Source: a virus. Taken from it: a stretch of 64,000 nt of DNA. Below are positions 1-64,000 of the stretch, piece after piece. The notes below the pieces were generated by a model. That model had not been told where the DNA came from. It worked only from the letters and a program-made list of their open reading frames with translations, and did not search any database. Both the position numbers and the translations under genes were made by a program. The stretch is from positions 62,001 through 126,000 of the IMG/VR virus record IMGVR_UViG_3300047469_000312; one strand, 5' to 3'. Every line of letters begins with the position of its first letter. The first letter of the stretch is position 1.

Positions 1-53
1 TTATTCTGGTAGTTCTGCATGTTCGAGAGCAATGCGCTGATGGTTGCAGCCAT
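1..53 (-). CDS. N-terminus of a leftward gene cut by the window edge
   Basis: Seventeen codons are visible, starting MAATISALLSNMQNYQN and running off the left end. The start is an ATG preceded on the minus strand by AAAGGAA about six bases upstream. It lies directly downstream of the leftward structural gene 65-1201, with an 11-base gap, so the two are probably co-transcribed. Too little is visible to assign a function; a virion role is only suggested by its neighbour. Confidence 0.7.
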   Translation of the reverse strand, partial: MAATISALLSNMQNYQN

Positions 54-64
54 GTTCTATTCCT

Positions 65-1201
65 TTAGCTCGTCGGGGAAGCGAGGCGTTGAATCAACCC
101 CTGCTGGTAATTCAGTGTCGGCAGCATGCGCCCGTAAGTGGTCTTATCGACCCACCATTGTAACTCGTAGGTGACCGGGTCGATGCGCGGATAACCGGTG
201 TGGTTAAAGAGCTCCACCTCGTTAAGCTGAAGCAGCCGATAATTCGGATTGGTCGTATTCTGCCCAAAGCCCGAGAAGTTACTCGGGTGCATGTTGTTAT
301 TGTGCAGCGCCTGCGTCCGGTTGAATTCGTCAATCAGGATGTCGTCGTTGTACATGGCGCCTGCACAGCGGAACGTCACGCTGATCTGATCCATGTTCTT
401 ATTCAACGGCTGATCCGACTCGAAGTTAAACTTTGCTCCAATCGGACACGTCACCGGAAAGCCTGCACCGCACGCTGCAATGCCTTGCACACGTCGCTTA
501 TCGGGGTCCATCACCAGGCGGTAAATCCGGGTCTGATAATCGATCTCGTTATTGATCAGCATGTCCGGGTACGGTACGAGCTCGCCGAGGTAGACGTAGG
601 ACTCGTAAAAGAGCCACGACATCATCATCAACGTGACAGGATCGCCCGGCAGGTTCCGGAAATTGGCGGTTATATCGTATGTCTCATACCTGTCGACCAC
701 GCTATCCACGATGCTGAAGGACTCCTTGTATATGCCTTCATGCGCGGTGAATGTCTGGGCTTCCAGGTCCGGCCACCCTGACATGGACAGGAGGGTGTTC
801 GAGAGGATTGGTATGAACGCTTGTTGCCGGTCCACCAGTGAACACGTCACGGGCGTGTCTGCCCAGGCGAGCTCGGGGTCAAGCGTGCAGCGCACGGCGC
901 GTTGCCAGCTGTAATCCTGCTGCGAGAGCAGCGGACCAAAGCGACGCTGTGTCCGAAGGTTCTCATCAGTCATGTTCATGCGGGGACGCGTAAAGAACGT
1001 ATACCCGTAATGGTCACGATTGCTGAGGATCGCAGGAGGTTGTTGCCGATGGTTCAGCCCGAACACGGTGTTACCAATGGCTGTATCAAACGAGCCTGCC
1101 GGTCCAAGCTGGAAAACTTGATCGACCATATCGGAAACGGATTGACCAGTTGAGGCCGCCGTCAGGATGTCGTCTACAGTTATGTTGTATGGATCAGCCA
1201 T
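65..1201 (-). CDS. putative virion structural protein, 378 aa
   Basis: The protein is soluble, without signal peptide, membrane segment or recognisable catalytic motif, and is rich in Asn, Tyr, Pro and aromatic residues, as jumbo-phage virion proteins often are. The start ATG has a TAAGG ribosome site about eight bases upstream. It is one of only two leftward genes in the window and is transcribed away from the rightward structural genes beginning at 1233. I assign a virion role from context and composition, not from a known domain. It could be a baseplate or tail component. Confidence 0.55.
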   Translation of the reverse strand: MADPYNITVDDILTAASTGQSVSDMVDQVFQLGPAGSFDTAIGNTVFGLNHRQQPPAILSNRDHYGYTFFTRPRMNMTDENLRTQRRFGPLLSQQDYSWQRAVRCTLDPELAWADTPVTCSLVDRQQAFIPILSNTLLSMSGWPDLEAQTFTAHEGIYKESFSIVDSVVDRYETYDITANFRNLPGDPVTLMMMSWLFYESYVYLGELVPYPDMLINNEIDYQTRIYRLVMDPDKRRVQGIAACGAGFPVTCPIGAKFNFESDQPLNKNMDQISVTFRCAGAMYNDDILIDEFNRTQALHNNNMHPSNFSGFGQNTTNPNYRLLQLNEVELFNHTGYPRIDPVTYELQWWVDKTTYGRMLPTLNYQQGLIQRLASPTS

Positions 1202-1232
1202 TTGAAAACCTTAATCTGAAAGAAGGAAAATC
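1202..1232. promoter_or_regulatory. 31-base divergent intergenic gap
   Basis: This is the only place in the window where genes diverge. It carries ribosome sites in both directions: AAGG for the leftward gene and AGAAGGAAA for the rightward gene at 1233. There is no room for two full conventional promoters, so either start sites lie inside the flanking genes or the promoters overlap. I see no TATG element here. Confidence 0.4.
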
Positions 1233-2342
1233 ATGACCGGACTCGCCGCAGTCGCCGGTGCAAGCATCGGTATCAACGCTATCCGTGACGCCATCGGCGC
1301 AGTCGCTGCCATGCGTGCGGATTCGCTTGTCGAATACAGCAAACCCGCCCGCGTGGAACCGCTTTGCTTGGTCGACGCCGATGTGCTGTACCATGACGCT
1401 ACGTACGATGCCATGCAAGCCCTGCAGTCGATGTTTGCGGGTTACTACCTGCAAGCGATCGCCCTCTCGGCCCACATCGGCAATGTCAACGTGATGGCTA
1501 CGTTGGACAAATTTAACCCCAGCCGTGACCCGATCACGAGCGGCACCGCAGGTAACCTGTGGGGCAACCTCGCCGGAAACGCCGCGGGCGCCATCTCGAT
1601 GCTCTCGCAAGAAAGCTACAAAGATGCGCTGCCCGCGTTCGGCAAGCAAGTCGCGCTGGAAGACAGCATCGGTGTCGGTAAGGACGCGATCAAGGAAGCC
1701 AAGGAAGTCGCGAGCCTCTCCGTAGGCAAGATGCTGTCGGTGGAAATCAGCGACAACGGTCAAAAGGGGATCATTCCGGTGGCGTTGCGACTGATCGCAA
1801 TCGATACGCCCACAGAAGCCCTGGTTCATATTCTTAGCCTTGGCAACAAGCAGTCGACGAGTATGAAAGAGCGCTACCATGCGTGGCGCGCCGGTCGCAT
1901 CGAATTCTTCCGCGATTTCCTGCTGTGTCTGGACCTGATCGACGCGCACAAGAAGCACCTGATGAGCGACGACGGCACCTACGCGAGCATCATCAAGCGC
2001 CAGCGTGGCAACCAGCTGTCGGCGATTCTGTCGGGCAACCCGTCGGTGGCCACGGCCTCCAACATGGTGATCACCTCGACCAACACGATCGCTCAGCTTG
2101 AGCTTGAAATCAGCGCCAAGTTCAGCAACTTCTCGGTGCGTGAGAAGCTGTTCAAGGAAACCTCGCTGATGATCGTGGCGGTGCTCGATCCGCAATGGGA
2201 TCGCGTGACGTTCTACCACCGTTCGCTCCCGGAAGTGACGAGCCTGCCCTTTAAGGCGCTCAAGCAATCCACCAAGGGCGACGGTCCGGACATCGGCGAG
2301 ATCCTGAAAGCGTACCAGCTCGGTAACGCCCCGTCGTTCTGA
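1233..2342 (+). CDS. putative virion structural protein, 369 aa
   Basis: The start ATG is preceded by GAAGGAAA. The first ~35 residues are Ala/Gly/Ile-rich and hydrophobic (GLAAVAGASIGINAIRDAIG), which could form an amphipathic or membrane-interacting helix; the rest is a mixed alpha/beta soluble protein with no enzyme motif. It begins the rightward structural series 1233-3922 and is followed at close range by 2403. I do not recognise a family. The context supports a virion or morphogenesis role. Confidence 0.55.
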   Translation: MTGLAAVAGASIGINAIRDAIGAVAAMRADSLVEYSKPARVEPLCLVDADVLYHDATYDAMQALQSMFAGYYLQAIALSAHIGNVNVMATLDKFNPSRDPITSGTAGNLWGNLAGNAAGAISMLSQESYKDALPAFGKQVALEDSIGVGKDAIKEAKEVASLSVGKMLSVEISDNGQKGIIPVALRLIAIDTPTEALVHILSLGNKQSTSMKERYHAWRAGRIEFFRDFLLCLDLIDAHKKHLMSDDGTYASIIKRQRGNQLSAILSGNPSVATASNMVITSTNTIAQLELEISAKFSNFSVREKLFKETSLMIVAVLDPQWDRVTFYHRSLPEVTSLPFKALKQSTKGDGPDIGEILKAYQLGNAPSF

Positions 2343-2402
2343 TTCCCCTTTGTCGGCTGGGGTCCTCTTTAGGGAGGGCCCGGCATTCCTCAAGGTACAA
2401 AA

Positions 2403-3305
2403 ATGAGTTCCATTCGTGATTTCTTGCGTAATCTGCTGCCGACGTTCGGTCGCGATCGCATCATCGAGGATTGCCGTCTGACTCGGGCGGAAATCGAAGA
2501 AACCCTGAAACCCATGTACGGGCAAGCGGCTGTGTTCTTGAAGAACTGGTCGTTCAAGTCCGACGAGATGCAAGATCGCATCGAGACGTGGAAGGGCCTC
2601 GTGAAGAGCAACGGCGGCAACATCATCGTCACGATCGATCGTGGTCTGCCCCTGATGGTGCAGAACCTGAACGACGTCGAAGAGCTGATCAAGGCTTCGA
2701 TTGGCGACGAAGTGGTGACCGCGGGCCTGACCTACAAGAAGGCGCAGTTGATCCAGTTCGTGACCAACGTGCAGTTCGTCTCGCGCTTTCTGGTGCAGTT
2801 CCTGAACTACGTCTATGTCTGCGAAACCGCCAAGGTGGAAAATAGCGGCATCACCTCGGTGCGTGACGCGCTGGCTCCGGCGGAGAAGGCCTTCATCGAA
2901 GACAACTTCATCAGCTTCTGCACGGCTTTCGAAGTCGTGACGGAGAACCCCGGCGAAGTGAAGAAGAAGCTCGCCGAAGTGCCCGACATCGTCGTCACCG
3001 ACGACAACATCGACACGCTGCCGCAAACGATGGGTGCCGCCAAGCTCGACCCGCTCAAGCAGAACCTCATCATCGGCACGGGCACCTGGAGCCTGTGGTA
3101 CGGCGTGGGTCTGCTGTGGGCCGAGTGGCAAGCTGCCCGTTACAAGCAAGCCAAGGAAACGCTCAAGATGGTGCAGCTGCGTAAGCTGAACCTCGAGCAA
3201 GTCAGCCAAGGCAAGCCGAACCCGAAAGTCCAGAAGGAAATCGAATATCTGGAACAACGGGCTAAGGATCTGCAGTACAAGATCACGAAGATGGAGGGCA
3301 AGTAA
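2403..3305 (+). CDS. putative virion protein with C-terminal coiled coil, 300 aa
   Basis: The ribosome site is AAGG nine bases before ATG. Residues ~1-235 are mostly helical. A hydrophobic stretch near residue 220 (LIIGTGTWSLWYGVGLLWAEW) could be a membrane or packed helix, and residues ~245-300 are heptad-rich and charged, predicting a coiled coil. The stop codon overlaps the next ATG by one base, so it is translationally coupled to 3305. No catalytic motif is visible. Function unknown; structural or head-internal by context. Confidence 0.5.
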   Translation: MSSIRDFLRNLLPTFGRDRIIEDCRLTRAEIEETLKPMYGQAAVFLKNWSFKSDEMQDRIETWKGLVKSNGGNIIVTIDRGLPLMVQNLNDVEELIKASIGDEVVTAGLTYKKAQLIQFVTNVQFVSRFLVQFLNYVYVCETAKVENSGITSVRDALAPAEKAFIEDNFISFCTAFEVVTENPGEVKKKLAEVPDIVVTDDNIDTLPQTMGAAKLDPLKQNLIIGTGTWSLWYGVGLLWAEWQAARYKQAKETLKMVQLRKLNLEQVSQGKPNPKVQKEIEYLEQRAKDLQYKITKMEGK

Positions 3306-3922
3306 TGGCTGGCCTCGTCTCCAATACGGGGTTCACGATTTATCCGCGGGGTTTCCTGGGCGCAGTCCTCGCTCCGCGGATTGAGAAGTCTCCGGCACCG
3401 TTTCAGGACGAGTACCGGAAGCTTCAGAACAATCTGAGCCTCTTCCAGCCGAGCTCATCGACCATCGCAGTCAACGAGAACGTCGAGTCGCTGTACTCGA
3501 AGTACATCCGTAACACCTACAAGGCGGAAGCGTTTGAATTCCGTAAGCTGGTGCTGATTACGGCGTTGAATGCGTTTGGTACCGAGGCGTTCGATTTCTG
3601 GTACCTCAAGCAGTTCGAAAGTGCCTCAGTGGGCGACATGCATCGTCGCTTTCTCGAGGATTGTCTGCGCTTCATCCTGACCGGTCGTCGGGAGATGTCG
3701 CTGGAAACCTGGGACAGCCTGATCGATTATTCGGACTCCGGCGAAATGCGCGGACCGGTAAGCGAGTACACGGCTGAGTTCTTCGGCATCACCACCAACG
3801 GCTACGTTCGTCAACGTCGCAATACGATGCTCGTGGATGTCCTGCAAGATTGGTGTGCGCAACCGAATGGTCTGGAAGACCTGCTCCTGTCGCTGCACGT
3901 CCTGTTCGGCTCACGCTCGTAA
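3305..3922 (+). CDS. conserved-looking phage protein, 205 aa
   Basis: It starts inside the stop codon of the previous gene (TAATG), a typical translational-coupling junction. The protein is soluble and aromatic, with a helical middle (residues ~50-130) and a hydrophobic C-terminus (LEDLLLSLHVLFGSRS). It closes a short run of genes before the 122-base gap ahead of the inner-body-like genes. No domain is recognised. A structural or assembly role is inferred only from location. Confidence 0.5.
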   Translation: MAGLVSNTGFTIYPRGFLGAVLAPRIEKSPAPFQDEYRKLQNNLSLFQPSSSTIAVNENVESLYSKYIRNTYKAEAFEFRKLVLITALNAFGTEAFDFWYLKQFESASVGDMHRRFLEDCLRFILTGRREMSLETWDSLIDYSDSGEMRGPVSEYTAEFFGITTNGYVRQRRNTMLVDVLQDWCAQPNGLEDLLLSLHVLFGSRS

Positions 3923-4044
3923 ACGAGTAAGTAAGCCGTAAATACTATAGTAACTCTAACCCAGGGTTATTAAGGACGTACCGCGCGGGTACTCTGCTGT
4001 AAAGTGCACTCCGATTTAAACCCTATCGATAGGAAGAAAGAACC
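3923..4044 (+). promoter_or_regulatory. leader region upstream of the inner-body-like genes
   Basis: These 122 bases hold no gene. They are locally AT-richer (GTAAATACTATAGTAACTC near 3938) than the surrounding genes and end with the ribosome site ATAGGAAG before the ATG at 4045. A promoter for the three-gene head-protein unit is likely here, but I see no TATG element and no strong hairpin, so the exact start cannot be placed. Confidence 0.35.
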
Positions 4045-6330
4045 ATGCGTAGCATTCGTACTGGCTTTGGCGCCCGTTTCCGTAAGGCGCTGGAAGAAGC
4101 AGATCTGTCGCCCGAAGCCGCAGCAGCGATCGGCGCTGGCGACAAGAGCATCCCGGCTCCCAAGAAGGAAGGCGAAGTCCCGGCTAACGTCGCGAACGGT
4201 GAAGACCCGGTCGCTGGCAACATGGACGGCACCAAGGGCAAAGACGAGCCCAAGGAAAAGAACGACATCGGCAGCTCGGCGGTGAAGAAGGACGGCGAAG
4301 TCGATCCGCAACTCTCGAACGGCGAAGACCCGACGGTCTCGGTCGCCACGGGTGGCGAAGGCAAGGTCAAGGAACTCGTCGGCACGGCAGGTGCACTCGA
4401 ATCGCGTGGTGCCAAGGCACCGAAGCGCGTGAAGTTCTCGCCGATCCAGCGTGCCCGTATCAAGGTCGCGCTCGAAGACGACGGCCTCACCTCGGAAGAA
4501 GCCGAAGCCGAAATCCGCCGTCAAGAAGAAGGCGAGCTGGAAGCCCCGGCGCGCGGCGCTGAAGTGCCCGCTGCTGAAGTTCCGCCCGCGGGCGACGAAG
4601 GCGCAGCTGCTGAAGTGCCGGAAGTCCCGGCTGTCGGCGAAGCAGGTGCAGAACTGGGTGGCGCAGCTGAAGTCACGGGCGACCCCGCTGAAGCGGCTGC
4701 CGGTGCAGAAGCTGCCGCAGGTGAAGTCCCCGGTCAAGATGCAACTGGCGCGGCTGCTGAAGTTCCGGCGGCGGGCACGGAAGCGGGCGCAGAGCTCGGT
4801 GCTGATCTCGGTGGCGAAGCCGGTGCAGCGGATGTCGGCGCAGTGCCCCCGGCCGGTGAAGAAGGTGGTGAAGTGGCTGCTGTGGTGGTCGACGAAGTGA
4901 TCGATCCGGTCGAGCTCGACAATGCTCGTCGTCTGGTCGCGCGCGCCGACGAACAAGCTGCTCGCGCAGAAGGTCGTGAAGTTCCGGCGGCTGACGCGGG
5001 TGCTGAAACGGCTGGTCTGGATGCCGGTGCTGAACTCGCTGGTGGCGAAGGCGCAGAACTGGGTGCCCTGCCGACGCAAGTCGAAGCCGAAGCTGAGCAA
5101 GTCGAAGACAGCGCCTCGGGTCTGGAAACGGAACTGATGGACATCGCGGAATCGGAAGGCGACGTCGATGAAGTCAATCGCCGCGTCGAAGAAGGTTTCG
5201 AAGTCGTCGAATCGATGGAAGCCTATCGCGAAGCGCTGTCGACGGCGGTCGAGTCGGGTGGCCTGAACCGTCACGGCGCACGCATGATGCACATCGGTCT
5301 GGAAGCGCTCTATCAGCGTCTGGACATGCAAATGCCGCGTCCGATCTCGCTCGAATCGTTCGGTGGTGCCTCGAAGCAGATCAGCGCATCGCAACTGTCG
5401 CTCGAATCGCTCGGCGAGCAGATCAAGGCGATCTGGGAAAAGATCTACCAGGCGATCCTGGCTGGTCTGAAGATGGCGGGTCAATTCGCCGAGAAGCTCT
5501 TCAACGGTGCGGTCGCACTCGAAGCGCGTGCGAAGCAAGTCGCTGCCAAGGCACAAGCACTGCAAGGTCAGCCGAGCGTGCGTCAGATCGAAGACCAGTC
5601 GGTCGCCGAGGCACTCTTCGTGCCGGGTGGCAATCCGATGAACGGTCTGGTGGGTCTGCAAAAGGTCGCGCAAGGCCTCTACAAGGCTTACCCGCAGATG
5701 CTGCAAGCTGCAGAAAGCACCATCGGTCAACTCTCGCATGCAGACGGTTTCATCAACGTCGGCGAAGATGCGAAGTTTGCCTATCCGTGGACTGCCCAGA
5801 TGCTGTCGGGCTGGGCCAGCGAAGCCAATGGCAATCGCCTGATGTCGGCTGTTCTGCCGGGTAACATGCGTCTGGAGTTCTTCATCTCCGACGACGTGGG
5901 CAACAGCGAAGCGGTGCTCGATCAAATCGGCGACGTGAATGCCAAGGCAGCCCTGCCGGTTCTGTCGGCTCCGCAAGCTGGTACGGTAGCGAACCAGGTG
6001 GCCGCCATCGCTGCACTCGTCAAGCAATCGAAGCAAGAGATCTCGAAGGCTGTCGCTGCTGGCCAAAAGCTGGCACAAGTGGCGCGCAACTTCTCGATGC
6101 TCAACAACGTGTCGCAAGACGAAAGCGTGAAGGCGAAGGCAGATGCCGCGCGTCAAGCGGTGCTGGCGATCAAGAAGGCGCTGGACGAGCCGTTCAAGTC
6201 GTTCAACGTCTACGCGATCCGCACCGGCAATGCAGCACTGAACTGGGTCGAGAAGTCGGCTGCCGTTTACGGCGCTGCTGCTCCGGCCGCAGCGAAGCCT
6301 GCTGCTGGTGAAGTTCCGGCGAAGGCCTAA
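4045..6330 (+). CDS. putative internal head (inner-body-like) protein with acidic low-complexity region, 761 aa
   Basis: Residues ~1-110 contain two related units (EGEVPANVANGEDPV and DGEVDPQLSNGEDPT). Residues ~162-290 are an Ala/Glu/Gly/Pro/Val low-complexity tract built from AEVPA-, GAELG- and AAGEVP-like repeats. From ~370 onward the protein is folded. Around residues 433-465 the sequence SLESLGEQIKAIWEKIYQAI is shared in pattern with the next two genes. The C-terminus is again Ala/Pro-rich. phiKZ-like phages carry abundant paralogous inner-body proteins that are trimmed by the prohead protease; the repeated S-x-E motifs here would fit such processing, but that is inference. No catalytic motif is seen. 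Confidence 0.55.
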   Translation: MRSIRTGFGARFRKALEEADLSPEAAAAIGAGDKSIPAPKKEGEVPANVANGEDPVAGNMDGTKGKDEPKEKNDIGSSAVKKDGEVDPQLSNGEDPTVSVATGGEGKVKELVGTAGALESRGAKAPKRVKFSPIQRARIKVALEDDGLTSEEAEAEIRRQEEGELEAPARGAEVPAAEVPPAGDEGAAAEVPEVPAVGEAGAELGGAAEVTGDPAEAAAGAEAAAGEVPGQDATGAAAEVPAAGTEAGAELGADLGGEAGAADVGAVPPAGEEGGEVAAVVVDEVIDPVELDNARRLVARADEQAARAEGREVPAADAGAETAGLDAGAELAGGEGAELGALPTQVEAEAEQVEDSASGLETELMDIAESEGDVDEVNRRVEEGFEVVESMEAYREALSTAVESGGLNRHGARMMHIGLEALYQRLDMQMPRPISLESFGGASKQISASQLSLESLGEQIKAIWEKIYQAILAGLKMAGQFAEKLFNGAVALEARAKQVAAKAQALQGQPSVRQIEDQSVAEALFVPGGNPMNGLVGLQKVAQGLYKAYPQMLQAAESTIGQLSHADGFINVGEDAKFAYPWTAQMLSGWASEANGNRLMSAVLPGNMRLEFFISDDVGNSEAVLDQIGDVNAKAALPVLSAPQAGTVANQVAAIAALVKQSKQEISKAVAAGQKLAQVARNFSMLNNVSQDESVKAKADAARQAVLAIKKALDEPFKSFNVYAIRTGNAALNWVEKSAAVYGAAAPAAAKPAAGEVPAKA

Positions 6331-6350
6331 CACGTAGCTTGCGTGTGATT

Positions 6351-6386
6351 ACCCCCTCCTGGGTCCTCAGGGGCCTGGGAGGGGGT
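6351..6386 (+). terminator. G/C-rich hairpin after 4045-6330
   Basis: ACCCCCTCC (6351-6359) pairs perfectly with GGAGGGGGT (6378-6386) around a loop that can also partly pair. It is followed by TTATT rather than a long T run, so termination may be partial and may lower expression of 6417 and 7798 relative to 4045. Confidence 0.6.
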
Positions 6387-6416
6387 TATTGCTGCTAAGA
6401 CAAGGATACAGAGAAC

Positions 6417-7781
6417 ATGCGTAAAACAATGGCCGCGACTGTGCGTGTGGTTCAGGTGCCTAAAGCAGCCCCACCAGTCCGTCGTTTGTCGCTGGAAGAG
6501 GAAGCCCTGGTTCTCGACCAAGCACACCGGGACATGACGTCGTGTACGTCCGGTCTCCAAGAAGTCAACAAACAGCTCGAACTCTCCGATGCCCTGGAAG
6601 ATCTGGCTGCCGTTGCCCAAAACATCCGGGAAGCCTCCCCCACGGAACTGCAACTCATCGCGACCGCCGGTCAAGCCGGTGTCGCCGGAACGGATAACGA
6701 ACCGGAGCTGATGCTGCCCGCGATGGAAGGCTTCCAAGAAGGCAAGCAGATCGCCTTCGAGAGCCTGGCTGAAAAAGCGAAGACGCTGTGGAAGAACATC
6801 CTCGCGTTCATCGCTCGTCTGTGGGAAAAGTTCATGGCCTTCTTCCGTATCCACGTGGTGGTGCGGGAACTGAAATCCAAGATCAAGCAGATGCAAGTCG
6901 CGCTGCAAGACGAAACCAAGTACCGGTTCCGCCCGCCGACTGAAGCTGGTCGAGCGGAGTCGCTGAGCCAGCTGGGCGATTGGTTCTCGTTCGAAGGCGA
7001 GCACCTGAAGTCCGAACAAGACACCATCAACGCCCTGCATTCGACGGCCAAGGTGGCGGGCTTCATTTACGACACCTACGCCAACGAAATCGAAGCGACC
7101 GGTCAGCGTCTGGAAACCATCCTCGGCAGCGTGACGCCGCAAAACGTCGACGACGTGTTGCAGAACGTCGTGAAGCAGCTCGGCCGTCTGAACTTCGGTG
7201 GTCTGCCGATGGCAGTCTCGGAAGGTAACGACAACGGTTACGAAGTCGCGACCTGCCAGTCGTTCCTCGGTAATGGCATGCTGATCGGGAAGACCTTCAA
7301 GGTCCAGCCGAACATGCCTGCTGCGCAAGCCCTCGATGCGATTCGTCATTCGGGTATCACGCTCGAAAAGGGTGACACCGATCGTATGACGCACAAGGGC
7401 TACACGCAAGGCGACCAGGCGGTCTTCTACCTGTCGGATCGTGCGATGTTGCAACAAGCGCTCAAGGGTGCCGAAACGCTGTTGGCGGTGATCGAGAACT
7501 TCCACAGCCAACATGCACCGAAGCTCAAGAGCGTGTCGGATCGCCTGAAGGCAGCCTCTGATAAGGTCGTCGCGACTTTCTCGGGTACCGTGCAGGGTGA
7601 AGGCGCGGCGGAAGCTGAGCACGAACTCAAGGCCGCGCTGAACCTGAATGCGATGTTCGCCCGTTGGGCGCAAGTGCCGACCCTGCCGTTCTACAGCTAC
7701 ATCGTCAGTGCTTGCCGGTTCGTGCTGGCCTGGTGTCAGCTGAGCATCGACGGTAAAGTCGTTCTCGGCAAGTCCGCCTAA
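6417..7781 (+). CDS. putative internal head protein, paralogue of 7798, 454 aa
   Basis: The start ATG follows an AAGGA site. Residues ~25-85 hold a helical segment with the pattern EEALVLDQA...DALEDLAAVAQ that recurs in 7798. Residues ~118-155 contain FESLAEKAKTLWKNILAF followed by EKFMAFFRIHVVV, an amphipathic Trp/Phe-rich helix pair also found in 4045 and 7798. The rest is soluble with no enzyme motif. The gene lies between its two relatives with a 16-base gap to the next. Internal head/ejection protein is the best reading; scaffold or another head-internal role is possible. Confidence 0.55.
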   Translation: MRKTMAATVRVVQVPKAAPPVRRLSLEEEALVLDQAHRDMTSCTSGLQEVNKQLELSDALEDLAAVAQNIREASPTELQLIATAGQAGVAGTDNEPELMLPAMEGFQEGKQIAFESLAEKAKTLWKNILAFIARLWEKFMAFFRIHVVVRELKSKIKQMQVALQDETKYRFRPPTEAGRAESLSQLGDWFSFEGEHLKSEQDTINALHSTAKVAGFIYDTYANEIEATGQRLETILGSVTPQNVDDVLQNVVKQLGRLNFGGLPMAVSEGNDNGYEVATCQSFLGNGMLIGKTFKVQPNMPAAQALDAIRHSGITLEKGDTDRMTHKGYTQGDQAVFYLSDRAMLQQALKGAETLLAVIENFHSQHAPKLKSVSDRLKAASDKVVATFSGTVQGEGAAEAEHELKAALNLNAMFARWAQVPTLPFYSYIVSACRFVLAWCQLSIDGKVVLGKSA

Positions 7782-7797
7782 CAAGGAGCACGTCAAC

Positions 7798-9165
7798 ATG
7801 CTGCGTAAACACTTTGCTCCGACGCCCCCGTCGGAGGACGTGCGCTCGACTTTTCGAGTGTCACTCGAGGAACAGATCATCCTCGTGGACCAAGCCAATG
7901 AACAAGCGGCAAAGTCTGAAGATCTGCTGTGCGAAACCGAACGCATGACGGACCTGGCGAAAGCCATCGAAGATCTCGCCGTGATTGCTGACGGGATCGA
8001 AAAGCCGACCGCAACGGAACTCGATCTGATCGACAACGTCGCGCAAATGGCCTGTGCCGGTACGGACATGCCGCCGGAACAGTTGCTGGGTGGTCCTGAG
8101 CTGGCAGTGGGCCAACAGATCGCTACCGAGAACTGGCGGGAAACGGCCGGTAAGCTCTGGGCGGCTATCAAAGCGCTCTGTGCGAAGATCTGGGAAGCGA
8201 TCGACAAGTTCTTCAAGGTTCACGTGATTCTGCCGACGATCTATGCGAAGCTGCAGCTGCTCTTGAAGCAGATGAAGAACCGCACGGGTCAGCTGAAGTA
8301 CGGCGCGAATCCGGCGATGAATGTCGAACACGGGATGAACTACTTCTCGAACGGCATTCGGGTCACGCGCTCGATGCCCGAGTTCACCAAAGAGCTCGAG
8401 CGCTTCGTGAGTGCAGTGAACTTCGTCTACGTCGACAACCCGCAACGTGTGGTCACGCTGACGGATGCGCTGGCTGCTTCCATCGCGAAGTGGACGCCGG
8501 AGAAGACGGATGACGTCGCCGCCGAAATGCGTCAGGCGCTGGTGCAGTCGCAAAAGCTGCGCAGTAGCTTCGCGCTACCCTTCGTGTCGAACGAGGGTGA
8601 GTTCTCGCTCATGTCCTGCCAGGAAATTCTCGGCTGTACGTACTTCCAGTTCCGCGAGTTCAAGGACAACGGTAGCGTCGGTAACTTCGAAGCGATCGAG
8701 CGTCTGCGTCACGGCGGTCTCACCATGCTGGAAGGCGAAGATCCGAAGAGCGACGATGTCGTCTTCAAGCACGCTACCGCAACTGTCTACGAGCACGCGG
8801 TGCAGCTCATGAACGACGCATTGCAGAAGATCGCGCAGTTCAACGGTTCGCAAGGTGGCCTGAAGCAATTGAAGGCAGCGCGGGCGAAGCTCGAACAAGC
8901 GGCTGATCACGTGGTCATCGAAGCAGGCAAGATGGCGGAGCAACAACCCATCGAAGCGGCCATGGTGAAGAGCATGCTCGATTTTAACTCGGCGCTCGCG
9001 CGCTGGGTGCAACAGCCGAGCGTGGCGTTCTACACCAAGGTGATTGGCGTGGCGCGTACGCTGATGATGATCATCTCGCATTACAACTCGGTGTACGAAG
9101 TGGCTGATCCGAACAAGGAAAAGTCGCTCGTCGGCGAGCTGCAAGGCCAGGCTCAACCGGCCTAA
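7798..9165 (+). CDS. putative internal head protein, paralogue of 6417, 455 aa
   Basis: It is nearly the same length as 6417 and collinear with it: EEQIILVDQA...KAIEDLAVIAD near residues 22-65, NWRETAGKLWAAIKAL near 117, then IDKFFKVHVILPTIY. The C-terminal half aligns by pattern as well (EVATCQSFLG in 6417, LMSCQEILG here). A strong AAGGAG site precedes the ATG, and the unit ends at the UUCG hairpin at 9183. The conserved Trp-containing helix module suggests a shared binding function inside the capsid. Exact role unknown. Confidence 0.55.
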   Translation: MLRKHFAPTPPSEDVRSTFRVSLEEQIILVDQANEQAAKSEDLLCETERMTDLAKAIEDLAVIADGIEKPTATELDLIDNVAQMACAGTDMPPEQLLGGPELAVGQQIATENWRETAGKLWAAIKALCAKIWEAIDKFFKVHVILPTIYAKLQLLLKQMKNRTGQLKYGANPAMNVEHGMNYFSNGIRVTRSMPEFTKELERFVSAVNFVYVDNPQRVVTLTDALAASIAKWTPEKTDDVAAEMRQALVQSQKLRSSFALPFVSNEGEFSLMSCQEILGCTYFQFREFKDNGSVGNFEAIERLRHGGLTMLEGEDPKSDDVVFKHATATVYEHAVQLMNDALQKIAQFNGSQGGLKQLKAARAKLEQAADHVVIEAGKMAEQQPIEAAMVKSMLDFNSALARWVQQPSVAFYTKVIGVARTLMMIISHYNSVYEVADPNKEKSLVGELQGQAQPA

Positions 9166-9182
9166 GCCCCAAGGGCATAATG

Positions 9183-9206
9183 GAGGCAGGACTTCGGTCC
9201 TGCCTC
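9183..9206 (+). terminator. UUCG-loop hairpin terminator
   Basis: GAGGCAGGAC and GTCCTGCCTC form a perfect 10-bp stem closed by TTCG. Instead of a T tract it abuts TATGACG, the same layout as at 33222-33249. It ends the inner-body-like unit. Confidence 0.8.
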
Positions 9207-9224
9207 TATGACGCCGATCCTATG
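9207..9224 (+). promoter_or_regulatory. candidate late promoter (two TATG elements)
   Basis: TATGACGC at 9207 follows the hairpin directly, and a second TATG at 9221 sits in GATCCTATGATG, similar to GCATCCTATGCG at 15281 and 31416. phiKZ late promoters recognised by the virion-independent phage RNA polymerase centre on TATG. The gene served would be 9250, leaving a short leader of about 25-40 bases. Confidence 0.5.
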
Positions 9225-9249
9225 ATGAAATTATAGCCGGGGAACAGAA

Positions 9250-10878
9250 ATGCCCAAAATCATGGTGGAGCTTCACGAGACGTACGAGAGCATTACGCGC
9301 CCGGTGGTGTACAACATCGTGCGCGATATGATCCAGCGTACGGGCTTGCCGAAGGACATCCGCATCAACTATCCGGGTGACATTGAGCGCGCCATGCAAG
9401 ATGGCTCCTCGATTACCTCGACGCATCCCGAAGCAACGAAGTTTGCGTACACCTCGCAACTGACGATCGAAGTGGATGAGCAGTATCAGGAAGACCGCTT
9501 GCTCTCGTCGGCGGTATGGCGGCCGGAGAATCCCTTTATCTTTCGTGACGATGCTCTGGGTGTGGGGATCAAGCCGGTGTACGGTTCGTGCGACACCACC
9601 GTGACGGTGAAGTTCCGTGCACGCAGTAAGCAGCAGGCCACGCGCTGGCGCGATGAGGTCAAGAACCGCACCGCTCAGGGTCGCGAGCAGTTTGTACACC
9701 AGATCGCCTATCACTACCTGGTGCCCGAAGAGATGTTTGTGGTGCTCGGTGAGATTCATCGGCTGCGTGAGAATGTGGCCGGGTACGGTGAGGATTTCGC
9801 GACCTACTTTAAGAACAACCGTACCAGTAAGGCGCGCTTCTTAACCGACCAAGCAGGGCGCAATGGTCGCTGGGGGATTGCGGAGTCGCAGATCCGGGTA
9901 CTGGGTTGGTTTGATTGGGAAGGCCAGCCTGAGCAAGGCAGCAAGGAAGACGATGGCTCGACCTGGACCATTGGCTTTTCGTACAAGTTTAAGTACGACA
10001 AACCGAACGCCTGCGCGATGCAGTATCCGCTGATCGTCCACAACCAGATGATCAAGTACCATCCGGAGCCGCCCGATCAACCGATGTACCAGATCGAAAA
10101 CCAGCTGCGCCGTTATGCGCTCTCGGCCAAGATGTTTGCGTACTTCGAGACTGGTGGCCCGATGCACTACATGCAGCGGCGTCAAGGCTATCAGGTGCCC
10201 TCCTATGACGAGTTCATCCCGTTTAGTGTGGTACCGAATACGCTGCGCTTGATGACCGCGCTCGTGAAGATCGATCCGGCGAATCCGCGCGCGCTCTTTA
10301 ACCTCACGGATAATATCGGTGGGGACATCATGATGGACCCGGACATCCGGTGCTGTCTGGAAAAAGAGTGGCCGTACATGACGCAGCCGATGCAGTCGAT
10401 CTTTAACGTCAGTCTCTATACGGGTCAGCTGCTCCAAACCCCCGATAAGCTGACGGTCGATGCCGACCTGAATGTGAAGACGACGTTTGACATGGATCTG
10501 CGTCAGACCTATCACGTGCGGGTCAGTCTGGTAAAGAACCTGCGCCTCATTCCGCGGGCTGCGCTGGATCGTTTGCGTGATTGTGCGCCGTGTCTCATCA
10601 AACTCCTCGATGCGATTGATCCGACTCTCAAAGGTCGGGGACTGCTGCCGTGTATTGTGGGCGACACCTGGGTCACCTGGCCGTGTCTGGAGAAAGCGAT
10701 CAACGCCATCAATGGGGCGACTGCGGCGCAGCAAAACGCCCCAGCCGGATGGAACGTGGGCACGCTCTTTATCCAGACGGGTCGTGCAGTGGATGGTGTG
10801 AACACCAATGCCGCGACGTGGGGCTATGCGCCGGGCTTGGCCCCGGCTGACCCGCGTGACGACGGCTGCTCTTGCTAA
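9250..10878 (+). CDS. putative virion structural protein, 542 aa
   Basis: The first gene after a terminator/TATG unit, with a GGGGAA ribosome site. The protein is large, soluble and beta-rich in pattern, with many aromatic and charged residues, no signal peptide and no catalytic motif. The C-terminus ends in a Cys pair (GCSC), and a CCLEKEW segment lies near residue 374. It heads a tight operon-like run 9250-14332 of structural-looking proteins. A baseplate or tail role is likely but not identifiable from sequence alone. Confidence 0.55.
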   Translation: MPKIMVELHETYESITRPVVYNIVRDMIQRTGLPKDIRINYPGDIERAMQDGSSITSTHPEATKFAYTSQLTIEVDEQYQEDRLLSSAVWRPENPFIFRDDALGVGIKPVYGSCDTTVTVKFRARSKQQATRWRDEVKNRTAQGREQFVHQIAYHYLVPEEMFVVLGEIHRLRENVAGYGEDFATYFKNNRTSKARFLTDQAGRNGRWGIAESQIRVLGWFDWEGQPEQGSKEDDGSTWTIGFSYKFKYDKPNACAMQYPLIVHNQMIKYHPEPPDQPMYQIENQLRRYALSAKMFAYFETGGPMHYMQRRQGYQVPSYDEFIPFSVVPNTLRLMTALVKIDPANPRALFNLTDNIGGDIMMDPDIRCCLEKEWPYMTQPMQSIFNVSLYTGQLLQTPDKLTVDADLNVKTTFDMDLRQTYHVRVSLVKNLRLIPRAALDRLRDCAPCLIKLLDAIDPTLKGRGLLPCIVGDTWVTWPCLEKAINAINGATAAQQNAPAGWNVGTLFIQTGRAVDGVNTNAATWGYAPGLAPADPRDDGCSC

Positions 10879-10887
10879 AGGAATACC

Positions 10888-12258
10888 ATGCCTGTTTTTG
10901 ACGAAGTGCCGAACTCGCCGATTGCGACGCCTGTTCCGGCCACCATTCAGATCTCTAAACCCGCCTACCGTGGCGTGGTGGTCGACACGACCCTCATCCC
11001 GCAGCAATCGCTCTTGACGAATATCGAGGGCATGAGCTGGACGGTCGATTACTTCTCGCAAGTGATCGATGAGGACAATGCGCTCACGGGTCAGTCGGTC
11101 GACAAGGAAGGGATCTATCAGCAGTACCGTCGGATTCAAAACCTGGAGATCAAGGTCAGCCAGGACCTGAAGTCGACGCAGGACAACAGCCAAAAGACTC
11201 AGGCTGTCACCGGCAACGCGACCATGTATCCGTTCGTGGTGCCCAACGAAGGCGACATGTTCGTGGTCTCCCTGCTCGATGGACGGGCAGGCATCTGTCA
11301 GATCACGCACTCGGAAGAGCGCTCGATCTACAAGGACACCTGCTACTACATCGAGTACATCCTGGTCGATGAAGCGACCAAGGAACGCATGAGCGACTTG
11401 GTCAGCAAGACCGTGCAGAATCTGTACTTCTTGCGCGACTTTCTGATTCATGGCCAGAACCCCTTGATTCAGGAAGAGGACTGGCATGACCTGAATGAGC
11501 TCAGCGATCGTTATCGTGACCTGGTGACGATGTACTTCAAGATGTTCTCCTCCAACGAGTACAAGACCCTGGTGCTGCCGGGTCAACCGGAGCCGACGTA
11601 CGATCACTTTGTCATGAAGGCGGTGATGAAGTTCTTCACCACATGGGACACGTACCTGATCCGTCAGAACCGTATCCTGAACTGTGATGACGACGACGTG
11701 ATGAAGTCGATCACGATCTGGGACGCGCTGGTCAATCGGGATAATCACCTGATGAAGTTCGTGAACAAGCGCGCCGGGCTCGTTCCTGCTTGCCTCTTCA
11801 CGCGCAATGCGATGCTGGAAGGGATTCATTACTCCGGTATCCGCCGGGTGGTGTATCCGATCGACCCGGAACTCACGGTGGACTTTGCTGCCTTGCCTGC
11901 TGTCAAAAGCGCAGACGGCACGATTGCCCTGAGTCCGGTGCAATCCCGCAAGGGCACGCTCAAAGACCTGCTCGATCCGTCGCAGGAGCAAGGCTTGCAA
12001 GTCTACGGCAATGCGCCACTGATCAATCCAGTGTTGTGTGACGACTACTACGTGTTCTCGGAAGCCTTCTACAACAACTACCCGGACGGTCAGTCCAAGC
12101 TAGAACTGTGTGTTCGAGATTTCCTCCAAGGTAAGGCGATCAATCGCAAGCTGCTCTTGCAGTTCTGTGACACCTACCATGCCTGGGGTGGACTCGAGCG
12201 TTTTTACTACCTCCCTGTCGTGCTGGTGCTGATTAACGCAGCGACCCGCGCGGTATAA
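10888..12258 (+). CDS. putative virion structural protein, 456 aa
   Basis: An AAAGGAA site precedes the ATG, nine bases after the preceding stop. The N-terminal third is beta-rich (residues ~20-160, including KPAYRGVVVDTTLIPQQSL and ITHSEERSIYKDTCYYIEY) and the C-terminal two thirds are helical. Proteins with this N-terminal pattern are, to my knowledge, widespread unnamed structural proteins of large myoviruses. It has no enzyme motif. The position between 9250 and 12275 supports a baseplate/tail assembly role. Confidence 0.55.
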   Translation: MPVFDEVPNSPIATPVPATIQISKPAYRGVVVDTTLIPQQSLLTNIEGMSWTVDYFSQVIDEDNALTGQSVDKEGIYQQYRRIQNLEIKVSQDLKSTQDNSQKTQAVTGNATMYPFVVPNEGDMFVVSLLDGRAGICQITHSEERSIYKDTCYYIEYILVDEATKERMSDLVSKTVQNLYFLRDFLIHGQNPLIQEEDWHDLNELSDRYRDLVTMYFKMFSSNEYKTLVLPGQPEPTYDHFVMKAVMKFFTTWDTYLIRQNRILNCDDDDVMKSITIWDALVNRDNHLMKFVNKRAGLVPACLFTRNAMLEGIHYSGIRRVVYPIDPELTVDFAALPAVKSADGTIALSPVQSRKGTLKDLLDPSQEQGLQVYGNAPLINPVLCDDYYVFSEAFYNNYPDGQSKLELCVRDFLQGKAINRKLLLQFCDTYHAWGGLERFYYLPVVLVLINAATRAV

Positions 12259-12274
12259 GAAGGATGGCCCCATC

Positions 12275-12961
12275 ATGCCTATTGTTATCAATGAAACCTT
12301 TACCACGGATTACTACATCTTTGAAAAGCTGTGGTGGTGTCGGGTACCGTTTAACGCCTCGCGCTCCGTCGAGCACATCAAGCATTTCGGCACGCCCCAG
12401 TCGGGCGACCTGGATCGGGATCGTGCGACGGCTAATGAGCTGGTGGATCGGATGCTCACCATTGAACGGATGGTCGAGTACACCAAGACGGGCGTGCATG
12501 TCTACGTAAAGAACCGCAACGACTGTAAGGAGATTTACGAAGCCATCAGTTTGCATCTGCAAGGCTGGAAGAAGCACCTGGAGTCGAGCCTCAATACGGG
12601 TGATGCCCCGTTGCAGGACCTGGTGGATCTGGATCAGTTTGCCAATCTCGTCTACTCGCACGCCAAGTACCAGTTCACCAACCAGTGGATGGAAGACGTA
12701 TTGCAGCGTCACATTTCCAGCTCGCTGCGCGTCTCGCGAGGCAACATGTTCGTCGCGAAGCCTTCGATCCAGCCCCAGGACACCCGCACGGATGAGGAGA
12801 AACTCGCCGAGCAGTATCCGGATCGTCAGGACATGTCGGATGTGTTTGCCCGACGCCTGCAGGCGGGCTCTTTGAACCGCGGTCTGTTGCCCCAACAGAG
12901 GCTGCCGGAAAAGAGTGGCGAGCGCGTCCCCGTGCCGGGCTTAAGCGACAAGTGGAAGTAA
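12275..12961 (+). CDS. putative structural/assembly protein, 228 aa
   Basis: It follows 10888 with a 16-base gap and an AAGGA site. It is helical and charged; the C-terminal ~50 residues are Pro/Arg/Lys-rich and probably flexible (LPQQRLPEKSGERVPVPG). No transmembrane segment or catalytic motif is present. The tight spacing within the 9250-14332 run suggests the same complex as its neighbours. Family not recognised. Confidence 0.5.
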   Translation: MPIVINETFTTDYYIFEKLWWCRVPFNASRSVEHIKHFGTPQSGDLDRDRATANELVDRMLTIERMVEYTKTGVHVYVKNRNDCKEIYEAISLHLQGWKKHLESSLNTGDAPLQDLVDLDQFANLVYSHAKYQFTNQWMEDVLQRHISSSLRVSRGNMFVAKPSIQPQDTRTDEEKLAEQYPDRQDMSDVFARRLQAGSLNRGLLPQQRLPEKSGERVPVPGLSDKWK

Positions 12962-12970
12962 GGAGCCCTT

Positions 12971-14332
12971 ATGGAACTGGAACAATCGGGACTGTATCAA
13001 GAGGTGCAGGCGATCACCGCTGCGCCCAATCCCGTGCACTTTGCGTGGTCTGCGATCATTCACCTGAATGCCACTGGCGTGGATCTGGTGCCGCTGAAGC
13101 TGGTGTCCTATGACATCCAGGCGGACTATGAGCTGAACTACGGCGACGTGATCATGGTGGAGCTCCTGATCCCGGCAGGCAAGTACGCGTATCAGGTCTA
13201 CCCCAATCAGAGCAATCTCGACATCACGATCATCAAGACACCGCTGAGTGAAACGGGTGACACGACCAACACCGCCCAGCAAGTGCAGCAGCAACGCTTT
13301 ACGGCCACGCTGGTGGATCGGGGTAATCCGACCTTAAGCGGCAATGGTCGGAACGTGGTGTCCGAAGACGATCTGGATCGCGTCTCGCTCTTAAACATCA
13401 GCTTCCAGTTGGTGGATAAGGCGCTTGAGCAATTGCGCATGCGCACCTACGGTAACATCTTTCGCTACATGACACCGCAAGATGTCATCACCGGCGTGCT
13501 CACCCAGCAGTCCAGCAACATCATGGTGAATGGCGCGCAAGCAGTGCAGGGTGTGCAAATGGTGGCGGCCGATAATACCGCGAAGCGCGATCACCTGGTG
13601 ATTCCGCAGGGCACCAAGCTCGTCAATCTGCCCAAGTACGTGCAGGAGAAGTGTGGCGGAGTGTACGGGGCCGGGATGGGTTACTACCTGCAAGATGGCT
13701 TCTGGCATGTCTATCCGCTTTACGATCCGACCCGTTATAGCCAGGCGTTCTCTCAGGCGACCATTATCATCATCCCGGAGAATAAGTACCCGAACCTGGA
13801 TCGCACCTACCGACAGGATGGCAGCAACCTCGTCATCTTGGCCACCGGCACGGTGAAGACGCAGGATAACTCGGACTCCAAGCAGCTCTCGCAAGGTAAC
13901 GGTCTGCGCTTTGCCGACGCCAGCAAGATGATGGAGGGCTTTGTCTACACCCAGGACAATAAGACACTGGCGGCGCGCGGGTCAACCAACAGTGAATTTG
14001 TCTCGGTGCAGCGCCCCAATGGCATGAATAATGTGCAGGTATCGCCTAACCGCATCACTGCCAATCCTTATCTGGAATACTCGGCATTGGCTCAGCGCAA
14101 TGGCGGTCTCGTGGGGCTCGTGTGGGAGCACACTGATCCCTCGTTGATTGTGCCTGGCATGATGCTGCGGATTCTGTATCTGTCCGATGATTCCATTGAA
14201 CAGATGTACGGGGTTCTCCTGAAGGCTCACCACTCCGTACAAATGGCAGCCCCAGGTTTGACGGTAGCGCGGCACGTGACCCGTACTGCACTGACGATCT
14301 TTACGCAAGGCCAGTCTCAGGGGACGTCATAG
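12971..14332 (+). CDS. putative baseplate/hub-like virion protein, 453 aa
   Basis: A strong AAGGAG site lies just before the ATG. The protein is beta-rich, with an N-terminal segment describing a strand-rich domain (residues ~20-110), a central region with a conserved-looking cofactor-free core, and a C-terminal barrel-like segment (SDDSIEQMYGVLLKAHHSVQ). The pattern of an early beta domain followed by a late small barrel resembles gp27-like hubs, but I see no diagnostic motif, so this is a structural guess. It is the last large structural gene before the modular array. Confidence 0.45.
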   Translation: MELEQSGLYQEVQAITAAPNPVHFAWSAIIHLNATGVDLVPLKLVSYDIQADYELNYGDVIMVELLIPAGKYAYQVYPNQSNLDITIIKTPLSETGDTTNTAQQVQQQRFTATLVDRGNPTLSGNGRNVVSEDDLDRVSLLNISFQLVDKALEQLRMRTYGNIFRYMTPQDVITGVLTQQSSNIMVNGAQAVQGVQMVAADNTAKRDHLVIPQGTKLVNLPKYVQEKCGGVYGAGMGYYLQDGFWHVYPLYDPTRYSQAFSQATIIIIPENKYPNLDRTYRQDGSNLVILATGTVKTQDNSDSKQLSQGNGLRFADASKMMEGFVYTQDNKTLAARGSTNSEFVSVQRPNGMNNVQVSPNRITANPYLEYSALAQRNGGLVGLVWEHTDPSLIVPGMMLRILYLSDDSIEQMYGVLLKAHHSVQMAAPGLTVARHVTRTALTIFTQGQSQGTS

Positions 14333-14370
14333 TCGAGCACGAGAGCTTCGACGCTTTAGAGGGGAAGACC

Positions 14371-14622
14371 ATGCGACAGCTACTAGTCCGAGCGGGCCTC
14401 ACGGGGGCGCTAGTCTACGTTGCAGTTGCCGCAACAGCTGGCACCATTGGGTTTATCGCACCATACTTGCCGCGGGCTACGCCGTTGATCCCGCTCGCAG
14501 AGTTCGCTCGGTTGTTGGTCGCCGATCTCGAACACGGTGCGGTACTCCAGGTGTGCCAGCCCTTTCGCTGCTTTAAGGAAGACACCCACGGCTATCAAGG
14601 GTTGCGTGCTTTAACACCCTGA
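14371..14622 (+). CDS. small membrane protein, 83 aa
   Basis: The ribosome site AGAGGGGAAG lies before the ATG. Residues ~9-33 (LTGALVYVAVAATAGTIGFI) form one strong hydrophobic segment followed by a soluble tail with two Cys (VCQPFRCF). It sits alone between the hub-like gene and a UUCG terminator. The charge pattern (Arg at 2 and 7, before the helix) suggests N-in topology. It could be a small lysis-related (holin or spanin-like) or other envelope protein; nothing decides between these. Confidence 0.55.
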   Translation: MRQLLVRAGLTGALVYVAVAATAGTIGFIAPYLPRATPLIPLAEFARLLVADLEHGAVLQVCQPFRCFKEDTHGYQGLRALTP

Positions 14623-14628
14623 CTTAGG

Positions 14629-14648
14629 GGGAGAGCTTCGGCTCTCCC
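14629..14648 (+). terminator. UUCG-loop hairpin terminator
   Basis: GGGAGAGC and GCTCTCCC pair perfectly around TTCG, followed by TTTATGCCG. It ends the 9250-14622 unit just before the modular array. Confidence 0.8.
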
Positions 14649-14650
14649 TT

Positions 14651-14695
14651 TATGCCGCTGCCACGCTAAAGTAATAAAATATCGTCAATTCTATG
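14651..14695 (+). promoter_or_regulatory. candidate late promoter region (TATG at 14651 and 14692)
   Basis: TATGCCG at 14651 directly follows the hairpin, as at 32070, 46352 and 60018. A second TATG at 14692 lies in an AT-rich tract (TAATAAAATATC...CTATGATTAATTATT), 30 bases before the ATG of 14725. Either or both could start transcription of the array. Confidence 0.45.
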
Positions 14696-14724
14696 ATTAA
14701 TTATTCAATCTTGGGACCAACACC

Positions 14725-15264
14725 ATGGCCACACCTAAGCCTTACGGTGGATTGAGTAGCGATCGTTTGACCGCTTTGATTAACGTCTACAACCCTGGTT
14801 TGCATCGGGTTGAGCACGTTGATTTCACGTACGGACAACCCCAAGAGTACACAGATGCTCGGGGACGGAATACTCAGGTGACGCTGACCCCGGTGGCAGG
14901 GACTGACTACGTGGGGCCGGAGGACATCCATTACAGGCGTCTACCATTAAGCGTACTGTCGTTGCTGCCTGCAGGTTGGGTTAAACCCGTTGTCATCGAT
15001 GCATTTCCGTTTTCCATTCATGCTTCGTTGGATGTAATCAACGAAGCGTTGGGCCTTAACCTGACGCCCGACGAGGTTGAAGACACAGTCTACAGCGAAG
15101 AACAAAGCACCTACCAGCTGACTGCGCTCGGTGCCAATTCCTTAGCGTGGCTGGACTCGACTTATGAGTTCCAGGTTCAATTACCGGGGGCCTTAATTCC
15201 CTTAAGTTCGGTGATTGTTCGTCCTACGCTGAGTGGTCTGGTCTACGTCCAGCCCCCTGTGTAA
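14725..15264 (+). CDS. array protein, single A module, 179 aa
   Basis: First member of the modular array. It carries module A only: an N-terminal helix pattern (LSSDRLTALINVYNPGL), a strand block ending NTQVTLTPVAGTDYVG, the YRR motif near residue 73, a second helix before LGLNLTPDEVEDTV, and the closing strand SLAWLDSTYEFQV. In this copy the YRR is followed by LPLSVLSL. No signal peptide. As a family it looks like a secretion-independent virion protein, but the location on the particle is unknown. Confidence 0.6.
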   Translation: MATPKPYGGLSSDRLTALINVYNPGLHRVEHVDFTYGQPQEYTDARGRNTQVTLTPVAGTDYVGPEDIHYRRLPLSVLSLLPAGWVKPVVIDAFPFSIHASLDVINEALGLNLTPDEVEDTVYSEEQSTYQLTALGANSLAWLDSTYEFQVQLPGALIPLSSVIVRPTLSGLVYVQPPV

Positions 15265-15285
15265 GCAGTAAAAGTTGGCGCATCC

Positions 15286-15289
15286 TATG
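15286..15289 (+). promoter_or_regulatory. candidate late promoter GCATCCTATGCG
   Basis: TATG in the context AAGCAGTAAAA...GCATCCTATGCG (15254-15291). Nearly the same composite occurs at 31394-31426, in both cases just upstream of a single-A gene that has its own terminator. The leader to the ATG at 15339 is about 50 bases. Confidence 0.5.
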
Positions 15290-15338
15290 CGAATGTGTTT
15301 TTTCTTCGACCCCATTAACCTTCCAGAAGGTATCGAAA

Positions 15339-15869
15339 ATGGCATGGCAACTTGACTTTACCAAAGACCCTGATCAGGTCCTTCTGGACCAGATCAACCA
15401 CGACAACGCCAGTGCCCTGACGCTCGCTCTTATCTCCTTCGGGATTCCGACGGCCATGACGGGCACCAATCCGAACCCGGACACGCAAATCACCGTGTCG
15501 GCGCAAGCAGGTTCGGGCTACACCGGCAGCGTGGTGGTGAACTACAACCGCGTGAACCTGTCGACGATTCCGGGCGCCCGCAGCACCGTCTACGCGCTGG
15601 GCAATGCAGCGAACATTTCGGACATGATTCCGGAAGTGAACGCCGCATACCAGATCAACCTGACGGCTGCTGACTACACCGACGGCCCGCTGCCGACCTT
15701 CACTGGCGGTGTGCCTAACGAAGAGCACAACTTCCAGATCGCTGCCACGGCGGATTCGGTTGTGTACGAAGGCGTGATGACCCTCACGCTCAAGTCCAAC
15801 GACATCCCGCTGTCGAGCGTCATTACGTCGCCGACGCTCACGGGTCTCGTGTACGTCCAACCGGCCTAA
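15339..15869 (+). CDS. array protein, single A module, own transcription unit, 176 aa
   Basis: Module A only, with a clear core: NPDTQITVSAQAGSGYTGSV, then NYNRVNLSTI, a helix before INLTAADYTDG, and a closing strand VVYEGVMTLTL. It is flanked by its own candidate promoter (15286) and a strong UUCG terminator (15899), and its codons are strongly biased to favoured C-ending forms. Isolation, strong signals and codon bias suggest an abundant product, perhaps a major decoration or sheath-surface protein. The ribosome site AGAAGG lies about nine bases before ATG. Confidence 0.6.
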   Translation: MAWQLDFTKDPDQVLLDQINHDNASALTLALISFGIPTAMTGTNPNPDTQITVSAQAGSGYTGSVVVNYNRVNLSTIPGARSTVYALGNAANISDMIPEVNAAYQINLTAADYTDGPLPTFTGGVPNEEHNFQIAATADSVVYEGVMTLTLKSNDIPLSSVITSPTLTGLVYVQPA

Positions 15870-15898
15870 GTCGTTTTGTTGGTTCAGACCTAAAACGA

Positions 15899-15920
15899 GA
15901 GGGGACCTTCGGGTCCCCTC
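15899..15920 (+). terminator. UUCG-loop hairpin terminator with T tract
   Basis: GAGGGGACC and GGTCCCCTC form a perfect 9-bp stem around TTCG, followed by TTTATT. It separates the abundant-looking 15339 gene from the rest of the array. Confidence 0.85.
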
Positions 15921-15941
15921 TTTATTCGTTAAGGGGTACGT

Positions 15942-16772
15942 ATGTCTTTTGTGCCAGTCGCTTCCGACCGGCTGTTGGCACTCATTAATCAGGCAAATCC
16001 GCATCTTCCGACACCGGTTACGAAAAGTAACCTGTATCTGGGTGGCGCACGTCTGGACCCGAGTGCCTCGGACGGCAAGTCTTCTATCGTCCCGACAGTT
16101 GGGGTGCTGGGGACAGTGTATCACGGTTATCAGGATTTCAAGTATCAGCGCATTAATCTCACGCAAGCCTACGACTATATTCCAGTCATGCGCAGTGTGG
16201 GTGCCGATACGCTGTACAACATGCTCGACACGGTCAATGCGTACCTTGGGTTGAACTTCACCCAGGCCGACGTTGTTGACACTAATATTGCGCGCGTCGA
16301 TGAAGGTGCCGCAGTCAATATCAACATTATCGCCAAACCGACTTCACTCGGCTACACTGGCTCGATGGTGTTGGAATTTCACCGGATCTGGCCGGAGCTC
16401 TCTTCGGTGATCCGCAGTGTGAGTTTGGACACACAGAACTACGATAAGATTGACCCGACGCTTAACAAGCTTGACATCGGCATGCAGATGTGGAATGTCG
16501 ATATGTCGCCGTTCTACAGCACCGCGGCTTCAGCCAATGCGTTGGCCGTGAGTGCAAGCGGTACCTGGAGTAATCTGGCGTTGCTCAAAGCAGCGATCCA
16601 GAAACAGTTCGGCTACACCGACTGGCCCACCCCTGCAGCGAGTACGGTGACCGATTACGCGACTTCGAAGTATCCTGGCGCGAACACCAACTTTGAGCGG
16701 GTCGTGGTTCAGAAAAACGTGGTGGGTAGCACCTACGTAGGCGCGGCGCTCTTCCACTATAACCAGAGCTAG
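15942..16772 (+). CDS. array protein, A+B modules, 276 aa
   Basis: Module A occupies residues ~1-165 (ALINQANPHLPTPVTKSNL, YQRINLTQ, LNFTQADVVD, SLGYTGSMVLEFH). Module B follows: MWNVDMSPFYST marks its start, a helix (LLKAAIQKQFGYTDW) its middle, and GAALFHYN its end. The end motif hHYN recurs in seven array proteins. The ATG itself lies in TATG with AAGGGG upstream. It is separated from 16781 by eight bases, so translation is probably coupled. Confidence 0.6.
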   Translation: MSFVPVASDRLLALINQANPHLPTPVTKSNLYLGGARLDPSASDGKSSIVPTVGVLGTVYHGYQDFKYQRINLTQAYDYIPVMRSVGADTLYNMLDTVNAYLGLNFTQADVVDTNIARVDEGAAVNINIIAKPTSLGYTGSMVLEFHRIWPELSSVIRSVSLDTQNYDKIDPTLNKLDIGMQMWNVDMSPFYSTAASANALAVSASGTWSNLALLKAAIQKQFGYTDWPTPAASTVTDYATSKYPGANTNFERVVVQKNVVGSTYVGAALFHYNQS

Positions 16773-16780
16773 GATTAGTC

Positions 16781-18325
16781 ATGGCGCAAACGCTTTATCC
16801 CGCACCACTGACTGCGATTCTGACTGCGATTGCGGCTCAGAACAAGGGCGTGACACTCGTGCCCAGTCAGTACACCTTTGGCAATCCTGTCGTCTATCAG
16901 GACCCCCAGGGAATTGAAAACACGTCGCTGCTGATTACGGTCAACGACGTCAATGCGCCGTACCAGGGCGCGCAAACGATTTACTATCGACGTCTGAATC
17001 TGGCAGACCTGGCGATCCTCTTGCCCCAGCCGATCTTCGGCAACGGTTGGACCACGGTCGCGGATTTCTGGGCCGTGCTCAATGCGAACTTCGGTCTGAA
17101 CTTTGTCGCAGGCGACCTGAACGACAACACGGCGCTGGTGATCGGCTCGGATGGTTCGGGTTCCGTCACCTTGACCGCGCAGCCGAATTCGTTGGGTTGG
17201 ATTGGTTCGGTGACGCTACCGTTTCAAGCCGGTAACTACGATCTGGCCACGGTGGCCACCGGCACGACGCTCTCGGGTCTCTTGTATCCGAACACCGATG
17301 CGGGGAAACCCTTCGGTGAGCTGTATTCGTACTTCCGCGACATGACGCCGTATCAGGCGCATCTGCAGAACTACACTACCTCGAGCAATGACCTGACGCA
17401 GCTCGCGCTGGATTTGAAAGCACTGACGGGTAACAACTGGACCAACGTTGCGGCCGCCCAGTACAGTTTGCAAGGTGCTTCGGTGGTGTACAACGGACTG
17501 GTGTCGGACTTCGTGCCGCTGGGTGACTCGCTTTGTACCCCCAACCCGGCCTACCAGTACGTGCTGATTGTCAAGCTGAACAACTCGTACTCGCTCGGCT
17601 ACTCGGGCTACATGTTCCTGCATTATGGTCTCATCGACCCGTATGCGAATACGGACCTCTTGCCGCCGGTGAAGACCGCGATGCTGTTGCGCTTTGACGG
17701 CATCAACGGCTCGACCATTTTGCATGACCAGGCCTATCCGTCGCGGGTCCTCAACGCCAATGCACCGGCTGCGATCTCCACCGCACAGTCGCTCTGGGGT
17801 GGTTCTTCGCTCGCGGCGTTGGCTGCAGGTGCGAACGTGACCACGGCGGACTCTGCTGAGCTGCGCCTCACCTCGGACTTCACCCTCGAGTTCGATCAGT
17901 ACCTGCTCGCGAACAACGCCGTCCAGGTGTTGGCCATGAAGGCGCCGGATAACGCCAGCTCGGGTGGTCGCATTCAGATGTATAGCGACGGGACCTTGGT
18001 GGTCTATGCGGATCAGGACGTTATTACGCCGGGTAGCCAGACGCTCACCGTGGCCGCTAACAAGCTGGTGCTCAATCAGTGGCAACATATCGCGCTGGTC
18101 AGTAAAGCAGGCGTGTGGACGCTTTACGTAGACGGTGTACCGCAAGCCACCGCGACGGCGACCGGCAAGACCTGGGGCAACAACGCAGGGATGTTGTCAA
18201 TCGGCGGTAACCCTTTCGTGACGACTGCCCCCGCGCAAGCGTACCTCGAGGAATTCCGCATCAGTAATGTCGCCCGGTACTCGGCCCTCTTCACGCCGAT
18301 CACCGATCAGTTCTACGTTGATTAA
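16781..18325 (+). CDS. array protein, A+B modules plus C-terminal LamG, 514 aa
   Basis: Module A covers ~1-165 (YYRRLNLADL, SLGWIGSVTL), module B ~175-285 (YSYFRDMTPYQ, then GASVVYNGLV and GYMFLHYG), and a LamG/concanavalin-like jelly roll ~300-514. LamG signatures are LLRFDGINGST, ELRLTSDFTLEFDQYL, NQWQHIALVSK, WTLYVDG and YLEEFRISNVARY. Such domains bind carbohydrate or act as adhesive surface modules in phage fibres. This is the only A+B gene with LamG added at the end. An AGGA site precedes the ATG. Confidence 0.7.
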   Translation: MAQTLYPAPLTAILTAIAAQNKGVTLVPSQYTFGNPVVYQDPQGIENTSLLITVNDVNAPYQGAQTIYYRRLNLADLAILLPQPIFGNGWTTVADFWAVLNANFGLNFVAGDLNDNTALVIGSDGSGSVTLTAQPNSLGWIGSVTLPFQAGNYDLATVATGTTLSGLLYPNTDAGKPFGELYSYFRDMTPYQAHLQNYTTSSNDLTQLALDLKALTGNNWTNVAAAQYSLQGASVVYNGLVSDFVPLGDSLCTPNPAYQYVLIVKLNNSYSLGYSGYMFLHYGLIDPYANTDLLPPVKTAMLLRFDGINGSTILHDQAYPSRVLNANAPAAISTAQSLWGGSSLAALAAGANVTTADSAELRLTSDFTLEFDQYLLANNAVQVLAMKAPDNASSGGRIQMYSDGTLVVYADQDVITPGSQTLTVAANKLVLNQWQHIALVSKAGVWTLYVDGVPQATATATGKTWGNNAGMLSIGGNPFVTTAPAQAYLEEFRISNVARYSALFTPITDQFYVD

Positions 18326-18340
18326 TCCAAGGAGAGAGTG

Positions 18341-19213
18341 ATGACAGGTATTACGTCACAGCCGACGACTCTCTCCGGAGAGCAGCTGATTATCCTGCTC
18401 AATGAGACGTTCACCCCGAATCCGATCTTCTCGGATAAGAACCTGATCTTCGGTACGCCGCAAGCTGCGCCTGACGGCGCGGTGGGCTACGATACCACGG
18501 TGGACGTCACAGGGGTGCCAGGTCGAGGCTACTATGGTGACGCGGTGATTCAGTACACCCGCGTCCCCCTCTCCAATCTGGCAGGCCGGGTCTCGCTGGC
18601 CTCGCTGGATAACTTCACGCTGGCGAGCATCGCGACGTTGATGAATGCGTCCTTGGGGACGTTCCTGCAAGAGGAGGATTTTGTTCCGCAGGACATCACC
18701 ACGCCACCCCTCCTCGGTTCGAGTACGGTGACGCTGGTAGCGGCCGATGACTCGCTCGGGTGGAAAGGCTCAGTCGACATCACGATTACCCACGATAAGC
18801 CGCACCTGAATGTGGTGATCGCGAGTAATCGACTGAACACGATGTTTGACGACTATAGCGCCGCCGTGATGAACCATGTCCCGTATCGGCTCAATGGTCG
18901 GGATTACCTGTGGAACTACGACTTCACGTCGATGCGTGATGCGCTGGCGATCAAGTACTACGCTCTTAACCAGTTCGTGGGCTACAACGGCATTGCGGAC
19001 TACGCGACGCTCAGTGCGGCTTGTGCGAAAGTGGGGATTCCTTACTTTCCGGATGCTCGCTACGCCTACACGGGCGCGGGAGATTACGCGACCTCACAGA
19101 TCGCCGACAGTAACAAGAATTTTGATCGGGTAGTGATTCTCGGTACGATTTGGGCTGGTGTCTTCTACGGCAGCGCCATGTACTTTCACTACAACGTCCT
19201 CGAAAATCGTTAG
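18341..19213 (+). CDS. array protein, A+B modules, 290 aa
   Basis: I place the start at ATG 18341, six bases after GGAGA; an in-frame GTG three bases earlier would be too close to that site. Module A is seen in LLNETFTPNPIFSDKNLIFG, YTRVPLSNL and SLGWKGSVDI, and module B in LWNYDFTSMRDALA and YGSAMYFHYN. It has no LamG. Its neighbours share the same two-module plan, pointing to serial duplication. Confidence 0.6.
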   Translation: MTGITSQPTTLSGEQLIILLNETFTPNPIFSDKNLIFGTPQAAPDGAVGYDTTVDVTGVPGRGYYGDAVIQYTRVPLSNLAGRVSLASLDNFTLASIATLMNASLGTFLQEEDFVPQDITTPPLLGSSTVTLVAADDSLGWKGSVDITITHDKPHLNVVIASNRLNTMFDDYSAAVMNHVPYRLNGRDYLWNYDFTSMRDALAIKYYALNQFVGYNGIADYATLSAACAKVGIPYFPDARYAYTGAGDYATSQIADSNKNFDRVVILGTIWAGVFYGSAMYFHYNVLENR

Positions 19214-19223
19214 GGCTTGAACT

Positions 19224-20195
19224 ATGTCTCTTTATCCCAAGCAGTCCATGCAGATGCTGGTTGATTTGATCAACCAAGCAAATCCCTCTCTGCCTGTGCC
19301 GCTGACCACGACGAATGCCCTGTACGGTACGCCCACTGCGGTGACGCCGACGGGGGGCAACATTCAGAACACGTCGATCAAGGTCACCGCGCAGGCCGGG
19401 ACGAAATACGTGGGTAACACCACGCTGCTGTATCGTCGGTTGGACTTCGGTATTTTGTTCCGCAATTTGCCGATCGTCATTTACAAGTACTCGCCCAATG
19501 CTGGTTCGCCGTTTAAGATCTCGGATCTGTTGCCGTCGATCAATGCAAAGTACGGTCTGACGCTGACTACCGCCGACATCGTCGATGCCAATCTCCCTGT
19601 CGGTAACAATAACGCCGTGCCAGCCATTGGTCTGGTAGCAGGCACGCGTAACAGTGCGGCGACTGTCGCAGCCGCGACCGGTAGCCCTGGGTTTATCGGT
19701 AGCTTTACCCTTTACTGGGTGCAGGCCCCGCAGGACATCGCGTCGATGATCTCGGTGACGAGTCTGGAAAATGCCCGCGTGTTCCCTGGGGGTCGCAATG
19801 TGGTGGATAACGGCGTCTACGTGCCGGATCTGGACTTCTACTCGATCGACTGGACTAATGCGCTTAACCAGGCAGGTGTGGCGTCGAGCCAGAGTTTGGC
19901 TCAAGTCCTTGTTTTCTTGACCAGCTACGGCCTGGGCACCCAAACTGGCACAGGTGCGACGGTACATAACTCGCTGCTCGCTTCGATCAACGCCGCGATT
20001 ACTACACAGTACAACCTGACCAATCCGGCTTCGACCCCATACAGTCTGTACGGGATTAAGTTCACGAACGTGACGCTGCCGAGTGCGGCGTTGCCGGAAG
20101 CGGACAGCAAGTACTTCAATCGTGCGCTGTATCTGGATCTGCCTGCCGGTGCTTCGTGGGGCGCAGGCCGCATCATCATGCACTACAACGTTTAA
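19224..20195 (+). CDS. array protein, A+B modules, 323 aa
   Basis: Module A: LVDLINQANPSLPVPLTTTN, NTSIKVTAQAGTKYVG, YRRLDFGIL and a longer than usual loop around residues 135-155 (VAGTRNSAATVAAATGSPGF). Module B: LDFYSIDWTNALN and GAGRIIMHYNV at the end. The extra loop is the main difference from its neighbours. The ribosome site is weak (TAGGGC), so coupling to 18341 is likely. Confidence 0.6.
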   Translation: MSLYPKQSMQMLVDLINQANPSLPVPLTTTNALYGTPTAVTPTGGNIQNTSIKVTAQAGTKYVGNTTLLYRRLDFGILFRNLPIVIYKYSPNAGSPFKISDLLPSINAKYGLTLTTADIVDANLPVGNNNAVPAIGLVAGTRNSAATVAAATGSPGFIGSFTLYWVQAPQDIASMISVTSLENARVFPGGRNVVDNGVYVPDLDFYSIDWTNALNQAGVASSQSLAQVLVFLTSYGLGTQTGTGATVHNSLLASINAAITTQYNLTNPASTPYSLYGIKFTNVTLPSAALPEADSKYFNRALYLDLPAGASWGAGRIIMHYNV

Positions 20196-20204
20196 GGGTG
20201 AGAT

Positions 20205-21098
20205 ATGTCGACTTTTCAACTCCCATCCTTGACTGATTTGCTGAACGCGATCAACGCCGCCAATGCGACGACGTTTACGGCGTCCGATCTGTCGTTCTCG
20301 AATCCGAAAGTGGTATCGGGGACCTGGCAAGGTTTGTCGAGCGATCGCAACACTGCGGTGAAAGTGACGGCGGCTTCAGCGAATTATCAAGGCTCGCAGG
20401 TGATTCTCTATAATCGCCTGGATTTGGCCCAGCTGGCCAATCTGCACGGCGTCACGGATCTGGCCGTGAGCAATCCGCAAACAACCTGGGACATCCTGCC
20501 CCAGCTCGCGTACTACCTGGGCATCCAGTTCGTGCAAGGGGACTTGCAGAACCTGCCGATTACGCTCAATGGCGATGGTACGGGTCAAGTGCAGCTCTCG
20601 GCGGACCCGAACTCGCTCGGCTGGCAAGGTAGCGTGATGCTCAATGTGGTGCCGGGCGGCGTGCCGATTGATGCGGCTGCTTCGACCACGAACTTGCCGG
20701 GTATTAACTATCCGGTGGCCGATGCGTCAGCCCCGCCCGCCACGGCAGTGTACGGCCCGGCGTATCTGTATCCGTACGACTTCACGTCCTGGCAGTCGAC
20801 GTTCCTGTCGTATGCGCCCGGCGCGATGACCCAGACTCAGCTCGATGCCGTGTTGGCGGCCATTCAAGCCGTGGATGTGGGCGCAGGTAAGTCGCTGTGG
20901 GTGGACACGGGCGCTAACACGACCTGGAACTTGACGGGGGCCACCATCGTCTCGAACGGCCTGAATGATGCGGTGAATAACCCGACCAACCCGGCCTACA
21001 AGTACGTGATGGCGATCCAGTTGGCAGCGAATCAGACGACGCCTTCGGGCACGCTGTACCTGCACTACAACGATCCGTTCGACCCGAACAACTTCTAA
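20205..21098 (+). CDS. array protein, A+B modules, 297 aa
   Basis: Module A: LLNAINAANATTFTASDL, NTAVKVTAASANYQGS, YNRLDLAQL, LGIQFVQGDLQNL and SLGWQGSVML. Module B: LYPYDFTSWQSTFL, a Gln/Ala-rich helix (TQTQLDAVLAAIQAV), GATIVSNGLN and SGTLYLHYN. It is the closest full-length relative, by pattern, of the orphan B module in 22563. The gene ends at the hairpin at 21112. Confidence 0.6.
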   Translation: MSTFQLPSLTDLLNAINAANATTFTASDLSFSNPKVVSGTWQGLSSDRNTAVKVTAASANYQGSQVILYNRLDLAQLANLHGVTDLAVSNPQTTWDILPQLAYYLGIQFVQGDLQNLPITLNGDGTGQVQLSADPNSLGWQGSVMLNVVPGGVPIDAAASTTNLPGINYPVADASAPPATAVYGPAYLYPYDFTSWQSTFLSYAPGAMTQTQLDAVLAAIQAVDVGAGKSLWVDTGANTTWNLTGATIVSNGLNDAVNNPTNPAYKYVMAIQLAANQTTPSGTLYLHYNDPFDPNNF

Positions 21099-21111
21099 GT
21101 CGAGAGCATAC

Positions 21112-21132
21112 GGAGCGGGGTTGACCCGCTCC
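21112..21132 (+). terminator. GC-rich hairpin within the array
   Basis: GGAGCGGG (21112-21119) pairs with CCCGCTCC (21125-21132). No T tract follows, so attenuation or RNA processing is as likely as full termination before 21149. Confidence 0.45.
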
Positions 21133-21148
21133 CGAAACGAGGTGTTTA

Positions 21149-22036
21149 ATGTACCCATTTCTTGACACGCAGTTGAACACCTTGCTCGGGTTGATTAACA
21201 CGTCGAATCCCGGTCTGAAGGTGCCTCTGACGACCGCGATGCTACGCTCGTTGGTGCCAACTGTCGTAACACCTGGCTCCGGCCAGATTCAGGACACGAG
21301 CCTGGTGCTCCTGTCCTTGCCCGGTAATGTCGGTCAGTATATCGGTAAGCAAACGGTGTATTACCGGCGCATTAACCTGGCTAATCTTTTCCGCAGCATG
21401 ACGTTGACGCTCGATAACTACATCGGCTCAACGAGCATGACACCCGCGCAGTTCTGTCAGTGTTTCAATGCCAAGTACGGCACCGAGCTGACGACGAGCG
21501 ATTTCACTGCCTCGAATTTTACCTCGGGCAACTCGTACACCGTTACGATGCTGTCGACGTCCTTGTGCTACGAAGGGTCATTTACTTTCAAGTGGACGCA
21601 AGGTGCGCCGTACATGAGCCAGGTCATCACGACCCCGGTACTGACGGGTAAGCTGTATCCGGGCGGGAACACCTTTGGCGGTGGCCGTAAACCCCAGGCT
21701 GATGTGTTGAGCTACGGTCTCGATTGTTCGAAGATTCGTACGCAGCTTTTAGCACTGAGCTCATCCTCCACACCGACCCCTTCAAACTGGCTCCTGGCAG
21801 GCAGTGCGTTGGCAGGCATTTTGGCTTTTCTGCAACAGAGCCTACCGAGTCTGAATCTGAGCGGCCAGGATTCCACCACCACGTCCGGTGGTTTGGGTAA
21901 TCTGCTGGTGTCGCGCTACACGTTGCCTTCGGCTTCAGTGCCGGGCGCGAATAGCAACAAGTTTGCGTATGTGGTAACGATCACGGCGGTATCCGGGTCC
22001 TGGTTTCAGGGCGCGTTCTATCTGCACTTTAATTAA
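21149..22036 (+). CDS. array protein, A+B modules, 295 aa
   Basis: Module A: LLGLINTSNPGLKVPLTTAM, YYRRINLANLF and an altered closing strand (SLCYEGSFTFKWT). Module B: DVLSYGLDCSKIRTQLL, a Ser/Thr/Pro-rich loop (SSSSTPTPSN), LPSASVPGANSNKFAYVV and GAFYLHFN, where the usual HYN becomes HFN. GAGG lies before the ATG. Cys is more frequent than in sister genes. Confidence 0.6.
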   Translation: MYPFLDTQLNTLLGLINTSNPGLKVPLTTAMLRSLVPTVVTPGSGQIQDTSLVLLSLPGNVGQYIGKQTVYYRRINLANLFRSMTLTLDNYIGSTSMTPAQFCQCFNAKYGTELTTSDFTASNFTSGNSYTVTMLSTSLCYEGSFTFKWTQGAPYMSQVITTPVLTGKLYPGGNTFGGGRKPQADVLSYGLDCSKIRTQLLALSSSSTPTPSNWLLAGSALAGILAFLQQSLPSLNLSGQDSTTTSGGLGNLLVSRYTLPSASVPGANSNKFAYVVTITAVSGSWFQGAFYLHFN

Positions 22037-22048
22037 AGGGAGGTCGAT

Positions 22049-22549
22049 GTGAGTTTGTATCAAAATTCGAGCGACGACCTCGCCTCGTTAATCAGTGCAG
22101 CCTCCGGCGTGACGGTGACGTCCAGCCAGTTTACCGTGGTGGCGTTAAAACCGACCACGACTGCTGAGCAGGCCGGAGTGGCTAATGGCAAGAACACCAA
22201 GGTCCACGTGTCGATGAACGCCGGAGCGCCGCTTCGGGGTGAGATGACGCTGTACTACGATCGACTCGATCTGGGTGCCTGGGCGAACTTCAGTCCGGTG
22301 CTGCTGGTGGCAGCGCCCAGTAATGACGTCTCGACCGTACTGAACACGATTCGTGACCAGTATGGTTTTACGCTGACGATGAACGACATCGCTGACGCGA
22401 CGACGACTACCGGCGGTGATGGTAACACCCATGTGACGTTGACCGCACTGTCGACCTCCTACGGGTACACCGGGTCATTTGACTGCGTGATGGCTCCCTT
22501 GCCTAACATCAGTAATCTGTTCTACTCGAACGTACTGACGGGCTTCTAA
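22049..22549 (+). CDS. array protein, A module only (N-terminal half of a split A+B gene), GTG start, 166 aa
   Basis: The start is GTG at 22049, five bases after AAAGGGAGG. The ATG two bases earlier is followed at once by TGA and cannot be used. Module A is complete (LASLISAASGVTVTSSQF, NTKVHVSMNAG, YYDRLDLGAW, SYGYTGSFDCVM) and ends FYSNVLTGF where A+B proteins would continue into module B. The matching B module is encoded separately just downstream at 22563. Confidence 0.6.
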   Translation: MSLYQNSSDDLASLISAASGVTVTSSQFTVVALKPTTTAEQAGVANGKNTKVHVSMNAGAPLRGEMTLYYDRLDLGAWANFSPVLLVAAPSNDVSTVLNTIRDQYGFTLTMNDIADATTTTGGDGNTHVTLTALSTSYGYTGSFDCVMAPLPNISNLFYSNVLTGF

Positions 22550-22562
22550 GAAAGGATGTGAG

Positions 22563-22907
22563 ATGGCAACGACTTTTTGGCCGAACTATCTCTTCTTCAC
22601 GGACTTTTCCAGCGATGGCGATGTGCTGGCAAAAGTACCACTCGGTACACTGAGTGCGACGGATGTGACGCTCCTGGCGGCATCTCTGAGCACCCATGAC
22701 AAGGGCGAGCATCGTGCCCAATGGACCGACAAAGAAGAAGAGCCTTATACGCTGGCTGGAGCCGAGGTGAGGTTTAACGGCGTGAACCACACGCACCTGC
22801 CCTCGAACGCTTTGTTCAAGTACGCGCTGGTGCTGGAGTTGCCGTGGGCCAATGGTCCACACAATCTTCTGGTTTTGCAGTACAACGAAACACCTCGGCA
22901 AGCGTAA
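22563..22907 (+). CDS. array protein, stand-alone B module (C-terminal half of a split gene), 114 aa
   Basis: It opens with NYLFFTDFSSDGDVLAK, which matches the start of module B in A+B genes (YLYPYDFTSW), and continues with a helix, GAEVRFNGVN and LLVLQYNE, where the usual HYN becomes QYN. No module A precedes it in frame. It has its own AAAGGA ribosome site, so the pair 22049/22563 could make two subunits that reconstitute one A+B protein. A hairpin follows at 22916. Confidence 0.6.
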   Translation: MATTFWPNYLFFTDFSSDGDVLAKVPLGTLSATDVTLLAASLSTHDKGEHRAQWTDKEEEPYTLAGAEVRFNGVNHTHLPSNALFKYALVLELPWANGPHNLLVLQYNETPRQA

Positions 22908-22915
22908 TACTGATT

Positions 22916-22932
22916 CTGGGAGGGCCTCCCAG
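22916..22932 (+). terminator. short perfect hairpin between A/B and C family genes
   Basis: CTGGGAG pairs with CTCCCAG around GGC. It is followed by CCTGGAATATGC with TATG at 22947, so a terminator/promoter arrangement like the others is possible, although there is no T tract. Confidence 0.45.
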
Positions 22933-22976
22933 AGGCTTTCCTGGAATATGCATTAAGCTTTTTGACAGAGGGAATC

Positions 22977-24701
22977 ATGACGCTCCGCGCATTAATCTCG
23001 TTTGACCATGTTCAGCTCACGGCTGCGTTTGCGCTGACGGTCGGCACTACCTATGCTACACCGAATAGCTTTCAGACCCAGTACGGCGCGCCTGGCGCGA
23101 TGATGACCGGCAACAGCTCCAATGGCGCTAACATCAGCACCACGCCTTCACCGGGCTGGCTGAGTCTCGGGGTCAGTAACTCTACGCTGTATGCGGGTTA
23201 TGTGATTTCGCTGGCGGACTCTGGTCTGTTTCAGGGCGGCGCTACGCAGGCCTGGTTGGGCTTCCGTACCTACGCCACTGGTCTTGCACCTGGCAGTTGT
23301 AACTGTTTCGGTGTGTTGCCGTCATCCGCAGCGGGTGTGTTGGGCGGGGGCGGTGCCAACGTCGTCTCACTTATCAACGAAACCCAGCTTAATCGCGTGA
23401 CAGCAGGCGTAGCAGGTGCGCAGTACGTTGAAGTCTTCCTGGATAACGCTAACCACACGTATCAGACCTACGTCAATGGCGTGGCAACTACCAGTGGGAC
23501 GCTGCCAACCGGTTTTACTCACTTCGTCTACAGCGGTCAAACCTTTAGCGGCTCGTTCGGACAGGCCTTCCGGGACTTCTATTTCCTGGATGTGGACGCG
23601 ACCAAGCCCAATGGTCGGCTTGGTCCGATCACGAGCACACCGCTTAGCCCGCTTGTCAGCGGCGTGCAAGCGCCGAACTACGGAAACTTTATCGGTACGC
23701 TGAATGGCGCGTCGGCGATTTCGAATGCTCAGGCGAAGTTTGGCCCCGCTTCATTTACGACGAATGGCGTCGCCGCCGGTGCAGTGGTGATTCCTGATGC
23801 CGTGCAGTACCGCACGGTGACGGGCGACATGACGTACGAGTGCTGGGCCATGTGCGCCAATACGGGGCAGTCGGCAGGCTTTCTGTGTAAGGACTCAGGC
23901 GCTTCGCCGTGGGCGCGTTTGCAGTATGTCTCAGGCGCCTGGCAGCTCCTTACCGACCAGAGTTCGGGCACGCCCGCACTCAGCGTGACGGGTAACCCTG
24001 TGGTCAACCAGTGGTTCCATCTGGCACTGGTTCGCTACCAGGGCACCTGGACCATTTATCAGAACGGGGTGGCGCTGGGTAACGTGGCGGGCAACGCAAC
24101 GTTCGGTAACAATACGTCGAACCTGATTCTCGGCAATAATAACAATCTAACCAGTCCCTGGCAAGGTTATATTGACGAGTTCCGGGTCTCGAATGTGGCG
24201 CGTTACACCACGGGCTTTACTCCGCCGACTGGGCCGTTCACGACAGACGCCAACACCATGCTCCTGATGCACCTGGACGCGAGCGTACTTAACGGTTCGA
24301 CCTACGTGGCGGATTCGAGTGGTAACACAGTGTCGGCCTTGCAAACGGCTTACGCGGCCACAGCGGCCATTACGCCGTTCGTCCAAAACGGTGCGGATAA
24401 TCAACCCATGACGGTGAACTTCGCTCCGAGCGTTCCGGCCGGACAGAAGGTTCTCGCGATGCAGTATAAGCTTGCCGCGCAGGTACCGTTTGCGATCAAC
24501 CTGTTGGCTTCGCTCCAAGAAGGCGCAACCAACAAGGCACTGGCGACGTATCAGTTTCGCGATACCGCGGCGCAGTACACACGAGATCTGGCGGGCATTC
24601 AGACGACCGATCCGAACGGCAACGCCTGGACTAGCAGTACCATTTCGGCGACCAACCTGGTGTTGCAGCCGCAGTCGACCACGGCGGCAAACATCAACTA
24701 A
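22977..24701 (+). CDS. array protein, family C with internal LamG, 574 aa
   Basis: The ATG at 22977 follows AGAGGGA and gives MTLRALISFDHVQ, matching 26544 and its relatives; an in-frame TTG upstream is unlikely. The N-terminal C module (~1-225) includes EVFLDNANHTYQTYVNG and FRDFYFLDVDATKPNGRLGP. A LamG domain lies at ~241-423 (TGDMTYECWAM, NQWFHLALVR, YIDEFRVSNVARY). It lacks the usual first strand (LLMHFD...), which appears instead after the domain as TMLLMHLDAS. A C-terminal module with VPAGQKVLAMQYKLA and GNAWTSSTIS closes the protein. Confidence 0.65.
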   Translation: MTLRALISFDHVQLTAAFALTVGTTYATPNSFQTQYGAPGAMMTGNSSNGANISTTPSPGWLSLGVSNSTLYAGYVISLADSGLFQGGATQAWLGFRTYATGLAPGSCNCFGVLPSSAAGVLGGGGANVVSLINETQLNRVTAGVAGAQYVEVFLDNANHTYQTYVNGVATTSGTLPTGFTHFVYSGQTFSGSFGQAFRDFYFLDVDATKPNGRLGPITSTPLSPLVSGVQAPNYGNFIGTLNGASAISNAQAKFGPASFTTNGVAAGAVVIPDAVQYRTVTGDMTYECWAMCANTGQSAGFLCKDSGASPWARLQYVSGAWQLLTDQSSGTPALSVTGNPVVNQWFHLALVRYQGTWTIYQNGVALGNVAGNATFGNNTSNLILGNNNNLTSPWQGYIDEFRVSNVARYTTGFTPPTGPFTTDANTMLLMHLDASVLNGSTYVADSSGNTVSALQTAYAATAAITPFVQNGADNQPMTVNFAPSVPAGQKVLAMQYKLAAQVPFAINLLASLQEGATNKALATYQFRDTAAQYTRDLAGIQTTDPNGNAWTSSTISATNLVLQPQSTTAANIN

Positions 24702-24718
24702 ACATGAGAGGGCATTCG

Positions 24719-24746
24719 GTCTCTTCTCCTAGGTGAGGAGAGGAGA
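24719..24746 (+). terminator. imperfect purine/pyrimidine hairpin
   Basis: TCTCTTCTCC and GGAGAGGAGA-like arms around TAGGTGA form an imperfect stem. No T tract follows. TATG occurs at 24760 in CTTATGTCATC, 25 bases before the next gene. Both signals are weaker than others in the array. Confidence 0.3.
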
Positions 24747-24788
24747 TTGGGTGTCCACTTATGTCATCGAATTACATTGGAGTAGGTT

Positions 24789-26462
24789 ATGGCAATCCAT
24801 GACTTGTGGTCGTTTGATAATGCGCCAGTGGGTACGAGTTTGCTCACCGGCACGACTGACCTCACCTCGACCACGGGGCCGAGCAACGTTTACAACTACT
24901 ACACCGGAAACCCAGGCTGCACCTACACTTACAGTGGCAGTACGCTGGCGGTGGACGCAAATGGCTTTGCTACCTCGACGAATAACTCGAGCGGCAACGG
25001 CAGCATGATTTGGTTTAAGCTCGCCCAAGCGCTGAACATGAGCGGTGCCACCAAGTGGGGTATCGGTTTTCGAACCAAATCCAGTCAAGCAGTGACCGGC
25101 TCCACGCCGGGCCGAGTGTTCATCACCACCGCAGGCTTTGCGACCGCGACGTTGCTGATCTGGATCTCGGAAGCGGATCTGGTCGCTCCAGCTAATACCG
25201 AGCTCTATGTGGAGCTTATCGTTGATTCGGTGGCGCTCACGTACTGGCTGTATGTGAATGGTAATCTGGTGCGTTCGACGACATTCTCCGCCAGTGCCTT
25301 TCCGGCGACGGGTTACGGTGTGTTTGGAACCGGTAGTACAGTAGGAACGGCCAATGCTGCGCGGGGTTATCGGGATTTCTACTTTTTGGATTTTGATAGC
25401 ACCGATACGGTACGACTGGGTCCGATTCGTTCATCGCACGCGGGTCTTTCGAATATCGCTGGAACGGACTGGACACTCAATAGCGCAGCGGATTTGCCCA
25501 CGGCTTTGACAACCGTCTTGCAGAACCCGCCGGTCACCACGCCGAGTGCGTCAGCTCCGGCGAACAACCAGCCTGTGACTGCGAACCTAAGCACCAGCGT
25601 GGCAGCGAATGTGCCCATCATCGCCGTGCAGCCACAGCTCACCCTGATCGGTGATTCAGCGTCGAATTCGATCGATGTATCCTTTAGCCAGGCATCGAAC
25701 ACGCTGGCTGCGGGTAAAATTGTCGTGCCACCCAACACGAACCTCTTCAACCAAAAGTGGGGTGTGCAACGTAAGGCGCCTGACGGTGGGTTGTGGACAC
25801 CGGCAAAGATCAATGCGTCGAGCGCAATCCTCACGCCGAAGACCCTCAACACCGTGGTCTTGATGCACATGGAAAGTTTCGTCGATGACACAGGTCGGAC
25901 CTGGACATCGAACGGCAATGGTGTACTCACCACGGGTCAGGTGGCCATGGGGAGCAAGTCGTATAACTCGAGCACCACGGGTAACCTCTCGGTTGCTTCC
26001 GATGCGACGATGGTGCTCGGTAGCGCGATGACGGTTGAGTTCTGGCTTTATCGGACCGCAGCACTGGGCGACACGACCATTCTCAGTTCGAAGACTGCTA
26101 ATACCACTACAGGCCAAACCTCAATTGGTCAGCAGTCTGATAAGGGATTAGGGATTTACCTGACTGACGGCTCGGGTTGGAAGACACTGGCCCCGGCCGC
26201 CGCCTTTACGCTCAACAAATGGCAGCATTGTGCTGTGGTGTACGCCAATGGTGTCTATACAGGCTACATCGGCGGGGTGGCCCAAGGCACTCTGACGTCG
26301 GCACTGACCTTTGGTCTGTCGGGCAGTACGTGGACGATCGGTGGCAACCAGTACAATACGGCTTCGCAGTTCCCAGGCTACATCGATGAACTGCGGGTGA
26401 GTAACATCGCACGCTACACCGCGAACTTCACCCCGCCTTCCGCGCCCTTTGTGATCGACTAA
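24789..26462 (+). CDS. array protein, family C with C-terminal LamG, 557 aa
   Basis: The C module starts MAIHDLWSFDNAPVGTS and includes ELIVDSVALTYWLYVNG and YRDFYFLDFDSTDTVRLGP. A second segment has NNQPVTANLSTSV and RKAPDGGLWTPAKI (~250-345). LamG at ~352-557 shows VVLMHMESF, LGSAMTVEFWLYR, NKWQHCAVVYAN, YTGYIGG and YIDELRVSNIARY. Unlike 22977, LamG is appended whole at the end. Carbohydrate or surface binding is the likely role. Confidence 0.65.
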   Translation: MAIHDLWSFDNAPVGTSLLTGTTDLTSTTGPSNVYNYYTGNPGCTYTYSGSTLAVDANGFATSTNNSSGNGSMIWFKLAQALNMSGATKWGIGFRTKSSQAVTGSTPGRVFITTAGFATATLLIWISEADLVAPANTELYVELIVDSVALTYWLYVNGNLVRSTTFSASAFPATGYGVFGTGSTVGTANAARGYRDFYFLDFDSTDTVRLGPIRSSHAGLSNIAGTDWTLNSAADLPTALTTVLQNPPVTTPSASAPANNQPVTANLSTSVAANVPIIAVQPQLTLIGDSASNSIDVSFSQASNTLAAGKIVVPPNTNLFNQKWGVQRKAPDGGLWTPAKINASSAILTPKTLNTVVLMHMESFVDDTGRTWTSNGNGVLTTGQVAMGSKSYNSSTTGNLSVASDATMVLGSAMTVEFWLYRTAALGDTTILSSKTANTTTGQTSIGQQSDKGLGIYLTDGSGWKTLAPAAAFTLNKWQHCAVVYANGVYTGYIGGVAQGTLTSALTFGLSGSTWTIGGNQYNTASQFPGYIDELRVSNIARYTANFTPPSAPFVID

Positions 26463-26483
26463 AAGGCGGCTAATGATGTGTAT

Positions 26484-26517
26484 TCTGGAAGTTATTTTTT
26501 ACTAAATGGCTTCCAGA
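26484..26517 (+). terminator. hairpin after 24789-26462
   Basis: TCTGGAAG pairs with CTTCCAGA around an 18-base loop that contains a TTTTTT run. The T run is in the loop, not downstream, so rightward termination is uncertain; the shape could equally be a processing site. Confidence 0.35.
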
Positions 26518-26543
26518 CCCAGTTTCTTTGAAGAGAGATTAAC

Positions 26544-27620
26544 ATGACTTTGCGAGCCTTGTGGACGTACGATCACATTGCCAACGCATCCAACGTCCCA
26601 CTGACTGCGATCGCTGCATATACACCGAACAATGCGTATAATCAGCTCACCGGTAATCCGGGTACGCTGATTCTACGCGCCGGTACGTCAAATTGCGTGA
26701 TCAATAGCGTCGTGGCAGGTGCGTCGGGTGGCACTTATCGTGGTGGCGGACTGGGATTTGGCAATAGCACCTCGCAGGCTCAGGCACTGGTCGTGGCGCT
26801 TGCCGATATTCCTTTGTTGCAAAGTGGCGCGACCAAAGCTTACATTGGTTTTCGCACCTGGAGCTCAGCGATTCCCGCACCTGGCACCTCATCGGTATTT
26901 GGGACGGCTTCTTCGGCGACGGTTGCACCGACCTCGCTGGTGAACGAGACGCAGCTCAGTCGGACCGTGAATGTGACGCAGTACGTGGAGGTGATGCTCG
27001 ACATCGCCAACAGTCAGTACACGGCCTGGGTCGATGGGTTGAAGATCATCGATAAGGCCGTGCTGGCGACTGGTTTTACGTATCTGGTATTTGGCTCGAA
27101 CGCAGTGACAACGAACTCCTGCAACTTCTCGCTGCAGGACTTCTACTTCATCGACGGCGACGCAACGCTACCCAATACGCGACTGGGTCCTATTCAGTCC
27201 GCGGTCGCACAGTACGCGGCCGTGACCGCCCCAAACTATTCGTCAAGCGACGGCAAGTCCGCCTTGCTGGATTTCCAGACCGGCTACAGCGCTACACCGT
27301 CGCCCGCGCCGACGCAGTCGAATGCTCCGACCAACGACCCGATTACGGTGACGTATCAGTCGACCGCACCTGCAGGCGCAGGCATGATTGCGGTGCAGTA
27401 CAAGATGGCGGCAAGCGTGACGGCAGCGGCGCAAGTCACGGCACAGTTGAATAACGGTTCAGCCACGAAGAATCTGCCCAACTACAGTTTCACCGATACG
27501 ACGATGGATTACGGTCGGGATCTGGCGGGTGTGCAGACGACGGACCCGAGTGGCAATGCGTGGAGTGATGCGCGCTTTAATGCGACGCAGTTGATCGTTC
27601 AGCCCGTGTCGACCACCTAG
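26544..27620 (+). CDS. array protein, family C without LamG, 358 aa
   Basis: It begins MTLRALWTYDHIANASN and ends with the same C-terminal module as 22977 (GRDLAGVQTTDPSGNAWSDA compared with a one-for-one similar block there). Between the N- and C-terminal modules there is no LamG: the join is at about residue 235 (SAVAQYAAVTAPNYSSSDGK). It is thus the LamG-free counterpart of 22977, useful for dating the insertion. The ribosome site is AGAGAG. Confidence 0.6.
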   Translation: MTLRALWTYDHIANASNVPLTAIAAYTPNNAYNQLTGNPGTLILRAGTSNCVINSVVAGASGGTYRGGGLGFGNSTSQAQALVVALADIPLLQSGATKAYIGFRTWSSAIPAPGTSSVFGTASSATVAPTSLVNETQLSRTVNVTQYVEVMLDIANSQYTAWVDGLKIIDKAVLATGFTYLVFGSNAVTTNSCNFSLQDFYFIDGDATLPNTRLGPIQSAVAQYAAVTAPNYSSSDGKSALLDFQTGYSATPSPAPTQSNAPTNDPITVTYQSTAPAGAGMIAVQYKMAASVTAAAQVTAQLNNGSATKNLPNYSFTDTTMDYGRDLAGVQTTDPSGNAWSDARFNATQLIVQPVSTT

Positions 27621-27632
27621 TAGCGGCACGAG

Positions 27633-27667
27633 AGCCCTGACGCTCTCCTCAGGGAGGGTGTCGGGGT
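27633..27667 (+). terminator. long wobble-containing hairpin with T tract
   Basis: GCCCTGACGCTCTCC and GGGAGGGTGTCGGGG pair with several G-T wobbles around TCA, followed by TTTTTATG. The T tract leads straight into TATG at 27671. Confidence 0.65.
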
Positions 27668-27670
27668 TTT

Positions 27671-27674
27671 TATG
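27671..27674 (+). promoter_or_regulatory. candidate late promoter (TATG after terminator)
   Basis: TTTTTATGTTCG, 27 bases before the ATG of 27701. It has the same terminator-then-TATG arrangement as other units but lacks the CCG/ACG extension. Confidence 0.35.
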
Positions 27675-27700
27675 TTCGTTATCATCAAGAGAGTTTAAAG

Positions 27701-28750
27701 ATGGCTATCCGAGATTTTTGGGGCTTCGACAATATCCCTCCTTACACGGCAGGTGCCACGGCGCTTAACTACTTGCGCGGCGATATTGTGGTCACCAACT
27801 ATTACACTAACTACGGAACCGTGATCAAAGGGACCGGCAGCTGGGCGAACTGGCTGACGTGCATTGGTGCCACTAACCCGTATCCGAACACGAATTACGG
27901 GACCTACAATCCGCTCATTTCCATCCCCTATCAGAACCTCAGCGTTTTTAGCGCGCCGCGCAGCTTTATCGGGATGCGGTTTCAGGTCAATAATAACAGC
28001 CTGTCCGTCCCGGTGCTGTATTTACAGAACACAGCAGGCACTAAGCAGACCCTGGTGCTGAATACGCAGCTGGCACTAAACACCCCCCAGTACATCGAGG
28101 TAATGATTGATCGTGCCAACACCCAGATCGTGGTGTGGATCGACGGGGTGCAAGTGTCGAGCACGTTCTTTGACTTCAATGCGTTCGTGTCGGCTGACGG
28201 TAACGCCTCGCTGGTATGGGGCTGTAACAATTCTTCAGCTAATTACACCTGGTACCTGCGCGACGTGTACTTCTTGGACGACACCCAGGATGCCACGCAA
28301 TGTAATCGCCTCGGTCCGGTGGATGTTACGCCTGCCGCTTTGGCCAGCGTGACGGCACCGAACTGGACCTCCAGCGATAGCAGCACGGCGTTGGTCGACC
28401 TGTCGACGCCGCTTGGCACAACGGCCGGGTCTCAAAATGCACCGCTGCTGACAGAGCCCGCGACCATGGACCCGTTGCAGTTCAAGCTCTCGAATGCGGG
28501 CCTGATTGCAGGCGAGAGTATTCTCGCTGCGAAAGCGGACGTGTCGGGCCAGCGCACGGCGAGTTACATCTTCGCCCCACAGGCGAGTGTTTCGTATAAC
28601 GGCCAGTCCGTGAATGGTAAGCAAATTACCTATCCGAACGGCGCCCAGATGTACTGGAATCAGAACGCGTTTGTGCTCGAGAAAGCACCGGATGGCACGC
28701 CCTTCACACCCCAGTCGTTGGCGGCGATGGTCGCGACCCTCACCCCGTAA
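27701..28750 (+). CDS. array protein, family C without LamG, divergent C-terminus, 349 aa
   Basis: The N-terminal C module is clear (MAIRDFWGFDNIPPYTAG, EVMIDRANTQIVVWIDG, YLRDVYFLDDTQ). The C-terminal segment differs from sister genes: it retains GESILAAKADVSG and KAPDGTPFTPQSL but the middle is unique (APQASVSYNGQSVNGKQ). It suggests replacement or fast divergence in this part. The ribosome site is weak (AAGAGAG at distance). Confidence 0.6.
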   Translation: MAIRDFWGFDNIPPYTAGATALNYLRGDIVVTNYYTNYGTVIKGTGSWANWLTCIGATNPYPNTNYGTYNPLISIPYQNLSVFSAPRSFIGMRFQVNNNSLSVPVLYLQNTAGTKQTLVLNTQLALNTPQYIEVMIDRANTQIVVWIDGVQVSSTFFDFNAFVSADGNASLVWGCNNSSANYTWYLRDVYFLDDTQDATQCNRLGPVDVTPAALASVTAPNWTSSDSSTALVDLSTPLGTTAGSQNAPLLTEPATMDPLQFKLSNAGLIAGESILAAKADVSGQRTASYIFAPQASVSYNGQSVNGKQITYPNGAQMYWNQNAFVLEKAPDGTPFTPQSLAAMVATLTP

Positions 28751-28765
28751 CAGAGAGTAACGAAC

Positions 28766-29839
28766 ATGGCCCTTCACGATTTGTGGCATTTTGAGAATGC
28801 GCCAGTGGGGATGACACTGAGTGCCGCGGGATCGAGTTATAACGGCAACACGATCTACAACCAGTATACTGGCAATGTCGGTCAGCCGCTCACCTACGTT
28901 AATAACACTACCCCCAGCAACATCTTCTCCGTGACGGCCGATGGCTTCTTGTCGAACGCCGCTAATTCGTCCGGTCAATGCGGGGCGCTCTTTGTACCCA
29001 CCGCAGCTGTGCAGGACTGGAGCGTGGCAACGCAGTATTGGTTTGGTTTCCGCACGAAGCTGATCGTGAATAACACGCTCGGTGCACCCCATGTGGTCAT
29101 CGTGACCAACAGCACATCCTTCGGTAGCTGGACTTCGCTGCTCGATGAGTCACATCTGATCGCAGCAGGGATGGTGGGCGTGGGTGGTGAAATCTACATT
29201 GAGGTCTTTATCGATCGTAGTGCACTGACGTTCCAGGTGTATGGCAACGGCGTTCTGATCAATTCCGGTACGGTGACGTCCGCTGTCTTTAACAGCACGG
29301 GCTACATTACCTTTGGAGGCGCGTCCACCGGGAGCGCGAATTACGCACGCGGCTATCGCGACTTCTATTTTCTCGACGTGGATGCATCGACGCCGGGTCG
29401 ACTGGGTCCGATTCGCGCCAAAGCGTCGCGCACGGCGGCCGCGTCGGGCTCGGAATGGGTACCTAACGGCGCAGCAGATCTGGTGACGGTGCTCAATACC
29501 GCTAACCAAAACCCGCCCGTCATTAGCCCCTATGCGCAGGCTCCGGCAGATAACCAGTCCCTGGCTGTGACGATGGGCGTCACCGTTAATGACAGTAGTC
29601 AGAAAGTCCTGGCTGTTCAACCCACACTGTCGTTTCAACCGAGTGGGGCTGGTCCCGCCAAGATTGCAGCGAGCTTTGCGGATGCTTCCAGTAACGTTTC
29701 ACCGCTTGGCCAGTTTGCCAATAGCAATGGACTGGTACTGAATCAAAAGTTGCCTTGGCAGACGAAAGCGCCGGATGGTTCAAACTGGACAGGCGCGAAG
29801 ATTAACCAGACTCAGTTCGTACTGACACCCACTAACTAA
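28766..29839 (+). CDS. array protein, family C without LamG, 357 aa
   Basis: It begins MALHDLWHFENAPVGMTLSA, closest by pattern to 24789 (MAIHDLWSFDNAPVGTSLL), and shares YRDFYFLDVDAS, AVQPTLSFQ and TKAPDGSNWTGAKI with that protein's non-LamG part. It reads as 24789 without its LamG. It follows 27701 by 15 bases in a tight unit that continues into 29850. Confidence 0.6.
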   Translation: MALHDLWHFENAPVGMTLSAAGSSYNGNTIYNQYTGNVGQPLTYVNNTTPSNIFSVTADGFLSNAANSSGQCGALFVPTAAVQDWSVATQYWFGFRTKLIVNNTLGAPHVVIVTNSTSFGSWTSLLDESHLIAAGMVGVGGEIYIEVFIDRSALTFQVYGNGVLINSGTVTSAVFNSTGYITFGGASTGSANYARGYRDFYFLDVDASTPGRLGPIRAKASRTAAASGSEWVPNGAADLVTVLNTANQNPPVISPYAQAPADNQSLAVTMGVTVNDSSQKVLAVQPTLSFQPSGAGPAKIAASFADASSNVSPLGQFANSNGLVLNQKLPWQTKAPDGSNWTGAKINQTQFVLTPTN

Positions 29840-29849
29840 GGAGGAGTGA

Positions 29850-31397
29850 ATGACGACAACAATTCGCTACTTCGCCCCACTGGTGTGGCAAGGAACGAGC
29901 AGTAGTGCCCAGGTTCGTCAAGCCGCCCCTGTCGTGTGGACGACGCAAAACATCAACGCGTATTTCCGCCAAATGCAGGCAGTGCAGTGGTTCAGCTCAC
30001 CCACGCCTGTCACGTTGCGTAAGGTGACCGCACTGCAGTGGTCGCAGGACAACCCCACGATGTCGATCCGGCGCGTGATGGCCTTGCAATGGACGCAGGA
30101 CGCCATCGGCGCAAAGTTCCGGGCAATGCCCGCAGTGACGTGGACCAAGCTATCCAGTAGTGGCTCGCTGCGTCAGGTGTCGGCCTTTGCGATGCAGAAG
30201 TCATCGACCCAAGGCCAGTTGCGTCAAGTCTCTGCATTCGTCATGCAGAAGAAACAGTTCCAGATTAAGACAGGAGGTTTGGCGGGTTTGTGGGCATTGA
30301 TTCAAGCTGACGCGAAGCAGACCATCTCCCAGTCACAGTTATCGGTGAGCGCGCCCGTTGCAGATAGTTCACAGATCAACTGTAACACTTACGTGACGGT
30401 GGCGCCCATCGGCACGTTGCTGCAGCAGTACTCAGGCACGTACAAGCTCTATTACAATCGCACGGACATTGCGAACGCGTTTCTAGGTGGCACCAATAAC
30501 ACCTGGAAGCTCGGCACGATTAGTTCGGCTACGACCATTCGCGCGCTGATCCCTCAGATCAACACGCAATACGGCTTGACGCTTGATCCGACGGATGTGG
30601 TGGATGGTCCGGTTGCAGCGAACGCGACAAAGTTGCAGCTGGTGGTCGATCCGAACAGCTACGTATTTGCGCCGGGCACGAATGTGTACCTGATGAATTC
30701 CGTGGTGTTGTCGACAGCAGTGACGACAGTGAATCTGCCTGGCTTTGCTAATGCAAGCGGCGTCGGTCCCGCAGCCAATACGAAGTTGCTGATGCATTTT
30801 GACAATGCAGGCACCTCGGCCTACGCGGATGTGCTCGGCCATACCGTTACCAACAATGGTGCAGCAGTAGCTGGTGCTGGAGGTAAATTTGGTGCCGGTT
30901 ACTTCCCATCGGGTGCCGGATATCTTGCTGTGAGTGACGCGCCCGATTTGCATTTTACGGGTGATCTGACGATTGAGTTTTGGGCTTGGCACAACAACGT
31001 CACTCAAAACGGCATGATTTTGTCCAAGGGCACGAGCGCCCAATCAGGTTACCAGTATATCCAGTCCACTAGTGGCCTGGTTCGCATCCTCGGGACCGAC
31101 GGTAGTGTCATCGTGGGTACGCCTGATACAAGCAGTACCAAAGTGGGTACGTGGCAGCATTTTGCCTTTGTACGCGCTGGCAACAGTTGGAAATGTTTCG
31201 TCGATGGTGTGTTGGTACAAACCGTTACCAGTACTCAAACATTTGGTAACAACACCTACCCGCTGTGGATCGGTCAATTCCTCAACGGTAGTACAGCCAT
31301 GCTGTTTAATGGCCGCATCGATGAGTTGCGCCTGAGTAACATGGCTCGCTACACGACGACTTTTATCCCACCTGCTGCTCCATTTGTAGTAGATTAA
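29850..31397 (+). CDS. array protein: eight 17-residue repeats, A module, LamG, 515 aa
   Basis: Residues 5-140 are eight repeats of exactly 17 residues with the pattern [ILVF]-R-x(3)-[AP]-[LVF]-x-[WM]-x(8); examples are LRKVTALQWSQDNPTMS and IRRVMALQWTQDAIGAK. The last two units replace Trp with Met. A module A follows (~145-300; GLAGLWALIQADAKQTISQS, YYNRTDIANAF), then LamG (~311-515; LLMHFDNAG, FTGDLTIEFWAW, GTWQHFAFVRAG, RIDELRLSNMARY). A perfect AAGGAGG site precedes the ATG. The repeats suggest a beta-solenoid or fibre-shaft segment. Confidence 0.7.
   Translation: MTTTIRYFAPLVWQGTSSSAQVRQAAPVVWTTQNINAYFRQMQAVQWFSSPTPVTLRKVTALQWSQDNPTMSIRRVMALQWTQDAIGAKFRAMPAVTWTKLSSSGSLRQVSAFAMQKSSTQGQLRQVSAFVMQKKQFQIKTGGLAGLWALIQADAKQTISQSQLSVSAPVADSSQINCNTYVTVAPIGTLLQQYSGTYKLYYNRTDIANAFLGGTNNTWKLGTISSATTIRALIPQINTQYGLTLDPTDVVDGPVAANATKLQLVVDPNSYVFAPGTNVYLMNSVVLSTAVTTVNLPGFANASGVGPAANTKLLMHFDNAGTSAYADVLGHTVTNNGAAVAGAGGKFGAGYFPSGAGYLAVSDAPDLHFTGDLTIEFWAWHNNVTQNGMILSKGTSAQSGYQYIQSTSGLVRILGTDGSVIVGTPDTSSTKVGTWQHFAFVRAGNSWKCFVDGVLVQTVTSTQTFGNNTYPLWIGQFLNGSTAMLFNGRIDELRLSNMARYTTTFIPPAAPFVVD
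29862..30269 (+). repeat. eight tandem 51-base coding repeats
   Basis: The 17-residue units of the 29850 protein correspond to eight 51-base units with no length variation. Nucleotide identity between units is limited, so they are old or diversified repeats rather than a recent slippage product. Units 7 and 8 are the most alike (LRQVSAFAMQK and LRQVSAFVMQK). Confidence 0.75.
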
Positions 31398-31420
31398 GCA
31401 GTAAAAAAATACTTGCATCC

Positions 31421-31451
31421 TATGCGGGGTCCTTCTTATATGGAACCCGCA
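31421..31451 (+). promoter_or_regulatory. candidate late promoter overlapping a hairpin
   Basis: TATG at 31421 in GCATCCTATGCG, preceded by TTAAGCAGTAAAA, mirrors 15254-15291. The bases after it form a hairpin, TGCGGGGTCC (31423-31432) with GGAACCCGCA (31442-31451), so a transcript starting at TATG would begin with a 5' stem-loop. A second TATG lies in the loop at 31439. Confidence 0.45.
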
Positions 31452-31485
31452 GTGCAGTAGATCACTTCTCCTTTAAGGAACGGAA

Positions 31486-32028
31486 ATGGCAAAAATCAAC
31501 ACCAGCTTGTCGGCGTTGGATAACCTGCTCGCGCTCGTCAATGCCGCTAATACCGGCCAGACGATCACGAACGCGCAAGTGACTGCAGGTGCACCCAGCG
31601 TCAAATCCGATACGGGTGACGGCCGTAACACCACAGTAGCACTGACGGCCGTTGGCGGCCAGGGTTACACGGGTGCGGTCTCGGTCAACTACACCCGCCG
31701 GGGTCTGAACGACTCGGTGCTCAGCCCGGTCGATAGCTACACCGCGACCACCGGTACCACGGCGGCTGCGCTCGTGACGGCGCTGGCTGCTCAGCTCGGC
31801 CTGGTGGAGTCGGAACTGCATCTCGAAGATCCGGCGGCTCCGGGTACACCGCTTTCGGGCGCACAGAGCGGCAATCAAGCCACGCTCGATCTGGTGGCTA
31901 ATGCGGGTTCGCTGCTGTACGTGGACGGTTCGCTGCAAGCGATCGCCATGACCTGGCAGGCTCCGCAAGTCGCGCTGGACTCGGCCGTTACGGTCACGGA
32001 CCTCTCGGGCTTCGACGCCGCAAGCTAA
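31486..32028 (+). CDS. array protein, single A module, own transcription unit, 180 aa
   Basis: Module A only: LDNLLALVNAANTGQTITNA, NTTVALTAVGGQGYTGAV, NYTRRGLND, LGLVESELHLEDP and SLLYVDGSLQAIAMTWQ. Like 15339 it is bounded by its own TATG element (31421) and UUCG terminator (32048) and has strongly biased codons. The pair may be the abundant members of the family. An AAGGAACGG site precedes the ATG. Confidence 0.6.
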   Translation: MAKINTSLSALDNLLALVNAANTGQTITNAQVTAGAPSVKSDTGDGRNTTVALTAVGGQGYTGAVSVNYTRRGLNDSVLSPVDSYTATTGTTAAALVTALAAQLGLVESELHLEDPAAPGTPLSGAQSGNQATLDLVANAGSLLYVDGSLQAIAMTWQAPQVALDSAVTVTDLSGFDAAS

Positions 32029-32047
32029 GCACTTCAGTGCTCGTAGG

Positions 32048-32067
32048 GGTGGAGCTTCGGCTCTGCC
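32048..32067 (+). terminator. UUCG-loop hairpin terminator with wobble pairs
   Basis: GGTGGAGC and GCTCTGCC pair around TTCG with two G-T wobbles, followed by TTTATGCCG. Confidence 0.7.
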
Positions 32068-32069
32068 TT

Positions 32070-32101
32070 TATGCCGTCATTTTCTACAGGTCCATTTTAT
32101 G
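32070..32101 (+). promoter_or_regulatory. candidate late promoter (TATG at 32070 and 32098)
   Basis: TATGCCG at 32070 follows the hairpin, and a second TATG at 32098 (TTTTATGACC) is 26 bases from the ATG of 32127. The leader has no clear Shine-Dalgarno sequence. Confidence 0.4.
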
Positions 32102-32126
32102 ACCTTTCCTTATTTTGGCGACCCGA

Positions 32127-33200
32127 ATGAAAATCGACCCCACAAAAAGCGCAGTACAGAATCTGCTTGCGCTGATTGATGCCTCCAATGCGCAGGCACC
32201 GAATCTTCCTAACGAGGTGACAGTAAGTGCCGTGACGACTGGTAGTTTCCCGAATGGGGCTGATACTAAAGTCACCCTGACGGGTACTGGCCCTCAGGGC
32301 AGTTACGCGAATTTTACAGGCAGCGTCGATGTCACCTATAAACGGCTGACACTCGCTGCTGAGGCTGCCAGCCCTGCAGGTCCTGTACCCGTGCAGTTGG
32401 GTACGAGTAAGGCCGCCACGCTGGCAGCTGTGAGCCAGTATTTTGGTTTCATTCCTTCTGAAATTTCAGCACCAAGCTTTACTCCGCAAGGCACGGCAGG
32501 CAACCAAACTGTCACCTTGCAGGCGAGCGGTTCGTTGATCTACGAGGATGGTTCGACGAACGTTACCGTCGCATGGCAACCACCTAAGACCGTGCTCTTG
32601 ATGCATTTTGAGGGCAGCAACGGCAGCACAGTCTTTACGGATGCAGCGGGTCACCCGATGACGCCAGGCGGCTCGGCACAGCTGACCACCAGCAGCCCGT
32701 TGATCGGAACTTCTTCGTACACCTCAAATGACGCCCTGAGTTATGTTACGACGCCCGATGCGCCTGAGCTGGAGTTGACGGGAGATTTCACGATTGAGTT
32801 CTTCCTGGCACTGGCCAGCACGACTACGCCTCAAGTCGTTTTCTCCAAGGGCACGGGTTCGTATATCGACCACTACAACGGTCAGTTCTACGTTTCATTG
32901 GGTAGCACCAATTCACCGATTATCCAGGTGACGTCTAATGTGGTGGCTGGTACCCGTTATCACGTGGCGATCACCAAGCACGGCACCACGGTCACCTTGT
33001 GGTTAAATGGCGTATCACTCGCTACCGCGACCTCTAGTCTGCCGTTCGGTCAAAATACCAACGCCCTGTGTGTGGGTAACTGGACCAATGGTTTGAACCT
33101 GGGTTTGGCAGGCGGTAAAATGGACGAAGTGCGCGTTTCCAATGTCGCCCGTTACACGAGTGCCTTTACGGCACCGACTACTCCCTTTACGCTGGATTAA
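32127..33200 (+). CDS. array protein, A module plus C-terminal LamG, 357 aa
   Basis: The ATG at 32127 gives MKIDPTKSAVQNLLALIDAS, matching module A starts elsewhere; an in-frame TTG at 32115 is the alternative. Neither has a convincing ribosome site, unusual for this genome. Module A runs ~1-150 (YKRLTLAAE, FGFIPSEISAPS). LamG runs 154-357 (VLLMHFEGSNGST, LTGDFTIEFFLAL, GTRYHVAITKHG, KMDEVRVSNVARY). The last gene of the array, ending at the UACG hairpin at 33222. Confidence 0.65.
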   Translation: MKIDPTKSAVQNLLALIDASNAQAPNLPNEVTVSAVTTGSFPNGADTKVTLTGTGPQGSYANFTGSVDVTYKRLTLAAEAASPAGPVPVQLGTSKAATLAAVSQYFGFIPSEISAPSFTPQGTAGNQTVTLQASGSLIYEDGSTNVTVAWQPPKTVLLMHFEGSNGSTVFTDAAGHPMTPGGSAQLTTSSPLIGTSSYTSNDALSYVTTPDAPELELTGDFTIEFFLALASTTTPQVVFSKGTGSYIDHYNGQFYVSLGSTNSPIIQVTSNVVAGTRYHVAITKHGTTVTLWLNGVSLATATSSLPFGQNTNALCVGNWTNGLNLGLAGGKMDEVRVSNVARYTSAFTAPTTPFTLD

Positions 33201-33221
33201 AGAACAGTCGCGACATACAGC

Positions 33222-33245
33222 GAGGCGAGCCTACGGGCTCGCCTC
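33222..33245 (+). terminator. UACG-loop hairpin terminator closing the modular array
   Basis: GAGGCGAGCC and GGCTCGCCTC form a perfect 10-bp stem around TACG, and the next bases are TATGACGC, exactly as at 9183-9210. It marks the border between virion genes and the following small/metabolic genes. Confidence 0.8.
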
Positions 33246-33249
33246 TATG
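33246..33249 (+). promoter_or_regulatory. candidate late promoter TATGACGC
   Basis: It abuts the terminator stem, as at 9207. It is 30 bases upstream of a different, early-promoter-like element (33276), so the small genes that follow may be read in both early and late infection. Confidence 0.4.
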
Positions 33250-33275
33250 ACGCTGATTCAAACGAATTTCAGCCC

Positions 33276-33292
33276 TATATAACAAACCTAGC
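33276..33292 (+). promoter_or_regulatory. candidate early promoter TATATAACAAACCTAGC
   Basis: A 17-base element differing at one base from 37658-37674. TATATTAC-like AT-rich elements are described for phiKZ early promoters. It lies 62 bases before the translation start at 33355, a plausible leader. Confidence 0.55.
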
Positions 33293-33354
33293 AATTAGGG
33301 AATTAAAGAACTTTCCCTTTATCTTTCCATGAGTTGATCAATTCGGAGTTTACC

Positions 33355-33633
33355 ATGCAACAAGCTCAAATCGCCCGCCTGAAGCACTACATCGTCTTTG
33401 GTCCGGTGAACCTCACCGAAGTGACTGAATGTCTGCAGCTCACGATGGCGCGTGCTCAAGAAATCCGTGAACACTTCAATCTGTTGGGTGATGCGATCCC
33501 CGACCAGATGAAGGGTGAGCTCAATCTGCTCAAAGACCTGGCTGACCAGGCACTCGTATTCGGCGAACAGATCCTCGACAATGCAAAGGCATCCTGTGGT
33601 GCACAGCGTGTACCCTCTGTCACTCTGCATTAA
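33355..33633 (+). CDS. small helical protein, 92 aa
   Basis: The ATG at 33355 follows CGGAG by six bases. The protein is mostly helical, acidic, Cys-poor and without membrane segment (KHYIVFGPVNLTEVTECLQL near the start). It is the first gene after the early-promoter-like element and is followed by a tiny membrane protein gene. It may be an early host-takeover factor, but nothing in the sequence identifies a target. Confidence 0.55.
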   Translation: MQQAQIARLKHYIVFGPVNLTEVTECLQLTMARAQEIREHFNLLGDAIPDQMKGELNLLKDLADQALVFGEQILDNAKASCGAQRVPSVTLH

Positions 33634-33643
33634 GGAGTCTGGC

Positions 33644-33736
33644 ATGCCGCCGCGTTGGAAGAAGTGGGCCATCGAATGGGGCGTCGCTTTGGGCGTGCTC
33701 GTCGTGTGGTTGATCTCAACTCGTTTAAAGATGTAA
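33644..33736 (+). CDS. tiny membrane protein, 30 aa
   Basis: The ATG follows TAAGGAG at ideal spacing. The sequence is a basic N-terminus (MPPRWKKWAIEWG) and one hydrophobic helix (VALGVLVVWLIS) ending in TRLKM. One transmembrane segment with flanking positive charges is clear. It sits between 33355 and the terminator at 33763. Function unknown. Confidence 0.6.
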   Translation: MPPRWKKWAIEWGVALGVLVVWLISTRLKM

Positions 33737-33762
33737 TTTGTAGGGGGCGTTAAGCGACTTTA

Positions 33763-33794
33763 CCTGGCGGCTGAGGCTTCGGTCTCCCGCCAGG
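33763..33794 (+). terminator. long two-part hairpin with T tract
   Basis: CCTGGCGG pairs with CCGCCAGG, and inside it GAGGC pairs with GTCTC around TTCG. CTCTTTTTGCTTTTATG follows, giving a good T-rich release site and then TATG at 33808. Confidence 0.8.
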
Positions 33795-33807
33795 CTCTTT
33801 TTGCTTT

Positions 33808-33811
33808 TATG
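33808..33811 (+). promoter_or_regulatory. candidate late promoter TTTATGCC
   Basis: TATG in TTTTATGCCC, about 70 bases before the ATG of 33879; same terminator-promoter layout as elsewhere, with CCC instead of CCG. Confidence 0.35.
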
Positions 33812-33878
33812 CCCTAAATGGAATTTATCGGGTGGATTCATTCTACGATGCCCCCGATTGTGGTTGATCAAGGAGAAC

Positions 33879-34193
33879 ATGATGCAGCATGTTTACAAGA
33901 CGCAGCATTTTGGTGATGCTATCACGGTTCGCGCTGGCTGGGACTATCCCCTGCAGCAATTCTTCCTGGTGATTGAGCAGGATGAGTCGCCCGAGGACGA
34001 CGAGATGGAAGGTCGCATCTACTCGAACCTGGATGACGATCAGGCCGCAGGCTGCCGCGATTGGGCGTACTTCGAAAAGAAGCTCAAGGAACTCGCGATC
34101 GCCGTGCCCGATAGCTTCAACACGGTCGTGCGCATGGATGGCCGCAACAATTGCAACGTCAGCGGTGAGCTCACTCACGTGGATGACAAGTAA
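33879..34193 (+). CDS. conserved hypothetical protein, 104 aa
   Basis: The start is one of two adjacent ATGs (33879 or 33882) after AAGGAG. The protein contains HFGDAITVRAGWDYPLQQFF, a long acidic loop (EQDESPEDDEMEG) and DWAYFEKKLKELAIAVPDSF. Small proteins with the G-W-D...F-L-V-I pattern are, to my knowledge, scattered in proteobacteria and their phages without a known function. It overlaps the next start by one base. Confidence 0.55.
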   Translation: MMQHVYKTQHFGDAITVRAGWDYPLQQFFLVIEQDESPEDDEMEGRIYSNLDDDQAAGCRDWAYFEKKLKELAIAVPDSFNTVVRMDGRNNCNVSGELTHVDDK

Positions 34194-34360
34194 TGGGCAA
34201 TCGTCAACTGTACGAACGCGATAAGAATCGCGTCTACATGTCGGGCGACTCAGTGGGCTGGGTAAGGGGCGCGGTCCTCTACCTGCTCCTGGCAGTCGCC
34301 CCCATTAGCTTGGCGCTTTATCCGCTGATCCGGCTCATCTGCTCTCAGTTGAAAGGATAG
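34193..34360 (+). CDS. small membrane protein, 55 aa
   Basis: It starts inside the stop codon of the preceding gene (TAATG). The first ~25 residues are charged (MGNRQLYERDKNRVYMSGD), followed by one hydrophobic helix (GAVLYLLLAVAPISLALYPL). Translational coupling and the clean transmembrane segment support a real gene. Confidence 0.55.
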   Translation: MGNRQLYERDKNRVYMSGDSVGWVRGAVLYLLLAVAPISLALYPLIRLICSQLKG

Positions 34361-34453
34361 TCTAATGCTGACGCTACGGGCACGCGTTAGTAGTTGTACA
34401 CACTAGCCCACTTATCGCAATAGTCTTTTACAACTTAAACAAGGAGCTTCAAA

Positions 34454-35011
34454 ATGGGTATCATCAAGGCAATCTTCGGTTCCAAAGAAATCCAAATCGA
34501 ACAACTGGAAATCCTTTTCCACACGGAAGCCGCGTACTTTGGTGAGCATGGTCGTCTGATCGCCAGCAACCGTTCGCTCGGCATCATCGAGAAGGAAGTG
34601 ATCTTCTGCCTGAAGGGTCACACGACGCCGTTGCCGCTGAACCATCGCCTGTTCGCGCACATCTGGAAGGAAGCGCAAGCGCAGGGCTTCATCCCGCTCG
34701 AACTCGCCAAGTACGGTTCGGTCATCGAGTCCGCGGAACCCGATGCCCTGGCTGCGCATAAGCGCGTTCTGGCCATCATGGTCGAACACGGTCAGGCTCC
34801 GGCGCTCGCCGATGGTCGCCAGGCGCTGCACATGAACCTGGGTAGCACGTCGGCGGCTGAAGCGGAAGCCGCAGTCTCGAGCGCGATGGCATCCGCTGCT
34901 GCGACGAGCGGGCGTGATTACAGCGCGGTCGAAGTGCCTGCGTTCCTGCGCAAACAGCAGGCTGAAGGCGACGGCTTCCAGACGGCAGGCTTCGCTGCTG
35001 CACAAAGCTAA
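34454..35011 (+). CDS. hypothetical protein, 185 aa
   Basis: A strong AAGGAG site and a 93-base gap upstream (with TTGTACACACTAGCCC at 34388, faintly like the early element) suggest a new unit. Residues ~1-110 are folded (ITLEQLEILFHTEAAYF-like start); residues ~128-160 are Ala/Ser/Glu-rich and probably flexible. The pattern EILFHTEAAYFGEHG recalls EFKFEYAAAYFRQHE in the next gene, hinting at distant relation. It is bounded by a hairpin at 35024. Confidence 0.5.
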   Translation: MGIIKAIFGSKEIQIEQLEILFHTEAAYFGEHGRLIASNRSLGIIEKEVIFCLKGHTTPLPLNHRLFAHIWKEAQAQGFIPLELAKYGSVIESAEPDALAAHKRVLAIMVEHGQAPALADGRQALHMNLGSTSAAEAEAAVSSAMASAAATSGRDYSAVEVPAFLRKQQAEGDGFQTAGFAAAQS

Positions 35012-35023
35012 GTAAGCCAAGTC

Positions 35024-35049
35024 GAGGAGCTTCCTACGGGGAGCTCCTC
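35024..35049 (+). terminator. UACG-loop hairpin, 11-bp stem
   Basis: GAGGAGCTTCC pairs with GGGAGCTCCTC (one wobble) around TACG. The T run (CCTTTTTATTT) comes some 15 bases later, so termination may be weak or the hairpin may protect the RNA 3' end. Confidence 0.6.
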
Positions 35050-35100
35050 CGCTGGGTGTACTTCCTTTTTATTTCCGTTACTGCAACGAGGAGCTTTACC

Positions 35101-35562
35101 ATGAAACAAATCGAATTCAAGTTTGAATACGCTGCTGCCTACTTCCGCCAACACGAAGCCGCATTGCCGAGCAACGATCCAGTGCAGCTCTATCGCAAAG
35201 TGTTTGACATGCTGGCTCTCACAGGCGCGCCTAATGCTGATGCCGTAGAACCGGGCGCCTGGGTCAAGATGAAATACACGAGCGACTACCAGTTCACGCT
35301 CAAGGGTCAGTCTTTCTGGTTGTTCCAAAAGTTCATGGAAAACCTGAGTACGTGGGCGCTGTCTCGACCCCATCAGGCGAAGTCTCGTGCCCAGCAGCAA
35401 GCTGAAGATCTCGTCAATTGGGCTCTTGAGCAGAGCAAAGAAGATCAGCTGGAGTGCGATACTGACATCGCGTTTAAGATCAAGACTTACGGGGTGGCGG
35501 GCTTCCAGATCACTGTGGAAGGTCCGCGTTTTCTGCAACAGAAAATCATCATCATCGGTTAA
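35101..35562 (+). CDS. hypothetical protein, 153 aa
   Basis: The ATG at 35101 follows GAGGAG. The protein is mixed alpha/beta with an aromatic N-terminus (KQIEFKFEYAAAYFRQHEA) and a strand-rich C-terminus (GFQITVEGPRFLQQKIIIIG). There is no known domain. It begins a tight run 35101-37586 of small genes ending at a strong terminator. Confidence 0.5.
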   Translation: MKQIEFKFEYAAAYFRQHEAALPSNDPVQLYRKVFDMLALTGAPNADAVEPGAWVKMKYTSDYQFTLKGQSFWLFQKFMENLSTWALSRPHQAKSRAQQQAEDLVNWALEQSKEDQLECDTDIAFKIKTYGVAGFQITVEGPRFLQQKIIIIG

Positions 35563-35572
35563 GGAGAGAGAG

Positions 35573-36205
35573 ATGGGCAAGAAACCTCGTGTGGAACGCA
35601 GCATTCGGATGATCGTCGACGAGGCCCTCCACTTTGACCATCCGAAGTTGTTGGGGTTGAAGCGGCCTCGAGCAGCGCGTGATCTGGACCACCGGCAATG
35701 GATCGCGTACGGCGTGCAGTGCTCCAAAGAAGTGCTGAATCACGTCTACCGCTATCGTGAGTATCAGCGCCCGTTGGAAGACGCCGAGTATTTCTCACGG
35801 CGCAGGACGCTGGACCCCTTGCCGATTCCGGGTGGTCGGGGCGAACGGATGTCGAGCGAGATCCTGGCATCCAAGCACTTGACGGCAGATCCGATCTTCA
35901 TCCGTCGTCAACAGGAGGAGAACCCGTTCCATCCGGCAAAGATCAGTCACAACGCAGACGCTGAATGGGTCTTTCCCGGTGGTCGTCGCTTGCCGCGCTA
36001 TTTCTTCAGCACGCCACAAGTGTCGCTGCAAGATCTGGCGGATTTCGACCATCCCTTCGAAAAGAAGGTGATCGAGATGGCGGGCACGCATTACCAGCTG
36101 ACGGCCAGTAATGTCGGCAAAACGCGGGCGATCACGCAGCTGCCTTTCATGACCACGCAGCTACTGGCTCAATGGTTGCGTAACAACTCCGTGAGGAAAC
36201 GGTAA
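35573..36205 (+). CDS. hypothetical basic protein, 210 aa
   Basis: The ATG follows AAGGAGAGAG. The protein is rich in Arg, His and Lys (RSIRMIVDEALHFDHPKLLG, RYREYQRPLEDAEYFSRRR), suggesting nucleic-acid or protein binding; no catalytic motif is visible. Its stop overlaps the next ATG by one base. Confidence 0.5.
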   Translation: MGKKPRVERSIRMIVDEALHFDHPKLLGLKRPRAARDLDHRQWIAYGVQCSKEVLNHVYRYREYQRPLEDAEYFSRRRTLDPLPIPGGRGERMSSEILASKHLTADPIFIRRQQEENPFHPAKISHNADAEWVFPGGRRLPRYFFSTPQVSLQDLADFDHPFEKKVIEMAGTHYQLTASNVGKTRAITQLPFMTTQLLAQWLRNNSVRKR

Positions 36206-36384
36206 TGGCATTGCGTATCAAGGGCCTGCCCAGTACCCGCCTGAATCAGCCGCGTCGTGTCGGCTTTGGGCATCTGAAGTACATCACCGAATGCGACAAG
36301 TACTTCGGCTTCGGTGAGACACGACAAGAGTCCTTCTCGGCCTGGAAGGAGGCTAAACAGAAATCCCAACCACAGGTGCCATGA
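36205..36384 (+). CDS. small basic protein, 59 aa
   Basis: It starts within the previous stop (TAATG) and its own stop overlaps the next start (ATGATG/TGA). The sequence is Arg/Lys-rich (STRLNQPRRVGFGHLKYITE). The double coupling makes it a likely real gene. No family is recognised. Confidence 0.5.
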   Translation: MALRIKGLPSTRLNQPRRVGFGHLKYITECDKYFGFGETRQESFSAWKEAKQKSQPQVP

Positions 36385-36854
36385 TGGATACCCAGATGCA
36401 GACAAGCTTTGCCCAGCTGGATGCGACACTGTGCCAGCGCATTCGCGAGAATGGTTTCACCATGATGTCGACGCCTTTCCCAGCTGACCAGCGTCAACAC
36501 ATGGTTTACACTATCGGACTGTGTGAGAAGGGCATTCCGGAGCTGATCCTGTTCTCTGCCGGTGATGTCGCAATCAGCTACCAGTACGTTGACAAAGCAG
36601 CGCGTCTGTTGCTTCAGCATCAGAATGAGAACCTAAGCAATCTGGATCTCTCGTCGACGTTCACCCACCGGACCCGACTACGCGATCTCATTGATGTTGA
36701 TGGCGCGTTGAACGAATATTTGAAATATACCAAGCGACTCTATCCGAGCCGCTGCAATCGCGTCATGCAGCTCATGTGGTCCGACAGGCAGGATCGGTTT
36801 CCCGACGAACCCCAGTACGATCATAACCAGTTTCAGCAACACATGCTGACCTAA
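36381..36854 (+). CDS. DUF4262-like protein, 157 aa
   Basis: It shows the DUF4262 pattern: a conserved MVYTIGLCEKGIPELILF block (~residues 38-58), a central helical part, and a C-terminal QLMWSDRQDRFPDEP motif. The family is found in bacteria and phages and has no established biochemical role. The start may be either of two adjacent ATGs (36381 or 36384). It overlaps the 59-aa gene by four bases. Confidence 0.7.
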   Translation: MMDTQMQTSFAQLDATLCQRIRENGFTMMSTPFPADQRQHMVYTIGLCEKGIPELILFSAGDVAISYQYVDKAARLLLQHQNENLSNLDLSSTFTHRTRLRDLIDVDGALNEYLKYTKRLYPSRCNRVMQLMWSDRQDRFPDEPQYDHNQFQQHMLT

Positions 36855-36901
36855 GTAGTACCTTTCATCAACGCGTAGCTAATTAGAATGAGGTGATCAC
36901 G

Positions 36902-37258
36902 ATGGACATGATTTTCGATTTACCCGGTATCAAGAAGGTTGTCCAATCGTTTCCGGATGATTTCGATGGTCCGGACACAGGCGTGACTGACGATGGTTTG
37001 CCCTTGACATTCCTGACGAACTTTCAGCCGCACCGCTTGCCGGTATATCTGACGGCGATTCAGCATGCAGGTCTGAACGCTTCGGACTTCGGCATTGCCG
37101 ATGTCGCTTATGGGTACAACTCGGAAACTGGTTATCGCTGGGCGCATGATCTGGATGCTTACAAGGCGTTCTTCTACAACCTCGATCACGATGACTTGCA
37201 GAAGTTCCATCGCGCTTTGGAGGCTGTGTTCAAAGCCCATCCGACCTTCATGCGTTAA
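36902..37258 (+). CDS. hypothetical acidic protein, 118 aa
   Basis: The ATG at 36902 lies eight bases after GAGG; an in-frame GTG at 36893 overlaps that site and is less likely. The protein is acidic with many Asp (FPDDFDGPDTGVTDDG; DLDAYKAFFYNLDHDDL), suggesting a DNA-mimic-like or metal-binding surface, but no motif supports either. Gene spacing is tight downstream. Confidence 0.5.
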   Translation: MDMIFDLPGIKKVVQSFPDDFDGPDTGVTDDGLPLTFLTNFQPHRLPVYLTAIQHAGLNASDFGIADVAYGYNSETGYRWAHDLDAYKAFFYNLDHDDLQKFHRALEAVFKAHPTFMR

Positions 37259-37268
37259 GGAGACGACC

Positions 37269-37586
37269 ATGCTATTCAAGCTGCTTGATTTTCTCGGCTT
37301 TCATGATAACACGGTGCAGCTCGGTGTCTCGGCACAGATGAGTAAAGAAAAGCGCCACGGCGTCGTGCATTACGACACGCAAAACGGTGTGCGCCACATC
37401 GGCTTTCTGGCCGATAAGCCCCATCGCTTGACGCCTTACGATCGTGAGATGAATGATCGACTCTTCCGTCAGCTCGATCGCATGTCGATGCCTGCCACCA
37501 CGCTTGAAGTCAAACGGGGTCGCAGTGCTTTTCTGATCAAACGTCTCTCCGGCAGCCTCGCGGCTGCTCGCCTGCGCATCCGGTAA
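37269..37586 (+). CDS. hypothetical basic protein, 105 aa
   Basis: The ATG follows TAAGGAG. The N-terminus is hydrophobic (LFKLLDFLGFHDN) and the C-terminus basic (KRGRSAFLIKRLSGSLAAAR). No domain recognised. It is the last gene before the strong T-tract terminator at 37601. Confidence 0.5.
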   Translation: MLFKLLDFLGFHDNTVQLGVSAQMSKEKRHGVVHYDTQNGVRHIGFLADKPHRLTPYDREMNDRLFRQLDRMSMPATTLEVKRGRSAFLIKRLSGSLAAARLRIR

Positions 37587-37600
37587 CGGAGGCGTGGGTG

Positions 37601-37632
37601 AAGAGTGTCCTCACCGACACTCTTTTTTTTTT
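37601..37632 (+). terminator. strong intrinsic terminator (stem plus ten T)
   Basis: AAGAGTGTC pairs with GACACTCTT around CTCACC, followed by an unbroken run of T to 37632. The most canonical intrinsic terminator in the window, suited to host RNA polymerase. Confidence 0.9.
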
Positions 37633-37657
37633 GTCTTATTACAAAAGAAGCTGGCGA

Positions 37658-37674
37658 TATATTACAAACCTAGC
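37658..37674 (+). promoter_or_regulatory. candidate early promoter TATATTACAAACCTAGC
   Basis: The element contains TATATTAC, the core reported for phiKZ early promoters, and matches 33276-33292 at 16 of 17 bases. It sits between a strong terminator and the GTG of 37701, leaving a leader under 30 bases. Confidence 0.6.
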
Positions 37675-37700
37675 CTTATAACCACCGTTTGGGGATTACT

Positions 37701-38540
37701 GTGTCTTACCTTGATTTGTTAATGCAGGACTTTACGCCCTTGGTGGCTCAAGCCAAGAGCCAGTTGCGTGCGACCGATCTGTACTGGCGCATTGCGTTTA
37801 TTCTCTACGTTATCAGTAGCTTGCAATTTACCAAACGTCAGGTTCGGCGTTTGGTGCGTGCCTTGCCGCCTCCCGTCACCCCCAACCCCGAGGATCAGTT
37901 CATCAGTGTCACGGCCGAGGAGCTGCGATGCTATCGGGATCGCTCCGGCAACTACGATGTGCCACGAGAGTTTCCGCCTGCGTTGGAGAAGTACACGACT
38001 AAACCGACCGCGTCGGATTTCGCCCAATGGATTCTCGAACTGGGCCAAATGGACGAAGCCCTGTTGCTCGACACCAAACGCGCTATAACAGCATCTGCGG
38101 CGTTCCATGACGTACGCATACCCAAGCTCCTGCGCATGGTCGACAACCGCACCAAAGCCCTCTGGGTGCGTCTGGGCTTCGATATGGCGCTACGGGCCGT
38201 GAGCGAGCAACAAGTGCGTCAGGAAGTGACCAATATGCTGGGTAAACGCGAGTGTCCTGATCTGGATGCGCGCAACTATGCATACCTGATGCCCAGTGTC
38301 GGTGCCCTGATTCTCGCCGCCGCCCAGGCCGATGAGTTTCCGTGCCTGTCGGTCTTCTCGAGAAATCTTACCGGCTATCGTGATGTACTGAAGGGTATAA
38401 CGTTGCTCAACACCAACGTGATCCAGTCCCTCGCGACCGCTTACGCTGTGATGTCTGGCATCAAGATCCCGGCCTCGTATGTCCGTTGCGATCATCTGAC
38501 GCTGCAGCTCCTCGAAAGCCCAGAACCTGTAGTGGTTTAA
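37701..38540 (+). CDS. hypothetical early-type protein, GTG start, 279 aa
   Basis: I choose GTG at 37701, six bases after GGGGA; the alternatives are TTG 37689 and ATG 37722. The protein is largely helical with some hydrophobic stretches (WRIAFILYVISSLQF, VGALILAAAQAD) that may be buried helices rather than membrane spans. No enzyme motif. The short distance to the early-promoter-like element suggests early expression. Confidence 0.5.
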   Translation: MSYLDLLMQDFTPLVAQAKSQLRATDLYWRIAFILYVISSLQFTKRQVRRLVRALPPPVTPNPEDQFISVTAEELRCYRDRSGNYDVPREFPPALEKYTTKPTASDFAQWILELGQMDEALLLDTKRAITASAAFHDVRIPKLLRMVDNRTKALWVRLGFDMALRAVSEQQVRQEVTNMLGKRECPDLDARNYAYLMPSVGALILAAAQADEFPCLSVFSRNLTGYRDVLKGITLLNTNVIQSLATAYAVMSGIKIPASYVRCDHLTLQLLESPEPVVV

Positions 38541-38550
38541 CCCGTTTTAC

Positions 38551-38591
38551 GGAGACACTTCTAGCACAGGAGTTGGGGTGTCTTCCTTTTT
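38551..38591 (+). terminator. hairpin with T-rich tail upstream of the thymidylate kinase gene
   Basis: GGAGACAC pairs with GTGTCTTCC (one bulge) around a long loop, then CTTTTTATTC. It separates 37701 from 38612. Confidence 0.5.
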
Positions 38592-38611
38592 ATTCTTTTG
38601 GTGAAAAAGCA

Positions 38612-39343
38612 ATGAGCAATACTCGGGGTGTTTGGGTAACCTTTGAAGGCGCAGATGGCGCGGGCAAGACCACCGCGCTGGAGTCGGCGTACGAATTCTT
38701 AAAGCGTAAGGGCTACAAGGTCCTCAGGACTCGTGAACCGGGCGGCACACCGCTCTCGGAAGAGATCCGAGAGCTGATCCTGCATCGTGACCAGCATCCG
38801 CGCTGTGAGATGCTGTTGTTCGCTGCAGCACGCGCCCAACACGTGGAAGAGCTGATCAAACCTGCGCTCGCCGCGGGCTACATCGTGCTGTGTGATCGTT
38901 TCTCGATGTCGAGCTACGCATACCAGCAAGTCGCGCGTAATCTCGGACCATCGGTCACTATGCTCGATGATTTCGCGCGAGGTGGGGCATGGCCGGATTT
39001 CGTCGCGTACTTCGATGTGGATGTCGAAGAAGGCATTCGGCGTTTGAACGCTCGCGCTGAGGAGAATGGCAAGAGCGATCGCCTGGATCGTGAACTCCTC
39101 GACTTCAAGCGTCGCGTTAATGAAGGCTTCCGTAAAGCTTACGACGAGAAGCTCTTCAAGAACGTCTACAAGGTCGACGCCAACATGTCCAAGCTCTTCG
39201 TCGATCTTCAGGTCGCGGGCTGGTTGGAGTGGGACGTGATTCCGTCGCATACTGGGGAAAACATGCCGATGTTTGGTTACCCGGATAAGCCAGACCTGCG
39301 GCGCTTCTTGGACGGCGTGATTGCTCACGCAACCGACGCTTAA
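38612..39343 (+). CDS. tmk: thymidylate kinase, 243 aa
   Basis: It phosphorylates dTMP to dTDP with ATP. The P-loop is FEGADGAGKTT (residues 11-21), followed by the TREPGGTP motif (40-47) that positions the nucleotide and the DRFSMSS motif (95-101). A lid-like basic region follows (NARAEENGKSDRLDRE). The length is a little above the usual ~210 because of a C-terminal extension (IPSHTGENMPMFGYPDKPDL). The ATG at 38612 has only a weak site (GGTGAAAAAGC). With folA and thyA in the same region it forms a dTTP supply pathway. Confidence 0.9.
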   Translation: MSNTRGVWVTFEGADGAGKTTALESAYEFLKRKGYKVLRTREPGGTPLSEEIRELILHRDQHPRCEMLLFAAARAQHVEELIKPALAAGYIVLCDRFSMSSYAYQQVARNLGPSVTMLDDFARGGAWPDFVAYFDVDVEEGIRRLNARAEENGKSDRLDRELLDFKRRVNEGFRKAYDEKLFKNVYKVDANMSKLFVDLQVAGWLEWDVIPSHTGENMPMFGYPDKPDLRRFLDGVIAHATDA

Positions 39344-39368
39344 GGTACAAAAAAAACAAGGAAGCAGG

Positions 39369-40178
39369 ATGAGCACTTACAGTTTCGAGCACACCGTGAA
39401 TCCGGGGCGCTTTCGTCGTCAGAAAGCTCTGATCAAAGAACGCGCGGGGACGATTCGCTATCTGCATGAGCGCCGTCGGGAAGAAGCGGCGGCCGCTGAG
39501 CGTAAAGCCCAGTTCGATCGCGCCTGTGTGCAAGCCGTGATTGTGGGGATCAAGACTGCGCTGAACTTCACGGTGGCCGAATGTGAGCAACCCGTTTGGC
39601 CTGACAGTCCCTGGTACAAGCCGAAGACTTTCAAGCCGGAGTTCTTTGAGCGCGCCATGCGGTATTTCGATCCCGCTATCACCGAAGAGTTCCTTCATCG
39701 GGAGCTCTCAGCGTTCAAGGAGTTCTGGCAGATCGAGCATTGGATTGGCGCGCGCTACACCATCGTCGAGAAGATGGAATACGACGGTCCGTGGTGGCGC
39801 GTGCCGAGTCGTCATGACTGCCATTACCCGCAGTGGCCGGAAGCGCTTTACTACTTCGACATGTCGCGCGTCAAGCTCGTGAAGGACAACGAGGATGATG
39901 AGGACAGCTGGAAGTACTGGAAGCTCAAGACGCCGGAAGACCATCTGGACGAAGCGCTGAAATCCCTGACGGAACTCCCGACTAACGAAGACGGTCTGGT
40001 CAATGCCGACGATCTCGCCAAGGCGGGGAGAGCCGCCAATGAAGTTTATCGTCGCGTGTTCAGCGACCCTAAGCTCATGCAGGAGATGGCGGACAAGAAT
40101 CAAGGCTACGTGCACGGCCACATGTGGTGGAACGTACCCGGCAAGCTGCTCAGAAAACTATTCAACAGGAGAAAGTAG
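39369..40178 (+). CDS. hypothetical protein, 269 aa
   Basis: The ATG follows AAGGAAGCAGG. The first ~50 residues are strongly charged and helical (KERAGTIRYLHERRREEAAA). The middle is aromatic (EYDGPWWRVPSRHDCHYPQW) and the acidic DNEDDEDSW lies near residue 175. The C-terminus is basic (KLLRKLFNRRK). No domain recognised. It overlaps the next GTG start by one base, implying coupled translation. Confidence 0.5.
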   Translation: MSTYSFEHTVNPGRFRRQKALIKERAGTIRYLHERRREEAAAAERKAQFDRACVQAVIVGIKTALNFTVAECEQPVWPDSPWYKPKTFKPEFFERAMRYFDPAITEEFLHRELSAFKEFWQIEHWIGARYTIVEKMEYDGPWWRVPSRHDCHYPQWPEALYYFDMSRVKLVKDNEDDEDSWKYWKLKTPEDHLDEALKSLTELPTNEDGLVNADDLAKAGRAANEVYRRVFSDPKLMQEMADKNQGYVHGHMWWNVPGKLLRKLFNRRK

Positions 40179-41485
40179 TGAGCGCAGAACAACAACAAGG
40201 GCTGACGTACGAGGAAGCTATTGCGGCCGATCCGGTCGGTTTTATCTACGTCTGTCAAACAGTGCAGAATAACCTCGCGCCTGCGATGATGGAGCATATC
40301 GCGCTGGGCACGCCTGAAACCGTCGCTGGCACGAGGGCGGTGTATCGCGAAGAAGTGGTCAATACGCTCAAGAGCAAGATCGCCGAACTGGAAGATCAGC
40401 TGCGCAATCACGAGATCGCACTGGCGAACCGCCAGACGGAGCTCGAGGCTGAACGAAGCAACAAGTTCTCGGAAGCGGGCTGGTTCCTGCCCAAGGAAAT
40501 GGTGACGGACAACGTCGGCATTTCGCTGGACCATCTGATCAACAAGGCCAAGCGGACCTCGGTCGTCAATGTGGTGGTTGCACCGGGTGAACCGTACGAA
40601 ATCATCTACGAAGCTGACTGGGTCAAATACCTGCGCAAGGTCGAACCCCAGGCCGCACAGACCTGGATCGTTAAGTTGGGCTCGGCAGTGGCCCATCTGC
40701 ATGAACCGTCTCTGATCAGTCGCGTCAGTGCCAGCAAGCAGGAAGAGACCATCAAGCGATTGATGAACGATCTGGGCTCACCGAACAGTACGAGTCTGGC
40801 CCAGGCGTTCAAGCAGTTCGCCAACGAGATCTGCTACGGCCACGTCAGTCTGGAAACAGTCGTACAGAAGGTCGCAGGTACGTACACAGGCAAACTGCGT
40901 GTGGAAGAGCCGATGGACACCTCGCACTACTGTAACCCGTATGCAGTTCCGGCAGACCGCATTAACACGGGTAGTCCGATCAGTACGCCTGAAGTCGTCT
41001 GTACCAATTCGCCCGGTTGCTGCACGCGTAACCGTCCGTTGTCCGAACAAGGCAACTGCAGGCTCAAGCCGTCGATCGTGAATGCGGCGCCGGAGCAAGT
41101 CAAGGTCCACACGGATCTCGGTGTACCGGATGTCAGTTCCGTTAAGGAATTCACCTGTGCGGAATGTCCGAACCAGGCGGTGCTGGAAGGCTGCTGCGGT
41201 CGTAACACGAAGGAGTACCCCCAGTCGACCGAGCGCATCATCGAAAACCTTGCTCGTCTTCCCACGGATGCCACGCCCCAGCAGTTAGCGGCCGCCGTCC
41301 GGGCAACCAAACCCGTCTACGCTGTCTCAGCATTGACTGACCCGACTACGATCCAGAAGGCCGTGGTCATGGGCTTGGTTGGTACTGCAGAGCAGCAAGC
41401 AGAAGCGCGTGAATTCCTCACGCAGTATATCCAACTGGTCAAGGATTACCCCGCGACCATGAGTACGGCTATGCAACGGCAGTAA
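40178..41485 (+). CDS. coiled-coil protein with Cys-rich C-terminal half, GTG start, 435 aa
   Basis: GTG at 40178 overlaps the previous TAG and follows AACAGGAG. Residues ~55-95 are a coiled coil (LKSKIAELEDQLRNHEIALA). From ~245 to ~340 many Cys occur in pairs: HYCNPY, VCTNSPGCCTRNRP, NCRLKP, FTCAECPNQAVLEGCCGRN. This spacing suggests one or two zinc-binding sites. The remainder is helical. No enzyme motif. It precedes another protein with a Cys cluster (41533). Confidence 0.55.
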   Translation: MSAEQQQGLTYEEAIAADPVGFIYVCQTVQNNLAPAMMEHIALGTPETVAGTRAVYREEVVNTLKSKIAELEDQLRNHEIALANRQTELEAERSNKFSEAGWFLPKEMVTDNVGISLDHLINKAKRTSVVNVVVAPGEPYEIIYEADWVKYLRKVEPQAAQTWIVKLGSAVAHLHEPSLISRVSASKQEETIKRLMNDLGSPNSTSLAQAFKQFANEICYGHVSLETVVQKVAGTYTGKLRVEEPMDTSHYCNPYAVPADRINTGSPISTPEVVCTNSPGCCTRNRPLSEQGNCRLKPSIVNAAPEQVKVHTDLGVPDVSSVKEFTCAECPNQAVLEGCCGRNTKEYPQSTERIIENLARLPTDATPQQLAAAVRATKPVYAVSALTDPTTIQKAVVMGLVGTAEQQAEAREFLTQYIQLVKDYPATMSTAMQRQ

Positions 41486-41532
41486 AACGTCAAGCAGTAA
41501 ATCACCCCATCACGTTAGGAAGTTAATTAGAA

Positions 41533-43284
41533 ATGGAACAAGTGCAAGCTGGTTCGACCGGCACCACAAAGCCGTTCACGAAGTACGACGCTGATTACAA
41601 GGCGCTCGTGAAGCACATGCAACGTACGCTCGACCAGCGTCTCTCCGAAGGCCGGACGTCGCTCTTCCGGACCAGGACGGAAATGAAGCCGACCCCGCAA
41701 ATGGTCGAAAACAAGATTTCCGTCGACGTGACGCTCAACCACGTCTACCTCGGTGCCCTGACCGAAGATGAGCGCGCCTACCACACATGCTCGTGCTGTG
41801 GCTCGTTCATGAAGCACTACGCCGGTACGGTCATGATCGACAAGGACGGGAAGACCAAGTCGGTCCTGTGGGATTCGACGACGTTCCCCACGGATAACTA
41901 CTACTTCACGCTCGTCGAGCGCATGCAAGAAGTGGTGGAGTCGGGTCGGGTGGTCGGTCCGTTCAAGGACAACAAGCAGATCTGGGGTGCGTACGAAAAG
42001 GGCGGCTTCGAGCACTTCGGCATCATGGTGCCCTCGATGCTGCAGCACACTGGTCGTCTCACGCCGCGTCAGCGTCAAGCCCAGCTGCGTGAAGACTACA
42101 AGCTGATGGCGAAGTTCTTCGAGACCGAGAAGGGCTCGGTGGCGACGCTCAAGAAGCTCATGCAGATCATCGAAGCGGAAGTCCTCGTCGGGGATGAGAT
42201 GATCGAAGGCTCGGGTCGTTGGCTGTACGAAACGGCCGTCGAACGCGCGGCGGAAAAGAATACCCGTGCGCGGGAGAACAAGCTGTGGCGTGCCGTGTCG
42301 GCCGCAGCCATGGGTTGGGCCCATCCGAACAAGACCCTGGTCGGCACGGTGCTCGACGCACTGCTCGAAGGTCAGTCGTTCGAACAGATCAAGCGCTCGT
42401 TCGGCAAGAAGACGAAGGCTGACGTTTACCGTCGTCCGGTCGCGGCACCCACGATGAACCAACTCCAGATCGCTGAAAAGCGCATCGCGGAACTCGGCAT
42501 GCAGCAGTCGCTGCGCCGTCGCGTGGCGTACCTCGAGGACATCCCGAAAGATGCCTTCCATTGGGATGCGCGTGATCTGCTGAACTTCACGCCGCCTGAG
42601 GAAAAGCAACCGACTGGTGTGTTCGCTCACCTGGCGCCGAAGACGAAGGACGTCATCGACACCCAGCAAGAAGACCTGAAGTTGCCGCCGGTGACGATGT
42701 CGTGGAACAAGTTCCAGGCTGAAGTGCTCCCCAAGGCATTGGACATCGAAATCTACATCCCGTGGGCAGCGGACTTCTTTACCGGTGTGGCGACGGCCGC
42801 GGATCTCGATGCACCGCCCATCCTGATGTACGATTTCGACGACTACCGCAACCCGATGTCGATGTACCAGCGTTCGTCGAAGGACTTCCGCGGCAGCCTG
42901 ATCGGCACCACGCCCGACATCTGGAACCTGGCAAATAACCAGTACCACAAGGTGCAAGGTATCGTCAAGGCACCGCACATGTTCGGCACGGTTGAGTTCC
43001 CGCAACTGGGTGAGCAGGCGCTCTTCATCATCGAAGGCGCGTACGACAAGCAGAACGAGCGCGGCGACAAGGGCATTGCGCTCTTCCCGCAGCTGCTCAA
43101 GCAGGACCTGTACGACATCTCGCGGGTGGTCGAAACGTTCTCTAACGAGGCCGTCTTCGAAGGCGAAGTGAAGCGTCAGGCGTGCGGCCTCATGATTGTG
43201 AAGGGCGGTAACGCACAACCGCGGCGCCTGAAGGTGAAGACCGAGTTCGGCGATCGCACGATCGTCATCGACCGTTGGGAGTAA
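41533..43284 (+). CDS. conserved phage protein with N-terminal CxCC motif, 583 aa
   Basis: Near residues 92-100 it has HTCSCCGSFMKHYAGTVMID. To my knowledge this C-x-C-C...F pattern followed by a short beta block and LWD marks a family of large proteins of unknown function spread across very different phages (including actinophages). The C-terminal ~180 residues form a beta-rich domain (YDFDDYRNPMSMYQ, IVKAPHMFGTVEFPQ). It has its own terminator downstream and favoured codons, suggesting good expression. Role unknown. Confidence 0.55.
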   Translation: MEQVQAGSTGTTKPFTKYDADYKALVKHMQRTLDQRLSEGRTSLFRTRTEMKPTPQMVENKISVDVTLNHVYLGALTEDERAYHTCSCCGSFMKHYAGTVMIDKDGKTKSVLWDSTTFPTDNYYFTLVERMQEVVESGRVVGPFKDNKQIWGAYEKGGFEHFGIMVPSMLQHTGRLTPRQRQAQLREDYKLMAKFFETEKGSVATLKKLMQIIEAEVLVGDEMIEGSGRWLYETAVERAAEKNTRARENKLWRAVSAAAMGWAHPNKTLVGTVLDALLEGQSFEQIKRSFGKKTKADVYRRPVAAPTMNQLQIAEKRIAELGMQQSLRRRVAYLEDIPKDAFHWDARDLLNFTPPEEKQPTGVFAHLAPKTKDVIDTQQEDLKLPPVTMSWNKFQAEVLPKALDIEIYIPWAADFFTGVATAADLDAPPILMYDFDDYRNPMSMYQRSSKDFRGSLIGTTPDIWNLANNQYHKVQGIVKAPHMFGTVEFPQLGEQALFIIEGAYDKQNERGDKGIALFPQLLKQDLYDISRVVETFSNEAVFEGEVKRQACGLMIVKGGNAQPRRLKVKTEFGDRTIVIDRWE

Positions 43285-43297
43285 TCCCTAACTGAAG

Positions 43298-43320
43298 AGA
43301 GGGCTTCGGCCCTCTTTTTA
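43298..43320 (+). terminator. UUCG-loop hairpin terminator with T tract
   Basis: AGAGGGC pairs with GCCCTCT around TTCG, followed by TTTTTATTT. Strong and canonical. Confidence 0.85.
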
Positions 43321-43340
43321 TTTCCTTTTAGGATGAGCTC

Positions 43341-43811
43341 ATGTGGTTTTACGTGGGGCTGGGCATGTTCGCAGTGGGTCTTACCCTTCTGAGTTGTTTT
43401 GGGATCACGCAAGAAGAGCACAAGCAGGGCAAGCCCTATGCCGCCAGTGATCGTGTGGGCTCGGTGCTGTTTGTGTTGGGCTGTTGTATTACTGGCGCGA
43501 CCGTAGTCTGGTGGTTTGTGCAGTTCCTGGTGAGTCTTGCGCAACAACTTTTTTACGGAGTAGAGGCAGCTTATGCTGACACTCCGCTTGAGCCTTGTGC
43601 GCTGGTGTCCTTTAGTAGTGCACTTTTCTTTCTGTTGGCGCTGCTCGCCTGCTTTCGGGCAGAAGGCCAGTTTCGTCAATATCGTCGGACCGATCACGCC
43701 CATGCGCGGCGCATCCGGGCAAGACATTTTCATTACGCTGGAGTTTTGATCTGGTGCGGACAGCTGGCGCTCTTAAGTAGTGTGCTGCTCTTCGTGCTGA
43801 AACGCCTATGA
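43341..43811 (+). CDS. multi-pass membrane protein, 156 aa
   Basis: About four hydrophobic segments: ~3-20 (FYVGLGMFAVGLTLLS), ~43-62 (VLFVLGCCITGATVVWWFV), ~88-105 (SFSSALFFLLALLACF) and ~135-153 (VLIWCGQLALLSSVLLFVL). A basic loop (RAEGQFRQYRRTDHAHARR) lies before the last span. It overlaps the next small membrane gene by four bases. Function unknown. Confidence 0.6.
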   Translation: MWFYVGLGMFAVGLTLLSCFGITQEEHKQGKPYAASDRVGSVLFVLGCCITGATVVWWFVQFLVSLAQQLFYGVEAAYADTPLEPCALVSFSSALFFLLALLACFRAEGQFRQYRRTDHAHARRIRARHFHYAGVLIWCGQLALLSSVLLFVLKRL

Positions 43812-43993
43812 TCTTTTTCCCTCTCTTTTCGATTTTCGTTCTCTCCCTCATTGTGTTCGCTGTGTGCGCAATGCGAGAAGAGAAGTCCCGGATAGTCTGT
43901 CGGGTAGAAACCAGTGCGCTCGTGACGACGCTGGTCAGCTTTGGCAGCATCCTGATCTGGGTGATGACAGAGTCAATGAACAAAATCGGATAA
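43808..43993 (+). CDS. small membrane protein, two spans, 61 aa
   Basis: It starts at ATGA overlapping the stop of 43341. Hydrophobic segments at ~2-20 (FFPLFSIFVLSLIVFAVC) and ~37-53 (ALVTTLVSFGSILIWVM), with a charged middle (REEKSRIVCR). It probably forms a pair with the upstream membrane protein. Confidence 0.6.
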   Translation: MIFFPLFSIFVLSLIVFAVCAMREEKSRIVCRVETSALVTTLVSFGSILIWVMTESMNKIG

Positions 43994-44006
43994 CCAAGGA
44001 TTAGTA

Positions 44007-45887
44007 ATGACTAAGCTTGTCATCATCGCTGCGCGCGACCGTAACAGTGTAATTGGTTTGAACAACCAACTTCCCTGGCACTTGCCGGAGGACCTGGCGT
44101 ACTTTAAGCGCATCACGACGGGCAAGCCCGTCATCATGGGGCGCAAGACGCACGAGTCCATCGGCTTCGCTTTGCCGGGTCGCGAGAACATTATCGTGAC
44201 CACCAAAGCGACCGCGCAGTTTAGAGGGTGCTTGACCGCAGGCTCACTGGAAGCCGCGATCGAGTATTGTAAGTATCGCGGTGAGGAAGAGATGTTTCTC
44301 ATCGGCGGAGCGACCCTCTACGAACAAGCCTTACCCAAGGCCGACAAACTCCTCATCACCGAGATTGATCGAGAATTTGAAGGCGATGCCTTCTTTCCGG
44401 CGATTCGTCCGACCCAGTGGACTGAGACTCGTCGCGAAGATCACGCCTCGGGCATCCACGGTATTAAGTACAGTTTCGTCACTTACGAGCCTGCCCATGT
44501 GGTGCAGGAGCGTCAGCAGGCGGAACAGGCTAAGCGTTTGCTTTCTCCGCAAGAGCGCTGGACGAGTGAGTTTCTCGCCCAGATGCTTTCCCATCGATCG
44601 ATTCACAAAAACAAAGGAACCACGATGAAGACATATAAACACCCCGGTCACATCCTTGCCATCGACAAGGACTTCACGGACAATCTGCCCGGCATGGGAC
44701 TCACGCACGGCCTCACGCGCTTGAGTGCGGAGGAGTACAAAACCTGGCTCTCGATCGTCGGTGCTGAGACGGTCATCCGTCAGCGTGATGGCCTCGAAGC
44801 CAATCCGTTCTACCGTCAGTTGCTGCCGTATTCGCCGGTCGTCTTCCAGGACGACGAAGCCTTCCGTCAAGGGCTGCCGATCAACTGGGACACGGACGAA
44901 ATCTCTTCGTATCAGCGCACCAAGAAAGTCGGCGAAGAGCGTCTCGGTGGCAAGTTCTCGGTGGGCTATGGCGGTCACGTCGATCACCTGGACGTCAAGG
45001 TCAACGACCAGTCGGTGCTCGACATCGAAACGACCATCAACACCAACTTGCAGCGCGAAGTGGCGAACGAAGAACTCATCTTCGTCGATGCCGATGGCCT
45101 CCAAGCAACCCCGCTCAAGACGCCATCGCTATTTCGCTTCGAACACCTGGGTTTCATCCGTGACGACAGCGATAACGTCGGCAAGGTGCATCTGGGTCTC
45201 GTGAACCTGATCGTCGTGCCCAAGTCGCTCAAGGCGCGCGTGGCCGAAGAAGAACTGATCGACGGACCGCGCGGCACAGTCAAGGAACTGCTCGCGGCTG
45301 ACCTGAAGTTCGAGAACTGGTCGCGTATCGTGCTCGAGGCACTGGCAGGTGTCGACTCGACGGTGGAGCCTTCGCAAGTGCGTCCGGCGATTTTCGATCC
45401 GGTCACGCACCAGTACTACATCGAAGCGAAGGAAGGCGACAAGATCACCGAACTGGCGATCGAGTTCCATACCACGGTTGCCCAATTGCGCCGCATGAAC
45501 TTGCATCTGCTCGGCAGTGGGTCGATTCCGGCAGGCTTGCGTGTGAATGTGCCGCAGCCGGACGATGAACTGCCGATGGTGTCGGCCCCGCATGTGACGC
45601 TCGAAGCGGTCAGCAACGTCACCAACATCGAAGACGCGCGAGCGCGCCTCACGGTCAAGGTGTTGCAGATGGTGCTGGCGCTCACGGGCGATGATCTGGC
45701 CGATCACTCGATGCGCTACTACGTGACCGAAGACATGGCGTCACGCTTGCTGAAGCTCGACGAGCGCGTCCAGGCGCTGATCGATGCGAAGGTGGTGATT
45801 GTCGTGGCGTCGGATACGCCGGTGGTGATCAATGGGAACCTGAATATCTCGGGTGGCCTTGTCGGTGCCGATGAGCCGACGCTGTAA
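44007..45887 (+). CDS. folA: dihydrofolate reductase fused to Nudix-like and LysM-like domains, 626 aa
   Basis: Residues 1-160 are a complete DHFR: IGLNNQLPWHLPEDL with catalytic Asp29, MGRKTHESIG for NADPH binding, FLIGGATLYEQAL. DHFR regenerates tetrahydrofolate used by thymidylate synthase. After a linker comes a Nudix-like domain (~207-430; VGYGGHVDHLDV, REVANEEL, VGKVHLGLVNLIVV), similar to predicted phosphohydrolases of the COG4112 type. A LysM-like segment (~472-515; EGDKITELAIEFHTTVAQLR) and a C-terminal tail follow. No stop separates the parts. An internal ATG at 44625 (Met207) with AAAGGAA upstream could produce the Nudix-LysM part alone. Confidence 0.8.
   Translation: MTKLVIIAARDRNSVIGLNNQLPWHLPEDLAYFKRITTGKPVIMGRKTHESIGFALPGRENIIVTTKATAQFRGCLTAGSLEAAIEYCKYRGEEEMFLIGGATLYEQALPKADKLLITEIDREFEGDAFFPAIRPTQWTETRREDHASGIHGIKYSFVTYEPAHVVQERQQAEQAKRLLSPQERWTSEFLAQMLSHRSIHKNKGTTMKTYKHPGHILAIDKDFTDNLPGMGLTHGLTRLSAEEYKTWLSIVGAETVIRQRDGLEANPFYRQLLPYSPVVFQDDEAFRQGLPINWDTDEISSYQRTKKVGEERLGGKFSVGYGGHVDHLDVKVNDQSVLDIETTINTNLQREVANEELIFVDADGLQATPLKTPSLFRFEHLGFIRDDSDNVGKVHLGLVNLIVVPKSLKARVAEEELIDGPRGTVKELLAADLKFENWSRIVLEALAGVDSTVEPSQVRPAIFDPVTHQYYIEAKEGDKITELAIEFHTTVAQLRRMNLHLLGSGSIPAGLRVNVPQPDDELPMVSAPHVTLEAVSNVTNIEDARARLTVKVLQMVLALTGDDLADHSMRYYVTEDMASRLLKLDERVQALIDAKVVIVVASDTPVVINGNLNISGGLVGADEPTL
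44613..44627 (+). promoter_or_regulatory. internal ribosome site and in-frame start within the DHFR fusion
   Basis: AAAGGAA (44613-44619) lies five bases before ATG 44625, exactly at the DHFR/Nudix border and in frame. The surrounding linker is AT-richer than the rest. It looks like a former gene start retained after fusion. Confidence 0.55.
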
Positions 45888-45893
45888 CATGCC

Positions 45894-45924
45894 GGGACAC
45901 TGTTGTATGTCTATGCAGTGTCCC
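45894..45924 (+). terminator. perfect 9-bp hairpin
   Basis: GGGACACTG pairs with CAGTGTCCC around a 13-base loop that contains two TATG sequences (45906, 45912). No T run follows directly (ATCTCCCTTAA). It separates the DHFR fusion from thioredoxin. Confidence 0.55.
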
Positions 45925-45955
45925 ATCTCCCTTAACAGCAAGGATTGTAGTAGCA

Positions 45956-46282
45956 ATGAGCGAAATCATCAAAAACGCTTCTGACGCGACGTTCGAAGCA
46001 GACGTAGTGCAGTCGTCCAAGCCGGTTCTCGTCGACTTCTGGGCCCCCTGGTGCGGTCCGTGCAAGACGCTCGTCCCGACGCTGGCGGACATCGCGCCCG
46101 AGTACGCCGACAAGCTGCAGATCGTGAAAGTGAACGTCGACGAAAACGACGTAACACCGACTAAGCTCGGTGTGCGTGGTATTCCGGCACTCTTCATCTA
46201 CAAGGGCGGCGCCATCGTCGCGCAGAAAGCCGGTGCGCTTTCGAAGCAGGCCTTGAAGGCCTGGCTCGATCAGCACATCTAA
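45956..46282 (+). CDS. trxA: thioredoxin, 108 aa
   Basis: Full-length thioredoxin with the active site WCGPC (Cys33, Cys36) and the cis-proline motif RGIPALFIYKGG. It reduces disulfides, including those of ribonucleotide reductase, which would serve dNTP supply; no reductase gene is seen in this window. AAGGA lies a little far upstream (13 bases). It has its own flanking hairpins, so it is probably its own unit. Confidence 0.95.
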   Translation: MSEIIKNASDATFEADVVQSSKPVLVDFWAPWCGPCKTLVPTLADIAPEYADKLQIVKVNVDENDVTPTKLGVRGIPALFIYKGGAIVAQKAGALSKQALKAWLDQHI

Positions 46283-46324
46283 CCCGACATCGTGGGGACC
46301 TCGCTTTGACGGGCGAGGCATTTC

Positions 46325-46352
46325 GAGACCAGCTTCGGCTGGTCTCTTTTTT
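46325..46352 (+). terminator. UUCG-loop hairpin terminator with T tract
   Basis: GAGACCAGC pairs with GCTGGTCTC around TTCG, then TTTTTTATGCCG: both a good T tract and TATG at 46352. Confidence 0.9.
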
Positions 46353-46355
46353 ATG
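46352..46355 (+). promoter_or_regulatory. candidate late promoter TTTATGCCG
   Basis: TATGCCG directly after the terminator, 39 bases before the ATG of 46394; same core as at 14651, 32070 and 60018. Confidence 0.45.
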
Positions 46356-46393
46356 CCGTTGACCCATTGATTGGACTATTACAGGAGTGTGCC

Positions 46394-46840
46394 ATGACGG
46401 AATTTGTGCGTAAGGAAGATGGTTCGGTTGAAGTGGTCGTGAAGGTGTTGGGAGAGCCGGACCAGCTGGGCCGAGTCTGGAACCCCCAAGCCATGGCTAA
46501 AGCTGTGGAGAAGTTTAATGCGCGTGTGGAGCAGGGCCGCGCGCACGGTGAACTGGGCCAACCTGCTCGCTACGCAGGTCAGTCCCACGAACAGTACAAA
46601 GAGCGCTGCCAGACGGTGGAGATGGGGAATACCTGCTGTCAGATCACTGACGTGAAGATCGAAGAGAACAAGTTGGTCGCCTGCATGAAGCCCTCGGGGC
46701 GCTGGAAGGGCTCGCTTGAACAACTGTTGGAAGACGACGTACCCGTCACGCTGGGGATTCGTGCGCTGTGCGACATTAAAGCAGACGGTGAAGTCAAGGT
46801 AAAGGACATCGTCACGTTTGATGTGATCTCGCCGACCTGA
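46394..46840 (+). CDS. prohead-protease-fold-like protein, probably catalytically dead, 148 aa
   Basis: The pattern GRVWNPQAMAKAVEKF, then HGELGQP (His51), then ITDVKIEENKLVACM and VTLGIRALCDIK followed by DIVTFDVISP matches the layout of phage prohead (U9/S78-type) proteases: N-terminal strand, catalytic His, strand pair, nucleophile segment. In such proteases the nucleophile region reads like LGVSSRG; here it is LGIRAL and has no Ser. It is also shorter than usual. I infer a protease-derived protein with another role, or a very divergent family. AGGAG precedes the ATG. Confidence 0.4.
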   Translation: MTEFVRKEDGSVEVVVKVLGEPDQLGRVWNPQAMAKAVEKFNARVEQGRAHGELGQPARYAGQSHEQYKERCQTVEMGNTCCQITDVKIEENKLVACMKPSGRWKGSLEQLLEDDVPVTLGIRALCDIKADGEVKVKDIVTFDVISPT

Positions 46841-46869
46841 ATTAACATAAACTAAAACGAGGAATCACC

Positions 46870-47691
46870 ATGTTTATCAGCCAGTACGAAATCGATTACC
46901 GCAAGGCGACGACCACACACATCGGCAAAGAGCTGTTCGGGCGGCAGGCCATGTACTACCATCTGGTCGACGATCACTCGGAGAACCCCGAGAAGCCGCC
47001 GCTGCAAGTGTGTCAGAGCGCTGGGGTCGTAGCTGGTATCCAGGGTGAGCCGGGTCAGGTGCCGTTCTTGGTCGACCTGGCCGTTCCGACGACGGTGGAT
47101 GGTATTTTCGTATTGCTCGAGAAGCTCGAAGTCAGTGCGATCGCCACCGAAGGTCCGGATGAGGTAGCGGACGAGATTGGCTTGGTGGAATTTCACAACG
47201 CAGAACGCATCATCAACGCGGTGAACCACATGCAAGATCAGCGCCAGAAGCCCAAACGCAATCACCTCTCGCTAGTGGTCGATAACGTCAATACCGTCGA
47301 GGCGCTTGTCGAGTCCCTGCATCCGAAGATGGAGCTCAACTACGCGGTGCTCATCGAAGCCCTGGAGCAGCATGTCTCGATCTCGCTGATGCCCTCGGCA
47401 AAAACGACGCACTTTCGTCACCATGTGCCCGTTGCCATCAAAGCCGAAGACGACGGTCACTTCCTCCGGATTTTGCGAGATCAGGGGCGCAGTGGCTTCT
47501 TCTATCGAGACGCTCTGCGTAAAGGTGAAGTCTACGCGGTGATTGCGATCGACGAGCTGGTGTTTATGGTGGGTCTGCGCTCGCACTTTACGGTGTGGGT
47601 CAAGAAGGACACCGAACGCTTTTACGACATGCATGAACAGACCTTCACGGTCGATCGTGAAGCCTTTATGCAGATTGTACGGTCGCTTTAA
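46870..47691 (+). CDS. hypothetical protein, 273 aa
   Basis: GAGGAA lies before the ATG. Residues ~1-125 are an N-terminal mixed domain; from ~130 the protein has strand-rich segments (HLSLVVDNVNTVEALVESL, SHFTVWVKKDTERFYDMHE). There are no enzyme signatures. It leads a run 46870-48628 of three unknown genes that ends at a terminator. Confidence 0.5.
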   Translation: MFISQYEIDYRKATTTHIGKELFGRQAMYYHLVDDHSENPEKPPLQVCQSAGVVAGIQGEPGQVPFLVDLAVPTTVDGIFVLLEKLEVSAIATEGPDEVADEIGLVEFHNAERIINAVNHMQDQRQKPKRNHLSLVVDNVNTVEALVESLHPKMELNYAVLIEALEQHVSISLMPSAKTTHFRHHVPVAIKAEDDGHFLRILRDQGRSGFFYRDALRKGEVYAVIAIDELVFMVGLRSHFTVWVKKDTERFYDMHEQTFTVDREAFMQIVRSL

Positions 47692-47706
47692 ACAAGGAAA
47701 CCCGGA

Positions 47707-48306
47707 ATGAAAACCCAAGAAGAGTTGCAAGCCATCGTGAACGAAATTCGCGAAGTCTGCAATTTGCACGGCGTGGTGCTGTTGCCTGCGCCAGATCAGG
47801 AAGCAGGTGGTTTTGAAATCCTGCTGGTGGAGTCGAAAGACATCGCCAACGTCGATCCGCACTGCATCTACTTCGGCGGCGAAGTGTCGCCCGAGAAGCT
47901 CAGCCTCACCAACAAGGTGATTGACCATTCGCATCGACTGGACGGGAGTGATAAGGTCCTGGATCGGTTTGCCATCAAGGGCATCGGTGATGTGGTGGGC
48001 CACACCCAACCACGCATTGTGGTGTCGGAGTATCACGAGGGCGATACCGATCTCTTTAAGGGCGCGGTGAATGCAGTCGACGTGGATTCGCTCAGTGAAG
48101 TCGAGGACATCCTGTTTGTGAAGAACGCCCGTTTCGGGCTGGGGTTCACGCATTTCAGTATCGAGCTCTCGCACGGGCCGTTCGGGGTCCTGGTGGCGCA
48201 TTACCAGGACAGCAAACCGCTCACCATCGGCTTCATTGAAGGTGCGCCCGAAGCTGATTTGCTCAAGCAATGGCCGCCCCAGGAGACGACTCATGGCGGT
48301 GTCTGA
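47707..48306 (+). CDS. hypothetical protein, 199 aa
   Basis: AAGGAAACCCGG precedes the ATG. It is acidic, mixed alpha/beta (LHGVVLLPAPDQEAGGFEIL; FTHFSIELSHGPFGVLVAHY) with no recognised motif. Its last codons overlap the start of the next gene by 14 bases. Confidence 0.5.
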   Translation: MKTQEELQAIVNEIREVCNLHGVVLLPAPDQEAGGFEILLVESKDIANVDPHCIYFGGEVSPEKLSLTNKVIDHSHRLDGSDKVLDRFAIKGIGDVVGHTQPRIVVSEYHEGDTDLFKGAVNAVDVDSLSEVEDILFVKNARFGLGFTHFSIELSHGPFGVLVAHYQDSKPLTIGFIEGAPEADLLKQWPPQETTHGGV

Positions 48307-48628
48307 ACTGCATGTCCCGATGCGCGAGATTGTGGCACGCGAAGTGGACAACAAGGGCTCCGAGCTGGCGCGTGAACAAGCCATCATCATGGGCACGCAC
48401 CAGCACTACAAGGGCGGCATTTATCAGGTGCTCTTCGAATGTCCGCATTCCGAGACCGGCGAAACGATGGTGATTCGTAAGCATCTGTGGCCGCACCCGT
48501 TCTCCATCAAGGCGGTCCCCAAGGCTGTGTTCATGCAGGACATTGCCGAGGGCATGCCGCGGCACCGCCCGCTCACTGCGACTGAGAAGGACCACGCCGA
48601 AGCGCAACTGAAGAAGAAGTACGCTTAA
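48293..48628 (+). CDS. DUF1653-like small protein, 111 aa
   Basis: The ATG follows AGGAG. The core THQHYKGGIYQVLFECPHSE followed by GETMVIRKHLW resembles DUF1653 (H-Y-K-G-x-Y-x-V...H-S-E-T), a small beta-barrel-like family of unknown function in bacteria. Flanking extensions are charged (AEAQLKKKYA at the end). Terminator at 48635. Confidence 0.55.
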   Translation: MAVSELHVPMREIVAREVDNKGSELAREQAIIMGTHQHYKGGIYQVLFECPHSETGETMVIRKHLWPHPFSIKAVPKAVFMQDIAEGMPRHRPLTATEKDHAEAQLKKKYA

Positions 48629-48634
48629 GGCGGA

Positions 48635-48663
48635 AGCGGGGCCTAGACCACCCCGCTTTTTTA
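48635..48663 (+). terminator. hairpin terminator with T tract
   Basis: AGCGGGG pairs with CCCCGCT around CCTAGACCA, followed by TTTTTTATTT. Confidence 0.85.
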
Positions 48664-48683
48664 TTTAATTTAGAGGAAGAAAA

Positions 48684-50108
48684 ATGAATTACCTCACGAA
48701 TCTCTGGTTGGCGTTTAACGCTTACTCACATTCGAATCCCATGATTGCGGGGGCAGTCTCTCTGTGGGGTTTAGGCCTAGTCACCTGGGTCTTTCGCAAG
48801 ATCCCGATGAAGCTCATCAGCAAGATTCACGGCCAGCTCACCACCACGCTCACCTTCGACAATACGGAGCTGGGCTGGGCACGGGAGAATTATGCAAGCT
48901 TCATGGAGTGGTTCATGCAGAACAAGTGGGCGAAGTATTCGCGCCAGCTGGCTTTGCAGACCTACGGTGCGCAGTTCTTTGATCGACACAATGGTCACGG
49001 CAGTCGCAATGCGGCTGACGTGGCTATCGGTGACGGTAACCACTTTTTTTTCTTCAAGCGACGCCTGTTTCTGATGCACCGCCGGACGATGGAAAAGCAA
49101 GGCCGCGATAATATCGTCTACGTGGTGACGCTCACCATGTTTGGTCGCAACAAAGCGATCATGCAAGACCTGGTGGATGTGTTTTGCCACAAGTTCCCGG
49201 AGAACAAGCTGAAGCTGATGCGCTTTAAGAGCAATTACTGGGCCGATTACGCGATGCTCGATCGCCGTGAGTTGAAAACCGTGATTGTCGAGAAGGCACT
49301 CAAGCAGTCGCTCGTCAAAGCCATTGAAGACTTCCAGATGAGCGAGGCCTGGTACACTGCGCGGGGCTTGCCCTGGAAGAAGACCTTTGTGCTGCATGGC
49401 GTGCCTGGCACCGGTAAGACCAGTCTCATCAAGGCACTCGCCAGCCACTTCAATCTGAACGTGTGTCGGTTGAACCTGAATGCGCTCAATGACGAGATGC
49501 TGGAAGAGGCACTCGCGAATATTCCGAGCCGCTCCATTCTGGCGATCGAGGACTTTGACTCGGCAAAAGCTACGCGGCGGCGTTCAGCTATGAAGAGTGA
49601 CGACAGCACGAAGTACACGGTCGCAGTGAAATACGACAGCAGCGGTAAGCCGAACCTGGAAAGCGCGATCAATTCGATCAAGGGTCTAGGGGTGGATGAC
49701 GCGCCGGTTAATCCGATGGCGAAGCTCCTCGAAGACATGGATGGCCTCACGCTCTCCGGTATTCTGAACGCGCTGGACGGCATTGCCTCGCTGCATGGCA
49801 CGCTGATCTTCCTCACGACCAATACGCTGGATGACATTGATCCGGCGGTGATTCGTAAGGGTCGCGTGGACCACGTCTTCGAGATCAAGCCGCTCACGCA
49901 CAGCGAAGTGCTGGACTACATCGAGCTGATGTTCCCTGGCCGGAGCTCGGAACCCGCTGCGTGCTTTAGCAGTATCCTGGGGTGTGACCTGCAGGCGCTG
50001 TACTTCGAGCATCACGATAACTTCGATCAATTCATCGATGCCATCCCGAAAGTCAACGATCTGGAAGACACGATTCGCCAGATCGACACTCTCATTAAAG
50101 CTGCTTAA
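48684..50108 (+). CDS. membrane-anchored BCS1-like AAA ATPase, 474 aa
   Basis: One transmembrane helix (~19-37) is followed by a region resembling the BCS1-specific domain (~50-200) and an AAA module. Walker A is HGVPGTGKTS (~238-247), Walker B ILAIEDFD (~286-293), then LSGILNALDGIAS and the sensor LIFLTTN (~374), with the arginine segment RKGRVD. BCS1 in mitochondria translocates a folded Rieske protein across the inner membrane; bacterial and phage relatives exist with unknown substrates. Here it would sit in the host inner membrane. A charged insertion (~300-345) separates Walker B from the second conserved block. Confidence 0.8.
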   Translation: MNYLTNLWLAFNAYSHSNPMIAGAVSLWGLGLVTWVFRKIPMKLISKIHGQLTTTLTFDNTELGWARENYASFMEWFMQNKWAKYSRQLALQTYGAQFFDRHNGHGSRNAADVAIGDGNHFFFFKRRLFLMHRRTMEKQGRDNIVYVVTLTMFGRNKAIMQDLVDVFCHKFPENKLKLMRFKSNYWADYAMLDRRELKTVIVEKALKQSLVKAIEDFQMSEAWYTARGLPWKKTFVLHGVPGTGKTSLIKALASHFNLNVCRLNLNALNDEMLEEALANIPSRSILAIEDFDSAKATRRRSAMKSDDSTKYTVAVKYDSSGKPNLESAINSIKGLGVDDAPVNPMAKLLEDMDGLTLSGILNALDGIASLHGTLIFLTTNTLDDIDPAVIRKGRVDHVFEIKPLTHSEVLDYIELMFPGRSSEPAACFSSILGCDLQALYFEHHDNFDQFIDAIPKVNDLEDTIRQIDTLIKAA

Positions 50109-50131
50109 GAACAACAGGAACAAAAAAGAAA

Positions 50132-50896
50132 ATGGATAGTCGTCCGCGCGTTATCTGTGGTTTCCCTGGCGTGGGTAAAACCACCCTGTTTAACAAACTG
50201 CGTCACTCCGGGATTTTGATCCATGACTCCGACAGCAGTCAGTTCAACAAGGACCAGTTCCCCGAGAACTACATCGCTCATATCCAAGCCTGCCTCGCAG
50301 CGGGTGCGTGGGTGCTTTGTTCGACGCACACGGTTGTGCGTGACGCGCTGGTGAAAGCCGGGATCAGTTACGCCATTGCGGCACCCGCGCACAAGTACTT
50401 GAAGGACGAGTACATGGCGCGTTATCGGGAACGTGGCTCCCCGGAAGGCTTTCTTAAGCTGATGGATGCGAAGTGGGACGAGTTCATGGATGACGTGTGG
50501 GTCAATGACAAGCGCGGTATCCATATCGGCCTGGGTGAAGGCGAATATCTCGAGCGCATTGCCAAGGACATCCTCAAAAGCGATGAAGGCATGCGCTTTA
50601 AGGTATTCCACAACCCGCTGAATTCGAAAGAAGCCTTGCGCGTGGGGCAGCCGTACTTCACTACCGAAATGCTGAATGGCTTTCAAGCTGGGCTCATCTG
50701 GGCCGAGATGCTCGAAGCCAAAGCTCAAGGTTGGATCAATCCAGCCGAGAGCGCTCAGTACTCCGTGCGGGCGGACGCGCATCGGATTTATACCGACATG
50801 GCGGCTGCGCTGTCATTGGACCTGGATGTCAAGGTCTCGATGAACCCGCAGGTGATTGATCTCACGTTCCGTCCGCGTCTGAAGGTGCCAGCATGA
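50132..50896 (+). CDS. P-loop kinase-like protein, 254 aa
   Basis: Walker A is VICGFPGVGKTTLF (residues ~7-20). The following DSDSSQF block (~33-39) and LCSTHTVVRDALV (~62-74) fit the layout of small-molecule or polynucleotide kinases; KYLKDEYMARYRERG resembles a lid. The C-terminal ~90 residues have no known domain. It may phosphorylate a nucleotide or RNA end; the substrate cannot be told. It overlaps the next gene by four bases. Confidence 0.6.
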   Translation: MDSRPRVICGFPGVGKTTLFNKLRHSGILIHDSDSSQFNKDQFPENYIAHIQACLAAGAWVLCSTHTVVRDALVKAGISYAIAAPAHKYLKDEYMARYRERGSPEGFLKLMDAKWDEFMDDVWVNDKRGIHIGLGEGEYLERIAKDILKSDEGMRFKVFHNPLNSKEALRVGQPYFTTEMLNGFQAGLIWAEMLEAKAQGWINPAESAQYSVRADAHRIYTDMAAALSLDLDVKVSMNPQVIDLTFRPRLKVPA

Positions 50897-51276
50897 GGGC
50901 CGCGTTCTTTGCTCGCGTCCTGAACCGCAGTTTCGATCCAGTGCGTGACTGCGGTGTGTACCGGAATAAAACCGAAGGCAGTTGCGTGCACGTGGATGGC
51001 ATGCTCTGCGAAGAATCTTGCTCGATGCGTCAAGCGTACGCAGAAGTACGAGCCAAAGTGCCGGTACTGGAAGCATCCGGGGATGACCCGATCGTGTACC
51101 AGTACCGGCATTATGAAGCAAGTCCATACGTTGCCGAAGCTAGTCGGGGTTGGCAAGCGTGGAAGACTTGCGATGAACAAGAATTAGTCGACATTCGCAC
51201 GTACATCTCCCGTGGTCTCAAATACCAGATCCGGATTCTGCGTGAAAGTCGCGTGGAGGGCTTCAGCCCCTCCTGA
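50893..51276 (+). CDS. hypothetical Cys-containing protein, 127 aa
   Basis: It starts at ATGA overlapping the previous stop. The N-terminal half has four Cys (RDCGVY, GSCVHVD, LCEESCSM), a possible metal site. The C-terminal half is helical with basic ends. No family recognised; coupling to the P-loop gene suggests a common role. Confidence 0.5.
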   Translation: MRAAFFARVLNRSFDPVRDCGVYRNKTEGSCVHVDGMLCEESCSMRQAYAEVRAKVPVLEASGDDPIVYQYRHYEASPYVAEASRGWQAWKTCDEQELVDIRTYISRGLKYQIRILRESRVEGFSPS

Positions 51277-51291
51277 GCATTAGGATTTAAC

Positions 51292-51630
51292 ATGAGTGAG
51301 CATAACGCAGTAGTGTATCTGGGCCGTGGCAACATGAACATCCTCCAGCAGACCAATGATGCCGGGACCGATTACGCGGACCCGATCGCCAAGCTGGAAG
51401 TCATCGCGGTGAGCGGCGGACATCAACCGATCACCACGGAGCGCATGACTGCCATGCATTCCACCACGATCATGTTTCGTACCGGCCATCGTCATCGGGG
51501 TACAGTGACGATTCAGCACCAGATCGGGGATGTCCTGGTGCAAGGCGACGACTTGAACGGACTGGACGACGTGTGTCTGCATTTGCGTGTCGTGCGTCAG
51601 AATCTGGCCAAGCGTCGTAAAGCCGCATGA
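51292..51630 (+). CDS. hypothetical protein, 112 aa
   Basis: The ATG follows TTAGGA. His-rich in the middle (HSTTIMFRTGHRHRGTVTIQH), basic at the C-terminus (NLAKRRKAA). No domain recognised. Its stop overlaps the next ATG. Confidence 0.45.
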   Translation: MSEHNAVVYLGRGNMNILQQTNDAGTDYADPIAKLEVIAVSGGHQPITTERMTAMHSTTIMFRTGHRHRGTVTIQHQIGDVLVQGDDLNGLDDVCLHLRVVRQNLAKRRKAA

Positions 51631-51791
51631 AGACCTGCTTCTCGGTTAACATGCGCGTCAAGCGGTTGCAGCAGGCAGGATCGCGTCGGATTAAGATTGC
51701 GATCCGCAAGCTCGGCCAAGAGGCGCTCACCGAGGACGAAATTGTCCGCGCTGTGAAGCGTCTTCAACAACAGATCAAGAACAGGAAATAG
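51627..51791 (+). CDS. small basic protein, 54 aa
   Basis: It starts at ATGA overlapping the previous stop. The protein is highly basic and helical (RVKRLQQAGSRRIKIAIRKL, RAVKRLQQQIKNRK), consistent with nucleic-acid binding. No ribosome site of its own is strong; translation is probably coupled. It lies directly before the RlaP-like nucleotidyltransferase. Confidence 0.5.
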   Translation: MKTCFSVNMRVKRLQQAGSRRIKIAIRKLGQEALTEDEIVRAVKRLQQQIKNRK

Positions 51792-51793
51792 CG

Positions 51794-52597
51794 ATGGCAG
51801 TAGATGAAAACGTGCTGGCCCATTTGGAATCCATCCGACTGACGTATAACGTCACCATCCTGCACGCAGTCGAAGTAGGGAGTCGGGCGTGGGGACTGGC
51901 CAACCCACAGAGTGACCATGACATCGGTTTCATCTACGTGCGTCCTAAACACACGTACTTCCAGATCAACCAAGGGCATCGCGACGCGGCCTTGCTGGAA
52001 AACCGTGACACGCTCGAAATCAAGGTCGACGGCTTTGGCGACTTGAATGGTTTTGACATCGAGAAGGCCACTACCCTAGCGTACAACTCGAATCCGTCCA
52101 TCGTCGACTGGCTGCGACTGCCCGAGTATTATTCCACGGATCATGCGAATCGCTTGCGTGAACTGATGTGGAAAGGTTTCTCGACGTTAAAGCTGCGTCA
52201 GCAGAACGTCTCGATCTTGCGGCGCAATTACAAGACCTACGTCGAACCACGCCCCACTGTCTCAGTGAAGAAGTACCTGCACACCGTGCGGCCGCTATTG
52301 AATGCGATCTGGTTCGAACGTACCGCAACCTTCGACCTCGGCACGGAATGTCCGCCGGTGAATTACCTGGCATTGTGCAATGTGGCGGCGTACAACCACG
52401 ACCTGCTCGAAGGCTGCATGCAGCTGTTGCACCTGAAGCTTAAGGGCGAAGAGCGCGTGCAACGCATCGCTGGCATCGACCGTGTGATTGAGAAGATGCT
52501 AGAAAGCCGTGAGATCCCTCAAGGTCTCACCCGTATAGCTCCGGACATTGTCCAGTACGATCGTTTCTTTGCGGACGTTGTCCTTCAACAGAACTGA
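51794..52597 (+). CDS. RlaP-like nucleotidyltransferase, 267 aa
   Basis: It contains the nucleotidyltransferase core GSRAWGLANPQSDHDIGF with Gly29-Ser30 and metal-binding Asp41/Asp43, then ENRDTLEIKVDG, NGFDIEKATTLAYNSNPSIV and DWLRLPEYYS. This matches the polymerase-beta-like RlaP/COG3541 family, often found next to RNA ligases and thought to act in RNA repair. No ligase is visible here. AGGA precedes the ATG. Adjacent P-loop and basic small proteins may belong to the same pathway. Confidence 0.75.
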   Translation: MAVDENVLAHLESIRLTYNVTILHAVEVGSRAWGLANPQSDHDIGFIYVRPKHTYFQINQGHRDAALLENRDTLEIKVDGFGDLNGFDIEKATTLAYNSNPSIVDWLRLPEYYSTDHANRLRELMWKGFSTLKLRQQNVSILRRNYKTYVEPRPTVSVKKYLHTVRPLLNAIWFERTATFDLGTECPPVNYLALCNVAAYNHDLLEGCMQLLHLKLKGEERVQRIAGIDRVIEKMLESREIPQGLTRIAPDIVQYDRFFADVVLQQN

Positions 52598-52599
52598 TC

Positions 52600-52833
52600 A
52601 TGAAACTGAGCGAAGCACTAAGCATCATTCGGCGGCATGGGCGCGGCATCGCCGTATGTCAGAACGGACGCGATGAGCATCATGTTCAGTACAGCTACGA
52701 CCGCCATTTGCGGCTCACGTGGCAAGCAGGTAGCACTGCGGGCGGAGTGGTGACTGGTAGCCTCATCCCGGATATGAATAGCGAGGGCTGGCAGGTGTTT
52801 GCCAGCCTGTACTCGCAGACCCAATTGTCGTAA
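52600..52833 (+). CDS. hypothetical protein, 77 aa
   Basis: It begins two bases after the nucleotidyltransferase stop, without a clear ribosome site, so coupled translation is likely. Short helix at the start (KLSEALSIIRRHGRG), then a beta-rich body. No family recognised. Confidence 0.45.
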   Translation: MKLSEALSIIRRHGRGIAVCQNGRDEHHVQYSYDRHLRLTWQAGSTAGGVVTGSLIPDMNSEGWQVFASLYSQTQLS

Positions 52834-52842
52834 GGATCAAGC

Positions 52843-53343
52843 ATGGCCAGTAACATGGAAGCAATTGCATCCGTTCAGGGGTTGCGCCCCTGGGTGATGG
52901 AGCTCGTGAAGAACGACGAATGGTTGGACCTGTTCGATGCGGATACGGCTCGCCTGAACAAGGTGGTGATTCTGACTGCGACCAAGCCGTTTAATGGTGA
53001 GAAGGTCGACGTGTTTGGGATCATCCCCAAGGAAGCACTCAAGCCCTTCGGGCTGCACGAAAGTTTCATTGGCCGCCCCGCCCCCACGCACCAACTGGGT
53101 GCCGATCAAGCGATGGTGTTGATGGTGCGCTCGGTCGTTATTCCGCACAAGCAAACTGCCTGGACACCGGGCCGAGACCCAAACAGTCGGGAAGTGGACT
53201 ACTGTGACTTCATCGCTGCTGAACACGGCGTGAAGGACTTCGTGCACCGCACCCTCGTGCATCAGCGTCATACGGCGAAGTTCGGCGAGCAGATCGCCAA
53301 CTTCCTCGCCAAGGGTGTGAAGCCGATCATCCTGCTCACATGA
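52843..53343 (+). CDS. hypothetical protein, 166 aa
   Basis: TAAGGA precedes the ATG. Mixed alpha/beta with a Pro-rich centre (FIGRPAPTHQLGADQAMVLM) and a positively charged helical C-terminus (HRTLVHQRHTAKFGEQIANF). No motif. It overlaps the next ATG by four bases. Confidence 0.45.
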   Translation: MASNMEAIASVQGLRPWVMELVKNDEWLDLFDADTARLNKVVILTATKPFNGEKVDVFGIIPKEALKPFGLHESFIGRPAPTHQLGADQAMVLMVRSVVIPHKQTAWTPGRDPNSREVDYCDFIAAEHGVKDFVHRTLVHQRHTAKFGEQIANFLAKGVKPIILLT

Positions 53344-53669
53344 GTGCGAACCTTGATGCGTTTGCTCAGCAATGCATGGCGAAGTATCCGGCTGCTCACG
53401 TATCGTGGTTTCTGATGTCCTCGTTCATTTACTACTACCACTGCAGTTCCTTGATTTCGGACGATCTGTTCGAAGGGATCTGCAAGTGGCTAGAACGTAA
53501 TATCGACACGATTGAGCATCCGCACAAGCACCTCATCACACACGACATGTTTGCGATCGGCAGTGCCTTTGCGCTGAGCTACAAGGATTATCCGTTGCGG
53601 GTGCGCTCGGCTGCCATGGCGCTACTTTTCCAACTCGACGAATTGAATAAGAAGGAAACAACAGCATGA
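53340..53669 (+). CDS. hypothetical protein, 109 aa
   Basis: It starts in ATGA with the previous stop and ends in ATGA with the next gene. Helical, aromatic N-terminus (VSWFLMSSFIYYYHCSSL), acidic C-terminus. No family recognised; part of a coupled run 52843-54430. Confidence 0.45.
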   Translation: MSANLDAFAQQCMAKYPAAHVSWFLMSSFIYYYHCSSLISDDLFEGICKWLERNIDTIEHPHKHLITHDMFAIGSAFALSYKDYPLRVRSAAMALLFQLDELNKKETTA

Positions 53670-53980
53670 CTGGAGTAGAACCCAAGACTGAAAGCGACTA
53701 TCCTCTTTCGGGCATGGTTGCTCGCGCTATGCTGCGCGAGTACATCGACGAAGTAGTAGCCAAGAGTCGTGACACCTGCGCGGAGATCATTCAGGAGCTG
53801 CGAGGCACGCTGAAGGTCAAGCGCATCGACCTGAAAGAGTTCGATTGGGCGGAGTATCCGACGATCATCGCGATGTCATTCTCGCTCGTCAATGACGAGA
53901 CCAACATCCGTCATCTGTTCTCGCCCAAGCATTCGGCCTGGCAGACTTCCTGCGACAGCGCTTACGTTAAGGAGGCGTGA
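53666..53980 (+). CDS. hypothetical protein, 104 aa
   Basis: It overlaps the upstream stop by four bases, with AAGGAAA upstream. Acidic, helical (AMLREYIDEVVAKSRDTCAE); no motif. Its last bases contain the AAGGAGG site for the next gene. Confidence 0.45.
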   Translation: MTGVEPKTESDYPLSGMVARAMLREYIDEVVAKSRDTCAEIIQELRGTLKVKRIDLKEFDWAEYPTIIAMSFSLVNDETNIRHLFSPKHSAWQTSCDSAYVKEA

Positions 53981-54327
53981 TGATCAATCTAAATAACGCG
54001 AATCCGGAGTTCTGTTTTGTCCTCGGCGTGGTGCTTCTGATTGCGATGTTTTACTTCGTTATGCGCGAAGAACAGGCGAAGAAGATTCGCGAGAGTCGTT
54101 ACTGGCCCATTGCCTTTATTGGTTGGCCGCTCGTCCTGTCGATTCCCGCTAAGCTGATGCTACCGTTCTTTGACCAAGCGCAGATCAACGAAGACATTTT
54201 CGTGCCGTCATTGTTCGGCGGTGTCCTGTTGCTGTGCGGCGTGTCGCTCTTTATTCAGCATCGTCGCATGAAGAAGGAAGCTGAGCGAGATTTCCAAAAC
54301 GCTCTACGGCGAGGTAGACGTGGTTGA
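53980..54327 (+). CDS. membrane protein, 115 aa
   Basis: I choose ATG 53980, four bases after AAGGAGG, over the in-frame GTG at 53977. Hydrophobic segments at ~10-27 (FVLGVVLLIAMFYFVM), ~42-62 (WPIAFIGWPLVLSIPAKLML) and ~72-90 (FVPSLFGGVLLLCGVSLFI), then a basic tail (HRRMKKEAERDF). Three spans are likely. Function unknown. Confidence 0.6.
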   Translation: MINLNNANPEFCFVLGVVLLIAMFYFVMREEQAKKIRESRYWPIAFIGWPLVLSIPAKLMLPFFDQAQINEDIFVPSLFGGVLLLCGVSLFIQHRRMKKEAERDFQNALRRGRRG

Positions 54328-54430
54328 TCCAGACATCCGGGCTGAACTCTGCTACGAGATTCGTGATCTGCGCGCGGAGGCTGATCCCGATGCTCCTCAT
54401 GCCGTCTTCAGTTTTTACGTGGTGACGTAA
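54320..54430 (+). CDS. possible tiny acidic protein, GTG start, 36 aa
   Basis: A GTG at 54320 with GAGG five bases upstream opens a 36-codon frame (VDPDIRAELCYEIRDLRAEA...) overlapping the end of the membrane protein gene. It is strongly acidic. The overlap and ribosome site make it plausible, but its shortness makes this a weak call. Confidence 0.35.
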   Translation: MVDPDIRAELCYEIRDLRAEADPDAPHAVFSFYVVT

Positions 54431-54521
54431 CAAAGATAAACGATGAACCTTATCTTCGTCGATCGTGGTCCGGCCACGAGCTGGACCGATCACAACCTCA
54501 TACAAGCTTACAAATAAGAAC

Positions 54522-54929
54522 ATGCTCAAGATCAATATCGAACATGGCGATGTCGGTGTTGCCGCCGCAGTAGCAGGCATTATCGAGAACGCACTGGCTC
54601 AGCACGGTTTCACCAACGTGAAGGGCAAGATCGTGATGGTGTACCAGGAAGTCAAGCGCGATGCCGCAGGCAGTGTCGTGCCTAGCTTCGGCAAGGTCAA
54701 TCAGCTCTCGCCGCTGGTCGATCCTGCAATCGAGTTACGTCCGAAGATGTACACGACGGAACTGATGGACGCCCGCATCGCTTATGGCTACCCGGTTATC
54801 GTCGACTGGATGAAGGCCGATCGACCGGATGTCTTCGCTTCTCCGGTACTGATCGATACGGGTATCGAATCTACTCCGTATCAAGAACAACTGAAAGCGT
54901 TCAAGGAAGGGAAAGATGCTGCGTGCTGA
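54522..54929 (+). CDS. hypothetical protein, 135 aa
   Basis: The ATG at 54522 has only a weak site (AATAAGAAC). The first ~60 residues are a strand-helix-strand pattern ([33 protein letters not shown]); the rest is mixed. It overlaps the thymidylate synthase start by 14 bases, so it is probably co-translated with thyA. No family recognised. Confidence 0.5.
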
Positions 54930-55803
54930 ACAACAATACCTGAACGGCCTGCGCCGCATCCATGACGAAGGCGTCGATCTCAAGAACGAACGCACCGGGA
55001 TCGTCTGTCGGACGGTGATCAATGTCGACCTCACGTACGACGCGACCAGCAACAAGGCACCGATCGTCACCACGCGTAAAGCACCGGTGAAACTCCCGAT
55101 CGCTGAGCTGCTCGGTTACATCAAGGGTGTCACGTCCGCCGCACAGATGCGCGAGCTCGGCACCAAGTCGTGGGACGCCAACGCCAACGAAAATACGGCA
55201 TGGCTGAAGAACCCCAACCGTCAAGGTGAAGACGACCTCGGCCTGATCTACGGGGCAGTCGCCAAGAACTGGCCTGTCACTGAGTTTTACACGCCGGATG
55301 GTGGTGAGTCGAACACCACACTCGATCTGTTCCGCAAGGTCTACAACAACCTGAAGAAGGGCGTCGATGATCGGGGCGAAATCATCACGTTCTGGAATCC
55401 GGGTATGTTCCACTTGGGCTGCCTGCGGCCGTGCATGTACGAACATCAGTTCTCGCTGTTGGGTGACGACCTGTATCTGAATTCGACCCAGCGCTCTTCA
55501 GACTGGCCGCTCGGCACCGTGGCGAACATGGTGCAGGTCTGGTTGTTCCTGCGACTGATGGCGCAGATTACGGGCAAGAACCCGAAGTACGCGTATCACC
55601 GTAATGTGAACTCGCACATCTACGGCAACCAGCTGGACTTGGTGCCTGTGCAGTTGAGCCGGTCGATTTTGGCTGAGCCGACGATTGACATCAACCCAGA
55701 CATCAAGACGCTGGAAGATCTGGAAACCTGGGTGACGGTCGACGATTTCAAGGTCACGTATCCGGAATACCATCCGGCGATCAACTATCCATTTGCGGTG
55801 TGA
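54916..55803 (+). CDS. thyA: thymidylate synthase, 295 aa
   Basis: It methylates dUMP to dTMP using methylene-tetrahydrofolate. Conserved features: Arg26-containing [18 protein letters not shown] (~107-113), catalytic Cys173 in [19 protein letters not shown] (192-200) and Asn204, the position that in this fold favours dUMP over dCMP. The nucleophile neighbour His is replaced by Met (PCM for the usual PCH), and PFN by VAN. These deviations are unusual but core residues remain. With tmk and folA it completes the dTMP pathway. Confidence 0.85.
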
Positions 55804-55805
55804 GC

Positions 55806-56072
55806 ATGTCCGAGAAAAGCCTAGAAGAAGAACTCGCGTTCTTGCGTGAGCGCGAGATAGAGGTCATCGGTTTGCTGGGGTTCTTGAAGCCCGTCATGCA
55901 AGCAAACGTTGATGTCAATTTCACGCTCAGTCGGGACGAGCATGGATTTGGAAAGCTCTATATGCATCCGCTCGCGGTCTCTGCAGAAGACGCCGGAGAT
56001 AAGCCTGTCTGGTGTGGTTCGGTGGCGGTGCTTTCACCGAGCTTTCTGAAGACGTTTGTCGATAAGGACTGA
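55806..56072 (+). CDS. hypothetical protein, 88 aa
   Basis: The ATG at 55806 is three bases after the thyA stop; an in-frame GTG at 55800 overlaps that stop. The N-terminus is a charged helix (LEEELAFLREREIEVIGLLG), then strands. No motif. It may be coupled to thyA. Confidence 0.45.
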   Translation: MSEKSLEEELAFLREREIEVIGLLGFLKPVMQANVDVNFTLSRDEHGFGKLYMHPLAVSAEDAGDKPVWCGSVAVLSPSFLKTFVDKD

Positions 56073-56073
56073 C

Positions 56074-56319
56074 ATGGCCTACGCAAAAGTGCTCTGGCAT
56101 CCGGCACAGAACCGCGCGCTCACGGATGAGGAAGCCGCTTACGTAGATGCGTGCGCGATGCGGGCTATGGAAGGCTATATCTCCCGTGGTACGAATCTCA
56201 CGTCAGCAGACATCGCGGACATCTCGTACAAAACAGCGTTCATGATGCTAGACGTTCGTCAAGATCGCTACATGAAGATGGTCAAGTACGAGGTCAAAGA
56301 AGAAACCCGACCGGGTTGA
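56074..56319 (+). CDS. hypothetical protein, 81 aa
   Basis: The ATG at 56074 follows AAGGA. Helical and mixed-charge (TDEEAAYVDACAMRAMEGYI). It lies just before the Thg1-like gene, 11 bases upstream. No family recognised. Confidence 0.45.
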   Translation: MAYAKVLWHPAQNRALTDEEAAYVDACAMRAMEGYISRGTNLTSADIADISYKTAFMMLDVRQDRYMKMVKYEVKEETRPG

Positions 56320-56330
56320 AGGATAGAATA

Positions 56331-57134
56331 ATGAGAAAGGACAAACTCGGCGATCGCATGAAGCGCTACGAGCTCTCGGACGATCGTCGTCTGATGCCGT
56401 TGCTGCCGATTGTCATCCGCATGGACGGGATCGCTTTCAGTACATTCACACGGGGTTTGAAGCGCCCGTACGACGAGCGGCTATCGACCTGCATGATCGA
56501 GACCACCAAGGGCCTGGTAGAGCGCTGGCACGCTACGTTGGGCTATACGCAAAGCGATGAAATCACGATCTTCCTGAAGAACGACGATCCGTTTGCTTTG
56601 ATGCCTTACGACGGCCGCGTGCAGAAATTGATCGGGGCATTTGCTTCGTCGGTCACGGGCAAGTTCATCCGCCACATGAATCAGCACCTGCCAGAGAAAG
56701 CCCACATCGATCCGGAGTTCGACTGCCGGGTCTGGCAATTGCCGAACATGGCAGAAGTCTTCAACATGTTCCTGTGGCGCGAATCGGATGCGACCACCAA
56801 CAGCATCCAGATGGCGGCGCAGTCGCAGTATAGCCACAAGCAGCTGCACAAGAAGGGCTGGTCGGACTTGAACGAGATGCTCTTCCAGAAGGGCATCAAC
56901 TACAACGACTACCCGGCCTTCTTTAAGCGCGGCACGTACGCGCGCCGCACGGCGGTGCATCGTTTGCTGACGGCTGAGGAACTGAACAAGATCCCCGAGC
57001 AGCACCGTCACCTGCATCAAGGGATTGTCACACGTAATGAGCTCATTGCGGTCGACATGCCTGCGATCCATTCGATCAAGGGTGGCATGGAAGAACTGCT
57101 CGGCCACATGAAGCCGCGCGCGTTATTGGGGTAA
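56331..57134 (+). CDS. thg1: Thg1-like tRNA(His) guanylyltransferase, 267 aa
   Basis: It has the family layout: KLGDRMKRYE near the start, PIVIRMDGIAF with Asp32, TRGLKRPYDERL, GYTQSDEITIF with Asp76-Glu77, the metal-binding acids of this 3'-to-5' polymerase fold. Eukaryotic Thg1 adds G-1 to tRNA(His); bacterial and phage Thg1-like proteins repair 5'-truncated tRNAs. The ATG at 56331 follows AAGGA by seven bases. It lies ~4 kb from the RlaP-like and P-loop genes. Function here: tRNA editing or RNA end repair, by inference. Confidence 0.85.
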   Translation: MRKDKLGDRMKRYELSDDRRLMPLLPIVIRMDGIAFSTFTRGLKRPYDERLSTCMIETTKGLVERWHATLGYTQSDEITIFLKNDDPFALMPYDGRVQKLIGAFASSVTGKFIRHMNQHLPEKAHIDPEFDCRVWQLPNMAEVFNMFLWRESDATTNSIQMAAQSQYSHKQLHKKGWSDLNEMLFQKGINYNDYPAFFKRGTYARRTAVHRLLTAEELNKIPEQHRHLHQGIVTRNELIAVDMPAIHSIKGGMEELLGHMKPRALLG

Positions 57135-57137
57135 GCA

Positions 57138-57890
57138 ATGGTAAAACTAATTCTTAAAGATCTACCGCCTGGTTTCAAAAGCGTGCCAGCAGACAGCAGC
57201 TATCAGCCCGATCTGTCGGAATGGATCAGCAATCAGTCCTATGTGGGACGGAATCTGATTGCGGTAGTGACGCGTAACGTGTCGACCGACCAAGAAAACG
57301 GCGAGCTGTACGCAGGCATGATCAAGGCGATGCTGGAACTCCATCCGTATTCGATCGATGGCTTCTGGACTGGCTTCAGTGAAGATGGTTTCTTCATGCC
57401 AGACCCGCGCTTTAAGGTCAACGAGAAGTATGGTCGGCCCGTCGATCGCCTGCTCACGCACTGGCGGCGGGATTACAACTGCTACCAGCATACCGCGCAC
57501 CCGATCGAGGGCAAACAGCGCCCGACCAAAGAGCAGTGCACGATCGACGTGATGTTTATCGAGCCTGACCCCACTTGCACTAAGGTGGTAATGGCATGGC
57601 ACATGTTCCAGATGTTTCCGGAAGAATACGCGGGCCTGCAGTCCAAGCGCGATCTGATGCGTGCGTCACCGGTGTTCAATTTCCACGGCTTTCGCGTGCA
57701 TCGACGCATCAAGGGCACCGTGTGCGAATTCACGCTCGGTTACGAATCGTACGAAGACGGCGACCGCGTGATCGATCATGCCCAGCGCATCTTGAACGGA
57801 ATCGCTCTTGAGGGCATGAATCCCCACGCACGACAAGAGTTCGTCACCGCCATTGCGCCAGACGCTGGTCCGGAAGTCCAGGCGGGCTAA
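57138..57890 (+). CDS. paralogue of 58192, unknown function, 250 aa
   Basis: Shares with 58192 a core: VGRNLIAVVTRN, LELHPYSIDGFWTGF, THWRRDYNCY, CTIDVMFIEPDPTCTKVVMAW and GLQSKRDLM. The core has strands and a Trp-rich face. The N-terminal ~30 residues are short and flexible. It starts three bases after the Thg1-like gene stop. The role is not known; I see no catalytic motif, but strong conservation between two copies suggests a binding or structural role. Confidence 0.55.
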   Translation: MVKLILKDLPPGFKSVPADSSYQPDLSEWISNQSYVGRNLIAVVTRNVSTDQENGELYAGMIKAMLELHPYSIDGFWTGFSEDGFFMPDPRFKVNEKYGRPVDRLLTHWRRDYNCYQHTAHPIEGKQRPTKEQCTIDVMFIEPDPTCTKVVMAWHMFQMFPEEYAGLQSKRDLMRASPVFNFHGFRVHRRIKGTVCEFTLGYESYEDGDRVIDHAQRILNGIALEGMNPHARQEFVTAIAPDAGPEVQAG

Positions 57891-58211
57891 ATGAACATGT
57901 ATCGTCGCCAGCGTCTTAACTTCACGTACACGCTACCGGAAGGTTGGTCGATGTTCCTGTACGGTAACGAGCCGGTGCACGTCGTCATCATGACGGACGC
58001 AGGCGACATCGTCACGTGGGCAGTGAGTGCCGGTGACATGGTCATTCGGACCGAACAATTGGTCGACGAGCCGTGGGAGTACGACAGCGTCGAGGCCGGT
58101 ATCTCGCTCTACATCGCCACGCTCGTGGGGCTCGAATTAGCCGACATGCGCATGTATGGTTTAAATCAACTTAACACAACAAGAGGTTCTGATGTCAGCA
58201 GGATCGCGTAA
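57891..58211 (+). CDS. hypothetical protein, 106 aa
   Basis: It starts immediately after the previous stop (or at the ATG two codons later). Beta-rich N-terminal half (FTYTLPEGWSMFLYGNEPV; IVTWAVSAGDMVI) and a helix-rich C-terminus. It sits between two paralogues and overlaps the next start by 20 bases. No family recognised. Confidence 0.45.
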   Translation: MNMYRRQRLNFTYTLPEGWSMFLYGNEPVHVVIMTDAGDIVTWAVSAGDMVIRTEQLVDEPWEYDSVEAGISLYIATLVGLELADMRMYGLNQLNTTRGSDVSRIA

Positions 58212-59133
58212 GAAGCACAGCAACAACCACAAGCAGTATCAGGACGGCAATCAGGACCACCTGGAGGTCTCGTCGCTGCTCGCTGGGGCAGGTAATGGTC
58301 GTGACGTCGAAGCGCGTCTGGGTGGCGCTGCTAAGCTCGCTGAGAGCATCGACAATCCACCCCCGCCGGAAGACGACATCATGGGCGGGGTACCGGGTAT
58401 CGGCAATGAAGGCCCGGTTACAGCGGGCAATGCGGATACCGAGAAACAACCGGAAACCCAGCCAGGTCGCATTGCTGAAGCATTCAGCACTTCCGAAGTC
58501 GGCGCTGAAGGCGATGGCGGCCATATCACCAACAATGTCTACCAGGGTCGCAACATCATTGCGGTGCTGGTGCGCGGTACGCGCGAATCGCTTTTCGAGC
58601 CGAACTTCAATGAGTCGCTAAAGGCCCTCGTCGAGCTGCACCCCATCAAGATCAAGGGTCTGCGCACGGGCTTCAAGATTGGCGAACTCTCGAAGACGCA
58701 AACGCGGGTGATGGCCACTGCCTCAGTGGCCGACTTCACCTGGCTGGAGCGCCAGGATCGGGTGATCGACACCACCATGCATCACTGGGGTGATCGATAC
58801 AACGACTACCTGCTTGACGAAGAACAGGCGCGCGATAACCGCTCGTACAAGGCGAAGATCTCGCTGCAAGACGTGACGATCGACGTCGTCTTCTTCGAAA
58901 CCGATGCGACTCACACCAGGGTGCTCGCTGCCTGGAAGGGCATGAACCTGCGGCCCGTGCATTATACGGGTCTGTTATCGGCGCGTGACGTTGGTGGCTA
59001 TCCCTTCGGTAACCAATGCGTCACGGCGACGCTGGATGGGACGTACGTACGTAATCCCGCGGTGCTGGCAGAAGCGCAGGCGCTGCTCGACGGTGTCCGC
59101 CTGCAATGCGCCAACCCGTACGCTTTGACCTGA
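58192..59133 (+). CDS. paralogue of 57138 with disordered N-terminus, 313 aa
   Basis: GAGG precedes the ATG. Residues ~1-110 are low-complexity and charged (SRKKHSNNHKQYQDGNQD; a Pro/Gly-rich block near 55-90), absent from 57138. The core follows: QGRNIIAVLVRG, VELHPIKIKGLRTGF, HHWGDRYNDYL, VTIDVVFFETDATHTRVLAAW, GLLSARDV. The pair flank a small gene. The tail extension may be a flexible tether. Its stop overlaps the next start by one base. Confidence 0.55.
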   Translation: MSAGSRKKHSNNHKQYQDGNQDHLEVSSLLAGAGNGRDVEARLGGAAKLAESIDNPPPPEDDIMGGVPGIGNEGPVTAGNADTEKQPETQPGRIAEAFSTSEVGAEGDGGHITNNVYQGRNIIAVLVRGTRESLFEPNFNESLKALVELHPIKIKGLRTGFKIGELSKTQTRVMATASVADFTWLERQDRVIDTTMHHWGDRYNDYLLDEEQARDNRSYKAKISLQDVTIDVVFFETDATHTRVLAAWKGMNLRPVHYTGLLSARDVGGYPFGNQCVTATLDGTYVRNPAVLAEAQALLDGVRLQCANPYALT

Positions 59134-59273
59134 TGCTGAAGGTTATCGGCATAAGCGCAGTGATGGTCCTCGCGGGCCTCACTGCGATCGGTGTAGTAGG
59201 GTGGGAAGTGGTCGAGGCAGTCACGCTTTTCTTTCGTTTTACCATGACGGGTCTCGGCTCGTTGCTGCGGTAG
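59133..59273 (+). CDS. small membrane protein, 46 aa
   Basis: The ATG lies within the previous stop (TGATG). One hydrophobic segment (VIGISAVMVLAGLTAIGVVG) near the start and a second amphipathic part (AVTLFFRFTMTGLGSLL). No own ribosome site is strong, so translation is coupled. Function unknown. Confidence 0.5.
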   Translation: MLKVIGISAVMVLAGLTAIGVVGWEVVEAVTLFFRFTMTGLGSLLR

Positions 59274-59309
59274 CCACGAGGTGACACCTTCTTCAGACCA
59301 GGAGGGGCA

Positions 59310-59558
59310 ATGTATCGGCATGACGTGTTGGTGCAGATCGGCAGTCTCTGGTTTACGTTTGTGTTTTTCCTTGTATTGTATTGCCTCTGGTGTTGGTTGG
59401 CTTTACGGTCGCGTCGCTCTCAGGGTAGGATCAGCTATCGTCGCTATGCGATGTATGCGCAGCAACTGCGCCGCCGAACCTGGTGGGTGTTCGGCGCTTC
59501 CTTTCTCGTCGTGACGTTTCTCTACGCAGTGATTACCGAACTTAATTCAAAGGGGTAG
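59310..59558 (+). CDS. small membrane protein, two spans, 82 aa
   Basis: AGGAGGGG precedes the ATG. Hydrophobic segments at ~12-32 (LWFTFVFFLVLYCLWCWLAL) and ~58-74 (VFGASFLVVTFLYAVI) with a basic loop between (RSRRSQGRISYRRYAMYAQQ). It is one of several small membrane proteins clustered here. Confidence 0.55.
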   Translation: MYRHDVLVQIGSLWFTFVFFLVLYCLWCWLALRSRRSQGRISYRRYAMYAQQLRRRTWWVFGASFLVVTFLYAVITELNSKG

Positions 59559-59560
59559 GC

Positions 59561-59884
59561 ATGGCATTTGAACAACCGAAGAGCAGTGAGAACCGCGATG
59601 GGTTCTGCTTTGACACTCTCCTCGCACTGGCCAAAGACGGTCCGTGTTGGGACGGTGACGTGCCCTCGAAGTCCGGGCGCAATGACCTGATCGAGCACGG
59701 GATGGCGATCCGGGTGGTCGTCAAGGGTGAGGACGGCTTCACCGCACTTACCTACAAAGGGCGTGACTTCTTCGTGAAGTACATGGAGTGCGACACGCTG
59801 AAACAGGCGCTCGAAAAGCAACGCCAGAGCTTTATCAAAGGCTGGCGCGAGCGTAACGAACTCACGGATATTGCGGTCAATTAA
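59561..59884 (+). CDS. hypothetical protein, possible winged-helix, 107 aa
   Basis: The start is three bases after the previous gene with GGGG upstream. The pattern helix (DTLLALAKDGPCWDG), helix with basic turn (SKSGRNDLIEHGMAIRVVV) and hairpin (GFTALTYKGRDFF) is consistent with a winged helix, but there is no diagnostic motif. It ends at the structured gap 59885-60120. Confidence 0.45.
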   Translation: MAFEQPKSSENRDGFCFDTLLALAKDGPCWDGDVPSKSGRNDLIEHGMAIRVVVKGEDGFTALTYKGRDFFVKYMECDTLKQALEKQRQSFIKGWRERNELTDIAVN

Positions 59885-60120
59885 CCCTCCTCTCAGATAC
59901 CACATTCTGTGAGGAACATGCACGGCGTTTGTAGGAGTTCGACAGACGACTGGGCTTTTTAGCGTGAGCAGGGACTGCCTTGTCAGGCCGTCTCCTGCTT
60001 TCGCTAGAAAATCTATTTATGCCGTTGTTCCGTTAGGGAATAGATGAGTCATGTCTAGTAAATTCTATCCAGACACGGCATTTTGTAGAAGAGTACGACC
60101 CTTATAACTGACAAGAAACC
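59885..60120 (+). other. 236-base gap with three potential RNA structures, no gene
   Basis: The longest gene-free stretch. It holds a one-mismatch hairpin near 59886-59912 (CCTCTCAGA with TCTGTGAGG); a long hairpin at 59961-60005 built of AGCG/CGCT, AGCAGG/CCTGCT, GAC/GTC and GCCT/AGGC around TGTC; and a two-helix fold at 60020-60080 closed by TGCCGT/ACGGCA with inner GG-ATAGA/TCTAT-CC and followed by TTTT. TTTATGCCG at 60017 lies between the second and third. It may be a terminator plus a structured leader or a small RNA. Confidence 0.45.
60018..60021 (+). promoter_or_regulatory. candidate late promoter TTTATGCCG
   Basis: Same core as at 14651, 32070 and 46352, here after a long hairpin and about 100 bases before the ATG of 60121. 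A transcript from here would start with the TGCCGT helix of the 60020-60080 fold. Confidence 0.4.
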
Positions 60121-60768
60121 ATGGCCGCTAATCACGGGGCACGTAATACGCACGGCATGTCACGAGACCGACTGTACTGGCGCTGGATGGGGATTCACGC
60201 CAAGTGCTACCGTGAAGAGAACCAAAGCTACAAGCGCTACGGTGCGAGGGGAATTATCGTTGAGTGGGACTGGCATCGGGATAACAATCTCGGGCTGCAG
60301 AACTTCCTCAACTGGCTGACTGAGAAATTGCAAGAACAGGGTAATCCTGAGAAGTACGCAGTCGTGCTTGATGATCAGTCGAAGAACTTCGGACCCGGCA
60401 ACTGCCTGGTGCGTAGTCATCAGTTCGCTATCCAGCGGCGCGAGCACAATGCGTTCAGTCCTGCTAAAGTGATCGAGATGCGCCAATACAAACGAGCGTA
60501 TCCGGAGGCCACACTGGAGCAGATGGCTGAACTATTCGGGGGGTCCGCTTCAGGCGTCTCACGAGTACTGTCGGGCGTAGATTACGCCAACCTGAATGAG
60601 ATTGCACCACCCATTGACGTCGACCAAATAAGAAAGGGGATTAAAGCGACGCACGGAAAACGCCGTAAGGCGAAGAAGCCTGCCCAAGAAAATAAACCTG
60701 ATCCCAACCCACCGACGACCGTTCGCCGTCTATACCGAAGCGGACAACTCATGGTAGTAATTGAATAA
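60121..60768 (+). CDS. HNH-type endonuclease-like DNA-binding protein with HTH, 215 aa
   Basis: Residues ~17-95 show RLYWRWMGIHAKCY, SYKRYGARGIIVEWDW, then VVLDDQSKNFGPGNCLVRSH. This matches a common phage/bacterial family (Y-x-x-W-x-x-M...C-Y...Y-G-x-R-G-I...W...G-N-C) related to HNH homing proteins. A helix-turn-helix-like segment follows (YPEATLEQMAELFGGSASGV), then a Lys/Pro-rich tail. The catalytic His/Asn set is not obvious, so it may bind rather than cut. The ribosome site is weak; ATG at 60157 is an alternative start. Confidence 0.5.
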   Translation: MAANHGARNTHGMSRDRLYWRWMGIHAKCYREENQSYKRYGARGIIVEWDWHRDNNLGLQNFLNWLTEKLQEQGNPEKYAVVLDDQSKNFGPGNCLVRSHQFAIQRREHNAFSPAKVIEMRQYKRAYPEATLEQMAELFGGSASGVSRVLSGVDYANLNEIAPPIDVDQIRKGIKATHGKRRKAKKPAQENKPDPNPPTTVRRLYRSGQLMVVIE

Positions 60769-60790
60769 GCATCTTCTCGGGGATAACAAG

Positions 60791-61474
60791 ATGTTTGGCT
60801 TCTTTGTGTGGTTTCGTGTAGCGGTAGTAGTTGCAACTGTGTGGATGTTGGTCAGTGCGCGGGCGTCGCATCCGAGCCATCTCCTCACCTTCTTGGCTGG
60901 CATGGCGCTGCTCAGTCTTCTCTCCGATGAGAAGCTCAAGCGGTGGTTCGTTCTACCCGAACCGCCCCGTGCTGTCAAGGTTCCAGATCACGACGGGGCT
61001 TCTCCTGGTCTGGAATGTTTGATTGGTAGTCCGGACGAGTTCAAGGAACATCGTGCGGACCTGTACGACGAAGAGCGCATCGTGGGTTCCGCGGTGCTGC
61101 ACTACGGTACGGGTCAGATCTGGGCAGTCGAGGCGCCTGGACGCCATCATCATGTCCTCTGGGCCATGGACATGCTGAAGGTTCCGCACGCGTATCACCG
61201 AGACCAGGGCTTTCTCACGAATTGGGGACGTTACGTCGACCGGAAAGAAGCAGCACTGATCGCCGCCGCGGCCAATCAGTTGCTCGATAAACAATTTACT
61301 CCGCCCGAACTCTTCAGTGAAGACGTTTGGGTGACACCCCCGTGGGAGAACAAGTATGACGGCAGTAGCAGTACCGAAGGACTACACCAGCCCGCAGTGG
61401 GACAGCACGACGCAGCGTGGGGACTGGAAGAACTACATCAACGAGGGGCTTCAGAAGGTCTGGGCGTCGTTTAA
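60791..61474 (+). CDS. membrane-anchored hypothetical protein with overlapping tail, 227 aa
   Basis: The ATG at 60791 follows GGGGA; an in-frame TTG at 60761 is less likely. One or two hydrophobic segments (~1-20 and ~28-45) precede a soluble domain with IVGSAVLHYGTGQIWAVEAP, GRHHHVLWAMDMLKV and GFLTNWGRYVDRKEAALIAA, a pattern I associate with small phage proteins that usually end near LFSEDVW. Here the frame continues ~40 more codons in a low-complexity tail that overlaps 61356 by 119 bases. The tail may be accidental. Confidence 0.5.
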   Translation: MFGFFVWFRVAVVVATVWMLVSARASHPSHLLTFLAGMALLSLLSDEKLKRWFVLPEPPRAVKVPDHDGASPGLECLIGSPDEFKEHRADLYDEERIVGSAVLHYGTGQIWAVEAPGRHHHVLWAMDMLKVPHAYHRDQGFLTNWGRYVDRKEAALIAAAANQLLDKQFTPPELFSEDVWVTPPWENKYDGSSSTEGLHQPAVGQHDAAWGLEELHQRGASEGLGVV

Positions 61475-61541
61475 CGCCGCGCAACAGATGCTGATTGCCG
61501 TGAACGCGCAAGAACACGCGGACAAAGAAGAGCAGGAATAA
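61356..61541 (+). CDS. small hypothetical protein overlapping 60791, 61 aa
   Basis: The ATG follows GGGAG by six bases. The product is soluble, helical and acidic (RGDWKNYINEGLQKVWASFN), with protein-like composition, unlike the overlapping tail of the preceding frame. The next gene starts four bases after its stop with AGGA inside its end. I consider it the better-supported of the two overlapping frames in 61356-61474. Confidence 0.55.
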   Translation: MTAVAVPKDYTSPQWDSTTQRGDWKNYINEGLQKVWASFNAAQQMLIAVNAQEHADKEEQE

Positions 61542-61545
61542 CGTC

Positions 61546-61908
61546 ATGCCCTACCATGAGTCGATGAGCAGGCTCGACCACGAACGTATCGTGGCAGACC
61601 TCGAAGGCAGCCTCAATAAGCTGCTTGCTGAGAACCTCGAGCTGCGTGCCCGCAACAACGACCTCACGGTCTTCCTGGATGCGTACCAGCGCGACTGTCG
61701 TCGTACGCTCGATGCGGCGCATTACTACAGCCAGGATATTCCGGGACTCGTTGGCACCACCGGAGAAGATGCGGTCTACTATTTGGCGTTTCTGTATCTG
61801 AACGCCATGGCAGGACCCCGCGCTCGCAAGCTCACCGCCATGGACGGGCGTCGTCAATTCAAGCGTCAAGCCAAGCGTCGCGTGAAGTACACCATCAGAC
61901 GGGGATAA
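61546..61908 (+). CDS. hypothetical protein with coiled coil, 120 aa
   Basis: AGGA precedes the ATG. Residues ~8-45 are a charged coiled coil (VADLEGSLNKLLAENLELRA). The middle is aromatic and the end basic (RRQFKRQAKRRVKYTIRRG), suggesting nucleic-acid contact. No family recognised. Confidence 0.5.
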   Translation: MPYHESMSRLDHERIVADLEGSLNKLLAENLELRARNNDLTVFLDAYQRDCRRTLDAAHYYSQDIPGLVGTTGEDAVYYLAFLYLNAMAGPRARKLTAMDGRRQFKRQAKRRVKYTIRRG

Positions 61909-61911
61909 GAA

Positions 61912-62241
61912 GTGACGAAGCTTTTGAGTAAAGTGCTTTCTCAAGAGGAAGCCGATGCTTTCGCTGAGACGGCGGTGCGCACCAAAGCCCGCGAACTGTT
62001 GGAGCTCGCTGATGAGCTCGGCCTGAAAGTCACGATCGATCTCGTGCCGAACCAGCCGCTCTCGACCGCGGATGCGAAACCCCGAGTGGACTTACGTCGC
62101 AAGCGTATCCTGCTCGATAAGGGTGCGTACCTCTTCACTGATCCGGACGTGGTCAAGAAGGTTGTGACCAAAGCGTTCCCGATTGATCAGTTGCAGCACA
62201 TCGCCTTCAAGACGGAAATGAAGCTGAAGCGCGAGCAATAA
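61912..62241 (+). CDS. hypothetical protein, GTG start, 109 aa
   Basis: GTG at 61912 lies three bases after the previous stop with GGGGATAAG upstream. Helical N-terminal half (QEEADAFAETAVRTKARELL), strand-rich middle (LKVTIDLVPN, RILLDKGAYLF) and basic C-terminus. No motif. It is followed by a hairpin at 62248. Confidence 0.5.
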   Translation: MTKLLSKVLSQEEADAFAETAVRTKARELLELADELGLKVTIDLVPNQPLSTADAKPRVDLRRKRILLDKGAYLFTDPDVVKKVVTKAFPIDQLQHIAFKTEMKLKREQ

Positions 62242-62247
62242 CACGTA

Positions 62248-62269
62248 CCCAGGGGCTACGGTCCCTGGG
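62248..62269 (+). terminator. UACG-loop hairpin
   Basis: CCCAGGG pairs with CCCTGGG; inside, GC-TACG-GT extends the stem by wobble. A T run (TTTTTTT) begins 13 bases later. It precedes 62299, which lacks a clear ribosome site. Confidence 0.65.
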
Positions 62270-62298
62270 ACAAGACCACGACTTTTTTTGGCATTACC

Positions 62299-63489
62299 AT
62301 GACTTACAGCGAAATGGTGGGACAACTCAAAAGCACCATCGAAGAAGATGGCCATAGTGCCTCGGCGATGGTGACGCTGGAGCTTATCGAGCTTCTGCGA
62401 AGCGGCATGAAGAAGCCCGAACCGCAGTTGGAGAGTTTGGCCAAGTCGCTGAATAGCCATATCGTCGCCATGGCGCAGCACAAGTGGAGCGTGGCGAAGT
62501 ACTTCTCGGGCCGTGGTCCGATTGCCAACAAGCTGCGCGACTATGCAGCTATCAGTCGTCATTTCTCGATGGGGATTTTCAAGCTCGAAGACAAGCTGAA
62601 GAAGTTTGACTTCCAGCCGGTGACGGACGACGCGGATCGCTCGAAGGCGTTCCGGGTGTGGCTCGAAGAAGCAGCGATGAATGCCTTCGGTACTTACCAC
62701 GACATCGAGCTGCCGCTGCCTTACATCCCCGGTATCGAAGTGGGTCTGCCCTCGGGCATCCACCGTACGAACCCGGAATCGTACGCAGCCGGGGCCGAGA
62801 GCCCGCAATGGCTGGTACTGGCCGCTGACCTCGAGAACGGCCTGAAGGCGCGCTACATCGTGCGGCGGGACCATCGTGCGGTGTTGCTGTACTGGCACCC
62901 GCATGAAGAAGTCTGGCTGGCTGATCCGGGCGAGACGATCTTCCCTGGCGTGCTGGAAGCGTTTGCTCTCGAGTGGGAGAAGCTCGCCAACAAGAGTGGC
63001 TACACGGCGGAGAAGCCCGTGGATGTCGAGGCGAACCTCGCTGAGCTGCACACGAAGATGAACCAGGTCTTCGATGCCGAAGAGAAGCTCCCGGATGTCA
63101 CCCAGCATTATGTCCGCAACGACGACGGTCTGTCTTCGTTTGTCCGCATCCAGGTCGAAGACTATATCCTCACCTTCATGAACACGAAGGGCCAGTGGGC
63201 AAGCCGCAATATCTTACTCTCGGTGAATGGGGCTGGACCGTACAACATGCGTGTGCAGTGGAGTGACCTGCGCGAATTCACCCGCCAGGAAGTCTTCAAG
63301 CAAGCGCACCTGGTGCTCGACGGGCTAATCCAGCAGTACATTAGCGTGCCGGAAGAACCAGCGCCCTTGCCGCAGGCGCCTGAGATGGCTGACACCGTCG
63401 CTGAAGTGCAGACGCAACTCGCTTCTGAAACCCCGGACTATACGCCGGTGTACCTGAAGCTGCAGCGTCAAGCGAAGAAGGAAAAGTAA
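62299..63489 (+). CDS. hypothetical protein, 396 aa
   Basis: There is no obvious Shine-Dalgarno before the ATG (TTTTTTTGGCATTACC), unusual here. The N-terminal ~110 residues are helical (VTLELIELLRSGMKK; LDKLKKFDF-like), the middle is alpha/beta (GIEVGLPSGIHRTNPESY; VRRDHRAVLLYWHPHEEVW), and the C-terminus is Pro/Glu-rich and flexible. No catalytic motif. It overlaps the next ATG by one base. Confidence 0.5.
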   Translation: MTYSEMVGQLKSTIEEDGHSASAMVTLELIELLRSGMKKPEPQLESLAKSLNSHIVAMAQHKWSVAKYFSGRGPIANKLRDYAAISRHFSMGIFKLEDKLKKFDFQPVTDDADRSKAFRVWLEEAAMNAFGTYHDIELPLPYIPGIEVGLPSGIHRTNPESYAAGAESPQWLVLAADLENGLKARYIVRRDHRAVLLYWHPHEEVWLADPGETIFPGVLEAFALEWEKLANKSGYTAEKPVDVEANLAELHTKMNQVFDAEEKLPDVTQHYVRNDDGLSSFVRIQVEDYILTFMNTKGQWASRNILLSVNGAGPYNMRVQWSDLREFTRQEVFKQAHLVLDGLIQQYISVPEEPAPLPQAPEMADTVAEVQTQLASETPDYTPVYLKLQRQAKKEK

Positions 63490-63839
63490 TGCTCGCCTTC
63501 TTCCATCACTCCGCGGCTACTCTCCTGTACCTGTTGATCTTCGGTCACTTTGTGGCTGATTATCCGCTCCAGGGACCGTACCTCAGTGAAGCGAAGAATC
63601 CCGATAGTGCGTTGGGTCAGAACGGCGTGTGGAAACATGCGCTGTTCGCCCATGCGTACATTCAGTCCGGATTCGTCTTGCTCTTTACCGGCTCGATGCA
63701 TTGTGCGGTGATTGAGCTGGTGGCGCACGCGTTCATCGACTACGGCAAGTGCAAGAAGTACATCACCTATAACACCGACCAGGCACTACACATCGCCTGC
63801 AAGGTCCTTTACCTCTTTGTGGTGTTTGGTCAGTTATGA
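63489..63839 (+). CDS. DUF3307-like membrane protein, 116 aa
   Basis: It starts within the previous stop (TAATG). The motif FGHFVADYPLQGPYLSEAKN near residues 18-37, a central hydrophobic stretch and AHAFIDYGKCKKY near 80-92 match DUF3307 (H-x-x-x-D-x-x-L-Q...K...H-x-x-x-D-x-x-K), a polytopic family found in bacteria and phages without a known role. About three hydrophobic segments. It overlaps the last, partial gene by four bases. Confidence 0.7.
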   Translation: MLAFFHHSAATLLYLLIFGHFVADYPLQGPYLSEAKNPDSALGQNGVWKHALFAHAYIQSGFVLLFTGSMHCAVIELVAHAFIDYGKCKKYITYNTDQALHIACKVLYLFVVFGQL

Positions 63840-64000
63840 ACTCCCAACTCAAAGTCTACGACGTCGACCCGGTGTTTGGACGACATGCGAAAGACGGCAA
63901 GATTACCCACTCGATGCGAGTCGGCTACACCACCTTTCGTCCCGGTATTGCCGTGACTACGGTGCTCGATGCAGCTGCGCGGCGTTACGAGATGTCGATG
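63836..64000 (+). CDS. N-terminal part of a gene cut by the window edge, at least 55 aa
   Basis: ATGA overlaps the stop of 63489. The visible part (MNSQLKVYDVDPVFGRHAKD...) is soluble, with a strand-rich segment (HSMRVGYTTFRPGIAVTTVL) and runs in frame to the right edge. Nothing in it identifies a family. Confidence 0.6.
   Translation, partial: MNSQLKVYDVDPVFGRHAKDGKITHSMRVGYTTFRPGIAVTTVLDAAARRYEMSM

Follow-up and report, generated by a model that had tools for sequence, protein, structure and literature searches.

A conserved 18-gene DUF7941 array in a jumbo phage: candidate baseplate-peripheral docking modules with replaceable LamG tips

We suggest, with reasonable though not strong confidence, that the 18 adjacent genes described here encode docking modules of the baseplate periphery that carry replaceable lectin tips. 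The genes lie in a window of 64,000 nucleotides (positions 62,001 to 126,000 of virus record IMGVR_UViG_3300047469_000312) and are built from modules A, B, C and LamG. In our model, A (DUF7941) would dock the protein on the particle, the outer baseplate periphery being the likeliest site, and B would be a second, probably flexible module; LamG, which is ConA-like, and family C, with its related jelly roll, would form exposed tips touching cell-surface glycans. Every slot would retain its docking part, and tips would be gained or lost, replaced, or copied across slots. Since the tips change and the docking parts stay, we propose that surface contacts could be altered without rebuilding the baseplate; such changes probably give the phage several kinds of grip on bacterial surfaces, which may affect host range. 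The position of these proteins on the particle is in dispute, with phiKZ gp127 pointing to the baseplate periphery and mass spectrometry of SPN3US to the head.

The array genes, numbered in order, are as follows.

g01, 14725..15264, + strand: A alone (PF25613, 83.2 bits)
g02, 15339..15869, + strand: A alone (PF25613, 109.2 bits)
g03, 15942..16772, + strand: A+B (PF25613, 9-275 of 276)
g04, 16781..18325, + strand: A+B+LamG (PF25613, PF13385)
g05, 18341..19213, + strand: A+B (PF25613)
g06, 19224..20195, + strand: A+B (PF25613)
g07, 20205..21098, + strand: A+B (PF25613); closest member to phiKZ gp127 and SPN3US_0143
g08, 21149..22036, + strand: A+B (PF25613)
g09, 22049..22549, + strand: A alone (PF25613)
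g10, 22563..22907, + strand: B alone (phrog_1037, 187-283, E 5.3e-8)
g11, 22977..24701, + strand: family C, LamG inserted between C-N and C-C
g12, 24789..26462, + strand: family C with C-terminal LamG
g13, 26544..27620, + strand: family C
g14, 27701..28750, + strand: family C; the C-N part is a sub-threshold Laminin_G_3 match
g15, 28766..29839, + strand: family C
g16, 29850..31397, + strand: N-terminal short repeats, A and LamG (PF25613 147-311, PF13385 354-500)
g17, 31486..32028, + strand: A alone (PF25613)
g18, 32127..33200, + strand: A+LamG (PF25613, PF13385)

All 18 genes are open at these coordinates, with no internal stops, and the order of modules in every one is that given by the original prediction, whose suggested name for A, DUF7941 (PF25613), is correct for both A and A+B. 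The family exceeds its curated Pfam cut-off (27 bits) in 12 of the 18 genes (g01-g09, g16, g17 and g18; 39.4-177.5 bits), and a search of the whole viral record at E 0.001 returned the same 12 matches and none besides. The 276-position profile, which spans A+B, is nearly full in g03-g08, and its A part alone is covered in g01, g02, g09 and g16-g18. No Pfam match was found for g10 at E 1; it is recognised as B only by PHROG, and is 28% identical to the B part of g07. The gap between g09 and g10 is 13 bases and their adjacency is kept in all six related records; the two may be the A and B halves of one split A+B gene. Internally, A is built as a tandem repeat (hhalign, 80% probability, E 1.4e-5). 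Any relation of B to A was not significant by hhalign, and the idea, taken from secondary structure, that B adds a third unit to the A repeat is unsupported (probability about 1%).

Laminin_G_3 (PF13385, curated cut-off 27.6 bits) is found above cut-off in g04, g11, g12, g16 and g18, and a sixth match, in g14 (window 27971-28273; 89971-90273 of the record, G000), lies below it at 16.2 bits (E 9.8e-4). The five C genes, g11-g15, share 25-47% identity and all match phrog_2448 (E 3.4e-6 to 3.2e-12). Placement of LamG differs between them: in g12 it is added at the end, and in g11 it is internal, at about residues 243-424, with g13 1-237 corresponding to g11 1-240 and g13 233-358 to g11 447-569. 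The copies are as diverged as had been claimed, with BLAST-detected paralogue pairs at 24-47% amino acid identity; direct DNA repeats 40 nt or longer, sought with an exact seed of 14, amount to a single 49-nt pair at 78%. A recent expansion of the array is unsupported, as long DNA repeats are absent.

The fold of A points towards the baseplate. The best PDB match of a model of g07 (maafde0f7198b; 85 sequences, pLDDT 89.0, pTM 0.57) is chain 0 of 9xqd, phiKZ gp127, with a Foldseek E of 1.4e-6 against 0.19 for the next row; the title of the entry names the outer peripheral region of the phiKZ baseplate complex. The superposition has Z 10.4 and an rmsd of 3.4 over 137 aligned residues (model 2-149); the next row has Z 4.3, and matches from there down were left out of use. 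The structure library counts 150 residues for this chain, whereas the deposited sequence has 290, so that apparently the A part alone was modelled, and it is the fold of this part that A has, judged from our model. A sequence profile reaches the same chain at E 1.2e-29, and phiKZ gp127 compared with the array finds g07 as its best match (24%, E 3.3e-9). In a model of g11 (m5a51dd67dc23; mean pLDDT 70.8), the C-N and LamG regions each match jelly-roll chains with Z 13-15, in a size range (more than 400 residues) where single-domain structure matches can score weakly. Residues 1-219 match 5mqr, 3zyp, 8q2a, 8q28 and 8q29 (Z 13.3-14.2), chains that we take to be ConA-like, and the model suggests that family C, too, probably has a lectin-type jelly-roll fold. 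Sequence searches of solved structures found no match for family C and, for the LamG of g04, nothing better than E 0.091. The original prediction had counted unrelated folds of A, B and C against itself. Unrelated folds are largely what we find, A differing from the ConA-like C and B showing no significant relation to A, but this leaves the idea no weaker, since an anchor and a tip would be expected to fold differently.

Just upstream of the array are three genes.

10888..12258, + strand: phiKZ gp99-type virion protein (phmmer to PDB 9xps, PHIKZ099, E 8.2e-71; PHROG 3013)
12275..12961, + strand: protein in the phiKZ gp100 position, assigned by position only (PHROG 32111)
12971..14332, + strand: phiKZ gp101-type protein (phmmer to 9xph, PHIKZ101, E 4.5e-60)

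Two of these three nearest genes match phiKZ gp99 and gp101, and the gp101-type gene, which directly precedes the array, also matches the 'Inner-peripheral baseplate spoke gp220' of 36za (phmmer, E 6.3e-44). The middle gene sits between these two baseplate-type genes; the gene that lies between the homologues of gp99 and gp101 in 201phi2-1 is annotated as similar to phiKZ gp100. Positions 1233-2339 of the window gave no match among solved structures at E 0.01. Homology and these neighbours would together place the array proteins at the baseplate of this phage.

The recognised tips on A in other phages are the Gp38 adhesin, tailspike-type domains and a TIM-barrel tail protein, where the window has LamG, and these surface-binding tips on A-type modules support the earlier idea of a surface role. 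SPN3US_0155 joins an N-terminal A to a Gp38 adhesin; among 32 long members of SPN3US-like loci Gp38 occurs in three, and a second Pfam family is absent in 29. Moabite gp205 and gp206 have an N-terminal A with tail-fibre and hydrolase PHROGs, Pfam detecting DUF7941 alone (a search of solved structures with gp206 found none at E 0.01), and Goslar_00086 has an N-terminal A with a TIM-barrel tail sheath-type domain. For family C, LamG-bearing g11-type members match the baseplate wedge subunit phrog_13163 (10 of the 23 members of A4), and LamG-bearing C members match the 'head and packaging' families phrog_701 and phrog_18802 equally often (10 of 23 each).

The array proteins could instead be head-associated, as capsid decoration or cargo in the way proposed for paralog family B of SPN3US, with LamG decorating the head; we regard this as unlikely. 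In the published account (PMC5694885), family B comprises gps 83, 138-154, 161 and 237 in the text, with gp160 in Table 1, and is assigned to the head because its members were detected by mass spectrometry in tailless particles; gp141 and gp160, both of which match PF25613, were estimated at more than 300 copies per capsid. SPN3US has a PF25613 array as well. Of 17 matches in its genome, 13 fall in 12 genes of SPN3US_0138-0155 and one in 0160. PF25613 is in 11 of the 17 genes SPN3US_0138-0154 and in 12 of the 18 window genes; g07 and SPN3US_0143 are reciprocal best matches (35%, E 7.9e-53), as are g17 and SPN3US_0160 (43%). The PHROG category for the DUF7941 family is likewise 'head and packaging'. 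However, phiKZ gp127 is modelled at the baseplate periphery and is noted in GenBank as 'structural protein', the note 'structural head protein' belonging to the adjoining gp128; the tips on A in other phages are tail adhesins and tailspike types; and gp237, a family B member, is reported to have been reassigned in 2023 as a tail protein (PMC10052503).

The array is homologous to gp326-gp308 of Burkholderia phage FLC9, and all 18 genes have positional counterparts in FLC9 and three contigs from relatives, one of them almost the same sequence as the window, in line with the earlier claim of an old, maintained array. The order of g01-g10 is kept in six related records (in R915 the locus read covers g04-g10 only), and the architecture is the same in 15 of the 18 slots in the window, R472, R861 and FLC9, with changes at g12, g16 and g18. 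A homologue of chimallin (ChmA), taken here as the mark of nucleus-forming phages (Chimalliviridae), is encoded in the window's record, where phiKZ gp54 as query has a single match (E 6.4e-34). FLC9 and the five related contigs also have one, and in total it was found in 9 of the 11 records. FLC8 gave no match in the gp54 search though it has been placed in Chimalliviridae (PMC11898562), so that a miss there says little.

LamG differs among the relatives in presence, type and copy number. Pooled identity to R861 is 92.1% for A, 92.2% for B and 61.2% for LamG, and to R472 it is 89.7, 90.1 and 72.9%. Of 11 comparisons of g04, g16 and g18, ten show lower conservation in LamG than in A; in g11 and g12, which are C genes, LamG is in general no more variable than the C part. 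Against R472, A, B and LamG of g04 are 95, 96 and 56% identical, and DNA identity drops from 88-99% to 49-83% from about position 17,680; against R861 the values are 95, 97 and 96%, with no such fall, and the counterparts in R399 and R915 (285 and 287 residues) have no LamG. Slot g16 holds two unlike tips, that of the window differing from those of R861 (A 83%, LamG 22%) and FLC9 (A 74%, LamG 27%), and g18 is duplicated in FLC9 and R472 and is A only in R915. The g18 tip of R861 is 75% identical to that of the C gene FLC9 gp315, its identity being 49% with g18 of the window and 54% with FLC9 gp308, and it groups with gp315 in the LamG tree (support 100/100); the third LamG of FLC9 gp314 is 70% identical to the window g16 tip (support 100/99). 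As 9 of the 29 inner branches of this tree are open, we relied on the 13 starred ones alone; the R861 g16 tip, missed by the purpose-built LamG HMM and found by PF13385, is absent from it.

We counted 22 slotted LamG units in the LamG-bearing genes of the window, R472, R861 and FLC9, leaving out FLC9 gp314 units 2 and 3 and gp315, which have no window slot, and R319, R399 and R915. R319 is an almost exact match to the window. In all 22 the N-terminal part has its closest relative in the same slot; this is true of 19 tips, and the other three are closest to a different slot. Free combinatorial shuffling as a general rule is rejected on this count. The 'combinatorial surface kit' of the original prediction is therefore only partly right: tips vary and some are off-slot, but most slots are fixed, order is kept and most tips stay where they are.

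Another explanation is a fixed structural scaffold whose slots are distinct building blocks and whose LamG divergence is ordinary fast drift of exposed parts, with no host-range role. The kept order of g01-g10 and the 22 and 19 in-slot units fit it, as do the ten genes with no recognised tip (C-only genes not counted), namely nine DUF7941 genes (g01-g03, g05-g09, g17) and B-alone g10, which tip display leaves unexplained. We nevertheless find it quite improbable, since two unlike tips at g16, off-slot tips at 75% and 70%, LamG present or absent at g04 and g18, and a doubled g18 in FLC9 and R472 are not drift. An assembly or annotation artefact of collapsed or chimeric repeats has practically no chance of being right: the window's record, at 172 kb about half the size of its closest contigs (311-315 kb), may be a fragment, but all 18 genes recur in three other contigs and in the isolated phage FLC9, which refutes it, and the copies have no long near-identical DNA between them.

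Baseplate-peripheral docking modules with replaceable lectin tips remain our preferred reading. A broader proposal, which we rate at slightly below even odds, is that A is a general jumbo-phage docking socket for unrelated receptor-binding tips, of which this phage group would have an array with exchangeable lectin tips; on that view the 'head' assignment in SPN3US would either be partly wrong or point to another use of the socket, bound to the head. Grafted tips would in that case be LamG, the Gp38 adhesin, the tailspike beta-helix and the TIM-barrel tail protein. In several jumbo phages DUF7941 ranks among the larger virion gene families, with as many as 17 matches in a single genome of the records searched, and a literature search covering published papers, few of them subscription papers and preprints outside it, found no function for it in print, the one paper returned for DUF7941 being on Spiroplasma. 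Its links with the phiKZ baseplate periphery and with grafted adhesins suggest concretely how receptor-binding proteins may be held and exchanged in these phages, and the baseplate reading conflicts directly with the published head assignment.

Arrays of this type are, by sequence comparison, not unique to the window. Family B of SPN3US is a related tandem array in which A is fused to longer C-terminal parts; unlike the window, the SPN3US genome has no LamG match, and its Gp38-bearing 0155 lies outside the published list. phiKZ gp127 (9xqd) is likewise a DUF7941 protein whose A-part structure matches the g07 model, but phiKZ has three PF25613 matches (one below cut-off), no array and no LamG match. 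In phiKp24 (FBKp24), two 'bifunctional tail proteins' encoded by adjacent genes begin with an A module, and as in our model each particle has many receptor-binding proteins; its 14 beta-helix depolymerase fibres are described as hyperbranched, with docking credited to T4 gp10-like domains (PMC9700779). A weak relative of family C is found in a different type of phage, the Chi-like siphophages, whose tail-cluster proteins g15 matches weakly by tblastn: the gene of YSD1_32 (24-25% over 74% of the query) follows a tail fibre gene and is the third after that of the distal tail protein, and two records call the product a carbohydrate-binding protein. FLC9 gp326-gp307 (LC667451), annotated as hypothetical throughout, is collinear with the window, with 55-84% amino acid identity in best pairs, the aligned part for g16 being residues 1-331 of 515. 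It differs from the window in an extra C+LamG gene (gp315) and an extra A+LamG gene (gp307), in two added short-A+LamG units in gp314, and in gp310, which has another tip and a Gly-rich segment.

The original prediction read window 14725-33200 as 18 adjacent genes (here g01-g18) assembled from a few modules, and this holds: all are open on the + strand, with the module order agreeing in 18/18. DUF7941 (PF25613), the family of modules A and A+B, scores above the cut-off in 12/18, and a profile search of the whole source record (a virus, 172,464 bases, of which the window covers 62001-126000) gave no further match; LamG (PF13385) is above the cut-off in five. As it encodes a chimallin homologue, we place the record among the jumbo phages that form a nucleus. 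Burkholderia phage FLC9, the sole record matched in the phage collection, is the closest relative with a name (75% identity at the DNA level, covering 30% of the array region). Elsewhere in the window, internal-head-protein paralogues (PHROG 6807, 2497) precede the array by a few kb, at 4045-7781, and 44007-45887 codes for a dihydrofolate reductase domain and, after it, a stretch that matches a PHROG without an assigned function. The DUF7941 family and this type of array are already known, and LamG domains on jumbo-phage fibres have been noted (available text of PMC7824862); in the open literature searched, we found no account of the LamG fusions, of the lectin-type C genes adjoining them, or of a tie between DUF7941 and the periphery of the baseplate and grafted adhesins.

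We favour the array proteins being docking modules with lectin tips, because the anchor (A) is conserved and the tip changeable, adhesins sit on the same anchor elsewhere, and a solved relative lies at the baseplate periphery. Compared with solved structures, a model of the A+B gene g07 (20205..21098; 297 residues, 85 sequences, mean pLDDT 89.0, pTM 0.57) gives a single strong match: phiKZ gp127, from entry 9xqd. The title of that entry puts gp127 at the outer periphery of the phiKZ baseplate complex. The structural match is limited to A, 150 residues of the 290-aa gp127 chain being in the structure library; the sequence profile matches the same chain at E 1.2e-29. Module A is itself a tandem repeat (hhalign pairs one half with the other at 80% probability, E 1.4e-5), and hhalign finds no significant relation between B and A. 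The array begins 392 bases downstream of three genes, of which the first matches phiKZ gp99, the middle one is in the gp100 position, and the third matches phiKZ gp101 and additionally 'inner-peripheral baseplate spoke'.

The array was compared with five IMG/VR contigs and FLC9. All 18 genes have in-order counterparts in FLC9, R319 (97-100% to the window), R472 and R861, with a second g18 added in R472 and gp315 and gp307 in FLC9. In the more distant R399 the order of g01-g10 is kept, and in R915, within the locus read, that of g04-g10; in both, g04 is without LamG and the C genes differ in number and order.

Pooled amino-acid identity to the window (%), by module
R861: A 92.1, B 92.2, LamG 61.2, C-N 72.3, C-C 67.9
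R472: A 89.7, B 90.1, LamG 72.9, C-N 89.3, C-C 92.3
FLC9: A 74.1, B 66.1, LamG 50.3, C-N 59.6, C-C 61.8

For g04 (16781), g16 (29850) and g18 (32127), A is more conserved than the tip in 10/11 comparisons, the sole exception being g04 against R861 (tip 96%, A 95%); the C genes g11 and g12 show no trend of LamG being less conserved. Against R472, DNA identity in g04 is 88-99% to about 17,680 and then 49-83% as far as about 18,310, whereas against R861 it is 72-99% along the whole length, with no comparable drop. The g16 slot holds two unlike tips, one common to the window and R472, the other to R861 and FLC9 (59% identical to each other); FLC9 also has the window-type tip, as the last part of gp314 (70%). 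The g18 tip of R861 shares 75% identity with the tip of the C gene gp315 in FLC9, compared with 49% for window g18 and 54% for FLC9 gp308. Support in the LamG tree is 100/100 for placing the R861 g18 tip with gp315 and 100/99 for gp314 with the window g16 type. In the LamG genes of the window, R472, R861 and FLC9, 22 LamG units can be assigned to a slot, all but three FLC9 units that have no slot in the window (gp314 units 2 and 3, and gp315); the own slot is nearest for the N part in 22/22 and for the tip in 19/22.

Three further observations concern array layout. The A-alone g09 and B-alone g10 (22049-22907) are 13 bases apart, together about as long as one A+B gene, and the pair is present in all six related records. 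By eye, g16 starts with about six short degenerate repeats ahead of A (29850-30278), of which R399 has a shorter version. Longer relatives carry an extra short A-only DUF7941 gene far from the array (PF25613 search):
G001: 208855-209286
G002: 89593-90024
G003: 70058-70489
FLC9: 77249-77728

Family C (g11-g15) is probably a second lectin-type family, since in the g11 model (23 sequences, pLDDT 70.8) its N-terminal part matches jelly-roll chains (five entries, Z 13.3-14.2) and g14 (27701) has a sub-threshold LamG match within that part. We take the five chains to be ConA-like. The LamG part of g11 also matches jelly-roll chains (pentraxins, CBM40 and similar, Z 13-15). In g11 (22977) LamG splits C into two halves, with an insertion point common to relatives; in g12 (24789) it is added at the end. 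All family C genes (5/5) match phrog_2448, and the family weakly matches a protein from the tail-gene cluster of Chi-like phages. Lectin activity of the tips, and any role of the array in host range, are inferences.

The strongest contrary evidence comes from SPN3US, where the related family B (gps 83, 138-154, 161 and 237) was placed in the head after being detected in particles that lack tails (available text of PMC5694885). The same text gives over 300 copies each for gp141 and gp160, which both match PF25613; such numbers would hardly fit a baseplate. A later study still marks family B proteins in a head-particle gel, yet moves gp237 to the tail (available text of PMC10052503). However, just 11/17 of SPN3US genes 0138-0154 match PF25613, and SPN3US_0155, where a Gp38 tail-fibre adhesin comes after an N-terminal A, is absent from the published family B list. 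Either DUF7941 proteins serve both head and baseplate, or those of the window are arranged as in phiKZ.

Module A also occurs in other jumbo phages. At E 0.01, counting sub-threshold matches, 14/16 records match PF25613.

PF25613 matches per record
This group: FLC9 16; G004 15; G002 14; G001, G003, G005 13 each
Others: SPN3US 17; Goslar 10; Moabite 9; Deimos-Minion 5; 201phi2-1 4; phiKZ 3; FLC8 2; LAh10 2
EL and Yong MS32: 0

LamG is present in 9/16 of these records (six members of this group, FLC8, Deimos-Minion and Yong MS32), and, by position, LamG and DUF7941 share a frame only in this group. An odd non-phage occurrence, reported in a 2026 paper, is DUF7941 in Spaid-like proteins of Spiroplasma (available text of PMC13375240). 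Gp38 is found in 3/32 long members of SPN3US-like loci, the other 29/32 having no second Pfam family. In the more distant FLC8, a single 352-aa gene with two A-type matches lies four genes downstream of the gp101-type gene; after it comes a 1236-aa protein that carries collagen repeats. A precedes tail-fibre and hydrolase PHROGs in Moabite gp205/206, stands at the start of two FBKp24 proteins named bifunctional tail proteins and, as A+B, precedes domains of a non-contractile tail sheath protein in Goslar_00086.
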